Of a DNA stretch of 64,000 bases, positions 1 to 64,000 are shown piece after piece. The notes beneath the pieces are model-generated. The model did no database searches. It saw nothing but the letters and a program-made list of their open reading frames with translations, and was not told where the DNA came from. The stretch's first letter is position 1; each line of letters opens with the position of its first letter. The translations under genes were made by a program, and so were the position numbers. The DNA comes from Styela clava (lineage: Eukaryota > Chordata > Ascidiacea > Stolidobranchia > Styelidae): contig NC_135252.1 in NCBI RefSeq assembly GCF_964204865.1, positions 20,481,383-20,545,382 of the forward strand, written 5' to 3'.

Positions 1-320
1 CCATATCAACATACTAACCCAGTGTGTAATAAATTGGCTAAAAAATATCAAAACTGTATTAGTCTATTAACATATTAGCTTATGTCACATTCTAAGGTAT
101 TGAGAAAATCGCATTTTTGTAATAGTTAAATAAAAACCTACCTTAACTAATTTACCTAAAATAAGTTACCTAAAATAAAAACTAAAAGGTCCAGGTTTGT
201 AACCCCAAAATGGTCTATAAATACATAAATTCAGATAATTTCTAAAAAGTATGACTTGAGCTCCTTTGATTCTACTCGATTGGTGTCGTAAAAAATTTAT
301 TTGGTTTTTTTTTTGTTCAG

Positions 321-413
321 GAAAATTCAGATACGATCCAACTGGAAGTCCAATATTTGGATATACGCAAAATGACTGAAGATGTGTACAAAAAGTTAAA
401 AAGAATTGACACG
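321..413 (+). CDS. gene 1 B exon (31 codons)
   Basis: Acceptor tttgttcag, donor gtgggg (weak after GT). The reading contains LEVQYLDIRKMTEDVYKKL. It is almost identical to 2666-2758 and close to 41475-41567, where the donor is the stronger gtgaga. The first 320 bases are intron and repeat 2339-2658. Confidence 0.75.
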
Positions 414-3400
414 GTGGGGTGATTATTTTAAAATGTATTCCCTTTTGAAGCTTGCTACATTTGGACTTAGTTTCGTCAATTTTAATTTTCGTAGACCTGT
501 CTGTTACTTTCAATATTATAACGTTTTTTCTTCCCGTTGTATATATGATAAAATATAGACAATATTATTTAAATTATTATTTTTTCAATCATTACTGATT
601 ATGAATAATAAATGTTTTTAGTTAGAAAAGGCTGAGGTGGCAAGGAGGCAAGCCGAAGAGCAAAGAAAGAAAGATGATATGTCTCAAAAAGTGAAGAGAT
701 ACATCGACCGTGTCCAACGTCTTACTGTGTTTGAGCCTCTCACGTCTAGATTGACAAAGAACGATGAAGCTCGAATTCAATCTGAATGCATCAAAGCAAA
801 TCAGTTTTTAATTGCGGTACACGAACCTATTTGCTCAGAATCTTAAAATATCTAAAAAGGGTTTAAGCGTAATGTTGTGACGTCCAATATGGCCACATAC
901 GTTGGGACAAGTCATACAAAATTAGATTCTTTACTGGAATATTTTCAAGTCATTGTGGAAAATACCGCTAGTGTCAGTATTTGGCCTAAAGTTAGTTTTT
1001 CACCGTGTGGTTTTCATCACCAATATTCTGTCAAATATAATAAAACGTTTATTCATCTAATAGGAAAACTTGACTTCTACTGAAATTGAAAAAAAGTGTA
1101 GAGAACTAGAGGAATATGTTCAAATTATTTACAAGAAGTCGAAAACATGGGAAGAGGTATTTGATCTAGTTGTTGCTTGTTTTTTTTTTCCAAAATCAGT
1201 TCATGTGTTATATGTAATGTATATTATATCTTCGATCAAAAAAATGAATTTTTTTGAAATTCAATTGAGTTTAATATTCACGACTTATTAACCTGTAGAG
1301 TAGAGTTTTGTTTTCTCAAAATTTATACATATTCGCTACTTTCGAAATTTTTCTATGATTTTGTAATTTCGCTTTTAATGAGGATATATATGCGAATCCA
1401 ATCGGACATAGAATCTTGTTTTATGAGAATGGATTTGACGTGATTCGTTCAAATTTGATGAATTACAGAAAACTCTCAATGATATTTTTAATGCGTTACG
1501 GGCCAGAAAAATAGAGGCGAGATTTTACTATCTACGGTATTTGAATGTCTTGCACCATACCTGTAAATTCATTGGAGCAGTACTTATGTGGGAGAACTTT
1601 ATTTCCGAATATATGTTTAAATATTTATTACTAGGTGTAATTTAATTTCTTGGTACGTTCTGGGTCAAGATAGGTGTAATTGTGAGGAAGTTGTTACTGT
1701 AGAGCAGAGTAAAGTCAGTCAAATTATACCGAAATATTATCTGATTGGGAAAATGCACCCAAGCTAAATTGGTCGCAGAGTAGGGAAACAACATTCTGGC
1801 CATACTTAATCTACTAAAATAGTTGCATACCTTTTTTTTAAAGTAAAGTATTTATCACCAATTATTATTTTCCAAATAACTATGCCATTAACTAATAATT
1901 GAATGTTACTTTTCTCAGCAAAACTTCAAATTAAATATAGCTGAGGTTCTTACTAAATTATTCCTAGCTATATTTATATCAACTAGCCATTTTTAAAAAA
2001 CAATGAAATTTAATTTCGGGAAAGATCGAAGCTGAGCGTGAACGAGAGCGGGCAGAAACGATTAGAAAACGCGCGGAAGTAATCAACAATCTTCGAGCAT
2101 ACATTTCTGATGTCAAATCGCTGGTTGTATTCAAACAGTTCAAGAACAGATTGACTGAAGAAGATTTTAGATTGATATTTAGTCAATGTAACATCGCAGA
2201 AAGACATATCAGGGTGAATATCGCGTTATTGTTCCATCTTATACTTCACTATGACTTTGCACTATACGAGCAGCTGTTACTTTGTAGTTAGAGGACGTGA
2301 CTATGTTGGTATTAAAGGTTGAAATCTTTATTGAAATGCCATATCAACATACTAACCCAGTGTGTAATGAATTGGCTAAAAAATATCATAACTGTATTAG
2401 TCTATTAACATATTAGCTTATGTCACATTCTAAGGTATTGAGAAAATCGCATTTTTGTAATAGTTAAATAAAAACCTACCTTAACTATTTTACCTAAAAT
2501 AAGTTACCTAAAATAAAAACTAAAAGGTCCAGGTTTGTAACCCCAAAACGGTTTATAAATACATAAATCAGACCATTTCTGAAAAATATGACTTGAGCTC
2601 CTTTGTTTCTACTTGATTGGTGTTGTAAATTATTTAATTGTTTTTTTTTTGTTATTTTTGTTCAGGAAAATTCAGATACGATCCAACTGGAAGTCCAATA
2701 TTTGGATATACGCAAAATGACTGAACATGTGTACAAAAAGTTGGAAAGAATTGACACGGTGGGGTGATTATTCTAAAATGTAATTCCTTTTGAAGCTTGC
2801 TACATTTGTACTTAGTTTCGTCAATTTTACTTTTCGTAGACCTGTCTGTTACTTTTAATATTATAACGTTTTTTCTTCTCGTTTCATATATGATAAAATA
2901 TAGACAATATTATTTAAATTATTATTTTTTCAATCATTACTGATTATGAATATTAAATGTTTTTAGTTAGAAAAGGCTGAGGTGGCAAGGAGGCAAGCTG
3001 AAGAGCGAATAAAGAAAGCTGAAATGTCTCAAAAACTGAAGAATTACATCGACCGTGTCCAACGTCTTACTGTGTTTGAGCCTCTCACGTCTAGATTGAC
3101 AAAACACGATGAGGATCGAATTCAATCTGAATGCATCAAAGCAAATCAGTTTTTAATTGCGGTACACAAACCTATTTGCTCAGAATCTTAAAATATCAAA
3201 AAAGGGTTTAAGCGTAATGTTGTGACGTCCAATATGGCCACATACGTTGGGAAGTCATACAAAATTAGATTCTTAACTGGAATATTTTCAAGTCATTGTA
3301 GAAAATACCGCTAGTGTCAGTATTTGGCCTAAAGTTAGTTTTTCACCGTGTGGTTTTTATCACCAATATTCTGTCAAATATAATAAAACGTTTATTCACC

Positions 3401-5633
3401 TAATAGGAAAACTTGACTTCTGCTGAAATTGAAAAAAAGTGTAGAGAACTAGAGGAATATGTTCAAATTATTTACAAGAAGTTGGAAACAAGGGAGGAGG
3501 TATTTGATCTAGTTGTTGCTTGTTTATTCCAAAATTAGTTCATGTGTTATATGTAATGTATATTATATCTTCGATCAAAAAAATGAATTTTTTTGAAATT
3601 CAATTGAGTTTATTATTCACGACTTTTTAACCTGTAGAGTAGATCTTTTGTTTTCTCAAAATTTATACATATTCGCTACTTTCCAAATTTTTCTATAATT
3701 TCGTAATTGTGCTATTAATGAGAATATATCTGCGAATCCAATCGGACATAGAATCTTGTTTTATGGGAATGGATTTGACGTGATTGTTCGCTAAAATTTA
3801 GTGATTGAGATGTTAGCTTGTTCGTTCGTTTTTTGTGTAAATCCTCCAACATATAGCTGTGTCCTTCACAGTATTGTTCAAACTTTTTCAAGTAAAGCGG
3901 TGTTACTGATCTACTGATTCTAAAAATGAGCCTATACGTACAATTCTTAGTGCTCCAGTCTTTACATATTAACTCTTCTATCAGAAATCTTTCGATATTT
4001 GGTTGATGGCTCTGGATCTCGCTTTGAGCAGTTTAACATAAAAGTATTATTTCAGAAGTTTCCTTTTGTCTTATCTAAGCTTATCTAAGTGCATAAATTA
4101 CTGGAAACAGTTAGTTATTCACAAGAGAGGAAAAGATAAAATAACGGATAGTATTTCAACAAAATAGTTGAGATGTACACGGATGCTGAGAATTGGTTTC
4201 TGGTTTCCTATGTATGTATAGGACACGTCCTTTTAATAAAATAATATTAACATTAATATTTTAATATCAATGTTAAAGTTGCAAAGCAACTGTTCTAGCT
4301 TTTATGAATTTTAAACAAAAATAGACGCAGTTTTTTTATTCCTATTTTAGAAAGATATTTCGCAGAAAGAACTTAGAGATAAACGTGAGGACTTAGAAAC
4401 AGTTGCTTCTAAAATTTTAAAGAGTATGCAAGATGAGAAACAGGTGACAACTTAATTATAATAATTCTGTGAATATGACACCTTAGTCTTTATACTATAT
4501 ATAATTCGTGTATTAGGTCCTTCAGCACATCATTTTATGGTCAACGTCTGTTTATGATCGAGTTTCACAGATACTCGTGAAAGTTCGTTTCAATTTCAAA
4601 GATCAAATGAACAAACGAAAATATTTAAAATTAGACATGTGACAGCATGTCTCTTGTAACATTTTAATTCAATCAGAATAAGAAAGACATATTTTGATAT
4701 TGATATTTTTTTTTCATCGAAATGAGTCGTTTTTTATATTGTTCGTAATCACAGAAACGTGATCGAAAAATAGTCAGAGAAGCCGATGAATGTCGAATGT
4801 TTATCAGTCGTGTCAGATCCTTTGCTGTTTTTGGAGAACAACGAAACAAACTCACGTCAGAGGATATAAAGTCAATAACAAGAAAATGTAATGAATTAAA
4901 AGGATGGCTTAGTTCATACCCAGTGAGAAATTTTTCTAATTCTTAGGTTAAATATTTCTCTTCATATATTTATTTTTCTGTTTCTACTGACATCAATTTT
5001 AAATATCACACTTTGCATAAAACTTAAAAAAAGAAATAAAATTATTTTTAGATTACTGAGGATGAAATAGAGAAACGAAGAACGGAATTAATAGAGTTTG
5101 TAGAAAGATTGAGAAACCGAATAAAAAAAGAACAACAAGTATAGTTTTTATATTATAATCATAAAACTCAGTAGCACAAATTATTACAAGTCTTCTAAAA
5201 AGAAATTGAATTGCCTTCCTCATTAAATCTGACTACCTAAAGGCAGTTTTTGCGGGTAATATTTGGAACGGGATTCTTGTTGCGTATACTATTCAAAATA
5301 ATATTTATCAAAAAATTTTGCTATTAAGACCAATAGGTAATATTTTCAGAAGTGTCGTATAATGTGATAAACTTATTATTTTAATCTAAAACAGTGAGAA
5401 ACGCAGATGAAATGAACAATTTTGTAACCAAAATATATGGCATCTTAGTAATACACTGATCAAATCATATTTTATGAAAAGCACTAATGAAAAGAAGCAA
5501 GCTGAATTGAAACAAACGGAACTACTTTAAACAGCCAAATCGTGATTGTCTCCTTGATCAATTGACACAAAGATTCATTATCGAAGAAGAAAATAAAAAG
5601 AAGAAAAAGATTCAAAAATCATTTGCAACATAG
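321..5633 (+). CDS. Array gene 1, 3' part: Hsp70-lid-like A/B exon repeats
   Basis: Multi-exon gene running in from the left edge. Exons read directly: 321-413, 622-816, 1064-1156, 2025-2213, 2666-2758, 2967-3161, 3407-3499, 4351-4443, 4755-4922, 5052-5138, with 5535-5633 as a possible last exon. Each starts and ends between codons. A exons carry a Y.D/S.V helix and a DE/ED..I...C motif; B exons carry a charged helix such as CRELEEYV. Together they resemble the helical lid of Hsp70 (superfamily similarity judged by eye). No ATPase domain, signal peptide or membrane segment is seen. Two exon relics (1447-1516, 4080-4211) lie inside. The exon order matches 40.3-43.9 kb of gene 2, so this is a paralogue. 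Gene 2 has its own start exon at 21157, so gene 1 should end before that. Function unknown; a scaffold or protein-binding role is only a guess. Confidence 0.65.
622..816 (+). CDS. gene 1 A exon (65 codons)
   Basis: Acceptor tgtttttag, donor gtacac. A charged N-terminal helix (VARRQAEEQRKK) leads to YIDRVQRLTVF and LTKNDEARIQSEC...FL, the position of the DK..I..KC...WL stretch of an Hsp70 lid. Near-duplicate of 2967-3161; homologue at 41790-41984. Confidence 0.8.
1064..1156 (+). CDS. gene 1 B exon (31 codons)
   Basis: Acceptor catctaatag, donor gtattt. Reads ENLTSTEIEKKCRELEEYV and then YKKSKTWEE. This is one of the clearest matches to the second half of an Hsp70 lid (charged helix, KELE core, then a II..Y segment). 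Copies at 3407-3499 and 42456-42548. Confidence 0.8.
1447..1516 (+). pseudogene. truncated B exon relic at a recombination junction
   Basis: The 3' two thirds of a B exon (cf. 40299-40394) with its acceptor and first codons missing. The sequence to the left matches the intron after exon 3407-3499, so the join at about 1441-1452 looks like an unequal crossover breakpoint. The base pair after the exon is GC rather than GT. Unlikely to be spliced in. Confidence 0.7.
2025..2213 (+). CDS. gene 1 A exon (63 codons)
   Basis: Reads IEAERERERAETIRKRAE, then YISDVKSLVVF and LTEEDFRLIFSQC, with no stop codon. Donor gtgaat. The acceptor (gggaaag) is purine-rich and poor, yet the homologue at 40882 is bounded at the same place. 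That copy is frameshifted; this one is intact. Confidence 0.65.
2666..2758 (+). CDS. gene 1 B exon (31 codons), tandem copy
   Basis: Acceptor ttgttcag, donor gtgggg. Differs from 321-413 at only a few positions (EHVYKKLERI for EDVYKKLKRI). It lies in the second copy of a 2.3-kb tandem duplication. Confidence 0.75.
2967..3161 (+). CDS. gene 1 A exon (65 codons), tandem copy
   Basis: Acceptor tgtttttag, donor gtacac. Same length as 622-816. Replacements cluster in the charged N-terminal helix (EERIKKAEMSQKLKNYI) and the loop (TKHDEDRIQSEC); the core YIDRVQRLTVF is unchanged. Confidence 0.8.
3407..3499 (+). CDS. gene 1 B exon (31 codons), tandem copy
   Basis: Acceptor acctaatag, donor gtattt. 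Reads ENLTSAEIEKKCRELEEYV and ends YKKLETREE, closer to 42456-42548 than its twin at 1064-1156. Confidence 0.8.
4080..4211 (+). pseudogene. decayed A exon relic
   Basis: Matches the 3' two thirds of A exon 42965-43150 (INYWKQ..., then CTDAENWFLVSY) up to the same donor gtatgt. A one-base deletion after 'acggat' shifts the frame, and no recognisable 5' part remains. It fills the slot the synteny with gene 2 predicts. Confidence 0.7.
4351..4443 (+). CDS. gene 1 B exon (31 codons)
   Basis: Acceptor cctattttag, donor gtgaca. Reads KDISQKELRDKREDLETV and ends SMQDEKQ. Homologue at 43228-43320. Confidence 0.75.
4755..4922 (+). CDS. gene 1 A exon (56 codons)
   Basis: Acceptor cgtaatcacag, donor gtgaga. 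Contains FISRVRSFAVF and LTSEDIKSITRKCNELKGWL. It keeps the Trp-Leu pair found at this place in Hsp70 lids, where most array exons have Phe-Leu. Gene 2 lacks an equivalent between 43320 and 43772. Confidence 0.75.
5052..5138 (+). CDS. gene 1 B exon (29 codons)
   Basis: Acceptor attatttttag, donor gtatag. Reads ITEDEIEKRRTELIEFV and ends KKEQQ. Duplicated with flanking intron at 7220-7306; equivalent in gene 2 at 43772-43858. Confidence 0.75.
5535..5633 (+). CDS. possible terminal exon of gene 1
   Basis: After a weak acceptor (tttaaacag) the phase-0 frame runs 32 codons to TAG, ending in a lysine-rich tail (EEENKKKKKIQKSFAT). It resembles no other array exon. An AATAAA lies 90 bases downstream, and gene 2 starts independently at 21157, so gene 1 needs an end near here. 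Phase and position fit, but nothing else supports it. Confidence 0.3.
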   Translation, partial: PNRDCLLDQLTQRFIIEEENKKKKKIQKSFAT

Positions 5634-5722
5634 CCGATGATGTGTTGCCCGGTGACGCCCCCACCGAAACATATGCCCCCTGTGTTTATATAACTTAGAA
5701 TCTGAGTTTTATTGTGGCTTTA

Positions 5723-5728
5723 AATAAA
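5723..5728 (+). terminator. candidate polyadenylation signal of gene 1
   Basis: AATAAA followed by a T-rich tract, 90 bases after the candidate stop at 5633. It is the only such signal closely following the last exons of gene 1. Confidence 0.35.
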
Positions 5729-7219
5729 GATTTTTTCTGTTTTTTTTTTTTTAATTTTTATTATGTATATTCATGCTTGCATTATACCCCCAAATTTTTA
5801 AAACCCATAATTAAAATTGAGAATTTCGTAATCGTACAATTTACAGCAAATTAGGATGTATAGATTTAGAATGACTTTGTTTCAGGTAATTAGTCGTACC
5901 TAATTTTTGAATTTTGTAAATTTCTTGTTTTTGTTTGAATACCCCATGCTTTTTTAGATTATTAACATTAAATTAGTTTGCGTAATCTGGTTACTAAAAA
6001 AGTTAGGAGGGTTTTATCGTAATATTGAAGTTGAAGTAACCTAGCTTAGAATAGAACAACAATGTCTTGATATCATCAATAAACATATGAAAATGTACCC
6101 TGTTTTGTATTATTGTGTTGATATTTTTTAGTTGGGAAAATGAAAGAATTTCTGTAGTTGCGTTGGCGAAATATTCTTGAAAAGAAATCAGCATAGAATT
6201 GTCTTGACAATTTCTAAGAAACTTCAAATGAACGGAACGATAGATAATAAAGGAGATAACTTTAAGTGAAGCTACACAGACGAGTTATTTATATTTTTTC
6301 TCATTTTTTATATGGAATATTTGTTGACTCACTAGCAAAATCTGGAGTTAAGGATATGCCTCAGTGAATGCCGGACACAGCAAAGTTTGAGGATTTCATG
6401 TACGAACATTGGAATTTTGACATCTTTTCATTTAAAAATATTACAATCAATTTATTTTTTTTTTAATCTGATATTCAATCGTGGGTTAGCGCAATATTCC
6501 AATAACAAATTACAGAAGTTCAACAATTAAAATTTATTTTTTGTTCGTTTTCACAAAACATACTTTTAAAGATGGATTATCACGCAAAAAATTTTGTGGC
6601 GAATTTGATTTTATATATTTTTTTAAAATGTTTGGCATTTACCGTTAACATAAAGTGGACTTCGTTTGCGAGAATTGAATTTTCAAAAGACAACCCTGCC
6701 AAAATCGAACGCAAATTAGTATGTTCTCTTGACGACGAAGTAGTGAGAACTCGTCGGCGTAATTTTGCGTTGAGTCAAGGATATTTTTTGCGTTTTGTGT
6801 ATTTATTTTGAAGCGTATGCAAATTCTATTGCATTTGAAAAACGCTTCTGTGGTTTATATACATACCAATATCTTCAAATAATATCATTGCATCATAATT
6901 AATTACAGTGAATTCAACTAATCGAGGTCAAGATGTACTCGAGTTCTGTGCTGGATCTTTTGCTGCAACATATTTTCCAACGAAATAATGCATACCAGAC
7001 AATTCATTGTCTTGAATCATCTAGATTTTATAATTTATGTGGGTTTATTCTAATTCTGTGACTAGTTTTTTGTTATATTGCCGGTATACATACATTGAAT
7101 TAGCATAATTCGTATGTTAAAAATTACTATTTAAATATTTATTTTCCTGTTTCTACTGACATCAAATGTAAATATCACACTTTGCATGGAACTTAAAAAA
7201 AAATTAAAATTATCTTTAG
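5729..7219. other. no gene recognised
   Basis: AT-rich DNA. An open frame at 6572-6811 (79 codons) has no recognisable motif. From about 7130 the sequence repeats the intron that precedes exon 5052-5138. Confidence 0.5.
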
Positions 7220-7306
7220 ATTACTGAGGATGAAATAGAGCAACAAAGATCGGGATTAATGGAGTTTGTAGAAAGATTGAGAAATCGAATAAAAGAAGAA
7301 CAACAA
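7220..7306 (+). pseudogene. duplicate B exon, probably orphaned
   Basis: Intact 29-codon B exon (ITEDEIEQQRSGLMEFVERL) with acceptor tatctttag and donor gtatag, duplicated from 5052-5138 with its flanks. It lies downstream of gene 1's likely end. The following 200 bases resemble a decayed copy of 5500-5600. It could still be used by a long gene 1 transcript. Confidence 0.45.
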
Positions 7307-7888
7307 GTATAGTTTTTATATTATAATCCTAAACCTCAGTCGCAAAATGAAAGAAAATAACCGGTAAATATCAAATCTTTTAAAGTACCGGTAATCTAGC
7401 TGCTCTCATTGAAATCGTGCCAAATTCGCTGACCAATCGCTAAAATGCGATCAATCTGTCATAAAATTCGAAAGCTATCGATCCAATTATTAAAAAGAAA
7501 GACGATCTTTTTCAAGAATAATATCAACAACAGCAACAGCAACGATTTAACACAACGATTCATAGATCCACTGCATATCCAATAATATGTAGCACAAAAT
7601 GTTGGGTAGAGAAAACATAAAAACTGTTGGGAAAATCGTAAATAAGTGTAGAAAGAGAGAAATTATCGATGTGATGCTTCTGAAATTCTAATAAAATATC
7701 GTATCACATGGAAATAAAAATAATAGCTTACTATCCTAGCTACTTCACCCCTATTTTCAATTTATGAAAAAAAGTGAAATTAATAGATCTATGAGTAGCG
7801 AAGGAAATCAAGTATTTTAACAGCAACTACAATTTAACAATACGGTCATCCATCTTGTAAAGGTGCAATTTTGTATAAATTAACTCAC

Positions 7889-7965
7889 CCATACTCCCTC
7901 GTTTACTTCGTTGTACTTGGCGATAATTTTTTCTTTGTTTGAATTCTTAATTAAATGTTGCAGAT
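7889..7965 (-). pseudogene. relic of the penultimate A exon, minus strand
   Basis: Read on the minus strand this gives NSNKEKIIAKYNEVNEGVW followed by a gtgagt donor. It matches the 3' half of exons 50279-50422 (+) and 55983-56126 (-). The 5' half is missing; a dispersed repeat starts at 7971. No matching final exon was found to its left. It implies that a third convergent copy once existed here. Confidence 0.7.
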
Positions 7966-7970
7966 CTTGA

Positions 7971-8250
7971 GATCGATAAGTATGTTGATAGGTATTTGTC
8001 TGTCTGTATGTCTGTGTGTTAGATGCACGCGATATCTCACGAAAGCGAGGTTGAATCTTCTCCAAATTTTGCATGTGCATTCATCATAGCTCGGATCAGT
8101 AGCCTATTGATATTGGATGGATTAGGTCTTATAATTAGCTAATAAGTTAATAAATAATTAATAATGGGGCACGCGGTGTCACTATAGAGTCATGAATCGA
8201 AACCGCAGTTTCGATCGATAAGTCTTCGGTCCCCGACCGATATTCTCGTT
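7971..8250. repeat. dispersed repeat R, copy 1
   Basis: Starts near a (gtct)n stretch followed by 'gatgcacgcgatatctcacg' and ends near 'tcgataagtcttcggt...ctcgt'. Copies at 14845-15132 and 26925-27220. No coding capacity seen. This copy truncates the exon relic at 7889. Confidence 0.75.
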
Positions 8251-8960
8251 TAGTTATTATTAGTTATGCTAAGACAGTGTTAAAATGTATACGTAAGTTA
8301 TCAAGCACCTGTAAATTCCTACCATGTATAATAATTTCAGTTGAGCACTAGCTCATATAAGGTTGTTGAATAGGTACGATGCGGTAATGTCAAGAAAGGC
8401 TAGACCTAAAAAAATATGCCACAAACAACGATACGGTATTTGTATGCTTGTATGGAAGGTTTATGACTTGAATATTCAGCAGACCTATACTACTATATAA
8501 GCTACAGCATATTTGATTCGGAAAATAATGACCGTTTTTGTAATGCACGTTTGTGAGAAAGAGGGGGGAATCACCAATTTTACTGATGTCAGTTGGTCCA
8601 AATTCATAAAGCCAATAAAAACGTGGGCAGCAACGATAAGTTATGCAGATGTTGAAGGAAATGAAGCGATTGAGAGGAGACAAATCATGTATCAAGTTGT
8701 AGGCTAACAGTTGATGTTTTAATAAATACAGGGCATTTCAGACTGTGATTTAAATGAATCAGTGTAGATATAGTCTAGCATGTAAGCTCTGCAGAACATA
8801 TATTGCTACTAAGCGTTTTCCACCTTTTATAGACTTCTCTGTCCTTCCCCCGAAATATATTGATCAAAAAATAATTTCATCATACTATATCCTTAGAATA
8901 TAACAGCACATTCACGCAACAATTCAATTTTTCAGGTAAAAAAGACAATCATATTACCCA
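8251..8960 (+). mobile_element. fragment of the long-TIR transposon also at 52-54 kb
   Basis: From 'gtttagttattattagtta' onward this matches 52284 (same strand) and the 53.7-54.5 kb segment (opposite strand). It carries an open stretch at 8513-8707 with FTDVSWSKFIKPIKTW. The inverted copy near 54.2 kb has a similar but more decayed version. It is probably the N-terminal end of a transposon-encoded protein; family unknown to me. Confidence 0.6.
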
Positions 8961-9246
8961 AAGCTGGAAAAAAAAATTAAAATGTAATTCATTTATGAGA
9001 TACCATGATAGTACTATATTGTAACGGACGTATCTTTTTGGACATATTGCTCATACCTGCTTTTATATATACCAGAGGTGGCAAACACATCGATCGCGAT
9101 CGACCGGTCGATCGCCACGTCTCGAGCAGTCGATCGCGTCTGATGTTGAATGAATTTATTAACATACCCCAAAAATTGCTTTGAACCATTTCGGAGTTTT
9201 AAAACAGGAAGAATACAGTAAACGTATACAGCGCGTGTGTCTTGAC

Positions 9247-10123
9247 CAGGGGTCTTAAAACCTAATTTACCTGGTGACCGCCGAGACGGAGCCTTAGTGA
9301 GTCCGGGCCGCAACCGTTTTTTCACAATAAAAGCATTAAACTTAAAAAGTTAAATCTTTTTCACTGTATTTCTATACGCAAAACATGTCAAAAATGTAAA
9401 GTGTGTAAGTAACTCCGCGATGGACCTTTCCCCGAGCATCTACTTCCTTGTTTATTCCGTAACATGGGCTAATCCGCAAGACGCAAAAAGTGACGTAACA
9501 ATAGACTTATTTGCATACGCTCAGACATTTGTCAATCAGAAATATTTTCAGGCATGTTTGTAAACATTACCTCGTTTTTGCATGCTATTTGTTAGTTTTA
9601 GGTTGTGTTTCAGAAATTCAAGTATGAATCAAAGAACTCAATGATCATTCTGATTGATTGGGCGTCGTGGCTTAATTGCTGCAATCAAAAGTCTAGAAAT
9701 AGCTGTGATAAACTTGGCTAAACTTCTCTATCGGTACTGTTGAAAAACAGGTTGTTGAATGTTTTGAATCGAAACGATGACGTGAAACATATAACCCAGT
9801 TTATAGGCTTCAACTCGCGAAGCCACCTCTAAAATAAGCACCAAGAATTTGCAATGGTAAAGTATAAGAAAATTTTCGGGGTGAAAGGTCCATCGAATAT
9901 CATGCCTACAGGTACGGTACTAGTAGGTTACCGTACCGCATATTCCTTTTGGGGAATAGATTATAAAATATTTCGTTTTTCTCTACTTGTCCTGATCATA
10001 TATTAAATGCATCAATCATTCTAACTGAACTGAGTGACTTGCGGGCCGCACTAACATTAAACTTTCGTACCAAGGCGGGAGCCGCAAACTATCGTCCTGC
10101 GGGCCGCGAGTTTGAGACCCCTG
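9247..10123. mobile_element. hAT-type element nested in 9073-10934
   Basis: Ends CAGGGGTCTTAAAACC and GAGTTTGAGACCCCTG, with a perfect 8-bp duplication gtcttgac on each side (9239-9246, 10124-10131). GGGCCGCA-rich sub-terminal parts. No coding region. Confidence 0.88.
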
Positions 10124-10292
10124 GTCTTGACTGACAAACGAATATGCAATTAGCTTCTGCAGTATGCGAAAGTAGATGTCTCACTCCAAGCGAGCAAAGA
10201 ATATCCCAATGAGGAAATTGTAAATTAGATACTGAAGTTTGAGCAGTCCGATACATTCATCGTTTGAGAATATTCATTTTCACGGTTTAGAT

Positions 10293-10608
10293 CACTGTTT
10301 CTCAACCAGGCGCCATGGCCCACCTTTGGGCCACAGAAACATTTTCAGGTGGGCCACATACCCATTGAAAATTTCTAGAGTTATTGATAAATCACTTTGA
10401 TCGTAGTAGCAATGAATGATGAGGCTGTTTTTGCCACTGAGTGTCCAATCTCATTTTATTTATTAAAGTTGAAGTGTATATCTTTATAAAAAGGATTTTT
10501 TTTCTATTTTTCCCGTGGTTTTTTCATTACATGAGTAATTTAATGTGCAACAACAATTTTTGTGCAAAATAAGTGGGCAATAAATGAAGAAAAGGTTAAG
10601 AACCACTG
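10293..10608. mobile_element. short hAT-type MITE nested in 9073-10934
   Basis: Ends CACTGTTTCTCAACC and GGTTAAGAACCACTG, flanked by gtttagat/gtctagat (one mismatch). Non-coding, 316 bp. A diverged relative lies at about 11220-11497. Confidence 0.8.
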
Positions 10609-11219
10609 GTCTAGATATTACTTGAATACTTGACAGGGTTTCTTGAGGCATTTCTAACACTTACGATTAAAAATTAGGCAGGCCATATATCTGAATGATT
10701 CGAATAAATCTTAAATAAATGATGAAACATTTACTCCAGGTACAATTAAATAATCAAATTAATAACTTCAATGGAACATGAAAAATAAAAAATTTGTGTC
10801 GATTTTATTAAGAATTCGCCTAGTAATAGGCCTAGCCATTCGTTTAAGTGTATGACCTTATTACCGATCAGTCGATCGCGAACTATTTTGAAGATTTCTG
10901 TCGATCGCGGCCGAAAGCAGGTTGGCCACCTCTGATATATACCATGGTCCATGACACTGTGAATATGCCACACTTAAAACATCTGAACTATACTTATACA
11001 GAATTACACTTTTAAGTTTCACCCTTGATAGAATAAAATAACAATCTGAATAGCATATTTTACAAAAAATAATAAAAAATTCAAATACTTGCGGTAGCAC
11101 TGAACAAAAAAAACAAAACTTTGTAACTACACATTTTGACGTTTTCACGCCTTCTTAGTTTAAAATGAAATCGGTCTCCAACTTATGAAAATTCGAAAGA
11201 GTATTCGGGAAAAGTCCCA

Positions 11220-11497
11220 CTGCTAGGCCACAAAAACATTTACAATTGGGACAAATTGCTAAACCACGTGGGCCAGATAAATTTGGTTTGATTTGTGGCG
11301 CCAAATAGTTCAATTTGGATTGTATTGACAATGACTGAAAGGTGATTCTGTTTCGTTCTAATTATTAAAGTGCAAGTGTCTAGTTTTCGAAAAGAAGTTT
11401 TCGCTTTCCTTGTACATTTTCCGTTGCATGAAAAAGTTAATGGGGCACAGGATTTCTGTGCAATAGGCCACAAAGGAAAAGAGTTGGACATTACTGG
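11220..11497. mobile_element. diverged relative of the 10293 MITE
   Basis: Shares the order of motifs with 10293-10608: 'ggccacaaaaacattt' near the left, 'taattattaaagtgcaagtg' in the middle, and a ggccac-rich right part. The ends are eroded and no target duplication could be read. Confidence 0.5.
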
Positions 11498-11499
11498 TT

Positions 11500-12275
11500 T
11501 AATCAGCTCATCCACACATCACCTGTCTTTGGTTGATGAGCTATTATAATAGTTTATGAAGTCTTTTCATGACTCTTCATCGCAGCTTGAAGACATTTTC
11601 CAACAAGACAAAAATAAAAGTCAGTAGGAGAAAGCAACGAATAATGAAAATGATGATCCAGTATGATTATTGAGGGGTTGCCGCCACATGTATTATCCAA
11701 AATTTGAGATACATAATCCAAACACGTATGGTAGCTCAAAACGTAAAGCACAAACTCATAAACTACCTACTTTACAAATCATAAGGCACACCGGTATTAA
11801 GGGGCAATGATAATAAATTGCTTAGATTTGATTTTCAACCATTCATAAGGTGCATCGAACTATAAGATGCAAACATTACTGGTACTGTTTTAAAGTTTGC
11901 AATATAGCATAAAACACTACCGGATCGATACATTATACGACTTGTAGGGCGTGTAGGGCGCACAATCCATTTTTGAGAAAATAAAAAAATAAAATATTTA
12001 AAGCGCGCTTTAAGGTCCGTGAAATATGGTAATCGTTTCGGCGTTTGTATAAACGAATTCTTAGTTTGGGTCAAAATTGAATATCCGCCTTATGACAATT
12101 TACAGATGACTCCGAGACATTCAAAAAACCAATTTGGACTCAGATTCTTAGTTGAGTCAGTAAAGTTTGACTCCGTGTGTTTTTGTCTATCAGCCTATCA
12201 TCAGCTGGTTTCAGTCAAGAGTGAGTAATAACTGGAGTGTATAATTTAAAAGTGTATGGAGTTTTTTCGTAACAT
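11500..12275. other. no gene recognised
   Basis: AT-rich DNA with only short open frames and no family resemblance seen. The 3' end of the minus-strand ORF begins at 12276. Confidence 0.5.
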
Positions 12276-12893
12276 TCATCGTCGTTTATTGAAGAAACTT
12301 CTCAAGAAAACAAAAAATGCACACAGCAACCGAAAAATCAATATAGCAAACATGCTCAGTTCTTGAGATTCTGTCTGACGGATGCGTGGGGATTCACAAG
12401 TTACACGTGGCGGGGAATAGCGTGTTCCATTCCATAGTCTAACTCCACTTCTACTAGAACTCATGGAAAACTCGTTAGACCTTGTATGGTGCCTGGTACG
12501 GGCTACATTGGGCTGATTGTGTTTGTCAATCAAATTATCTGATCCTCTACGAATTCGTATGTTAATTCCATCATTCTTTGTTGTAAATTTTTCTTCTGGC
12601 AATCGAGATTTGTCCACAAGACGAACCTTTACTTTACTCAGGAAATAATGATTTTCAAGTAATTTTAGCAAATGAAGTCTTCTGTTGTCCAGTGACCAAA
12701 ATTTATTATTCATTTCTATGATTTTTATAAGTGGTATGTCATCAACGTTCAGTTCTCTTTGTAAAATTTTTCTCACAACATCTTGTATTGTATCTCCGTT
12801 TTGAAAGTATGGTAGAATAGAATCCTGGGTGTATCGAACATCTGATGGGCGAACCCATACTCTTGATTCTTTTCGATTCCACATACTATACAT
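12276..12893 (-). CDS. intronless 205-aa protein with a ParB-like motif and C-terminal hydrophobic segment
   Basis: Uninterrupted frame from ATG (12891-12893) to TGA. Residues about 10-75 carry VRYTQDSI...F.NG, then IPLIKIIEMNNKFWSLDNRRL. This arrangement (TQ.SI, an I.V strand, then SLDNRRL) is the signature of ParB/sulfiredoxin-like domains found in scattered eukaryotic and bacterial proteins (family knowledge, by eye). Residues 80-150 are polar and basic. Near the C-terminus, SMFAILIFRLLCAFFVFLRS could be a membrane anchor, followed by FNKRR. It is the longest clean frame in the TE-rich 5.7-21 kb region. It could be a retrogene or part of a mobile element. No homologous copy or target duplication was found in the window. 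Confidence 0.5.
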   Translation of the reverse strand: MYSMWNRKESRVWVRPSDVRYTQDSILPYFQNGDTIQDVVRKILQRELNVDDIPLIKIIEMNNKFWSLDNRRLHLLKLLENHYFLSKVKVRLVDKSRLPEEKFTTKNDGINIRIRRGSDNLIDKHNQPNVARTRHHTRSNEFSMSSSRSGVRLWNGTRYSPPRVTCESPRIRQTESQELSMFAILIFRLLCAFFVFLRSFFNKRR

Positions 12894-13020
12894 ATAATAA
12901 ACTTACGACAAGCCAAAAGTACAAAAGATTTGTTATTCTTGTTAAAAACACGTTTAGATATTCACCTGACGTACCCCACAATCTAGTCCATCCATTTAAA
13001 CCGACAACTGGTTAACTATT

Positions 13021-13100
13021 CCCATACTCGACATGTACTGGTAACCGGACGAGAGTCCTTGACATATGATAAGGCAGACTTATCACTTTTCCTCTACCCG
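13021..13100 (+). repeat. 3' fragment of the tRNA-derived SINE
   Basis: Matches the right part of the SINE at 58243-58590 ('ggtaaccggacgagag' and 'cttatc...tttcctct'). The tRNA-like head is missing. Confidence 0.65.
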
Positions 13101-13382
13101 AATTAAATAGAAAATTCTCAATTTTCTGAAAGTTCGATCCTACTAGCCGTTTTATTATCATACTAAGTCATAAAGAGTAATCTGATCTGTGAATCTTTTG
13201 TCATTGGGCTTCTTTCAGTATCTCATCAGATACGTGCGATCTAATCTTGTTGAATTTTTTATAGAACTTTTAATGCAATTAAATGAGAAGAACAAGCCGG
13301 TAGGCGCCCAGGATTTCAGCTGATAGTTGAAGCTCGCACTCAAGCTACCGGTTATCATACCTAGAAACTTGAGGATCTATAA

Positions 13383-13668
13383 CAGACGTGGGTAAACTAC
13401 GGCCCGCGGGCCAAATCCAGCCCATTGGGTTATTTTGATCTGGCCCGCCTGATGCTGCCACAACCAAACGGAAATCATACTTTGATGTTTTAGCTAAACA
13501 TATCTCAAGAAATTTAATTCTGGCGCGAGGCCTATTGTTTTCCACTGTTGCTTTTGTAACACTGTAAATATTGTTCATAAAATGTAACTTTTAACGTCAA
13601 AATTACATGGTTACAGTGACTGTAGGCAAAATTTTTGGTCCCTAATCCGAAAATCTTGCCCACCCGTG
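13383..13668. mobile_element. hAT (Charlie-like) MITE
   Basis: Left end CAGACGTGGGTAAACTACGG followed by CCCGCGGGCCAAAT, right end CTTGCCCACCCGTG. Perfect 8-bp target duplication atctataa (13375-13382, 13669-13676). The left-end sequence type is characteristic of Charlie-like hAT elements. 286 bp, non-coding. Confidence 0.85.
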
Positions 13669-13676
13669 ATCTATAA

Positions 13677-14445
13677 CGTCAGCTACCAGTTCATTTTAGG
13701 TTCTGCGCGTTTCGTAGACATTCTCTCCTGTAGCTAATGGTTAAAATAATGTTCGCTAAAATCCCTAAAGTTTCTCCAGTTCATGGAATATCGAGACGAA
13801 AGACAACTTGTTCGAAAGAGTATTTTTTTCTGCGGAAGGTAGCATTGTATATCGGTCCAGCCGTTAAGTCGCCAGAGCTGGACACACAGACAGACAAGCC
13901 GTTAGGCGCCCGATATGGATCTCCGCTATCGGCAGAGTCCGCGTCATTCCAGTTTACTGACGGGTAATACGGAGACGCCATTGTACAGAGAAAATTGTAT
14001 CAAAACTGCCAGTTCATTTTGAGCGCTGTGCGGGTCATCGGTATCCGTGTGCAATGTTATGCCGTGGCTAATGATTGAAACATGTTCACTAAAATCCCTA
14101 AGGATTTCTTAATTTATGGACTATACAATGAAGAAGACTTGTTAGAAAGAGTATTTTCCTCCGCGGATGGTATCATTCTCGGAATTTTAATATTCGACTT
14201 GGCTGACGAAAAAATGGCGGTAATTTATCATAAAATGGGAATATTTTCAAATTAGAGCGTTTTTTGCTGCTGCCATGAAAATGAGACACAAATCCGGACT
14301 TCCGGTAAAACGCACATAACTAGGTTGACAGTATAACCTACGGGTGAAATTTCCTCTAGATCGGTCCAGCCGTTAAGACGCCAGAGCTGGACACACAGAC
14401 AGTCAGAACGACCGATAATAAGGTTCTTCTATAGCGGAGATCCAA
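13677..14445. repeat. two diverged copies of a dispersed repeat
   Basis: The units (about 13677-13970 and 14000-14440) share 'ccagttcattttag/gagc', 'actaaaatccctaa', 'gaaagagtattttt/cct', and 'tcggtccagccgttaag' with 'gccagagctggacacacaga'. A fragment of the unit end also occurs near 13296. No coding sequence is recognised, although open frames cross it by chance. Confidence 0.55.
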
Positions 14446-14449
14446 CAGA

Positions 14450-14719
14450 ACAGTAATCGGTAATTATTGACTCGATTAATTTTATGTGAATTAACTTGCC
14501 TTTTATGTTATATCTAAATACTAACGTAAATCGTAACTTGGCTGGTACGTAAGTCTCGTAAAAACGTTTTCGTCCCGCGATGAATTTCGCGACCCTGAAA
14601 AGGTTGGTGACCTACATTAAATATTCTACTACATAAATTTCTAATTTGGTCGTTGCGGACTCATTTGAACGCTCTGCGGACTCATTTGAGACCGCGGACT
14701 CGGGTTGGGAAACACTGTT
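14450..14719. mobile_element. 3' end of the hAT family seen at 34.6-35.9 kb
   Basis: Collinear with 35650-35859: 'taacgtaaatcgtaacttgg', three 'gcggactca' motifs, and the end GGGTTGGGAAACACTG. The left end is absent, so this is a truncated copy. Confidence 0.65.
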
Positions 14720-14844
14720 CTAAGCATTGAGCTGCAAAGCTAGTAGTGACTGATATCAAGTATAGTTTTAACGTATTTTTACGCCTCTTATTTCAGGATC
14801 TGAATATATTCAAATCTAATAATTGACTCGGTTTAGCATCTTAT

Positions 14845-15132
14845 TTACTTATCGATTTTAATCGGTAAGTATGTTAATAGATATTTGTCTGTCTGTCTGT
14901 TAGATGCACGCGATATCTCACGAAAGCAAGATTGAATCTGCTCCAGATTTTGCATGTGCATTCATCATATGTCGTACCAGAAGCCTATTTTGGATGGATT
15001 ATGTCGTATAATTAGCGAGTTATCAATTAATTAGTGATGGGACACAAGGTGTCACTATAGAATAAGAGCGCTGTTTTGGGGGATCGCCTAACTTTCGATC
15101 GATAAGTCTTCGGTCTCTGACCAACATCTCGT
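14845..15132. repeat. dispersed repeat R, copy 2
   Basis: Same layout as 26925-27220, starting at 'ttacttatcgattttaatcg' and ending 'ctcgt'. Close to that copy; the copy at 7971 is more diverged. Confidence 0.75.
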
Positions 15133-16835
15133 TTTGATTCTTGTTGTGTTTTATCTGAAATGAAGGAAAGCGCCCAGGTCGTTTGGCGGTGGAATCCTTT
15201 TTGTGAATAAAAAAAATACTTTCAACGAATACCTTTCATATCGTTCCCAGATATAAGCCACGGTCTTTGCCTCGATCGTTAAACCATGAGTGACGTGTCG
15301 GCTCAAGATTTGAACCCTGTGTAACTGACATCTTGTACTCAAACAGCAAATTTTGGTTAATTTATATCTGGTTTAAAAAGATCATCTTCAAAAATATGAT
15401 TCATATTTGAGCCTATACAGAGCATAACAACATTGACGATGCAATGCTCAATAATTTATCAGCGACTCCTCTATGATCGTCTCCGCACTGGACATCATCG
15501 CTTACCAGATGCCACTCACTGCAAGTCATACGTATAAAGGTTTATCTGCTCAGTAATCTCAACAGCTATATCTGTCATTTGAGCTCTTGTCGGTTCAAAA
15601 ATTGTACTGGCTGGGTTTACATTTTATGAGGTTGAATTTTTGAATTGCCTGCCCCGATGCCAACCTAATTACAGGTACCACGTAAAATACCTACACGAAT
15701 TCCCCAGACGAAACGTAATAGATTGTATGCTTTATGTCGCTCATTGCGCACTGATCCAATTTGTAATCGAGAAAATGGTTTCGATTTGAATATTTGAGCC
15801 CTGCGTACGGAGCTAGAAATCACCTGGCGTAACATTTCATGAGAAAGAGATAAAGCACAAATATTGTGCTGGGCACACATATTATGCCATTCTGGAAAAA
15901 TTTAGACAATGCTCAAATATATAGATACGAAAGCCAAAATGAAGTAGATATTCAATTTTTCACAGTACCTGTACCCGACCGTAGTCTTACCGACCTCGAC
16001 TGAGCATCATATTGCAATGATCGCGAACGCGAACTCAGAATCGCAACGAGGTGCGTAATTTTTAATTTTAACTTTGTGTCTGACAAGCTTACAAAAATCG
16101 ATTGCCATTAGAAAAAAATACTCATTGTCATTCGAATAGTATTGCTGTTAGAATTTATCGTATTTAATGTTTTTTATTGGCAATTATGATTCAATTTGTG
16201 CCTATCGAATAAAAATGCCGCTTGAAAGAGAGTTAGCCCAATACAAAACCTTTGACCTTGAAAATGAATAGCCCTGTAGTTAGGAATGAAATAACATAAT
16301 TTAAAACCGAGACATTATGCGATATTACTTTTATGTGTTCATTTATAATGTTGCGATAGAATACTTTGAATAAATATGCAATGGTAGTGATCATTGAAAA
16401 ATGATTTAAAACTTTACCTATAATAATATTTTACTTAAACTGGAATAGATATTAGATATTGAAAGAGCATGCTCCATTGTAAGACAAATGCGACAAGTGC
16501 AAACATGTGTGGGACAAGTATGCAACGTCATTTTTGATACATCCTGCCAACAGTGTATCAAGCAAGACACATGAAACACCCACGTTGATTGATTATTCCA
16601 CGTAAAAAAATGATTAAGGATTAAAAATGTACCGCATCAATTATGTCTTTGATTTTTAACAAAAAAAATTTGTTTTAAATTATTCGAGTTACACAAATAT
16701 ATTTGTGCTAGTGGTAGCAAAATTCTTACATCACCCAGAATCGCTGTTTTTCAATCTTGCTTTGCATCTTTTCATTAGGGTACAGGGGAAGCATAGGCAA
16801 GGATAAATAATTAGCGCCAGAATCACAATGAACAA
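15133..16835. other. no gene recognised
   Basis: Only short frames. Around 15905-15940 is a fragment ('gctcaaatatatagatacga') like the terminal repeat of the MITE at 58615-59161. The rest is unassigned. Confidence 0.45.
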
Positions 16836-17031
16836 AGCAAAATGACGCTCGCATCAGTTTTTGATCCCTTCGACATTTTAGCCCCTATTATTTTAACTGC
16901 GAAACTCCTTATTCGGGAGTGCTGGAAAGATGATTTGAAATGGGACAAAAACTTAGATAACCTCAGGAAGAATTCTCGGGAAGAGTGGACCGAATCATTA
17001 AAACAATTGACTAATTTCCATGTGCCTAGAC

Positions 17032-18018
17032 CAGTGCTCTTCAACCGGGTATACGGTGTACCCAAGTGTATACCGAACCGTAAGTTTGGTATACAACCAG
17101 GGTTGCCATACCGTGCTTATTTCTAAGATTTGTGCTTATTTTCTAGCGTGTGTCTTATAAAGTAGCGATGTGCTTATTTCTAAGAAAAGTGCTTATTTTT
17201 GAGTTATGTCCTTATTTTGTCTTAGAAACATGGATGACTTGTTTATGTTTTGCGTACAAAGCTTCGGTAGAAACGGGTGACTATTTTTTTATGTTATACG
17301 CAACGCGTTTAATTTAAAATTATGTGTTAATGTTATTTATTAACTAATTTGTTACCCACATTTTGGGTTAGATGGTTGTGCATCTCATTGAATATGCACA
17401 GACGCCCTTTGGGTTGTTGTTTCCTGTGGAAGATGTTGAATGCTTGATGTTTATTGTGTGTACTTACTTTTAGAGGTTGCGTGTGGCCGGTATTTAATGG
17501 TTTTCCATGGCCTTGCGCGATTTCGAGGCTGTATGCAACCTTGTTTGAAGCGACTTCTAATAATAAAAAGTTGGAGTGCGGAAGAGACTTGTGCATGATT
17601 CTTTTCTCATTTTCAATCTCTCCTCTGCCGTTGTTAAGTACCCCAAAAATAGACTTTAGACACCCGTGCTTATTTTTGGCTCTAGGTCGATGGCAACCCT
17701 GTATACAACTGATAAAGGGTATACGAAGGGTGTACAGCCTGAGTCAAGGATTCTAATTCTTTGGGTTGGGGATTTCGGCTCCTATGCATTTCGTTTGATT
17801 CAAGTTGAACAGTATTCCCGTTGACGCTAAGGCCGCCAGTCAAATTTATAACTTGCGGACACTAGCCTATTAGATTACATGATGATATCGCAGTACGATA
17901 TGCGCTTAAAATTTAATGTTTATTTAAGCCTTATATAAACATTGGTATTTGTAAAGTATACAAAGTTCTTGAAATATGGTAAAAGGTATACCACGATAAA
18001 AAAGGTTGAAGAACACTG
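17032..18018. mobile_element. hAT-type element inserted in the BEL/Pao relic
   Basis: Ends CAGTGCTCTTCAACC and GGTTGAAGAACACTG (one mismatch between the inverted ends), with a perfect 8-bp duplication gcctagac (17024-17031, 18019-18026). It interrupts the retrotransposon frame. It contains a further element at 17098-17701. Confidence 0.9.
17098..17701. mobile_element. hAT-type element nested in 17032-18018
   Basis: Ends CAGGGTTGCCAT and ATGGCAACCCTG with perfect duplication tatacaac (17090-17097, 17702-17709). The left sub-terminal part has several 'gtgcttattt' units. Non-coding. Confidence 0.9.
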
Positions 18019-18633
18019 GCCTAGACAATATTTAGGCGCCTCGAAAACTGCTATTTATGAGATTTTCGATGCGTCTGAACAAGCTTACGTCGCAGTGGCT
18101 CACTTGCGTGCCAAGAAATGTCAGTGTGTGAATTATAGTTTGTCGATGGCCAAATCAATTGTTTCTCCGATGAAATCTATGTCCGTTCCCAAATTAGAGC
18201 TGCAAAGTGCTTTATTAGCCGCGCCCGATATTATAAACAGTCGTCCTTTAACTTCTATTAGCGACAACGTACGTGATCCAGCTCCCCTCACGCCCAAATA
18301 CACCTTTGGATCAACAGTGCATCAGAGAAGATGGAGACAAACCGAAGCAATTTCGAATCGCTTCTGGAAGCGCTGGCGACGAGCGTATGTACCAATGCTG
18401 ATGACTCGAACAAAGTGGAAAAAAGAGAAGAATTTATTGATAGATGATATCGTAATTGTAGTAATTGATGTAGATGACGACGTGCCAAGAAGACGTTGGT
18501 TACAAGGAAGAGTTACTTTTAACCGGGTGTGTGTAACTACCGTCAAAACAGCAGGTGTGGAAATAACCAGACTGGTGACGAAACTATGCCTCCTGGAAAA
18601 TGAATAACCCCTTGAAGGGTTATTGGGGGCGGC

Positions 18634-19126
18634 TGTGTCGGCGATAGAAGTTTCTTTTCAGTTGATAATATTTTGAACGCTGTTCTTCCTTGTGTTCCGA
18701 CCGGCTAATTTTTATCGATAATTGCTTTTCTGTTTTGACGCGAGTTTCGCGGGCTTTACTGCATCCGACGTGTCACGCGTGGCTCTTGCATCTCGACTTT
18801 ACGCGTCGTAGGACGTTCTTGTTTAATCTTGTTATGATGTTAGTGGTGTGGTTTCGCATTATCCGCTTTATTGACTTAGCGTGTGGGTGGAATTTGGTCT
18901 CGTTAGGTAGAACTGTGGTGAGGGTATCGTAACCGGGGCCCCGTATGACCATCGTCGTCATTTATTGTTTTAATTGTTGATGTATTTTATATTTCATTCT
19001 TATTAACTGCTTTCTAAATTTAGTTGCTATTTTTATGCCAATAACGTTATCGTTCACGTTTCCTGTCAGTTTCTTGTATTCAACTTTGTATCTTGTATAT
19101 TCAACTTTGTCAGATTTAGGCACACA
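18634..19126 (+). repeat. possible 3' LTR of the BEL/Pao relic
   Basis: Begins TGTGTCGGCG after a G-rich stretch following the last codon and ends ...GGCACACA, giving TG...CA-type ends of about 490 bp. With no second copy in the window, the borders are a guess. Confidence 0.35.
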
Positions 19127-19629
19127 GATGTTCCATGTCATACGCGTTTGACGCAAGCAAAATGACGCTCGCATTAGTTTTTATTTCAAGTCTGAATTTC
19201 CAATCTCGCCTGCTTTCTACTAGGGAAAGGTTCTACTTCAATAATTTCAAAAATGCTATTCCCGCTTCCATACCATTGAACGCAATGCAAAGTAGTCACT
19301 GACAAGTAGAGAGAATGACCATGTCTCCGTTATCATACAAATACATAAATATATATATTTCCCAAGCTTTTGCTTCATTGTGCTTGTTTGCCTGAATGGC
19401 TCATAAAAAACGATTTGTTTGATTGCTGTATTGTTTGACAAACAAAATCTTCCAAATTTAAATGAATCAATCATTATATTACGCAATGTTTGGACATCAT
19501 TATCTCAATATTTATTAGTTTGCAATGTAAATAGACACAAAAAGTCATCTGACAGTACAACGGATAATCGTTAAAGGCCAAGCAGTTGTTTAGCGAGTTT
19601 GCCTCATTCAGTGAGCATATCAAACAGAA
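19127..19629. other. no gene recognised
   Basis: At 19154-19180 a 26-base stretch repeats the beginning of the BEL/Pao fragment (16836-16862). Otherwise unassigned. Confidence 0.45.
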
Positions 19630-20097
19630 CAGTGGTTCCCACTATTTATTACCACAGCTTATGGCGACTCATCTAGTGATATTTTACAATGTAATTTTAT
19701 TTTTGATAAATGAACACAGAAGACCTCTTCCAAAAAAAAAAAACATAGTGTTATTCTTCTGAGGAAAATAAAACTAAATCCTGTCTAAATTTCGGGGAAA
19801 CACGGTAAGAAGTAAGAAGTGCTGTACAGTGTACGAAACTGCTATACACAAAAAAGCCACATTCTTTGTGTAGCAAATTTTTGTTCCTTTGAAAAGATCG
19901 TAAAAAGGAAACTTTCACAGGTTAGGATTTAAATTAAATTTAATTTCTTTTGTTTTTTTTAAGATTTACGTATTCGAGTCGCCACCGATCCTAATAGCCA
20001 GTATAATTAATCAAAGATTTCTACATCTTTTCACGACCCACTAAGATTCCTTTTGCGACCTACCAGTGGGTCGCGAACCATAGCTTGGGAACCGCTG
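19630..20097. mobile_element. hAT-type MITE
   Basis: Ends CAGTGGTTCCCA and TGGGAACCGCTG, flanked by aaacagaa/aaatagaa (one mismatch). The right part contains 'gcgacctaccagtgggtcgc'. 468 bp, non-coding. Confidence 0.82.
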
Positions 20098-20105
20098 AAA
20101 TAGAA

Positions 20106-21156
20106 TATTTCAGGTTTATGTCAGAAGATAGAAATTGTGGGCAAAGCTTTCTATTTATCCGTATAGTTTATTCAGGTAGGACTTATAAATAATTGACGTT
20201 ATAAAGACTTGGACTACTAATTCAATAGGAACGATGGCAAAGTGCTATGATTAAACAAAGGTTAAAGCTCCAACAATTTACAAAGGACAGAAAGGGACAG
20301 TCGTCGAATGGTAAAGAGCGCTTGGTTAAGAGTCTAAAAATACGATATGACATAAAGTCTACATTGGATATATCAATATTAAACTTATCTTTTATAAACC
20401 AGTAACCAGGGTCAAAAATTCTTACAAATATGCGTTGGATTCAATAAAACAAGCTGCCATACTGATACAATATGCATCCAAAAGGGGAGTCTCGATTCGA
20501 ATTCGAGTATCGTATTCCTTATTAGTTCATGCATTTCATACGAACACCAGGATATACATTTCTAAAGCGTTACTTCAATACGCTTCGCTACACAAAAGCA
20601 CAACCCACGACGGCAAAGTAAATGTTCACAAACGATACGACTTTGAGCAAGTAGTTATTGTTATAGTTATTGTTGTTCCTCTTTTTACTAGGTAATTAGG
20701 CTAGGCTATGATTTGTTGGCTATGCCTTTACCATGCACGACGTAGTTACGTGAATTCGTGGATTTCCCGACCGCATTTGGTAAGATTTTTTAGTCACAGC
20801 TTTTATGTACTAAGAGAACAACAAGCCACCAGACAAGCACATGCCAATTTCTATTTTCAGCATCGATGGCATAACTTAGTGGTGCAGTATATTGAACTAA
20901 ATGACTAACAACTTAAGTTCTGGATTTTTCGTAGTTTGCCCATCCCTGTTTTACAACAACATGTCAAATATGTGATAATAACTTGTAATTCAGCGTTTTG
21001 AAACTTCAATAAAATATTGTTCATATTGATAATTAATTAAAATATACATGCAGTTGGAAATTTAGCAAATTTATTTTACAGATACATACAGTTGGAAATT
21101 TTAAGACAAGGCAACGAGACAAGAATTAAATAGGAAATCGATCCGACCAAAAGAAT
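20106..21156. other. upstream region of array gene 2
   Basis: No gene recognised. The open frame at 20435-20695 has no motif. Any promoter and 5' UTR of gene 2 should lie here. AT-rich stretches near 21030 could serve as a TATA-like element, but none is distinctive. Confidence 0.4.
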
Positions 21157-21249
21157 ATGGCCAATAGGAAGCCAAAATGCCAAGAACAAGACAACCCAGC
21201 AATATACCCTGAGTGCGATCATGTACAAGATTGCCCAGGAGATGATGAG
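21157..21249 (+). CDS. gene 2 start exon (31 codons)
   Basis: ATG at 21157 is the first Met after an in-frame TAA at 21127-21129. The frame runs 31 codons to a clean GAG|gtacgt donor in phase 0. The peptide is polar with three cysteines (YPECDHVQDCPGDDE at its end) and is not a signal sequence. Chosen because frame, phase and donor all match the first array exon at 22492, with nothing else between. Confidence 0.5.
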
Positions 21250-24200
21250 GTACGTTTGACTGTACGCTCTACATTTGTCGCTTCAAAAATATGTGTACCT
21301 ATATGGAGGTAACTAATTTTGTTCGCTTACTTTACATCAAGTTGTGTGAGGGGACTGAAACCTATGGGCAGGGGGATATTCTCTTGGCTAACACAGACAT
21401 TCCTCGATCTTGTAAAGAAACCAAAATAAGGAAAATCGGAATGAAATTATGGCCTATCCCAAACGTGGTACACACACTACGGGTGTATCTTATATTTTAC
21501 GTTGCCTACTTTAGCATTGAGCAAGGCCTTGATATCTCACTTTCAAAAAACTAGCTTCTCGGGTTTGTGAATGAATATTTTCGATTTTCGTCTGTGTTAT
21601 GATAGCAACAGGATATATCTAGTTTAAACGGCGTTTGATGGCAGGCCCAGACCGACCAGTTAATCGACCAGTTAAACGACTAGTAAATTTAAACGACCAG
21701 TGTACGACTATAGTTGAATATACCGGCGACTAGTGTCACTTGTATCACATTTCTATAAACAATTTTTTGAAACCATATCGAATAAAAATTACCGAAAGTT
21801 ACGAGCAAAATATACGAACACTTTCATATTTATTTTGGTGGTGTTTTATACTTTGGGTTGAAACACTGTGTTTTAAAAAGAATTATGTTCAAGCCGCATC
21901 TTTGGGAATGGCATATCTATTTTGTAAAATCTCACTGAGCCGGTGGGCCAGTATTGGCCAAAGATATTCGTTTTCAGGATGTTACATTTTTATACGCTCT
22001 TCTTCAGTCAGTAGTTCCTTTTTTTCACCAAGCGGTAAATATACACCGTAAATACACAATGTAAACAAATCGAGAGAAAAGCGCTCGAAAAACGATCTTG
22101 TTATTGAGCTGCAACAGCTTAGTTTAATATTATTTTTCAAGCAGATAATATATATTATTAACTAGTTTTAGAAGATATGTCTCAAGTTCATTCAATGTTA
22201 AAAACCTTTTTGATTTATTTATATTTAAGTTAAGCTTCCAATTGGAAACTATGCATTCATCTAGTACTCACTGAATTCTATGACCGACCGAGTCAATTCA
22301 ATATGACAGAGCCGAGGTCAAGCTCATCAAACATTTGCACTTGTCTTGTTCAATACAAAGGTTAAACCCCAAAACAATACGTTAATAACAGTAGCTCCCA
22401 ACATATATGGCGGGGTATACAGAAAATTGTATGGGAGAAAGGCGCTGTATAAAACAATTATTTAAATGATAAAATTGCAGGCTGTGGACAGGGAAATTAC
22501 AATGAAAGAAGAACACAAAATAAACAAGAATTACGGGATTTTCAAGAATACATTCGTTCCGTTCAAGAGCATGAAATATTTCAGCAACATGAAAGCTATT
22601 TAACACCTGATGACAAAAGAGAAATTATAAATAAATGTTGTGATGTGATCCAATTTCTCACTGAAATATCAGTAAGTTATCAACATTATTAATATTGTAC
22701 AGGTTTATTTAACTTTGACTTATGTTCAGAGCAAATCTGTATACCTCCTTTGAAAAGATTGGATTCATTCTTTCATTTGTACAGTATATTAACATATAGA
22801 TTATAGATTATTTACAAATACTGCTTTTTATATCTTAATTACTAACTATCTATCCGTTGCATTCTGTCAGAGTTATACTAATAGTATTGGATATATAGCA
22901 TTTTTAGATAAAGATCGTGGTGAATATACGAAACACTCGCTAATTTTATTTTCAATATCTTTAAATTCAATTTTACATGAAACATTCTTTACTTATAAAA
23001 GCTAATAATTATCTCATAGAATATCTTATATTTTCAGGAAAATTTCAACATTAAGCAATTACAGGCCAAAAGACTCGGATTTGAAGACTTTGTTTGTAGC
23101 GTACTACACAGATTACAACACAGAGCTCAGGTAACAATATTTAAATTTTAACAATTTGTTATAGATTGTATAACTCCTTGTTTATTTAGCCAACAAAAAC
23201 CCATGTTTTGCCAAGCGTAGAAAAATGTGAGTTAAGATTAAACTTTAGTCATATTAACTAATTTTTTACAGTAATTCTGAAAGAATGGTATTTACACAAG
23301 CGTGATTGCGCGGATCGTACTGTTGACTTACCTTTAGATCTTATGTAATTAATCTAATGCCATAAAAATGAATATGGGACTATATTTAATTACCGTTTAT
23401 CTACTGGGCATCATTCACAAAAAGGATTCAGACATAAGTTTAAATAGTTTATTATTTTAAATTACGAATATTGAGAAAAAAAATTATTGTCTAAATATAA
23501 CAGCTTGTAGGTGACAGAGAACAAGAAAATAAGCGCAATGAAGCTATTCAAAGTTTTCAGAAGTACATTCGTTCAGTTCAAACTTACGAAATATTTAAGA
23601 TATTAAAATCGTTATTGACACCTGATAACAAAGATGAGGTCAACAAAAGATGTCACGAATTAGACAAAATGCTCAGTGACAACCTGGTAGAGTATTTATT
23701 ACTTGGATACAATTTTAAATCAAACAGATATACTGTTTTTACGTATCGAACGTATCGAATTTTGGAAATAAATTAGGTCACAATTATTTGCTTTCTTTCA
23801 TCGTTATTATATCCTTAGTACAGTCAATCAAAAAACATGATTATATATGTTCATGTTGTATAATTCAAGTATAATAAAACTAGTTTACATACAGAGAGAG
23901 CTCGATATTAAAGATATTGAGTCCGAAAGACGAGAACTCGATGATTTTATCAAGATTCTCATGCACAGTTTACAAAGTAAAGATCAGGTAATATATTCAA
24001 AAAAACGTACATTGACATTATGTCTAACGAAAAAAAATATAAATCAAACATTTTTCTGGGTTATTGATATGCAGTCTATTGTGGTGGAGTTTAAATACCA
24101 GATTTTATTGACGAAAAATTAGACGTTGGATAACCCAGTAAAAATTTATGCCGGCAGATAGCTGGGAATTTTAAATAAATTTTGTTTCAACATGAGAGAA

Positions 24201-27200
24201 GAATCATGAACCCGAAGCCGGAGGTGGAGTCAGCTGCTGAATATTGATATTTAAACATTGCTCTTAAAGTATTATCAGGAAGAGAAAGGAAGGCAAGAAC
24301 AAGAGCTACGAGTTGTAATTCAAAGTTTTCGTAACTACGTTCGTTCTGTCCAACAACATGAAGTATTCAAACAGTATGAAAGGTTTATATCTCCAGAAGA
24401 TCGAAACAAAATTAATAGAAAATGTGTTGCATTGGAGAAATTTCTAAATGACAAGGTCGTAAGTTTATTGCGTTATAAATCACTTACCAACTTGATCATG
24501 CCTCAAAATTGGGGACTCCCGTAGTGTGTGTACCAGATCACGGGTAGGCCATAATTTTATTTCGATTTTCCATATTTTAGCTCTATTACACGTTTGAGGA
24601 CTGTCTGTGTTAGACAAGAGAATATGCCTCCTACCCATAGGTTTCAATCTCTTTACACAACATGGTGTAAAGTAGGCGAACAAAATTAGTTATCTTCATA
24701 TTGGTACATACACTTCTGGGACGCCCAAAATTGTTCAGTAGATTTATTAATTTGTATTCTTATTGTTATCTACAGAAAGATTTCAAACTCCAACGGATAC
24801 ATAAAAAACAATCAAAACTCGAAAGTTTTGTTAATGATATGTTGAAAGGTCTGCAATATCAATCCCAGGTAAATTTTATGCTATTCATGCGAAATTTTTA
24901 AGTTTTGTCTAAACATTTAGTTAGTTTGTTATTAGAATAATTTTCATTTTGAGCAAATATTTTATTTATAAGTAACGTTTCGACATTTAGTATAGGCTTT
25001 TCGTTGATTGTTGCTTGGTTCTAAGTGTTATAAATACCCTCATGACCGTACCGTCTAACCACAACTTCGAAATAAATTCCCGAGTAATCATGCGGGACAA
25101 AAACTAGGATATTTACATCTTTATTTGACCAGTTTACTTTCGTTTACTGGTTGAAAACCTGAATGAAGATTCTAAGATTTACTATTAATCTTTGATTACA
25201 TTTATAAACCAATAAACATTATTATATTATTGACACAGATCGCAGAACTAGGAATGGAGAGAAAAGAAGAACAGGAACAACATAAAGCAATTAGGGAATT
25301 TGAGCAATATGTTCATTCAGTTGAAACGCATTCTATATTCGGAGATTATCAAACGTTTTTGTCACCTGATGAAAAAGAAGCTATCAGAGTTGAATGCATC
25401 AGATCGAAGGAATTTCTTAGTTCAAATTCTGTGAGTTCGATTGTATAATTTAAAATTTTCCTCAGTTGGTTACATCTAATTCGGTAAAACGAACTATCTG
25501 GATTAAATATTCAAACTCGGTTCTCAAGCTTTATTACAATGTTTATCTTTAGGTAATTATAAAAGTAAAATCTACCCCTATGTTATGTATACCGTCTATT
25601 TTTAGTGTGCTGTGATTGATCATCTGTGGAACATAATAAACATAAATTGCGTAAAAGAGTACTTTGCGATCTTCTATGTGGCCAACAGTAAATTTTACCA
25701 GTACTTTCTCGCTTGCAAAATTTACCCTCAATGTTGTTAAAATTTACCTCAGATGGAAGACCCCCTAGACTCAATTTAAATTTTAATTTTTCGTGGAGAA
25801 ATGGATATTTGATAAACGTTTCTATTGCTAGGAAAAGCTTGACACCAAAAAAATACAGATCGAGAAAGAAAAATTTGCAAAGAACGTTGAAAGTGTTTTG
25901 GAGATACTACGACAGGCAAGTGCACTCAAATCGATGTTTTTCACAAATCCTAAACCTATAAACTTTCTGGAATTTTTATTTGCATTTTCTTATGGTCTTG
26001 ACATAATTGAAGGTCTCATCAGTGGCCATTCAAAGGAACAACTGAACATGGTTCAGTTAAGTAAAAATCAGCATGAATGAAATTACAAGGCATCGAAAAT
26101 TTATTCATCCGATTTTTTCATGCAAGTAATTTTCTGAAGCATGACTTTAATTGAACAGTAAAAAAAGTACGTACTTGTTATTTTGTAAATTATTTTGAAA
26201 TCGACAGCTAGCAAAACTAGAGAAGCGAAGGGAACAAAAGCTAAACGAAGCGATGAAGAATTTTCAGCAGCATATTCAATCAGTTCAAAATCTTGAAGTA
26301 TTTGCTGAATATGAAAAGTTTTTGTCGTTTGATGACAAAAAGGATGTCGATGATAAGTGTTTCGAATTAAACAAATTTTTGAGCACAAATCCGGCAAGTT
26401 TTACTAAAACTTTTATTTTATTTCATATAAAAATACTTTATTATACATTTTAAAGCAAACATCCTTATCTTGGTTAACTGATATAAAAATTTATTAATAT
26501 TGTTTCAATAACATATTATATATCAAAGCTATATTGCTTACCTTAAAATAACTATGAAAAGAAAAAGTAAGATTAGAAACCAACTACAAATTGAATATCT
26601 AAGTTAGGAAAATAAAATATTGCATTTTCATTTATCTATCAACCCACCTTATCATAGAATGTTATTATCCAAGCTATATTAAAAATATTGAAGTACTTAC
26701 ATAGAGGAAAAGTGAAATACAATTTGGAAATCATTTTAGGAAGACCTTGACATTAACCACGTGAAAGAGAAAAGATTGGAATTTGAAAAATTTGTTGCAA
26801 GTATGTTGAAATCTCTGAAGCAAAGACATGGGGTAAATAAAACTCTTACTGAATTTTGTGATAGAATTTTAGAACGATCAGATGTAGTAGTGGTCTATTT
26901 AGGCAGCACATAACTGTCTTCTCGTTACTTATCGATTTTAATCGGTAAATATGTTGATAGATATTTGTCTGTTTGTCTGTCTGTTAGATGCACGCGATAT
27001 CTCACGAAAGCGAGATTGAATCTGCTCCAGATTTTGCATGTGCATTCATCATATGTCGGACCAGAAGCCTATTGATTTTTGACGAATTATGTCGTATAAT
27101 TAGCGAATTATTAATTAATTAGTGATGGAACACAAGGTGTCACTATGGAGTAAGAGCGCTATTTTGGGGATCCCCTAACTTTCGATCGATAAGTCTTCGG

Positions 27201-30200
27201 TCTCTGACCAATATTCTCGTTCATCTATAATTATGTTTTATCGGACCTGTATATACTGTGTATTGCAATATCACATTGAAAATATATTGCTCATATATGT
27301 CCTATTTTGCATTTGAAAAAAATCAACGAAATAATAGTTATCGAGTGACCCGCCTCCTTCAAAAAACAGAAATCATACCTTTTTTAATTACTTTTACGAA
27401 AATGGAAGAAAATTCATTTAATAATATATATAGAACATGAACTTTTGTTTGTACAAAAATAGAATATGTTCTATTTTGGTCACCCTCTAAAATGAATTTT
27501 TGGGCAAGTTTTGGACAAGTTTTCAAATCATTCATTTTGACATACGAATTTGCTAAAATTTAACTGAACATTAGTCGTTTTAGTTTGGCATACATTACAA
27601 GAAAGAAAGGGGCTAGCTGGTAACCTGAGCTTCATTTTACAGATTCTTTAAACATTTAGGTTTTTCAGGGTTGTAAGATTTTAGGATTGTCAAAAATCAT
27701 ATTATCTAGTTTTAACATATTATTTTGTTTTCTAAAATTTCACAGAAAGTAAAACTAGAGGAGAGAATGAAACAGCAGCTTAACCAAGCAATCCAGAAGT
27801 TCGAGCATTATATCCATTCAGTCAAAGAACTTTCTGTATTCAAGCCGTATGGAATATATTTATTACAAGGTGACAAAGACCTAATTAATGGAAGATGCAA
27901 GGAAATGAATACATTTCTCAACTCGGTAAGATTTCTTTGAATTATGTATACATGTAAACATGTATTATACATTTTCGAAAAACAAAATTTTCGTGGTTGA
28001 TGAAATAATCTCATTTGTCTTGTTGAGATTTGGCTTTAGCCTACAAGTCAAAGTTCAAACAGAGATATCATTCTTTACAGCGATTTATTCAACACATAGT
28101 CATGATATATGATCCAGCTCACTCCTATAACATAAAAGTTTGCTAATAAGCTAAAACTGAAAGTTTTGTCCCCAACTCTTAGAGTTACCGGTACGTCTCT
28201 TTTGTTTAACCCTTTTCTTTTGTCGGAAACAAGTCACGGCCCCAGTTAGAAACAAAACGACCCTGGCTACTGCTGTCAACCCTGTGCTTGACTGCTAAAG
28301 TGAGAAATTTATTATCATTGTCAGAAATGTAATTGAAATATTCTTTTTAGAAAAACCTCAACATGAAACGGATAGAAGACAAGACAGCAGAATTTGGAGT
28401 CTTCGTTAATCGTGTATGGATGGTCTTAAACACAAAGCTCAGGTAAGTGTATGTTGCTGCATTATGGGAGAGGCATACGTGTCTCACATCGGATTGAATT
28501 TAAGGTTTGCCAAACAAAAGTCAACAGTGTCTATCTGGCAGTTAGGAGGCACAAAATGGAATTATGGAACGTTTTTCAAAATCGTTGTTGTTGTTCTTGG
28601 CGTTGGCGATAACAAAAAAAAAATTCTTTGCATTCAATTGACCAATCAATTTTATTACATGAAGATAGAAAACGGCGCGACATAGTTTTTTTCTAATATT
28701 GCTAATAAAGTAATTCATGATCTTAAACATGCAACTATATTGTAAAATAAAGCTTGATGAACAGAAGAGAAAATATGAAGAACAGAAAAAAATTGAAGAG
28801 ATTCAAGATTTCCAGAAGTTTATTGAGTCAGTGCAAAGTTATGCAGAATTCCAGAAGTATGAGGAGTTTTTATCTGACAATGACAAAAAAGAAATCGATG
28901 ATAAATGCATTGAGTCGGAGGAATTTCTTAAAAAAAAACAGGTCAGTTAATCATTTGAAATTTGCAATATTAAGGTAAAAATGGATTCTGTATATATATA
29001 TATATATACCTCGTTAGTACATATCCTATCAGTAATTTTTTATTTTTCCGCTTTGAGCTTATTTCAAATATACTGAGTAAATACTGATAGGATATAAAAA
29101 AAACTGACAGTGTAAGTCTTACTTACGTAATAATTAGGTAAGAGCGTTAGTTAAAAAATGAGCCGACTGTTTATAGGCAAGTTTCATTATCAACAAATTT
29201 TTGTTTAATCATTACATCCAGCTACGTTAGTTCTTTTCTAATAAAATATCTTCAGTCTTGATGTATTGAAGTGATTTATTAAAATTAACAGAAAAAGCTT
29301 GATTGAAACTCATAGATACATATGACTTTCTGGCCATTTCTTTTATTTATTGAAAATTCATCCTAATTCTCTAACAATACATCCCAGATCCAAGTGAGCA
29401 CACGAATTTTTTAAACCACATAAAATAACCTTTTTACAGCTTGAAAAGCAGAAGAAAATGAAACAAGAACAGAAAAGACTTGAAGTGATTCGAGATTTCG
29501 ATCAATATATCAATTCAGTACAAGATCACACAGTATTTCAGAAATATGAGAAGTTTTTATCTCATAATGACAAGGAAGAAATAAATGTCAAATGTCTTGA
29601 AGCGAAAGAATTTCTCAGGAAACATCAGGCTAGTTTTTTGAACTATCAATATTAAAAAGCATCAAATAAATTTAAATTTTCCCATTTAGCAATCTTTTCA
29701 AACTTGTTTTGACTGCTACATATTAGTATTTCTGTCACTAGTATAAAGCTATATACGTTCACCTCGTTAGTACATTTTCTATCAGTACTCTCATTCCGTT
29801 TCGGGTCTTGCCTTAAGTTTATTAAAACATAAAAAACTGTTTAACTGAGAGTAACTATTATTTACATAATAATTAGGTGAACTGTGTGAGCGCTTGGTTA
29901 AAAATGGACCGACTGTTTAAAGGCATGTCCCAATACATGTTTATTTAGTCAATCCATGCAGTTACGTCAGTTTTTTTGTATTAAAATGTCGGCGATCTTG
30001 AAGTATTGACGTAATCATTTACAGGGAAATCTTGATACCAAACAAATAAACGAAAAAAGATCTGAATTTGAAGATTTTGTCAAAAGTCTGAAGGACGGCC
30101 TAGAACAAAAATATAAGGTAACGCGTTTTTTTTAAGATAATATAGACCCTTTATATTTTCCCGAAACAGTAGTAGAAATGGATTCAAACCCAAATGAGAT

Positions 30201-33200
30201 ACAAATGACCTGTCGGTTTATTCCATATATTTCATACGAATTCATTTGAAAATTTATCAAAATTAATACTAAGGAAACAACGAAGATTATTAATAAATAT
30301 GATTTAATACTTCAATTTTATCCTCTAAATGTCATTCTACATGCAAAATTATATTTATTTTCGATTACTGAGGCAACTTAATCGATATGATCTGTGATCG
30401 AACCAATTCAAAGTTTAGTTTAATATTTTCTATTTCAACCATAATTAATATAATAAATTGATTGCTATATTTGTAATATCTGTATACTTCAAATGCGCGC
30501 AATCTCCTACCTTGCCTCGTTCTCGATATTCTTGTAACATTGAAAATATTTCTGGAACAAAATTTAACAAACAAGTTGAATAAAATATAAAGTCTACTCT
30601 ACTAAACTTGAGGTACAAACTGAATAATTACAATTTATTATAATGATTACAAAAACACAATTTACAGGCCCATCACCTAGAAAAGCAAAGGAAGAGAGAA
30701 AACGAGAGAGACGAAGCGATTGGGAATTTTCAGCAGTTTATTCAATCAGTTTATGCATTGGAAGAGTTTGCTGGATACAGGAAGTTTTTATCACCTGATG
30801 ACAAAAAAGATGTTGATAATAAGTGTATCGAAATGAACACATTTTTGAGCACAAATCCGGTCTAAGTCTTCTAAAAACCTTTCTTTTCATTAAAACTAAA
30901 TAGGTAAATATTTCAATTTACATATTTAAAGGGAACATTCTTATCTTCATTATTTAATATATAACAAGGTCTGTAATGCAATAACTATGTTTATAGCTTA
31001 TGAAAACTACACATGTATTAACCTAATCATTTACAATAACAGGAGACTCTCGATATCCAACAAATACAAGACAAAAGAAATGAATTTGCTGATTTTGTTA
31101 AAAGTTTGAAGGACAGTCTAAAACAAAAATATAAGGTATATGGGTATATTACATATAGATATAAGGTCTCGGTTTTCAAGTACATAGAATACTAAAATAA
31201 TTATGAATTATATAATGTAAGATTAATATGATCTGTGAAGCAGCATTTCTGAATGAAAAGCTTCTACAAGACGTTCAAATAAATATGGTGTAATTCATAC
31301 ACAAATAATGGTTTCCAAAAATATTATAAAATATTATAGTAAATATAAATTTAACAGGTCTATAAAGAAAAGCAACAAGAAAAACAAAACGAACTAAACA
31401 AGGCAATCATGAATTTTCAACAGTATATTCAATCAGTTCAAACATTTGAAGCATTTGCTGAATTTGAAAAGTTTTTGTCGTCAGAGGAAAAACAGGATGT
31501 CAATGATAGGTGTTTGAGAATAAACACATTTTTGATAACAAATCGGGTAAGTTTTAAGAAAATTTAAGTTATATCATTAAATTTGAATTGGAAATATGTT
31601 AATTTACATATTTACAACAACAATCTTATCTATTAATTAATACATAGCATACATTGTAATGCAAGTCATACGTTTTTTAAATGTTTTTTATTATTATTGT
31701 TTTGATAACATCATTGCTTATTAAAGTTATATTACTTAGTTTGGAATATCTATCAAAAATAAGATTAGGAATAAACTACAAATTGAATATTTAATCTCGG
31801 AAAATAAAACGGTGCTCCAGCAGTATGTGAATCAAGATGGCGGATACCGGAACGTAGTATGTGTACCAGGTCAGGGTTAGGCCATAATATTATTCCAACT
31901 TTCTTTATTTTAGTTCTATTACAAGTTCGGGGACTAGCCAAGTGACTCCTGTAATATTTGTATCTGAAATGGTGGCCTAACCCTGACCTGGTACACATAC
32001 TACGTTCCGGCGTTCTCGACCGTTTTCACATACTACGCGAGTACGAATGTAACTATAAATTGTACATTTTTATAAAAAACAACCAAATGTCTTCATTGAT
32101 TAATATATTTACAAACGAAAATCAGATTAAAAATTGAAAATGAAAATTATTCTAGGAAAGCCTTGACATCAACCAAGTGAAGGAAAAAAGATTAAAATTT
32201 GAAAATTTTGTTGCAAGTATGTTGAAATCTCTGAAGCAAAAATCTCAGGTAAAAATCTTATTTATTACATTAGGTGATCGAATTTCTATCACGATTAGAT
32301 GCATTATAGACGATTTGAGCTGCACATATATGGCTTTTCTTCCATCTATGATCTTGTCTTATTGGATAGGAACAGGAATGCTACACCGAGAATAAAACAT
32401 TTAATTTGCAGCCCATGTATATTCTACTTTGCATTTGAAACAATAAATAAATAGATCAAGTCAATAAATATTTATAATTGCATTTTTCTCGCTGAAACGT
32501 CAGAAATCTTGCAATTTTGGGTTTCTTTCTATTACCTCGGCGGAGAAATAATTGTTCTGGTCTAACAATATTCATTCTTATTGGCTCGTGAACATTGTGA
32601 CAAAAAAGGAAAGAGAAAAAGAACAGAAGAAAAACGAGGTTATTCAAAATTTCCTGCTGTATATTCGATCAGTTGAATCGCACGCGGAATTCAAAGATTT
32701 TGCTGAGTTCCTAACTTCTGATGATAAAGCAGAAATCAATGCAAAATGTCTTGCAATGAAGGAAGTACTTAGCAACAACCAGGTACATACGGATTCGGAT
32801 CACGACACATTTGCAACATCGTTTATTATTTAACCGAATTAATTAAAGACATCTTAATATTGATTACAAGTGGCGTCGCTTTGGGACACTTTTGTCACTC
32901 CTGCCCTACTTGCCCCAATTGTCTCCGTTATATTCCATGACTCTTCCATACTTGCCATACTCGCTCCACTATTACCACTGATCACCACGTCATGTAATAT
33001 TATCAACGTTCCAGTTGTGAGTGTTCAACTTGCACCATTCACCTTGGCCAACTTGTACCTTTTGCTTTTTTACCTTGGCGTGGGACGAGTGTACTAATCA
33101 ATGTTCTTTATACTTTTAGCTAGGGTACTTGGTTCCCTTTAGCTAGGGAACTTGGTTTTACCAAACTTTCACTAAAATACATTGGTTGGCGGTGTATATC

Positions 33201-36200
33201 TTGTCTATTACAATGCACAGATGCAAATTGCAATCCCTTTTCACTGAAACTGAAAAAAAAATAGTTCAAGTTCAGATGTATAATATTAAAATGATCTGTT
33301 TTCAGGAAAAGCTTAGCGTAGAACAAATTCAGGATGTCAAAATAGAATTTGAAGACTTTGTGGCTGATATAGTAAAGAAACTCAAAGATAGAGAGCAGGT
33401 GAATGAATTAAATATAATATGGAAAAGTACCCACAGAAAGGCGGAATTTGCCCTTCATACTTCATCAAGGTAACATTTTAATAAGCGTCCAATATTATGT
33501 CATCATTGTGTATATAATGTTTCGTTACAATTGAGCGCTACCAGACACAAAAATGACAACACAAAGTTGATGATATTTTTACATATTGAAGATTTCTCCA
33601 CTTTTTAAAAATATTTTCTGATTCTGATTTATTTATTCACAAACAACTTTGTACTTAATTGTTATACAAGTTTCCATATATATCATATTGCTATTTTTCC
33701 GTTGTTAGTCTCGTTGCTGGATGTTTGTTTGATGTTGTTGGAAATTTTTTTCCATTGTTAAAACAATCGATTTTAATTTTTTAATAGTTGAAGATGAAAA
33801 AGTCGCTAGACGGCCATTAGGGTGCAAATACAGTGCCGAAAAGAATAAAAAAATGGCGTGTTAGTTTGAAACTCTATTGCTTCAAAACCATATTATCCTT
33901 AACAGGAGGATCAAAAACAAAAGCTGAAAGAAGCAATTCAGAATTTCCAGGCGTACATTCAGTCCGTTCAAGAGCTCGAAGAATTTGCTCAATATGAAAC
34001 ATATCTAACGTCTATTGATATAAATGGAATCAAGGCTAAATGTCTCAAATTACAAACATCCATCAACGAGAATATTGTAAGTTGTGCTTAAATATGAAAT
34101 ATGGAAAACAAAATATGAATAATAAAATTAATTGACTTGCAAGTTCGACAAGTGCCGCATTTAGTATCTTCTGTGGAATTTGCAACAACGTAGCTTTTTT
34201 CCTAGTCATTCTGACTTGAAATTTACTCGGAAAATGTGCCTCGGTAACTGTCTGGCTTCTGTTGGTTTTGATATTCTAGTCGCTCGTAGATGAGACAGCC
34301 CGTGCTTAGGGTAACTTCCCGCGAAAGTAAGAAAGACGGCGTCTTCCTAATGCTTCTATAACAAAAGAAGTGTTTTAAGTTTTTGTCACTACTAAACATA
34401 AGAGTTGAATATTTTTCACGGTAATACGATATACAAGTAATAATTTTATCTCCAGGGAAACCTTCATTTCAAACAAATCGAAGACAAAAGAGCTGAATTT
34501 GAAAGTTTCATTCAAAGTATTGTGACAAAACTGCAAAGCAAAGCTCAGGTAATCATTTCAATACGATTTACATCATGTTAGATTACAGCGTTTCCCAACC
34601 TTTTTTGGTCGCGGACTATTTTCTCACCGACGAAAACCTTTGCGGACTCAACGTGCTTTTATTGCAACCGGACTCTGTGTGAAGAAGTAATCAAACCAAA
34701 CACAACAGAATTTTAACGAATTTCAAATTCGGAAATTCGCCGCAATCAGGCGTTTGTTAAAAGAGCCGACTTTTTTTAGTGTATAAATGGCCTTTTCTGT
34801 CGCACAATATTCAATTCATGACAACGACGAGAATTTAGAAGGTCTCTCTATTTTTAATTTAATTGTGTTCGTGGTCACTCGCGGTTGCGTCGACTTGTGA
34901 TAAGATGAACGCATTACTTTTTTAAAATGCGACGGCAATCTGTGAACATAATAATGTGAGAATATATTGCCCGATTATAATTAGTTTTGATACATATTTT
35001 TTTGCGATCTTGCAAATTTGTTGTCGCCGTTAGAAAAATCCTACTATCTGCTATAAATTTACAGAAAGTACAACTTGATTTGTAACTTATTAAAAATATA
35101 ATTAAAGTATATCAGTAGATCGAGAAAAAAAAATTTCATCACATTGCTTTAATATTAATTTAATTGTGATCATTTTATTTTAATCTGCGGTTGTGTTGAC
35201 GAAATAAAAGCAACACTACTCAAAAATTATCATGACAATCCGTGAGCACAAAAATGCGTGGTGAAGTGCCCGAATATATTTTGTTTTGATTCGCATTTTT
35301 GTGAATTCGACAAATCTGAGCTATTCGTACAACACTAATGGCGCTCCAGTACTGTACGTACCAATGTGAAGGCAGTAAAGCAAAGAATCCTAAGGGAAAA
35401 TGCTCTGATACGTATACTACGGTAGCACTCGAAATTTTGCGATTTGCAATGTCTAAAAAGCGTTTTTAATCGGTCGCGGACCATCATAAAACAAAACTTA
35501 TGGTGTTCTCCGTTTTATTTTTTAGTATTTTGTTTTGCCGCTTTTCAATTTAGAATAATTAGGTTGCCACCATTGACACCTGCCAAATTTTCAAATAGTA
35601 AATTGCTATTCTAATAGTTGAATATTCGAATAAATGCGTATCCCTATACTCAGTATCCAGTAATTATTGACACGATTAATGTTATGTGAATAAACTTGCT
35701 TTTTATGTTTTATGTAAATTCTAACGTAAATCGTAACTTGGCTGATGGTTAAGTTTCGCAAAAACGTTTGGGGCCGCAGTGAATTTCTGGCTTGTTGCGG
35801 ACTCATTCAAACGCTCCGCGGACTCAGTTGACACCGCGGACTCGGGTTGAGAAACAATGTGTTAGCATGATTCAATATCGATTTATATATCTAAGTTTTG
35901 TTTATACTATAATAATTATATCATATAAAAAATATATTAAAAAAAATGTATTTCCTAAAAGATTATTTTCAAAGTTCATGGTCAATTACCTCATAATAAG
36001 ATTTGCTCGGATTTTCTAGATGTGAAACCATGCATATATACTTTTTAAATTCATCTAATCGTTCATTCATTCTTGTTCTAATTTATCTCTTTTTGCTTCC
36101 TCCCATGCGTGTGATCCACTCACACAAATATAGGAGTTGTCTAACTGTTATGTTTCACAAAATAATATTCCATTTACGAGAAAACCAGCTGAATATTATT

Positions 36201-39200
36201 GTTATTCACTTTTTATTTAGATGGCTGCAGATAAGATAAAACAAGAGAGAAGAAAAAAGTGGGATGAAGCAAACAGAAACCTTCGGAAAACGTTAGATTC
36301 AGTTCGTACGCAAATAACGAACAGACATCCCGGCAAAGCTTTTTCTCAATACATCGAAAACATAAAACGTACTTGTAACCAAGTCGAAGATTGGCTTCAA
36401 AAGAGTCAAGTAAGCGTGACAATTGTAAATTATATCTGCCATGAAACATTATGTTCTTTCAAATACATAGTGACTCTCTTCCTATCAGTGGGTGGTCACC
36501 TAGTGCTTTGTTTAAAAAACTAAGTTTTCTCATTAAATAATACACTTCAGTGAGCGCCATTTAACTTTGCACAAGAAAGCAGTCTCTTTTTCTTCTAAGT
36601 GAGTGAGCAAAACCGTGCTTTGGGCAAATTTTCAAACAAAGGTAAATTTTGTATTAAACTGCTAAAATTAAATTTAAAGATTAGAACACTTGGCGGTGAT
36701 TGAATCAGCACATTTAAAACGTTTTGTTGCTTCAGGGTAAGTATACACAATTACAACATTTTTCAGAAAACCATCGCTGTAGAAGAACTAGAATCAAAAG
36801 TTATTGAAGTGGAGGCGACTCTTAAAAACTTTTGGAGTGGATTAAAACAAGAGATACAGGTGAATGTCTAGGAGGGTGGTTGGAGCAGTTCAATGTTTTA
36901 TGCAACAATGCTTTGCATCCACGCAGATTCTTGCAGTACTAGTGCTTGCTATCCTATCAGCATGTACAACTAACAATAGTGATTCCAGATCTAAAGATCC
37001 ACCATTTGTCTTTTTCAAGCAATAAAAATGACATCTAAGTCTTTTTCGATATATCAAATTACTTATTTTAGGCATCTCAATCGTTAACCGAATCTTTTTA
37101 CTCTTTAGCAATTCTTACTTTAATCGAACATCCATTTTTGGTTATGGCATTACTCACTACCCATTACTCATCCTACTCGCTAACCGCGTTACGTTATACG
37201 CGTAATTATCCTCATTAAGATTCCAGAACAAGTGTTAAAAACACTCAAAAATTCAGTTGTTTTCTGATGTGCAAACCAGGTTATCGAAGCAGAAAAGCAA
37301 CAGCAAGCAGATAAAGAAAGAAAACTGACTGAAACTCGTGATAATCTCTTGGGGTTTCTAGATTCAATTCGTCAGATGTGCGAATCAGAACAAATTGCTG
37401 AAACTGAATATGCAGATAAACTAAGTGGCTTATGCAATGAAACTGAAGAGTGGCTCAAATCTGAAGTGAGTCTCAGCATTGCTTAAATTAAGACGATTTG
37501 TTTATGCCAATTTCTCATAATAAAATACTCTTATAGTTGGATACATGGTTTACATATGCATCGTTTTTCCCAATTCTTGTTGTAGTGTTTTTTGTTATTT
37601 AGTTATCACTAAAGTATGTGTTGTGATTGTTGGAAAAAAATCTTTTTACCTAAATAAAAGGCGATTACATTTTGAATGGGAAACTGTCTCTGTGACGAGA
37701 TATTTCGCTGAAAAATTTACCGTTTTATTTAATTAGAGGAGAACACTTTGTATTCTGCGTTGCCATACCGCCCTTGCAATGCTTGCACCCTCAGATCTTT
37801 TTAAGAAATTTTTATCAGGCCTTGCAGTGGAGTAGAGTGTACCGAGGTCCGACATATGTGTCAGCATGTTCGAACATTGCTCTCTCGTTTACTTCTAATT
37901 TTTTTTAAGCAGGATCTTTAGTTCTGTCGTTTTCAAGATTTTGAATTTGATAAAACGATTGCTAACTGTGACTACTTTAACAGGGGATATCAGCAGAATC
38001 GATCCAAACTAAGCACGAGGAGTTGCAAGCTAATGTGCAAGAAATCAAACAAAGTATAAGCAAAATGAAACAGGTTTGTCAATCCTCTTATTTGAAGATA
38101 TATTATAAGACTTGGAACAATTCTTCATCTCTGACATATTATATTATTGTATGTACATTTTCATGGATAAATAAGTTGATTGTGGCTGGATGGGTTTTAT
38201 GCGCATATCAGTGATCGGAGTCGTTTTTCGTTTCTATTTGTATCGGGCGTCTTCTGGATATCCAAGACCCCTCAACATACTTTGACATATACTTTTTTTA
38301 ATGTTGATTGTTGTTCGATTTTTTATGCTATTCTCAATTATTGTTAGGCCTAATAACGTATTTTGCTGTTCAGTAACCAGTATTTGTTTTCCCTCAGCCC
38401 TAAATGCCATTTTTACTTTTTTGTTATCTTTATTGACAAAGTGTATTTATGTATGGTGGAGAAATAAATTGCTGATTAGTGGCATATATTTCCAAAGGAA
38501 AAAGAAGCAGAAGAAAATCTTCGACAAAAAGCATTCGACAATATGCGGAATTATATCGACGAAGTTCAAACAAAGATCGCAACTGATGTGGAAAACGATG
38601 AGTTTACGAGACCGCATATCAATATGATTACAGAAAGCTGCGAAATAGTATTGGAGTGGGTTAAAAAAAAATTATGTGAGTTCGAAATTTATACAATATG
38701 ATATATAACACCCCTTAAAATAAAATGGTGCTTGGGTTAGACTTTGGTCACCTTTATCAAACACTCACGGTGAGTAATCTAAACAAAATGTGGGGGATGG
38801 AAAAGCCACTCATATTTATTTTGTGTTAGCTTACTAAAACAAAATGGCGAGTTCCAACAAAAGAAAGTATAATACTTTTAAGAGTGACTTTTAAGCCATC
38901 TTTTAAGGACTTACGTTTACTCAACCGGAGTCATCAAAATGAACGAAATTAATGCATTGAAAGTTCAAAGTGCCCTTATATCCACTCAATTTGTTATGGT
39001 TTATTCATCTATTTATGACTTGGAATCGACCTGTGACTTGACTTGCGACTTATGATTTGGCTGCGGCTGTGACCGTGTATTGCGCTGTGACACGTGCTTG
39101 AATTCTAACATTTGCTGGAACTTATACTTAAGTCGAAACTCGACCCGGGGTTGAGGATCTGACTCAACACTTGAAAACTACGGATATACTGATTGTTAAT

Positions 39201-42200
39201 AGATGTTGGTGGATGCAACTCTTTAACGGAGAATCTATGGTTTTTAAAAATAAAAACACCTCAGTAGAAGTGATGCGAAATTTTTGTGGATATTTCTATA
39301 TTGGTATTTATTATGACATTATTTGCTTAAAAGCTAATTTTTTTTTTAAATTTTATGCTATGGAAATCTAACACTCGTTGTATACTTTCCAAGGATCGAA
39401 TTACATCCGATACCATTATATCAGAGCAGCGTAATCTACGAACAACGATTGAGGATATTTATGATAAAATGCAAGCAAGCAAAATTGAGGTAAGATAAAA
39501 ATATAGTAATTGCATTTGAAATTTTAATATAGAATTTACGTGCAACGAAGCTTGCAACTTTGGACGTATGTCGTTACATATAAGTCACATACGTTACATA
39601 CGTCACATACGTTACATATGAGTCACTCGCATATAATGCATAAAAATACCCTATTTTGCACAAAAAATGAAGTTTACTCATTCTGGTTCTGAGTTGTCGT
39701 TTTTACATGTTTCACTTCAAATATGGCACATGGAATGTGAGGCTAAATATGGGGTTTCAATTGAGAAATTCGAAGAGGGGATGCACTAGGCGCTAAGTAC
39801 CAGAAAAAAAAATTTCTGATTCGCAAAGCGGGAATGACTCAATATTACTTTTTAAAAACGCGGTGTTTCTATGTTCCTTCTTTTTGATCTACCCCTTATT
39901 TTTTCAGGCAGAAGAAAAATTTCGACAGCAAGCCCTAACTGCTGTACATGATTACATTGACGATGTTTGTAAAAGTCTGGAAGCTGAAAGAGAAACGGAC
40001 AAAACAATCGTCCAGTGCATTGATACAATACACAAGCATTGCACGAATGTATTCAAATGGACTAATGAAAATTACGTAAGTCAGTCGCGCAAGGTATTGA
40101 TAATTCGACTCACGGTGTCCAAGTGAGCTTTCTATGTAGGCGTACTTTCTAAGTTTGGGCTATGTAAAAGAAAGTGTACTGAATTTCGTCGGTCCAAATT
40201 ATCACTGTAATTATTCCGTCCCATTCAAAACCTACAAAAAAATATGATTCAGTTGACAAGTTATTTTATTTATAATATCGATATTAAATTGTTTTCAGCA
40301 TCAAATCACTGGCGGAAGAATTTTATCAGAATTTGATAACTTACAGAAAAATGTCAATGATATTTTTAATGTGTTACAAGCCAGAAAAATAGAGGTGAGA
40401 TTTGCCTATCTATGGTATTTGAATGTCTTGCACCATACCTGCATATTTACGAGAGCAGTAATTTTGTGCGAAAACGTTATTTCCGGATATAGGTTTAAAG
40501 ATTTATGACCAGAAGTAATTCAATTTCATGGTACGTTCTGGGTCAAGATAGGTGTAAAACTAAGAAAGTACTTACCGTAGAGCAGAGTAAAGAGCATATT
40601 TTATCTACAAAAATAATTGCATATTTTTTTTACTGATTGCAATATTCATCAGTAATTAGTATTTTTTAATTACACCATAACGAGTTAAGCAATGTCAAAT
40701 TATGTGAACAACATGGGGGTAACTAGTTATGCCTAAACTATTGATTGAATGTGACTTTCGCCTATAAAACTCTTATCTCAAATATCACATATTGCAAAGA
40801 CTTTTGCTGAATTGTTTTAGTTATATTTATATCAACCAGCCATTTTAGGTAAAAACTCAATAAAATTTAATTTTGGAAAAGGTTGAAGCTGAGCGTGAAC
40901 GACAGCGAGCAGAAATGATAGAAAACGCGCAGATTTAATCAACAATCTCCGAGCATACATTTCTGATGTCAGATCGCTGGTTGTATTCAAACAGTTCAAT
41001 AACAAATTGACTGAAGAAGATTTGAGATTAATATTTGGCCAATGTGACATTGCAGAAAGACATATCAAGGTGAATATCGCGTTATTGTTTCATCTCAGAC
41101 TTCACTATGACATCGCATTATACGAACAGCTGGTACCTAGTAAATAGTTCGAGGACGTGACTATTGTATCGCAGGTTAAAATCTCGATTAAAATGCCAGA
41201 TCATTCATCTGGCCCAGGGTGCAATAAATTGGGCAGTAAATGCCTGAACTGTAAAGATATTGACCCTGTGTAAATAGTAGCTCTTCCCGCAACTGCCTAT
41301 ACATGGAAAGTGTTTATTATGAAAGTGTGAAAATTTTATATAATCAAAATTAATATGAAACATCTCTATCTTAGTACCAAGCATAGAACAAATATTCTAC
41401 CCCAACGATACTTTAAATTCAGCAGTTTTGTAAACGTTTGCTCGCATCATATAATTGATTTATTTGGTTTTCAGGAGAATTCAGATACGAACCAACTAGA
41501 AGTCCAATATTCAGATCTACGTGAACTAACTGAACACGTGTACAAAAAGTTGGAACGAATTGACGCGGTGAGATGATTTATTTAGAAATTTATTTCATTT
41601 TGAAGTTTGAATTTGAAACTTTCTACATTTAAGTTTTGGTATAGCAATTTCACTCTTCCTAGACGTGTTTGGTACTTTTAGTATTATAACGTTATCTCGT
41701 CCAAGTACACATGTGATAAAATACAGACCATATTCCATAAATTATTATTTTTTCAACCATTACTGATTATGAATATTGAATGTTTATAGTTAGAAAAAGC
41801 TGAGTTGGCAAAGAGGCAGACCGAAGAACGCAGAATGAAAGCTGAATTGTCTCAAAAACTGAAGAGTTACATCGACCGTGCCCGACGTCTTATTGTGTTT
41901 GAACCTCTGACGCATAGATTGACGAAAAGTGATAAAGCCAAAATTCAATCTGAATGCATCAAAGCTGACCATTTCTTGCTTGCGGTGAGTGAACATAGTT
42001 GGTTAAATGTTTAAAATCTTCAAAACGCTTAGGAATATTTTGTGAAGTTTATCACATCCCATACGTGCATTAGAATATAATAGTTTTTTGTTCATCATGG
42101 TGCAGAAGCCCAATTACATTACTAGTTTTCCAACAAATGCTGATTTTGAATAATAAAGTAACGTTATTACAGTCTCCGACACACAAAATCATTCAATTAA

Positions 42201-45200
42201 CAAACTTAGGCGGCTACCAGCTAGTATACGAAATATGTCAATCTAATTATCGACTGACTGCATCAACAGCCTAAGGTCAGCCAATACAAAATCCCTTTTA
42301 CTGTTTGCCTGCTTAAAGCTGTGTTTTAATATTAAAAACCCCACCAGTAGTGGCAAAAGAGTGGAGAATTAACAAAATTAAATCATGATTTTATGATGAC
42401 TCGAATTTTTTTTTTTCTATTGTGGAATATATCAAAACATTTATTTTATTTACAGAAAAACCTAACCTCCTTTAAAATTGAAAGAAAGCGTAAGGAACTA
42501 GAGGAATGGGTTCAAAGTATTTACAAAAAGTTGAAAACAAGGGAAGAGGTATTTGATCTAATTGTTGCTTGCTTGCTCAAATGAGGCTATGATTTTTTTT
42601 ATCAGATAATTAATCTAGAAAAAAAGATTTCCTTTGAACCCTCATAACGTGAAATCTACGACCAAATTTCAGCATTTACGACAGTATGAATTGTTGAACC
42701 TTTGCTTTCCTAAGTTCAACGTATGTTTTACATTTGAAATGACGTATGGGCTTGATGTTTACGATGGTAATCTGGAATTGGTGCGTTGGATTATCCCCTA
42801 GTTCTATAATACCATCTAGCTATGTCCTGACAATGTTGACTCAAAGTCGCTTTAACTGATCTCTGTCCCAAAAATAAACATACGTGTAGCTTCTAACGTC
42901 AGTGCATAAAAATATTATTTAGATGACAATTTGACAATTTGTTAAAACATTTTGAACATTTTAGATTGCAAACAAATGCAAAGATGATCTAGTAGAATGG
43001 AACAAAGCAGAAGGAGAGTTATCCAATTGTATAAATTACTGGAATCAATTTGTAACTCGCAACAGAGGGAAAGATAAACTAACGGACAAGTATTTGAATA
43101 GAATAGTTGAGATATGCACGGATGCAGAACAATGGCTTCTGGTTTCCTATGTATGTATAGTTTGAATGAAATATTTTTTTAAATAAATTAACCTTATACT
43201 GTTGTAAGATTTTTTTTTTGTTCACAGCAAATGATTTCACGGAGAGAACTCATCGATAAATGTTTCAGTTTGGAAACCGATGCCTGTAATATCTGGAAAA
43301 GTCTACAAAATGAGAAACAGGTTAAAATTAACCTTACAAATGTATTATTCTATTTTTTTTGAAAATATGATATTTATAAGAGATATAATAGATATAAAAG
43401 ATTTGATATTTTAAATGCTTTTTGATTTGTATCAATCTCTGCGCTCAGTTTATTGTGAAATCCGTTTCAATTCAAACAAATTTAAAGCATATTGCCTATA
43501 ATTATATATAATTTCATAAGGTAAATAAGTAGATGAAGAGTAAAATATAAGATTCTCAGAAAATCTTCGCTCGTATAATATTCCTTTTGCAAAATAACGA
43601 ACCAATGTTGAAAATACTCGCTAAAACTTATAGATTAGTCTTTGTTACAATAATGAACAAAAAGTCGATGCCCGGAGAAACAACTAAATGAATGAAACTA
43701 AAAAAGAACTTTAAACACGATGCGTCCTAAACAACTTGATTGTTTGTTATTTAATAAAATATTTGTTTCAGCAGTCTGGAGACGACATTGAGGAACAAAC
43801 AATAGAAATAGAAAAGTTTGTGGAAAGAAAGGGATTCAGCATAAAAGAAAAGCAAGAAGTATATTTTTTGTGACTTGCAATGATTTGGTCGTCAACACTC
43901 TTGGCATGATAATTGTGTTTTACACTACTAATCTTTTCTTCCAATCGAGAACATTTTGTTTTAGTAACTAAAAGCAAGAAAGATATTTCATTGCAAGGTA
44001 AACTTTGTAATACAAACTAAATACAAGATGCATTCAAACTATGGTTTGTTAAATCGCGTTTCATTTCATTATGAGGAGGCCATTAGGACATCCGAACAAA
44101 ACTACTTAAAATGATAAAGCGAATTGAAAGCTCTATTGACATAAAGATAAATTAAATATTTTAACAGAATAGTTGAAATGTGCACGGATGCTGAAGAATG
44201 GCTCCTGGTTTCCTATGTATATATTTCAAAGTAAAAGTCTGATAAAAAAAGTTTTTTAATAGACACGTTTTATACTACTTTATTGAAATAAATAGATTTT
44301 GAAGCCTCCATACCGACGACAAAAAAGTCTATTTACTAATACATGTAGCAAAAAATGAAAAAACATGAGCGTACGTGAAAAATCATGAATATTTGAATAA
44401 ATACCAAACCGAGCCGAGTACGTAGCAGCCTACGAGGCGCTAGAAGATTAATCTTAGTAGTGTGGGTATCGTCTTATCTTAGCTTCACTTTTATATCTAT
44501 AAATATCACTTGGATCCTCATATTCTCGAACACAGTCCCATTTCTGTTTTTCCCTTCTTTGATGTGTTAATATTTAGCATTTAATAGGTTAACTTTGCAA
44601 ATAACTTGATCTGGACATGACGTAAAATCAAAACAGATTTTGCATTTTTGATACCCATAATTCTTTATAACATATATCAAATGAGAAATTCATCATAAAA
44701 TTATTATCAACTCTCAGAGAAGAAGTCACGAGTCGGACAGAAGAAGACGCGATGAAGCAGAAATGAGACTTCGTGATTATATAGCATATATACGAAGTTG
44801 TGTTTCAGTGATCAAACTTGAGAAAAATAAACAAAAACTTATAAGAATGTGCGGAGAAACAGAACATTTTCTGCGTACAAATAAAAGAGTAAGAAATGTC
44901 ATTCTTATAATGGTTGTTATGTTACGTAGCATGTAACTTACTGGGCCATCGAGATTAGGCCTATGTCAAAGTTAAAATTATCTGTGTATTCCAAATGTTT
45001 TTATTTCAAATATAAAACATGTGAATTGGTCTACGGAAAATTTTATTTTTGTCAAGTTGAAATTATTTATAAAATTCGAACGCATATGTTAAAATATCGA
45101 TATCGATAATTGTTTAAATTCACTCTATCCGTGTTATACTTTAACAAAAATTATGTCTCATGTTACATAAGCTACGCATTCTCCAGTATGGATAAACAAC

Positions 45201-48200
45201 TAATACATTTGAAGTTTATAATCTGTCGATTTCGTGCTTTCCAGGATCTAACATGGCAAGAAATAGAAAATATTGAAATGGATATGAAGAAGCATTTTGA
45301 GTCGATTTGCTATGGATCAGAAATTGAGGTAGTCTTCTCATGCGAAAAAGTTTATTTCTAAAGATTCATATACATTCTGACACTTTGTTTTTCTTTTTGA
45401 AGTTGAAACTAAATTGAGTGAAAATAAATAAATTAAAAACTCTTACATTAATTTATATAATGGTGTATACAAGCAAAGCCACTAGTGAGGTAGGATATTG
45501 AAAACTGATTTATCTCATAGATTAAACGCGGTTCATTTACGCGATTTATCTTCGATTTTTGTATACACGTGAGATTTTGTAGATATTCAAAAACCAGAAA
45601 AAACAACATTATCACTTTCCATCTAGAATAGCAAGTATATTTGTGATCTTTTAACTATCATAATCTGAATTACCTCAGATTAGCAACATATCATGGTAAA
45701 AGCAAAGATTATATTATTTGTTCGGTTAATAGCTTCTTTATCATTTTAAAATTTGTATTTATCTTCTGTTTAAAATCCACTTACACATGCAGCCACGGAA
45801 TGAAAATTATGAGCGTACGTGAAATTATAAATTATATAAATATTTACCAAACGGAGTGTCACCATCACATATCATCTTATATACATATTCATACGTAAAA
45901 ATATTACTTGGATCTCCATAATGTCGAGCACAGGACCATTTCTGCCCATTTCCGTATTTGGTGTGTCATTGTTTAGAATTTAATAGATTAACTTTGCAAA
46001 TAACCTCATCTGAACATGACGTAAAAACAAAACTGATTTTGCATTTTTGATACCCATAAGTCTATATCACATATATCAATTAGGAAATTCATTTTAAAAT
46101 TATTATCAAATCCTAGAGAACAAAAAACGAGTCGGACATAAGAAGACGCGATGAAGCAGAAATAAGACTTCATGATTATATATCATATATGCGAAGTTGT
46201 GTTTCAGTGATCAAACTTGAGAAGAATAAAGAAAAAATTATAAGAATGTGCAAAGAAACAGAGAAATTTCTGGAAACAAGGAAAAGTGTAAGTAATATAG
46301 AGCCTATTTGTTGTTGTGCTTTCTTTGTTTCTACAGCATTTGTTATGTAACTGACGATGCCAACCATACGTTGTGCGTTCTGTTAAATTATTTTAAACTT
46401 ACACTATATTTAAAATATATTCTAAGGTTAACTATTTAACTTTGTTGCGGTAACCAATGTCCAACATAGTTCAATAGCGCCGAAAATGTCACGAAATTCA
46501 ATGTATTTATACGCGCCCCAAGCCCATCTTGCTGTCTAAGATACCGTACACCAGCAACATTCAACTCTAATATTTTTGTTTGAAATGGTAGTTTATTCAC
46601 AACCCAAGTAAATCCACAACTAGCAGCATATTCATTCAATATATATAATTCAATAAAGCAATTATACAGGAATGGGTTGTGGTAAATGGCAATTGGCGCC
46701 TGTCCAGCCAATAGTTATACAAATACAAACAAGAGTAGTGGAGCAAATTTACTGTGTGTCCTCCTGGTTTCATGTTTCTGCCGGAGAGGCCTTAACCAAT
46801 CATACAAGTCATTGAGCAGCACTGTCCACAAGCGGTGATACGCAAGAACCAAGAACTAAATTATTGGTTTTAAAGTTTTGAAAGATGAGTACCTACTAAT
46901 ATTGATAACTATATACGACCCCAGTGACAAAATTATTTTATTTTTCGAATATTTTACGATACCACCTATATTTGCTAACGTTTTAGAATCTAACGAGGCA
47001 AGAAGTAGAACATATTGAAAAGGATATAAAGAAGCATTTCGAGTCGATCTACTATGGATCAGAAATTGAGAATGAGGTATCTTCTCGTGCGAAAATGTTT
47101 ATTTTTTACAGTTTCATATATATCATAACATTCTGTTTCCATTTCAAATTGAAATATATTGAGTGAAAAAATAGATCAAAACTCTTACATTTATTTATAT
47201 TACGGTATCTACACGCAAAGCTACTGGTTAGGTATAATAGATTGAAACTAATTCATACTCATAGTTGAAACTTAGTTCATTTGTAGTTTTGATATTGAGA
47301 AATTAAAGTGATAAAACTGTTCAAACAATTTTAGCAGCGGTATCAGTTTTAAAAATGAAAAAAGCGAGATCTACCGAATTTATATCATTGCCGAAGACTA
47401 AACATTATTTTTGGATGGAAGTTAAGTTCAAAATTGATTTTGATTCAAAATAAAGAATATTTTTTTGCATAGCAAATTTCTGTACATAATAAGATACCAT
47501 TTTAGGAAGGAAGTCTCAAATATGGAACAGATAGTAAAACTCATTTGGTATATGAAAAGGATAAGATCCGTCGTCGACAGAGCTGGATTTGGAGAAAAAT
47601 GAGTTTATTTTAGACATTCGTTAGCTTCATGTCGTGGTCCAATCAATCAATCAATGGTTGGCGCAATGTCTATGTTGACAACGTGAATTGGGAATCAATA
47701 GAGCGATTTCAACTGGTCGGACAATTACTCCAAGCCCACCTATTGACCATTTAACTGGCTTTGATAATATTATATTAGAGACGCCGTAGTCGAAAGATTC
47801 CAAAGTGAGTAGCGTCAAAGCTAAACTCGTAATGCAAGGCAAGAAATCATACTGCAGAACTAATTTGGTGATAGGAATTGAATTTATTCTACAATGAAAA
47901 TGTAGGATTTGAGTTATTCGTTATATGTAGTGTGGTTGTGCTTTGCAGAAAGAAACAAAGGAACCGCAGGAAAAAGATAAACGTGTTACCCCAACCAAAT
48001 GGATAGCTGTGATTTGCAGGGTAACGCAGGACATAAGGAAAAATATGAAACAAGTTCATATGAAAATGACAGATACGGAGAAAACCAGGTTGCAAAAACT
48101 CTGTGAAGACACAGAAGAGTGGTGTGAAAAAAATCCAGTAAGTACAGTGTGTCACTAACAAATATAATACACAAGAGACTACTTCAAAGTCTGTAAAGTA

Positions 48201-50908
48201 TATTGAGTGCTTACAAAATTTTGATATAATGAGAATCCATTATTTTTAATGATTCTGCCACTCATATTGTCCGAATGAGGTAGTTATTGTATTTTCCTGG
48301 CAATTCAGGTATTCCTGAATAGCAAAACAAAATAATTATAGTGAATGAACGTTTGCACTGTACAAGAACTAAGTATTAGTTATTCTCGAATGTGCTGTAA
48401 AATTTCCTTTCTAATTAAATAAAATTTGTAAAACAGCATGCTAAAAAGGAAGAAGTTGAATTTAAACGCAGAAAACTGGAGAAGCTGTGGAACAATACAC
48501 TTCAGAAGATAACGGCACGAGAAATAGTAAGATCTTTCAAATGTTTGTAATATTACAATTGCGTATTATATAGCTGTCTTGATCTATGGTGTATTTCCAT
48601 GCTGGAAGTATTAGTAATTTAATACAACCACGTAGAAAATAGAATTGAAATTTGTTATTCGCTGCCAAGTTGGCTCTTCTATTCTTAAGATTAGTCGCTG
48701 CTCATGTCAGACTCGCTGCTTATAAAGGCCATAATGCGAGCAAACATATGGAATTTTGATGATGACCGTAAAATATTTGGCTAAAAGCAATGTTTCTCAA
48801 ATTGTAGTTAGAGCCTCCCTGTGGTCGCCGAGCGGTTTCCTGAGTGCTACCAAACAATCACTAGGTTATCTTGCGACACATAAAATTTGATGGGAATGCG
48901 TTAAAGCACAATTTGGTATGTTATAGTAGATCATTTTGGATACATGATAAGCGATGAATTTGGGGGATTAGCAATTAGCATGGGTTTGCGCAAACCGTTT
49001 CTGGGATGTTGTGATATCAGCGAATAGCATCTTGTTTTCTTGTTTTTGACACACTACCGAAGCAACTAGGTTACGTGCAGCGCGGCTGACACCCAACGTT
49101 TTATTTAGCGTTTTTGTGGTTATGTTTTCTATTGATGTAAAACGTGTCATGTTAATGTAGCTAACGTAGTGACATGAATATATTTTCTGATGTTGGGAAC
49201 CTGTTATTAATGAGTTTGATCTAAATAAGAACCCGTTCTACAAATTTTGAATATCTCCACTAGTGATAGCTCTGAAATGCAAAGAAAATTTATTTTATAT
49301 TCTTATTTGCTCTCACTTTCACAGACAGAAGCAATATTACAAATATACTTCCCAGCAGTCGGAATTTTTCGTTAAAAAAGCAAAACAGAATTTATCACTG
49401 TATTAACAATAATTACTTTTCTCTCAATTTCTATGATATTATTTGATATTTACAATAAAAAGTAATTTGATTTCAAACATCATTTTGATTTTTTTTCAGA
49501 ATGACGACTTTGGGAGATCACCTGATACAATATATTTCTTACACGTAAGACTTGCTTCTATTATTTTCTATTTATACCACCTAAAATGAAATCTTAAAGG
49601 GTAATTTTGTTGTTCCAGATTGCTTTTATTTTACATACTGAAGTATGTTACTGGAAACGCTGTATACAAACCCTAGGATAGGTTTCATGTTTAATATGGG
49701 AATATATGACCAATTGATTGTTCCAGAAGCGTAGGATATTGAGAGGATTAAACTGTGTTCCAAATTAATTAAATAAATTTTTTTCCTAACCTATTACGTA
49801 TAAAGTATCAGGCCAATACTATGTATTATCAAAATATTTCATGTCATATATAAATAAAAAAGGATGTATGTATATCCATCATATGTTTTGGGTACGTAAT
49901 GCCACATTCACTTTCAGGAATACAGACACAAAAATAAAAGGAAAGATCTTAATGATTGATTCCCAATTGAACTTATTTTTTTTCGGAGTATATTAAGGAA
50001 TGTCGTTTACAAAGTTAATAGGACGAGATAGCTTTTCAGGTCTCGTATGAGAATAAATTACCAGTTAATTGTTGCACACGCTCAGGATATTGGAAAGATT
50101 TGATTCTGTTTCAGATTGAAGGAATGTTTTTTCCCCAGCGTAATACATGAAAGCGCCAAATACTATTTAATGTCAATATAGTCTATTTTCCTATTTTAGG
50201 CAAATATATAGCTATCATGTAATTTGAGAGCTTAAGGCCGCACGTGGAATCCTTTTGTATTTTCTCATACTTTTGCAGCCAGAAGATAGCAAAACAGCTC
50301 TTTTAAAATTTGCACGACTTGCTAGAAGAAAAATTCACAGCCATATTTATAAAACCCAAATTCCGGATTCCGACAGAAACAAAATAATATCCAAGTACAA
50401 TGAAGTCATCGAAAGAGTATGGGTGAGTACTTTTATTTAACTTGCTGATGAAGGTTACGTGAATTAGTAATATAAAGAGCGAAAAGTCACTGTTCATCTT
50501 CAAATCAGATTTTTGGGTTAAATTTTCCTTTATTGTACAGTTTTAGCTTGTTAGTATGCCCTCATTGTTTATTATACTTGATCCGATGTAAATTTCTAAT
50601 TTTTATACAATGCCCAATCTGGCCTCTCGCTCAGTACAAAATACCATTGATATCTCACGATATTTATGAGTTTACTGTTATTTCGAAGGTTCGCTGATAT
50701 TATTGTTATTATTATGTGCTGCAATTGCTTGCAGGATTTGAAGCGTCCGCAGTCGGAAACTATTTACCATTTATTTTTTATTTAGACCAAAGAGAGGGCA
50801 GAAATAGAACTAATGGAATTCAAGCAACTTTGCATAAAGGTTTTCAAAACAGTTGACGAAAAGGCTGATCCTCAACGCATTGACATTGAAAGACGCTGGT
50901 ACTACTGA
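21157..50908 (+). CDS. Array gene 2: complete giant gene of Hsp70-lid-like repeats
   Basis: Start exon at 21157, last exon ending in TGA at 50908, AATAAA at 51203 and 51245. In between are about 23 A exons (48-65 codons), 23 B exons (28-32 codons, the last 40) and one 15-codon exon, nearly all in phase 0. Summing the readable exons gives about 2,150 residues if all are used. A consensus of the 22-34 kb units: AI..F..YI.SVQ....F..YE.FLS..DK..I..KC.E...FL, then LD..Q...KR.EFE.FV.S.L..L..K.Q. The order helix - DK..I..KC - WL/FL - charged helix is that of the Hsp70 lid (SCOP superfamily 100934; judged by eye). There is no ATPase, no substrate-binding beta domain, no signal peptide and no transmembrane segment, so it is probably intracellular. 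Three exons (28351, 38498, 40882) have a net one-base frame error, so the full-length reading breaks unless they are skipped or are sequence errors. Function unknown. Confidence 0.7.
21285..21495. mobile_element. palindromic MITE copy (tgtgtacc family), eroded
   Basis: Left 'atatgtgtacctatat', internal 'ggaaaatcggaatgaaatta', right 'cgtggtacacacactacggg'. Same family as 24511-24725, 31811-32045 and 59759-59994, in first-intron position of gene 2. Borders approximate. Confidence 0.55.
21496..22491. other. intron 1 of gene 2, remainder
   Basis: Around 21640-21710 a short motif (cgaccagttaa / cgactagta) repeats four or five times. No exon-like block resembling A or B was found. Confidence 0.5.
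22492..22671 (+). CDS. gene 2 A exon (60 codons)
   Basis: Contains FQEYIRSVQEHEIF and LTPDDKREIINKC. Donor gtaagt. The in-frame acceptor is gtggacag at 22491. A better-looking tgcag at 22480 would put the exon out of frame with the start exon. Confidence 0.75.
23038..23130 (+). CDS. gene 2 B exon (31 codons)
   Basis: Acceptor atattttcag, donor gtaaca. Reads ENFNIKQLQAKRLGFEDFV and ends LQHRAQ. Confidence 0.82.
23504..23686 (+). CDS. gene 2 A exon (61 codons)
   Basis: Acceptor aatataacag, donor gtagag. Contains AIQSFQKYIRSVQTYEIF and LTPDNKDEVNKRCHELDKML. The AG at 23509 would shift the frame. Confidence 0.75.
23895..23987 (+). CDS. gene 2 B exon (31 codons)
   Basis: Acceptor tacatacag, donor gtaata. 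Reads RELDIKDIESERRELDDFI and ends LQSKDQ. Confidence 0.8.
24279..24458 (+). CDS. gene 2 A exon (60 codons)
   Basis: Acceptor tattatcag, donor gtaagt. Contains FRNYVRSVQQHEVF, ISPEDRNKINRKCVALEKFL. Confidence 0.82.
24511..24725. mobile_element. palindromic MITE (tgtgtacc family) in a gene 2 intron
   Basis: Left end GGGGACTCCCGTAGTGTGTG, right end ...CTTCTGGGACGCCC, roughly inverted, bounded by aaaatt on both sides. It sits between A exon 24279 and B exon 24776. Confidence 0.7.
24776..24868 (+). CDS. gene 2 B exon (31 codons)
   Basis: Acceptor gttatctacag, donor gtaaat. Reads KDFKLQRIHKKQSKLESFV and ends LQYQSQ. Confidence 0.82.
25239..25430 (+). CDS. gene 2 A exon (64 codons)
   Basis: Acceptor tgacacag, donor gtgagt. 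Contains AIREFEQYVHSVETHSIF and LSPDEKEAIRVECIRSKEFL. Confidence 0.82.
25832..25915 (+). CDS. gene 2 B exon (28 codons) with GC donor
   Basis: Acceptor ctattgctag; ends CAG|gcaagt, the classic consensus of a GC-AG intron. Reads EKLDTKKIQIEKEKFAKNV. Three codons shorter than most B exons. Confidence 0.72.
26208..26393 (+). CDS. gene 2 A exon (62 codons) with GC donor
   Basis: Acceptor atcgacag; ends CCG|gcaagt. The sister exon at 30668-30859 has GT at the same place after an identical AAT CCG ending. Contains FQQHIQSVQNLEVF, LSFDDKKDVDDKCFELNKFL. Confidence 0.75.
26740..26832 (+). CDS. gene 2 B exon (31 codons)
   Basis: Acceptor atcattttag, donor gtaaat. Reads EDLDINHVKEKRLEFEKFV and LKSLKQRHG. 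Close copy of 32156-32248. Confidence 0.82.
26925..27220. repeat. dispersed repeat R, copy 3, in a gene 2 intron
   Basis: Same start and end motifs as the copy at 14845-15132, including tgtctgtctgtt and 'gcacgcgatatctcacgaaa'. It lies between exons 26740 and 27746. Confidence 0.75.
27746..27925 (+). CDS. gene 2 A exon (60 codons)
   Basis: Acceptor atttcacag, donor gtaaga. Contains AIQKFEHYIHSVKELSVF, GDKDLINGRCKEMNTFL. Confidence 0.82.
28351..28442 (+). pseudogene. gene 2 B exon with one-base deletion (92 nt)
   Basis: Splice sites are good (ttctttttag, gtaagt). The first two thirds read KNLNMKRIEDKTAEFGVFV and the last part reads DGLKHKAQ in another frame. One base is missing near 28414. 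Including it would throw the transcript out of frame; skipping it keeps the frame. Confidence 0.72.
28753..28941 (+). CDS. gene 2 A exon (63 codons)
   Basis: Contains FQKFIESVQSYAEF, DNDKKEIDDKCIESEEFL. Donor gtcagt. The acceptor is inferred at aataaag because LDEQKRK then aligns with LEKQKKM of exon 29440. A cag ten bases downstream is also in frame. Very lysine/glutamate-rich. Confidence 0.7.
28987..29006. repeat. (TA)n microsatellite
   Basis: A short run of alternating ta in the intron after exon 28753. Confidence 0.8.
29440..29628 (+). CDS. gene 2 A exon (63 codons), recent duplicate
   Basis: Acceptor ctttttacag, donor gctagt (GC). Contains FDQYINSVQDHTVF, HNDKEEINVKCLEAKEFL. The flanking introns share 'acctcgttagtacat' with those of 28753, so the two units are a local duplication. 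The B exon expected between them is reduced to a trace near 29290. Confidence 0.72.
30025..30117 (+). CDS. gene 2 B exon (31 codons)
   Basis: Acceptor catttacag, donor gtaacg. Reads GNLDTKQINEKRSEFEDFV and ends LEQKYK. Confidence 0.82.
30668..30859 (+). CDS. gene 2 A exon (64 codons)
   Basis: Acceptor caatttacag, donor gtctaa. Contains AIGNFQQFIQSVYALEEF, LSPDDKKDVDNKCIEMNTFL. Confidence 0.82.
31043..31135 (+). CDS. gene 2 B exon (31 codons)
   Basis: Acceptor acaataacag, donor gtatat. Reads ETLDIQQIQDKRNEFADFV and ends LKQKYK. Close to 30025. Confidence 0.82.
31358..31546 (+). CDS. gene 2 A exon (63 codons)
   Basis: Acceptor atttaacag, donor gtaagt. Contains AIMNFQQYIQSVQTFEAF and SSEEKQDVNDRC. 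Confidence 0.82.
31811..32045. mobile_element. palindromic MITE (tgtgtacc family), good copy
   Basis: The left arm 'cggaacgtagtatgtgtacc' recurs inverted in the right arm ('ggtacacatactacgttccg'), with 'ggttaggccata' / 'ggcctaaccctgac' inside. It can fold as one long hairpin. No coding. Sits in a gene 2 intron. Confidence 0.8.
32156..32248 (+). CDS. gene 2 B exon (31 codons)
   Basis: Acceptor ttattctag, donor gtaaaa. Reads ESLDINQVKEKRLKFENFV and LKSLKQKSQ. Confidence 0.82.
32609..32782 (+). CDS. gene 2 A exon (about 58 codons), start uncertain
   Basis: Contains FLLYIRSVESHAEF, LTSDDKAEINAKCLAMKEVL. Donor gtacat. No good acceptor lies near the expected start. The in-frame aaaaaag at 32608 lacks a pyrimidine tract, and the frame stays open upstream to about 32552. 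Confidence 0.6.
33306..33398 (+). CDS. gene 2 B exon (31 codons)
   Basis: Acceptor tgttttcag, donor gtgaat. Reads EKLSVEQIQDVKIEFEDFV and ends LKDREQ. Confidence 0.82.
33906..34076 (+). CDS. gene 2 A exon (57 codons)
   Basis: Acceptor ccttaacag, donor gtaagt. Contains AIQNFQAYIQSVQELEEF, LTSIDINGIKAKCLKL. The DK pair is replaced by IDIN. Confidence 0.8.
34456..34548 (+). CDS. gene 2 B exon (31 codons)
   Basis: Acceptor atctccag, donor gtaatc. Reads GNLHFKQIEDKRAEFESFI and ends LQSKAQ. Last unit of the homogeneous SVQ/FLS sub-array. Confidence 0.82.
34586..35859. mobile_element. hAT-type element in a gene 2 intron
   Basis: Left end CAGCGTTTCCCAACC, right end GGGTTGAGAAACAATG, inverted with a few mismatches; 'gcggact' motifs at both ends. 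No clean 8-bp duplication could be read. Its right 210 bp match 14450-14719. Non-coding. It separates the two sub-arrays of gene 2. Confidence 0.7.
36221..36409 (+). CDS. gene 2 A exon (63 codons), second sub-array
   Basis: Acceptor tttttatttag, donor gtaagc. Starts MAADKIKQERRKK and carries LRKTLDSVRTQI and CNQVEDWL, with Trp-Leu as in a true Hsp70 lid. The exon begins with ATG, so an internal start here is conceivable. Confidence 0.78.
36767..36859 (+). CDS. gene 2 B exon (31 codons)
   Basis: Acceptor acatttttcag, donor gtgaat. Reads KTIAVEELESKVIEVEATL and ends LKQEIQ. Confidence 0.78.
37280..37465 (+). CDS. gene 2 A exon (62 codons)
   Basis: Acceptor gcaaaccag, donor gtgagt. Contains RDNLLGFLDSIRQMC and DKLSGLCNETEEWL. 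Confidence 0.78.
37984..38073 (+). CDS. gene 2 B exon (30 codons)
   Basis: Acceptor ctttaacag, donor gtttgt. Reads GISAESIQTKHEELQANV and ends ISKMKQ. Confidence 0.75.
38498..38675 (+). pseudogene. gene 2 A exon with one extra base in a poly-A run (178 nt)
   Basis: Contains FDNMRNYIDEVQTKI and CEIVLEWV. The exon ends in a run of nine A before ttat|gtgagt, where eight would keep the frame (cf. WTNENY at the end of exon 39908). The extra base could be real slippage or a sequencing error. Acceptor ttccaaag. Confidence 0.65.
39394..39489 (+). CDS. gene 2 B exon (32 codons)
   Basis: Acceptor actttccaag, donor gtaaga. Reads DRITSDTIISEQRNLRTTI and ends MQASKIE. Confidence 0.75.
39570..39635. repeat. 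short tandem repeat of acgtYacata units
   Basis: Repeats of 'cacatacgttacata' with small changes in the intron after exon 39394. Confidence 0.6.
39908..40075 (+). CDS. gene 2 A exon (56 codons)
   Basis: Acceptor attttttcag, donor gtaagt. Contains ALTAVHDYIDDVCKSL and a C.DTI.KHC...FKW segment. Confidence 0.8.
40299..40394 (+). CDS. gene 2 B exon (32 codons)
   Basis: Acceptor ttgttttcag, donor gtgaga. Reads HQITGGRILSEFDNLQKNV and ends LQARKIE. It is the intact parent-type of the relic at 1447-1516. Confidence 0.78.
40882..41069 (+). pseudogene. gene 2 A exon with one-base deletion (188 nt)
   Basis: Homologue of 2025-2213. The deletion (atgat-agaaa against acgattagaaa, near 40920) brings a TAA into frame. 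The remainder still reads YISDVRSLVVF and LTEEDLRLIFGQC. Donor gtgaat. Functional only if skipped or if the deletion is an error. Confidence 0.72.
41475..41567 (+). CDS. gene 2 B exon (31 codons)
   Basis: Acceptor tggttttcag, donor gtgaga. Reads ENSDTNQLEVQYSDLREL and ends YKKLERIDA. Confidence 0.8.
41790..41984 (+). CDS. gene 2 A exon (65 codons)
   Basis: Acceptor tgtttatag, donor gtgagt. Reads LEKAELAKRQTEERRMK, then YIDRARRLIVF and LTKSDKAKIQSECIKADHFL. Homologue of gene 1 exons 622 and 2967. Confidence 0.82.
42456..42548 (+). CDS. gene 2 B exon (31 codons)
   Basis: Acceptor ttatttacag, donor gtattt. Reads KNLTSFKIERKRKELEEWV and ends YKKLKTREE. Confidence 0.82.
42965..43150 (+). CDS. 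gene 2 A exon (62 codons)
   Basis: Acceptor acattttag, donor gtatgt. Contains LSNCINYWNQFVTRN and LNRIVEICTDAEQWL. Trp-Leu conserved. Relics of this exon type lie at 4080-4211 and 44138-44216. Confidence 0.8.
43228..43320 (+). CDS. gene 2 B exon (31 codons)
   Basis: Acceptor gttcacag, donor gttaaa. Reads QMISRRELIDKCFSLETDA and ends LQNEKQ. Only 77 bases of intron separate it from exon 42965. Confidence 0.78.
43772..43858 (+). CDS. gene 2 B exon (29 codons) without a preceding A exon
   Basis: Acceptor tttgtttcag, donor gtatat. Reads QSGDDIEEQTIEIEKFV and ends KEKQE. Synteny with gene 1 predicts an A exon (like 4755-4922) between 43320 and here, but none was found. Confidence 0.65.
44138..44216 (+). 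pseudogene. A exon relic
   Basis: Keeps the last third of exon type 42965 (RIVEMCTDAEEWLLVSY) before gtatat. The first part is lost and replaced by AT-rich DNA. Confidence 0.65.
44718..44888 (+). CDS. gene 2 A exon (57 codons)
   Basis: Acceptor caactctcag, donor gtaaga. Contains RRRRDEAEMRLRDYIAYI and NKQKLIRMCGETEHFL. Sister of 46117 and of gene 3 exon 60020-60190. Confidence 0.82.
45245..45328 (+). CDS. gene 2 B exon (28 codons)
   Basis: Acceptor tgctttccag, donor gtagtc. Reads DLTWQEIENIEMDMKKHF and ends YGSEIE. Confidence 0.78.
46117..46287 (+). CDS. gene 2 A exon (57 codons), tandem duplicate of 44718
   Basis: Acceptor aaatcctag, donor gtaagt. Contains RLHDYISYMRSCVSVI and NKEKIIRMCKETEKFL. 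The flanking introns also match those of 44718 ('gattttgcatttttgatacc'). Confidence 0.82.
46987..47076 (+). CDS. gene 2 B exon (30 codons)
   Basis: Acceptor aacgttttag, donor gtatct. Reads NLTRQEVEHIEKDIKKHF and ends YGSEIENE. Nearly the same as gene 3 exon 59417-59506. Confidence 0.82.
47506..47599 (+). pseudogene. relic of the extra 23-codon exon
   Basis: Homologous by position and sequence to gene 3 exon 57769-57837. It shares G.D.....E.......RRR with it, but the expected GT donor has become AT (gaaaa|atgagt). The frame runs into a stop. Probably not spliced in gene 2. Confidence 0.5.
47949..48137 (+). CDS. gene 2 A exon (63 codons), strongly lid-like
   Basis: Acceptor gctttgcag, donor gtaagt. 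Contains DIRKNMKQV, MTDTEKTRLQKLCEDTEEWC and EKNP. The TEK..L..LC..TEEW run is the closest in the array to the Hsp70 lid loop-helix. Gene 3 copy at 57175-57363. Confidence 0.85.
48437..48526 (+). CDS. gene 2 B exon (30 codons)
   Basis: Acceptor gtaaaacag, donor gtaaga. Reads HAKKEEVEFKRRKLEKLW and continues NNTLQKITAREI. It resembles the final helix of the Hsp70 lid (E.EFEH.RKELE..CN...). Confidence 0.85.
48527..49499. other. gene 2 intron
   Basis: No exon or repeat recognised. An open frame at 48968-49150 (minus) has no support. Confidence 0.5.
49500..49544 (+). CDS. gene 2 micro-exon (15 codons)
   Basis: Acceptor tttttttcag, donor gtaaga. Reads NDDFGRSPDTIYFLH. The same 45-nt exon with matching splice sites occurs in gene 3 (56399-56443), which argues that it is real. 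Confidence 0.72.
49640..50160. repeat. internal duplication in a gene 2 intron
   Basis: The stretch around 49650-49790 ('ggaatatatgaccaattgat', 'aggatattg') recurs diverged at 49990-50150 ('agaataaattaccagttaat', 'aggatattgg'). Non-coding. Confidence 0.55.
50279..50422 (+). CDS. gene 2 penultimate exon (A type, 48 codons)
   Basis: Acceptor acttttgcag, donor gtgagt. Contains RRKIHSHIYKTQIPDSDRNK and then YNEVIERVW. Gene 3 copy at 55983-56126 with few changes; relic at 7889-7965. Confidence 0.85.
50786..50908 (+). CDS. gene 2 terminal exon (B type, 40 codons and TGA)
   Basis: Acceptor tttatttag. Reads ELMEFKQLCIKVFKTVDE and ends RIDIERRWYY, then TGA. It corresponds to the last helix of the lid plus a short tail. 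Gene 3 has the same exon at 55534-55653. Confidence 0.85.
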   Translation, partial: TKERAEIELMEFKQLCIKVFKTVDEKADPQRIDIERRWYY

Positions 50909-51202
50909 ACTAGAACGACAACAAAATTGAATAATTCGGCTTTGTATTATCTTGCTAACTTCAGAAAAATAACTAATATTTATACCATTAAGATATATCA
51001 TCTATGTTTGTTTCAGTTCCAATATATCTGTATATAATCAGTCAAATTCTAGTATATATAATATATATACATCTTTATTATCAGTATTTTGTACGATATT
51101 TTAACGTGATTTTGACAATTTGCTCCCTTTGAAAATATTTGCTTTTCATTTATCACTAACATCTTTCAACTCGACTTCTAACATTTTTGTTAGAGATGTA
51201 AC

Positions 51203-51250
51203 AATAAATATATTATAATAATTATTAATGATAAAGTGTATTTCAATAAA
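51203..51250 (+). terminator. polyadenylation signals of gene 2
   Basis: AATAAA at 51203-51208 and again at 51245-51250, about 300-340 bases past the stop codon. Confidence 0.6.
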
Positions 51251-51950
51251 GTATAGAAGTTCTATTTTTTGATAGGGGAAGGACCAAAGAATATTGACGA
51301 TATTGAACGAATTGCATTTCTAGATTTCTATATCGCTAATATAAGAATAAAATATTGACACTGCCAAAAAAGATCAGTAACTAAAAAATTAATATCTGTT
51401 GAAACGAAACACGGTTTATTGGTAGATACGTAACTGGTCGTGTGTCGGTTTATCGATAATTAAATTGGATTTTAATTCCTGAACTTGAACAAAATAGATA
51501 CCGAACAAGAAGCAATATTATTGACAAATAGCTATTGCTATGTCGAGAGAATGTATGTAATTTTTCGTAATATCTTCACGGAAGTATCAGTTATTTTGAA
51601 AGACTAGATCACGTGTCCATAAGCCTGATTTTTTAGGTTTCACGTGAAGTGAAGTGAATGGACCCGGGTATCACATATTGAATTGTATTGCAACGGGCAG
51701 CTTCTAGCATTTTGCTTTATTCAAGTTACATGTGAAAAGTAATAATGCAATTAGTCGATTTTGTCATCAATTTCAAAAACCAGCTAGACCAAAGCAATTT
51801 TATACCGACAAATGTGCAGTGAGTAATGCGAATCGAAAAGTAGATCAATGTTTCTCAAAACAGTATTTAACCTGGCGCATATTGTTCGTTATCAAGTCTT
51901 GTGTATGTGACAAATATTGAATACTGGCAATAACTAATCGTTCATTTTAG
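51251..51950. other. intergenic, no gene recognised
   Basis: AT-rich DNA between the 3' end of gene 2 and the transposon. Only short meaningless frames. Confidence 0.5.
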
Positions 51951-54885
51951 GCCGCGAGCCGAGGTCCTGAAAAACGCCTAGAAAGTGAGTTTCGTAGCGC
52001 ACATCAGGTAACTACCTGAAAATGATTTTAAAATGTTCCTTAAAAATTTAGTAACAAATATTGCCTTGTTCCCACTTCCAAAAGTTGCACGTTTTACGGA
52101 AAAGACGCTTTCACTACAAGAAATATGTGCTACGATCTGTCCTATATTCTCTACATTTTCGGCAATGAACAATGACTTCTGCATGACGTAACAATTGAAT
52201 CGAATCAGCTGTTAGCGAGCAGATGAATATTAGTAATTACTGCTCGACCTTGCGTTGAGTTGGAAGCCTTTCCATAGCCCTGTTTAGTTATTATTAGTTA
52301 AGTTATGCTAAGACGTTGTTGAAAAATGTATAAGTAAGTTATTAAACACTTGTAGTCCTTATCACGGATATGGGCCGTGAGACGGAAGCCTTGAAAACGC
52401 CCAGAAAATGAGTTTCGTAGCGCACACCTGGTAACTAAATAAATTCTTCAGTTTTGTGTGAAAATGAACGTACTGAAAGCATTACAGCTTTTTCCACAAT
52501 CCTGATGCGAAATTGAATATAAAAGGTTCCCGAAAATTCAATAACCATAAGTTTACAACACATACATAAGAACTATGCAATTCGAGAGCCCTACAGCACA
52601 CTAACACAAATGTATTCCTGTAATGTTTTGCCTGACCAAAATCGGACTTCCTCAGTCAATCATAATTTATTAGGTAGATTACGAAAAATATGGCATACAT
52701 GTAACCAACAACAAAAAATACTTTAATTGTGTGACAGGAGTCGCGAGTTATCTCGAAAGCAGCGACCAACAACGCTGATTCACATTAGCGAATAAATTGT
52801 ATGTAATAACCACAAGCAGTTTACAACAAGAACAGCATAAAAAGCTACATCCATTTTATAGAAGCTATCAAACGTATTTATTTTTAAGCAATGAAGTCAC
52901 AAATTAACATCGGGAGCACGAAAACACAAATAAATCAGTTATTTCTCACTTAGAATTTTACTGGAAAAGTCAAGAAAATTAAATGAATGTACAATATGTA
53001 CATAACATAGTGAACAGAAATATTACAATTAGTCTTTTTTAGTTTATGTGGTTATGTATTTGAACAAAAGCAATATCATTTCTAGAAACAGGACTACGAC
53101 ACTAACAAATGTCCGAAAATAAATAAATAAATGATACTTATTAAATCAACTGCAATATCTAATTTACTTTCTTCTGAATTGTTTTCGAAATCCACTATCT
53201 CGAAAATCGACATTTTTCTCTATAAGTGTACTGTGATTTTTGCAGTCAATACAAAAACAAAAATCTGTGCAATTTAAGTTGATTTTGGCACACTTGCATA
53301 AATTATTTTGACTATTTTTCTTACACTTGCAGTTTGCCAACTCAAGAACTGATTTGAGGGCCACATGCTTCTTCAGTGAATCATTGTTGGGTGGAGAGTA
53401 AAATCCTTATGTTTGCCAGTGTTAAATAGATGTGCCCTGGTATCATTTACATTCTTCATATCCTCTTCATACAGTCAACAAACAAATTCCTCAGCTTTAT
53501 TTATTAATGCCTCGTTAACCTCAAAAGATCTTCATAGTTGGGAAAAAATGAATTGAAAACCTCAATGAAGTCTCCAACATGAGTTTGATGGGCAGTTACA
53601 ATTGCAGAAAAGTGCTAAAGTATTTCAATATGAATAGCCCATCTAAGCTGTTTGCAACTATTATGATTCTCATATACCTTTACGCTTAAAGACATCTTGT
53701 TTAATCCACTTTATAGCACTGATAGCAGCAGGGATTGGAGCCTGCGTTAGGTCGGATTGGTGGAACATTGCCGTTTTCTTTTGTAGTACAGTATCTAAAA
53801 TAAGGAAGAAAATCATATTTGGAACAGCATGAGTGTAAAAATACCACTAAATACTAACTAATACCTTGAATACATAATGCATTTTATCTGATGTACTCAA
53901 TGAGCGTATATATGCTCATTACATGTACTACAGTCCAGCAGTGTTTGCATACCATTACTAGACTATATCTACACTAAATTTTGATATATCACAGTCTGAA
54001 ATGCCCTATGACAGTATGAGTATGGACTATAGACTATATTTTAAAACATCAACTGTCTGTCTACAACTTGATTTCTCACCGCTGAATCGTTTCCAATGCT
54101 ACTTTCTTTCCACTCCGGCATAACTTATTATTGCTTCCCAGGTTCTTGTCGACTCTATGAATTTAGATTTAGACCAACCGACATTAGTAAAAATGATTAT
54201 TTTCTTCTCTTTCACACAACCGTGCATTACAGAAACAGCCATTAATTTCTATGCTGTGGCCTATATAGTAGTATAAGTCTGCTGAATAGTCAAGAAGAGT
54301 CATTAAATTAATCATAAACATTTCATGCAAGCCAGAAAATATCGTTGTTTGTGACATATTATTCTAGGTCTAGCCTTCCTTGGAGTTACCGCACCGTACC
54401 TATTTAACAACGTCTTATGAGCTAGTGCTCAACTAAAATTGCTATTTATGGTAAGGATATACAAGTGTTTAATATCTTACTTATACTTTTCAACACCTCC
54501 TTAGAATAACTGAACTAATAATAACTGAAAAAAACTATGAAAAGGCTACTTACTCAACGCAAAAGCGAGCAGTAGTAGTACATCTGATATTCATCCGATC
54601 ACTGGGGATCCACCTACAGCTGACTAATTTGATTGTTACGTCATGCATAAGTCTGCGTTCATTGGCCCATGATACCGGAAAAGCAAAGAAAATAGGACAG
54701 ATGGTAACACATATTTATTGTAGTAAAAGCGTCTTTTATGTAAAACGTGCAACTTTTGGAAGTGGGAACAAGGCAATATTTGTTACTAAATTCCTAAGGA
54801 ACATTTTGAAATCATTTTTAGGTAGTTACCTTATGTGCGCTACGAAACTGAAAGATAAATGGCCTCGGCTCGCGGCCTATTTTGA
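51951..54885. mobile_element. decayed DNA transposon with long inverted terminal repeats
   Basis: The left 51951-52380 and right 54450-54885 segments are inverted copies of each other. Both ends start ggccgcgagccgagg and share 'gtttcgtagcgcacat' and 'ttcccacttccaaaagttgc'. A partial extra terminal copy lies at 52377-52440. Inside, the minus strand keeps a Cys-rich tail (53164-53364: CKCKK, CKCAKI, CTDFCFCIDC) and, near 54.2 kb, a decayed FTNVGWSKSKF segment. These look like the C- and N-terminal ends of a transposon protein of unknown class. A piece also occurs at 8251-8960. It separates convergent genes 2 and 3. Confidence 0.65.
53164..53364 (-). pseudogene. Cys-rich C-terminal fragment of a transposon protein
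   Basis: The frame contains CKCKKNSQNNLCKCAKINLN followed by CTDFCFCIDCKN. This CxC...C.C...C...C.C..C spacing is typical of zinc-binding tails in uncharacterised proteins of mobile elements. The frame is short and lacks the rest of the protein. Confidence 0.5.
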
Positions 54886-55533
54886 CGTAACTTATTTAGT
54901 GCAGAGTGGCCAGAATTCACAAATCATTATCATGTTGCATAAAACTGTTTGAAGGGCACACAACAGGCGGATCACGAGGACTACATTGAAATTATACTTT
55001 GATGTCCTGACTTCCGTTACCGGTAACCTGATACAGGTGCGGGTGAGTAAATGATATTTTTTGTCAAAATAATCCCGCATTACATAGCTTGGAGTTCCAT
55101 TACTCCAAATGATAATCAGAACCCGGACTAACTGTTGATAATGGGTGTTGGAAACACGTTCACATATCACAACAAAATATACTTTATTATAGAATATTTA
55201 TAATTGTTATAACAGTAAAAATTTCATACTAAAATTTTGGTTTATAATTAATATTTGTGGTGTGCCAAACAAAAATCAAATATTCCTATAAGAAAAGTTG
55301 TAAAATACATGGAGATATAAAGTGATTAGAATACGATCAAAAGTTAAAAATACATAACGCATACTATAATATTATTACATATGAACAAATATTTGTATCA
55401 GCTCTAAAGCAATCGCAAATTAACCTTTTTAGCGTATTATGAAAAACTAATTTTATAATTGAAGTGCACTTTTGCATTTCCAGGAGTTAACAAGATAACA
55501 AAATCCGTTTTTAAAATTATTTGTTGTGGTTCA
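54886..55533. other. 3' flank of gene 3
   Basis: No gene recognised. Holds the AATAAA of gene 3 on the minus strand. Confidence 0.5.
55173..55178 (-). terminator. polyadenylation signal of gene 3
   Basis: TTTATT on the plus strand, AATAAA on the minus strand, 356 bases past the stop. It sits in ctataataaagtat, matching the context of gene 2's signal (caataaagtatag). Confidence 0.55.
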
Positions 55534-55653
55534 CTAGTACCAGCGTCTTTCAACGTCCATTCGTTGAGGGTCAGCATTTTCATCAACTTTTTTGAAAACC
55601 TTTATGCAAAGTTGCTTGAATTCCATTAGTTCCCTTTCTGCCTTCTCTTTGGT
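55534..55653 (-). CDS. gene 3 terminal exon (B type, 39 codons and TAG)
   Basis: Acceptor taccaaag, donor none. Reads ELMEFKQLCIKVFKKVDE and ends MDVERRWY, then TAG. The stop falls one codon earlier than in gene 2 (TAC TAG against TAC TAC TGA). Confidence 0.85.
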   Translation of the reverse strand, partial: TKEKAERELMEFKQLCIKVFKKVDENADPQRMDVERRWY

Positions 55654-58600
55654 CTTTGGTATGCAACACATAATAATAAGAAACATAATATCAGTAAACC
55701 TTTGAAATAACAGAAGACTCTTACATATCGTGAGATATCAGTGGCCGTTTATACAGGGCCCTTTACTGAACGAAAGGCTCGATTAGGCGTCGTATATAAA
55801 ATTAGAAGTTTACTTCGAGTCAAGAATAATAAACAATAAGGGAATAATAACAAGCTAAACTGTACGATGAAAAGAAATTTCAACTAAAAACCTGATTTGA
55901 AGATAAATAGTGATTTTCGCAACTTATTTCACGAATTCACATAACTTTCATAAGCGATGGCTTGTGAATCGAAAGTACTCACCCATACTCTTTCGATGAC
56001 TTCATTGTACTTGGTTATAATTTTGTTTCTGTCGGAATCCGGAATTTGGGTTTTGTAAATATGGCTGTGTATTTTTCTTCTAGCAAGTAGTGCCAATTTT
56101 AAAAGAGCTGTTTTGCTATCTTCTGGCTGTGGGAGTGAGAGAAAATACAGTAAGATTATTTTCAATTTAGTAGCGGTATTAAGCTCTCAAAATATATGAT
56201 TGCTCCGTATTCGCCATTTTTTGAATGGAACCTTTATGCATTACGTTGGGAACACAATTATTCAATTTATCTGAAACAAAATTAAATCCTCCCAATATCA
56301 TAACATAAATCAGCATAAAATAAAAGCAATTGGGAGCACGTAAATTACTCATTCCATTTTAGGCAATATAAGCAGAAAATAAATGAATCAAGTCTTACTT
56401 GCAGGAGATATCTTGCATTAGGTGATCTCCAAAAGTCGACATTCTGTAAAGTATCGATCTAATTTTTTAAACTAAATAACTCTTTGGGGTCTTACAAACA
56501 ATATCATTGAAATCAGAAGAAAATACAATTATTGTTAAAGCATTGATAAATTATATTTTAACTTTTGAACAAAAATAATTGCTCCTAAGTATAGTTTTAA
56601 TATCGCTGGGGAAAGTATATTTAGTATAAAGTATATTTTGTATATTTTAGTTGGAGGAGTTTAAGAATAACTCGCCCAATTCGGCAATGCACAACGTTAT
56701 TATACTGAATCTGTAGATAACGCCTAAGCCGGAGAAACACATTCAAAAGCCATATTATAAATATTTAAAATATCTTACTTCTTCTCTTGATTTTATCCTC
56801 TGATGTGTATTGGTCCACAGCTCTTCTAGTTTTCTGCGTTCAAATTCCGCTTCACGCTTCTTTGCATGCTGTTGTACAAATTTTATTTAAATAGATTGTG
56901 AGTACTTTTGATGAACTTTGTATCATATTTAAAAACAAGTAAAATATAATAAATCTCCTATATTGCTATATTATCACTCCAGTATCTACAAAAACGGAGT
57001 TAAGCCATACAAATAAGAAATTACTTATTAAAACTTTCCTTCCGAAAAGGGATATTCACCAAAGTTGGTGGGATTTCATTATAGTATTAACATACTTTTA
57101 TCGGTCAATATTCCGTTAACATTCAAGTAGTTACTTTTAGATAGACACACTTGTTGATGACACACTAATCTTACTTGATTATTTTGACACCACTCTTCCG
57201 TCTCTTTACAGAGTTTTTGCAACCTGTTTTTTTCTGAATCTGTCATTTTGGGTTGCACATGTTTCATGTTTTCCCTTATTTTCTCTGGTATCCTCCAAAG
57301 CTCAGCTATCCATTTGGTTGGGGTAACTCGTTTCTCTGTTTGCTGCGATTCCTTCGTTTCTTTCTGTAAAGTTAACACGATGAGATGATATTCCATACTC
57401 AAACTGAAATTTGCATAGTGACCTAAATTCATGTTTTTATTGGGAAATAAATCCATATTACAATTTTTGTCGTTGTATGAAATATTGCTAAGATCAACAA
57501 GCTTCAACATACTACATTAGCCTATTTGCTTTGGAATGTTTCGAGTTTACCATGGCCAATCCAATAGAACCAAGCCCGTTAAATGTTGGACTTGGCATGA
57601 TCAATTGTCTGAGAGTTAGAAATCGATCCATTATTTCCATATTCACGATGCTCTAATAACTTCAGAACAAAGCGCTAACTATTAGACAATTTAATCCAGG
57701 ACATGAAGGCCGTAGAAAAATTGTTATTAAGCTGTATGATCCATTGTCTAACAAAATCCCAAACTTACTTTTCTACTATGTCGACGACGTTCTGCATTCT
57801 CTGACATAAAGCGAGAACTTCTATCAATTCCAAAACTCTTAACATAAATACAATTATCATTCCACGTTGAGAAATAAAACATTGCTATGCAAAATATCAC
57901 AATATTTGATTAAATTTAAACTTAAATTTTATGCAAAGAAGTTGTTTTATTTGCAAACGAATATGGGAGCCAAGACCTCCACTATAGGTACACAGGCATG
58001 CCCATAAGAAATATTTCTGTCCCATTCCCATCCCATAGCAATTATGCCTGTCCCACCCCATCGCATGGAATTTCCATTGAAATGAATTCAATAAAAATTG
58101 TCAAATTTGGGGTTAGCGTCTAATAAATAGGACTACATGTAAAAAGAGACATGCAAAACAACAAAACTTACGGACTTTGTTAACTTTATATCCATAACTA
58201 TTATACATGTGTCCATCAGCCCCTTCACGAAGTATATTGTTCGGCGCGGCGGTGTGGCTCAACGGGCTAAGCGTTAGGAATACGCTCGCCACCGCACCTC
58301 TAATTACTCTGCGTGGGTTCGCAGGTTCAAATCCCACGCAGGGATGGTTATGTGCGAGAGGATTGCTGGACTCCTCGCCGTCGTTGGGTGGTTCACGTAA
58401 CCGCTGGTCGGTTACGGCTTCCACCACCACCAAGTCCATGCTTCCGAAAACAAACAATACAGTAAAACTAATCCCATACCCGACTTGGAATGGTAACCGG
58501 ACGAGAGGCCATGGTTCGCCATATGGATAAGCCGTCTTATCGGCTTTCCTCTCCCCCCCGGGATAAATATGTAAATCCTATCCTATCCTGAATATATTTT

Positions 58601-60993
58601 GCTCTTTATAAATAACAAGAGAGTTATGCTCAAATATATAGACACAAAGCCCATAACGAAATGTTTTACCATCATTTCCCGATAATCATGGGTTTTCGTG
58701 TCCCATGGGAAATACAGAATGTGTGCTGTCCCGTGGACAAGCATGGTTAAACATGACTACAATGCGGTAAAGGAAATTTACTGCGATATTTTGAATTATT
58801 ATAATGTGATGATTGATGAAATTGTTCTCCTACTTTTTTATTTTTGAACATGGTTTACAAAATAACCAAAATTCGTAACAGCATAATTGTATATTTTTAT
58901 TGGACACGTAGTGGACATAGCGATCGTTTCAATATTATGTTGTTGTTGTTTTTATTGTTGTTCTTAGTGTCCTTGTTCTTTGACACGTTTTGAAGAAATC
59001 GCTTTTCTCTTCGAATACTGGACCAATTGCTTTGAAATTTCCAGTGGTTAAAGATAAAATTTTTCTCCAGAAGGCTATTACTTTTTTTTCGCTATGACGT
59101 CATCAAAATTATTCCCACTGGGTGGCGCTACGTGTCCATATATTTGAGCATAGCTCTCTTGTATTTTTATACAAGAGTATCGGACCACAACTGTTGATAA
59201 TTTGTGAACCACTGGTTTCCAAATTGCTTTTCAATAGCCACCTGTATGTGGTAGCTCTGATTATGATATAAATAACTGTAGAACAATTTCATCTTCTTAT
59301 TTTTTCAATACAATATATAATATTCATACAATATCAAATTAATTTAAAAGCAACACAGAATGTTATGATCTATATAAATTTGTATAAAAAATGAAGTTCT
59401 TGCATGAACCAAATACCTCATTTTCAATTTCAGGTCCATAGTAAATCGACTCGAAATGCTTCTTTATATCTTCTTCAATATCTTCTATTTCTTGAGTCGT
59501 TAGATTCTGAAAAGTACCAGGTATATCGATTTTATAGGATGCAATTCATATTAGGTAGAAAATAGTAGATATTGGGAAGGATTGTGACACGAGACCCAGT
59601 TTCTGTTGGAAAAAAACATAGATTGTAAAACTTACAATATTTTTTAGACTATAATGATATTTAGGGTAATTTTGACTTCCGTCAGCAGATTTTCTTAATA
59701 ATCCATCAATTTACACGTTACGGTATTCGTTGTATAACGATAAAGTATAATTAATTTCGGTGCTCCTGAAGTATGCGAACCAAGATGGCGGACATCGGAA
59801 CGTAACATGGGTAACAGGTTAGGGTTAGGCGATAATTTTTTTCCAATATTCCTTATTTTAGTCCTATTATCAGTTCGAAGACTAGCCAAGAGCCTCCCGT
59901 AGTATTTATACCTAAAATTATGGCCCAACCCTAACCTAGTACACATATTACATTCCGATGTCCGCCATCTTGGTTCGCATACTTCGGGAGCCCCTTAATT
60001 TCCATGTTACTTTACTTACAGTCTTCTTTTTTTGCAGAAATTTCTCTGTTTCTTCACAAGTTGTTAATAGTTTATCTTTATTCTTCTCAAGTTTGATCAC
60101 TGAAACACAGCTTCGTATATATGATATATAATCACGAAGTATTGTTTCTGCTTCATCGCGTCTCCTCTTGTCAGACTCATAACTCCTTCTCTGAGAGTTG
60201 ATAATAAATTTAAAATGAAATATCTAAGCTATTCATGGGTATAAAAAAAGATATGCAAAACTTGCTTTAATTGCAGTCGACTAAAAGCTAAATTACCTCA
60301 CATCAAAGATAAAAATGGGCTCAAAAGTTATGAAGGCCCAAAGTGATATTGTACTTACTAGTATGAAAATAAATTAGGACAATGGTATTTCCACAACCAC
60401 TGTTAATTGAGCTACAAAGGGTTTATGCATTATACTCAGTTCGGTTCAGTAACCATATTACAATTAATAGTTGCACGTATACTCATGCTTTTCACTTCAC
60501 AACTGTATTTGCTAATGGTTTTCAAACAGTTGCAAAAATCAACTATACATTTAATGAAATGATTAGTTTCATACCTTGTTTTCCTCGAGAATATTTTTAC
60601 GAGCCTTTTCCACCGCATTTAATAATTCATCACATATGCTCCTTAACTCTTCAAGTGAATATAGCTTAAACAAAGATATACTTGTTAAAAGAAATTTGTT
60701 AGATTGAAAAATACATCACATACATAATACAATAAATACATAAAAATATATGCAGCAAAAAATTTTACAATATATAATCTGAAATAACACAAAAACATTT
60801 ATACCCAATACGAGTTCACTCGTCGTTTTGCCTCTTGACATAAGTCGAGTATATTTTTCTTATCCCTAAACGACGTCAAAGCCTCATTGGATTGAACAAA
60901 TATTCCAGCTTCCTCAACATAGCTTTTAATGTTCTCTAACATTTCAAGTCGTTTTATTCGTTTCGCTACAGCCTTTTTCTTTCTTTCAGCGGC
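55534..60993 (-). CDS. Array gene 3, convergent paralogue of the 3' end of gene 2
   Basis: Exons read on the minus strand, 5' to 3': 60993-60805 (A), 60664-60575 (B), 60190-60020 (A), 59506-59417 (B), 57837-57769 (extra), 57363-57175 (A), 56868-56779 (B), 56443-56399 (micro), 56126-55983 (A), 55653-55534 (B, stop). All are phase 0. From 60190 on, the order and sequence match gene 2 from 44718/46117 to 50908, so the two are inverted duplicates converging tail-to-tail. The first visible A+B pair has no close partner in gene 2. No frame errors were seen. The 5' exons lie beyond the hAT element at 61085 and the window. About 350 codons are visible. Function unknown. Confidence 0.7.
55983..56126 (-). 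CDS. gene 3 penultimate exon (A type, 48 codons)
   Basis: Acceptor ctcccacag, donor gtgagt. Differs from 50279-50422 at only a few codons (LKLALLARRK for LKFARLARRK). Confidence 0.85.
56399..56443 (-). CDS. gene 3 micro-exon (15 codons)
   Basis: Acceptor tactttacag, donor gtaaga. Reads NVDFWRSPNARYLLQ, aligned to NDDFGRSPDTIYFLH of gene 2. Confidence 0.72.
56779..56868 (-). CDS. gene 3 B exon (30 codons)
   Basis: Acceptor tgtacaacag, donor gtaaga. Reads HAKKREAEFERRKLEELW and continues TNTHQRIKSREE. Partner of 48437. Confidence 0.85.
57175..57363 (-). CDS. gene 3 A exon (63 codons)
   Basis: Acceptor actttacag, donor gtaaga. Contains KIRENMKHV, MTDSEKNRLQKLCKETEEWC, QNNQ. The frame stays open upstream into the intron, which is chance. 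Partner of 47949. Confidence 0.85.
57769..57837 (-). CDS. gene 3 extra exon (23 codons), tentative
   Basis: Acceptor atgttaag, donor gtaagt. Reads SFGIDRSSRFMSENAERRRH. The splice sites are usable and the length is a multiple of three. The gene 2 copy (47506) has lost its donor, so this may be optional. Confidence 0.5.
58243..58590 (+). mobile_element. tRNA-derived SINE, full length
   Basis: The head has an RNA polymerase III A box (TGGCTCAACGGG at 58255) and B box (GGTTCAAATCC at 58324) in a tRNA-like frame. The unrelated body ('ggtaaccggacgagag', 'cttatcggctttcctct') ends in an atcct repeat tail. It lies in a gene 3 intron, opposite to the gene's direction. The open frame through it is not a gene. 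Confidence 0.85.
58615..59161. mobile_element. MITE with about 31-bp inverted ends
   Basis: Left end ACAAGAGAGTTATGCTCAAA continuing tatatagacac; the right end is its inverse ('gtgtccatatatttgagcat' and agctctcttgt). Non-coding, in the same gene 3 intron as the SINE. A fragment lies near 15905. The target duplication is unclear. Confidence 0.75.
59417..59506 (-). CDS. gene 3 B exon (30 codons)
   Basis: Acceptor tacttttcag, donor gtattt. Reads NLTTQEIEDIEEDIKKHF and ends YGPEIENE. Confidence 0.82.
59759..59994. mobile_element. palindromic MITE (tgtgtacc family), with 8-bp duplication
   Basis: Left end GGTGCTCCTGAAGTATGCGA, then 'accaagatggcggacatcgg'. The right end is the inverse ('ccgatgtccgccatcttggt', ...GGGAGCCCC). 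Flanked by ttaatttc on both sides (59751-59758, 59995-60002), a hAT-length duplication. In a gene 3 intron. Confidence 0.82.
60020..60190 (-). CDS. gene 3 A exon (57 codons)
   Basis: Acceptor caactctcag, donor gtaagt. Contains RRRDEAETILRDYISYIRSC and NKDKLLTTCEETEKFL. Confidence 0.82.
60575..60664 (-). CDS. gene 3 B exon (30 codons)
   Basis: Acceptor tgtttaag, donor gtatga. Reads LYSLEELRSICDELLNAV and ends LEENK. No close partner in gene 2. Confidence 0.72.
60805..60993 (-). CDS. gene 3 A exon (63 codons), first visible
   Basis: Acceptor tcatattttag, donor gtataa. Reads AAERKKKAVAKRIKRLEM, then IKSYVEEAGIFVQS and FRDKKNILDLCQEAKRRV. Exons before it should lie beyond the hAT element. Confidence 0.75.
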
Positions 60994-61349
60994 CTAAAAT
61001 ATGAAAAAAGAGTCTTTCATATTTTGAATGGGCTGGTTTTACCCCAAATATGGCTATGAGCAACAGCCCCTTATATACAAAAAGCCAGTGGCGGCGCGTC
61101 AATTTCGGTATAATAAAAAATATTCGAAAAATACCTCAATATCGGTTGCACAGACTGTCTACACTAGCCATATTCTCCCGACATGGTTCATTTTTCGCTC
61201 GCAAAGCCTTCGCCGAACGTCGACGGGGCGACGCTGATTTTGCCCCGGTTGCTCATTGTATATCGTATTCTCTCTTTTATCTTCCACTCGCCGCGTTTGT
61301 CTCGTTTGTTTTCTGTTTCTTTTACTAAATCATCGGGGCCGATCGGGGC

Positions 61350-61402
61350 TAGCGTTTCTTACAACGTTTCGTTTCTTACAACGTTAACGTTTCTTACAAC
61401 AA
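61350..61402. repeat. short tandem repeat, cgtttcttacaa units
   Basis: Three to four imperfect units in the untranslated leader of the hAT element. Confidence 0.6.
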
Positions 61403-61600
61403 CGTGTTGACATATTCACGCATTCCTTCTCGTTCGTTGGTTGCTTGAAGAGTTGATAGTTTCCTCTCCCTCGTTTTTGTCGCTTGTTTCGCTATTTGAA
61501 TCAGTTAGAGACCTTTAGTCCATTTGCTTTCGATTTTCCACATTCCTTTTGAGCTCCTCACTTCTTTCCGGCTCCGCATTTCTTAGCCTTAGACCTCATA

Positions 61601-63664
61601 ATGAATAAGGTTGAAGCACTACTTCGCACTCCGTTTTCGCAGCTGCCGCTGGAACAAAAATTAGAGGTACAACGTCTTGGGCCTTATCAATCAAAAAATT
61701 GTTCACTGGAACAATCCCATGACGGAGGAAAGCGTCGGCGTACATTCTGCGCAGAAACTTGGTATAAAAAACACGAATGGTTGTGTTGCAGCGAGGACAA
61801 AAATGCACTTTTTTGTTTTTATTGCCTACTTTTTGCTACCGCCCGTGACTCACGTTGGTGTAAATTTGGTTTTAGAGATCTTAAACATCTTTCCGAGCGT
61901 GCCAGGGATCATCAATCTTCTATGGAGCATCTGGACAATGCAGTAAAATACCGAACATTCGGAAATGTTAATATTGCAGCACAGTTGGATGAAGGACGCG
62001 CGATTTCTATTCGTCGGCACAACCAAAACGTCGAGAAAAACCGCCATGTTCTCAGTCGATTGATAGATGTTTTGAAGTTCATTGGTTGTCACGAGCTGTC
62101 CCTCCGTGGGCACGATGAACGGGCTGGCTCTTCTAATAGAGGGGTATTTTTGGATATGGTGGAATACACCGCATCCCTAGATACAGTATTGAGAGATCAT
62201 CTTGAAGCCGCAACTGTTTCGAAAGGGACATCTAAGGATATCCAAAATGATTTGCTCGACTCAATGTATAAAATTTATTTACAACATTTGGCTCTGGAAA
62301 TTGAGAATTGCCAGTTCCTTTCGATTCAGTCTGACGAGACAACTGACATCACGTGCGTTTCCCAACTGGCTGTGATTTTTCGGTTTGTGAAAGATGGTAA
62401 ACCTACCGAGAGATTTCACAGCTTTGTACCAATCGTTGATCGCACGGCTTGCGGGATATCGGCTGTACTGAAAGAAGTGTTACAGCCTTACAACGCGAAG
62501 TCAAACTTATGACGGCGCGGCAGTCATGAGTGGGTCGAAACATGGTGTTCAAGTTTATATAAAAGAAGATTTTCCTCATGCGCATTTTTTACATTGTTAT
62601 GCACACCAATTTAACCTCGTTATTAAAAATATGTGTCTTGATACCCCTCTCGTCCGTATATTTTTTGCAAATGCTTCGGGGTTTTCTTCATTTTTTCCGT
62701 TTCGCCGAAGCGCTCTGACCTCCTTCGCCAGATATGTAGCCGCCGTCTCCCAGCTTGTGCACCAACACGTTGGAACTTCCAATCACGCGTGGTGCAGGGC
62801 GTGTCCGAAATTAGGTCTGAGCTCATTGAGTGTTTCAATGGCATTCAGAGCTCTCCGGTTTGGGACGAACGCTCTGTGAGGGAGGCGGCAGGTCTAAAGC
62901 GTCTGCTAGAAGATGGTGAGTTTTCATTTTTTCTCGCTTTTTTCTCCACAATATTCTATCACGTGGATGTATTATACGGCGCATTGCAGTCAAGGCTAAT
63001 GGATGTGCAGTCGTGTATTTCAGACTTCTGCGATGCTGTATCTCGTATCCGGGAAACAATAAAATACGACGACACATGGAGTGCTTCTTTACGCCGCGGG
63101 CAAACAACGCAGCGTTTGATTTTGTCTGCAAAGGAATGCTGTGACATTCTGGTGAATCAAATAGGCGATCGTCTGCGCACTGAACACCTTGCCGCGTTCT
63201 CTTTGATGAACCCAAAAATTTTTTTAAAATTTGCACGTCAATTTCCCATCCATTTGTTGGCTACTGTCTCCAAATTTTACCCCATGATAAACGTGGGTAA
63301 ATTGAAAAATGAATTGCGATGTATATACACCAATCAAACTTTTTTGAACATCACATCAACTTGCGCGCTCTATGGGATCCTCATAGATAACACTCTAGTA
63401 ACTACCTTTGCGGCGTCTGCAAAATTTCTGAACATCATTTTGACGACGCCTATTTCTTCCGCCGACGCAGAGCGAACATTCAGCACGCTGAAGCGTATTA
63501 AAACGTATCTCAGAAACACAATGAAGCAAGATAGATTAAATTCCTTGGCTGTTTTATCTATTCACAGAGACGTTATTTCTGGGATGCATGACTTTAATCA
63601 GCGCGTTATTGAGCATTTTGCTTCCAAGAAACCGCGGCGTGTTGCATATATGTTCAAGCAGTAG
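61601..63664 (+). pseudogene. hAT transposase with at least two frameshifts
   Basis: The first part (ATG 61601 to TGA 62510) has a TTF-type zinc finger (WLCC...ALFCFYC, then H...H) and a DUF4371-like region with the first catalytic aspartate (SIQSDETTDIT). The frame then shifts just before 62513-62535 (YDGAAVMSG, second catalytic region; HCYAHQFNLV) and shifts again near 62780. The last part (62789-63664) ends with the hAT C-terminal dimerisation motif (SSADAERTFSTLKRIKTYLR). The domain order is that of ZMYM-like hAT transposases. The shifts make it non-functional here unless they are sequence errors. Confidence 0.85.
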
Positions 63665-63848
63665 AAGTCTAGCAGCATATATATCTATGAGTGAGCGACA
63701 CATGTCCTTATCTTTGCATTACCTTTCCTTTCTTCATAGTAACGTTTTAAACCTTATTTTAGGTTTTGTCTGCTTTCCCGAAGTTTCTGTTGATATGTCA
63801 TTGTATTTATCTGGGTAAATATTGCCTTTTCTTTTGAAAGAGGTCCAA

Positions 63849-63854
63849 AATAAA
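63849..63854 (+). terminator. polyadenylation signal of the hAT transposase
   Basis: AATAAA about 185 bases after the transposase stop. Confidence 0.5.
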
Positions 63855-64000
63855 CTATGTCTATATTTATTAATCCCTTGACTTGAACCGGTTTTAAAGA
63901 CACTTTCTTATCGTCAAAAATTGTCGCTTTTGCCGATTGGTTGTTACCGATGGAATGGTTTTTATACTCATAAAATGATGGAAGAACTTACAGCGCTCAT

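Follow-up and report, generated by a model that had tools for sequence, protein, structure and literature searches.

Hsp70 chaperones are among the most conserved proteins, and their domain order is usually treated as fixed. Spectrin repeats are three-helix bundles in which the helix is continuous from one repeat to the next. A precedent for a member of the Hsp70 family without a substrate-binding domain is HSPA13/STCH, described in PMC9691929 as having an ATPase and lacking that domain. At the locus reported here the parts are known and the arrangement is new. Compared with canonical cytosolic Hsp70 (HSPA1A, HSPA8, and the Styela clava protein P0028), the main gene has units whose alignment covers almost all of the lid (residues 530-612) and which have the lid cysteine in common, but it has about 23 lids instead of one and is without ATPase, beta-sandwich, and EEVD tail. 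Among the best matches listed in text searches of open-licence papers, no description of a lid-array protein was found, and no profile family for lid arrays was found in Pfam and NCBIfam scans of the units or in a Pfam scan of four relatives. The preliminary description of this DNA had not recognized the layout from any described family.

That description had placed a gene of about 23 A+B exon pairs and about 2,150 residues at 21157-50908 of the window, by which we mean the whole stretch of 64,000 nucleotides that was analysed. Range, exon count, and size all held up, and the frame breaks, the flanking arrays, and the ATPase-bearing relatives reported below are additions to it. Our model of this main array gene runs over 21157-50908 on the plus strand in 47 exons, namely, a start exon, 23 A exons of 144-195 nt, and 23 B exons of 84-123 nt, and codes for about 2,132 residues if the off-frame exons are included. 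The exons form 22 adjacent A+B pairs and, in addition, A7 without a B exon and B20 without an A exon.

A protein search with the joined model returned 4 matches among 7,991 candidates, all from Styela clava: P0001 (LOC120343202; 1,898 aa), P0002 (LOC120343174; 2,714 aa), P0003 (LOC120342837; 3,007 aa), and P0004 (LOC144420915; 1,320 aa), which are 23-80% identical to the joined model. A further protein search gave 1 match among 7,995 candidates, P0125 (LOC120343196; 690 aa), again from Styela clava, and all five array relatives are annotated as uncharacterized. No lid array was found outside Styela within the about 8,000 candidates, in a length range around the query, that such a search scores, and the restriction to Styela is bounded accordingly. 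A search with the ATPase end gave 7,993 matches among 7,996 candidates; among the 120 matches listed, four are named Styela clava (P0011, P0017, P0019, and P0028), 22 were placed in one alignment, and 16 in a non-Styela Hsp70 alignment. P0001 to P0004, P0011, P0017, P0019, and P0028, whose listed contigs are all 25,587,678 bases long, probably lie on one chromosome.

All exons of the main gene lie on the plus strand. The start exon (21157-21249), common to P0004 and P0125, begins with ATG (MANRKPKCQEQDNP...) and ends at a GT in phase 0; it is 73% identical to P0004 residues 1-30, and the P0125 start is near-identical. It is followed by lid units 1 at 22492-23130 (A1 22492-22671, B1 23038-23130), 2 at 23504-23987 (A2 23504-23686, B2 23895-23987), 3 at 24279-24868 (A3 24279-24455, B3 24776-24868; 100% identity to P0001), 4 at 25239-25915 (A4 25239-25430, B4 25832-25915 with a GC donor), 5 at 26208-26832 (A5 26208-26393 with a GC donor, B5 26740-26832), and 6 at 27746-28442 (A6 27746-27925, B6 28351-28442, 92 nt and off frame). 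A7 (28753-28941) has no intact B exon behind it. Then come units 8 at 29440-30117 (A8 29440-29628 with a GC donor, B8 30025-30117), 9 at 30668-31135 (A9 30668-30859, B9 31043-31135), 10 at 31358-32248 (A10 31358-31546, B10 32156-32248), 11 at 32609-33398 (A11 32609-32782, B11 33306-33398; 100% identity to P0001 and P0002), 12 at 33906-34548 (A12 33906-34076, B12 34456-34548), 13 at 36221-36859 (A13 36221-36409, B13 36767-36859), 14 at 37280-38073 (A14 37280-37465, B14 37984-38073), 15 at 38498-39489 (A15 38498-38675, 178 nt and off frame, B15 39394-39489), 16 at 39908-40394 (A16 39908-40075, B16 40299-40394), 17 at 40882-41567 (A17 40882-41069, 188 nt and off frame, B17 41475-41567), 18 at 41790-42548 (A18 41790-41984, B18 42456-42548), and 19 at 42965-43320 (A19 42965-43150, B19 43228-43320). 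B20 (43775-43858) has no intact A exon, and an A-exon fragment at 44154-44224 has 87% DNA identity to part of A19. Unit 22 at 46117-47076 (A22 46117-46287, B22 46987-47076) is a recent duplicate of unit 21 at 44718-45328 (A21 44718-44888, B21 45245-45328), A21 and A22 having 86.5% DNA identity. After unit 23 at 47949-48526 (A23 47949-48137, B23 48437-48526), a small exon at 49500-49544 (NDDFGRSPDTIYFLH) stands between AG and GT and matches P0003 residues 2905-2920 by eye. The last unit, 24, at 50279-50908 (A24 50279-50422, terminal B24 50786-50908), closes with ...IERRWYY and a stop; the last exons are common to P0003, whose C-terminus reads ...VERRWY.

Acceptors are AG in 46/46 cases and donors GT in 43/46 and GC in 3/46, and 44/47 exon lengths are divisible by three, figures that are partly a matter of construction because exon borders were picked among in-phase AG and GT sites. 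Three of the 47 exons (B6, A15, and A17) are off frame by one or two bases, and 19/22 A+B pairs are frame-intact. Independent support for the exon borders comes from the annotated relatives, since the places where protein segments join in P0003 (55537-60993, minus strand) and P0004 (315-5138, plus strand) match A/B borders that bear splice signals, and P0001 tracks exons B2-B16. These shared joins also lend indirect support to the co-splicing of the main-gene exons that the preliminary description had presumed. A1 is in frame only from an acceptor later than that implied by its P0125 counterpart, and its frame may be affected too. An A-exon HMM built from 21/23 A exons recovered those same exons at E 9.5e-27 to 2.8e-14 among the six-frame ORFs of the window, which is circular; the two exons left out, A17 and A15, scored E 3.4e-10 and 2.1e-5 in the same set. 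Two further observations concern exon content. B7 is absent from 28753-30117, where P0001 has a B-type stretch and a degraded look-alike can be seen by eye near 29289. In the P0125 annotation, the stretch that follows B4 (25832-26077; GC donor) seems to be taken as coding, possibly a retained intron or a misannotation.

Units are about 90 residues long. A unit profile was built from 16 A+B units, all the pairs with an intact frame (19) except units 19, 21, and 24. Against PDB this profile gave 25 matches at an E of ≤10, of which the top 14 fall on the lid of Hsp70s (best E 1.2e-8) and the first unrelated match comes at E 0.024; profile-profile comparison with 16 non-Styela Hsp70s aligned it to residues 530-612, the lid, with a probability of 95.3 and an E of 2.2e-8. 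Reversed units found no Hsp70 in PDB (best E 1.9) and reached a probability of 0.3 against the 16 non-Styela Hsp70s, so the lid match cannot be put down to composition and helicity. As sole query, one bridging lid of P0003 retrieved human Hsp70 lids at 1.4e-5. The earlier claim that the units are Hsp70-lid-like is thus borne out by profile similarity, and we regard lid homology and the array architecture as close to certain. The spectrin profile PF00435 matched 2/16 units (best E 0.0022). A spectrin-type or generic coiled-coil origin was judged very unlikely and rejected, the unit-profile matches being specific to the Hsp70 lid and gone on reversal. None of the 16 single units matched Pfam HSP70, and Pfam and NCBIfam scans of each unit gave scattered weak matches. 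The lid is visible only with a many-unit profile and would escape a scan made unit by unit, a possible reason for the family's annotation as uncharacterized.

Profiles of the ATPase, beta-sandwich, and lid were cut from the 16 non-Styela Hsp70s and run on nine Styela clava proteins. The ATPase profile matched P0002, P0003, P0011, P0017, P0019, and P0028 at E 9e-114 or better and found no ATPase in P0001, P0004, and P0125 (E 0.23 or worse). Among the nine, the beta-sandwich profile matched only P0028, a full Hsp70 and the positive control (3e-45); in P0001 to P0004, P0125, P0011, P0017, and P0019 it gave E 0.22 or worse, or no match. The Pfam HSP70 match of P0002 spans almost the whole profile, yet the separate beta-sandwich profile finds nothing in this protein; in P0003 the match to HSPA1A breaks off at residue 385 and resumes at 511. 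By the lid profile, P0011 (3.5e-17), P0017 (7e-15), P0019 (8e-13), and P0028 (4e-26) have one lid each, and the best units of the arrays range from 5e-13 (P0003) down to 0.005 (P0125). An HMM of the unit counted 21 units in P0001, 25 in P0002, 26 in P0003, 14 in P0004, and 7 in P0125, some of them partial, and missed the P0017 lid. P0002 and P0003 thus have an Hsp70 ATPase with 25 or 26 detected lids behind it, P0011, P0017, and P0019 have an ATPase with one lid, and all five are without a beta-sandwich.

An ATPase hidden in the window was sought and rejected (best E 0.14 with the P0003 ATPase as tblastn query and 0.31 with the ATPase profile), and the beta-sandwich profile reached a best E of 3.4 among the six-frame ORFs of the window. 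The EEVD tail, present in the consensus of the 16 non-Styela Hsp70s, is absent from the main gene model. The preliminary description had called the gene free of a chaperone ATPase and had proposed that a detached lid was multiplied. The first statement stands for the main gene and needs amending for its relatives, P0002 and P0003 carrying an ATPase; of the second, the repeated lids stand, but since P0002 and P0003 have the ATPase and lack the beta-sandwich, multiplication of the lid probably took place with an ATPase still in front, the latter being dropped afterwards or in the course of it.

We consider it probable that the array originated from an ATPase form lacking the beta-sandwich. In the simplest order of events, an Hsp70 would have lost its client-binding beta-sandwich, the lid would then have multiplied by duplication of phase-0 exon pairs, and the ATPase would finally have been dropped, leaving lids alone. 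Each duplication of a phase-0 exon pair would add a whole lid with the reading frame undisturbed. A tree of the ATPases has long branches and so neither shows nor excludes a single loss of the beta-sandwich.

In the five ATPases without a beta-sandwich, residues D10, K71, E175, D199, and D366 (numbered after P0105) are all kept, and judged by these residues such heads likely bind ATP. R171, a J-protein contact, is kept only in P0019 among these five, and the full Hsp70 P0028 also lacks it. Of the five, only P0011 keeps T204; P0017 has F at this position, and P0002, P0003, and P0019 have K. A T204A mutant binds ATP without hydrolysing it, according to PMC7294093, while by the title of PDB entry 1atr T204 is inessential for hydrolysis. 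The changes at T204 and R171 possibly mean a loss of hydrolysis or of J-protein control.

The predicted structure of P0125 (seven detected units, some partial) shows lids linked by unbroken helices, at a pTM of only 0.29; in this model (pTM 0.29) the helix is continuous at 3/3 junctions behind complete units and at 1/2 behind A-only units. The lid-like fold expected from the preliminary description was thus predicted, with weak Foldseek E-values. The lid units are predicted to be three-helix units in which the last helix runs into the first of the next unit, and strung lids to form a long helical rod: lids would pack into bundles, and the helices shared between them would make the rod continuous. 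With its peptide-binding domain gone, the product is not expected to fold clients, and we infer a structural or multivalent-docking role. Our main reading, with a probability of about 0.6, is that the tandem lid array arose from a beta-sandwich-less Hsp70 ATPase form and that its product would be a rod of lid bundles, a scaffold; for rod or scaffold function by itself, read from the anatomy of the protein, the odds look about even.

Nei-Gojobori dN/dS in seven chosen unit comparisons was 0.25-0.62 in six and 1.16 in the recent duplicates 21/22. Of the pairs examined, the three older ones had exons more alike than their flanks (identity 0.71-0.78 versus 0.28-0.48), and A21/A22 showed no such excess (exon 0.87 versus upstream flank 0.86). 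The most conserved well-filled column of the unit is a cysteine, found in 85/90 units of the relatives and in 20/21 A exons of the window (A24 lacks it; A15 and A17 were left out), counts that are not independent because paralogues share near-identical units. It aligns to residue 574 of P0105, where the 16 non-Styela Hsp70s have C in 7 and V or I in 9, and it is present in P0028, P0011, P0017, P0019, and the first lid of P0003. The human lid unfolds when Cys-574 and Cys-603 are glutathionylated, as reported in PMC7294093. A cysteine at any position occurs in only 4/23 B exons, so the second site is mostly absent. As the best-kept cysteine matches Cys-574, the rod may be tunable by oxidation. 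More speculatively, and on balance doubtful, the Hsp70 lid would, in one sea-squirt lineage, have become the building block of giant rods that resemble spectrin and form a new class, some with an ATPase head, in which oxidation of the cysteine kept in nearly every lid would unfold lids and tune length, stiffness, or binding.

The A- and B-exon HMMs find further units beyond 21157-50908, at about 0.3-5 kb on the plus strand and 55.5-61 kb on the minus strand. The former belong to the 3' part of a neighbouring lid-array gene (315-5138, plus strand) whose best stretches are 91-100% identical to P0004 and which has an internal duplication, with exon sets at 0.3-1.2 kb and 2.7-3.5 kb. A further B-type copy of this upstream array lies at 7220-7306 (plus strand), and at 7883-8080 (minus strand) there is a weak A-exon HMM match (E 4e-4), possibly an inverted fragment, whose end resembles A24 (KIIAKYNEVNEGVW). 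The latter belong to the 3' part of a gene like the ATPase-bearing P0003 (55537-60993, minus strand), with 9/10 stretches 93.8-100% identical and one 85.7%; it stands tail to tail with the main gene, and the window would not reach as far as its ATPase end. To judge from these identities, the window is most likely Styela clava DNA, of a haplotype or assembly that differs from the annotated one. P0001 is 92-100% identical to the main gene over B2-B16 (23895-40394), and its last 30% matches the upstream gene, so the cluster is mosaic, through recombination, gene conversion, or haplotype difference. By Pfam, six other long ORFs of the window comprise three mobile-element pieces and three ORFs without a match; the pieces are of a Pao-type retrotransposon (17939-18607) and of DUF4371 and a hAT dimerisation region (61553-63664).

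The reading that the units are generic helical or spectrin-like repeats, alike to the Hsp70 lid by convergence, is nearly refuted, both by profile matches that are specific to Hsp70 lids and vanish on reversal and by relatives that carry an Hsp70 ATPase ahead of the same kind of units. Decay of the main gene is another matter. It may be a once-working array that is now losing its frame within a living family, and the off-frame exons, the loss of B7, and the A-exon fragment make this a serious possibility for the main copy, somewhat short of even odds, which leaves the family untouched. The late acceptor of A1, the dN/dS of 1.16 for units 21/22, and the near-copy P0001, which has B7 and is annotated without those breaks, point the same way. 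The 44/47 open exons with splice-like borders across 30 kb nevertheless speak for an intact gene, as does dN/dS below 1 in 6/7 comparisons, which would mostly reflect the time before a recent loss, and sequencing errors in the assembly may explain the frame breaks.

The array might instead be a putative multivalent lid mimic that docks co-chaperones or Hsp70s and is no structural rod. Its units are lid homologues, ATPase-bearing relatives keep the five residues D10, K71, E175, D199, and D366, and co-chaperones act on the Hsp70 lid in work cited in PMC7294093; the missing EEVD tail and the change of R171 in 4/5 beta-sandwich-less relatives, although shared by the full Hsp70 P0028, make docking unlikely in our judgment. 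A fast-evolving cluster, possibly of immune or allorecognition type, that shuffles lid exons for diversity would fit three array genes within 64 kb, relatives with as little as 23% identity to the joined model (range, 23-80%), and the mosaic P0001, but a Pfam scan of four relatives showed no receptor domain and dN/dS stays below 1 in 6/7 unit comparisons, and we think this improbable.

A family with the peptide-binding domain deleted and the lid multiplied 20-fold would reveal the lid as a module that stands by itself and can evolve. Full Hsp70, ATPase with one lid, ATPase with 25 or 26 lids, and lids alone form a natural series, probably on one chromosome, that makes testable the role of an Hsp70 ATPase without clients and of a lid without an ATPase. 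The trait of the Styela lid-array family, tandem phase-0 A+B lid exons, is present in the main gene. P0002 and P0003 have units of the same kind, and most main-gene exons, including the last ones, have a P0003 counterpart, but both proteins differ in having an Hsp70 ATPase in front. P0004, P0001, and P0125 are ATPase-less lid arrays like the main gene, the first and last sharing its start exon; they differ in having 14, 21, and 7 detected units, some partial, and P0001 matches only from B2 and has another 3' part. P0011, P0017, and P0019 lack the beta-sandwich but keep the lid. HSPA13/STCH, in the account cited above, has the ATPase, whereas the main gene has lids and no ATPase. Like spectrin-repeat proteins, the lid arrays would be chains of three-helix bundles with continuous helices, here as predicted only (pTM 0.29); unlike spectrin, their units match the Hsp70 lid profile.
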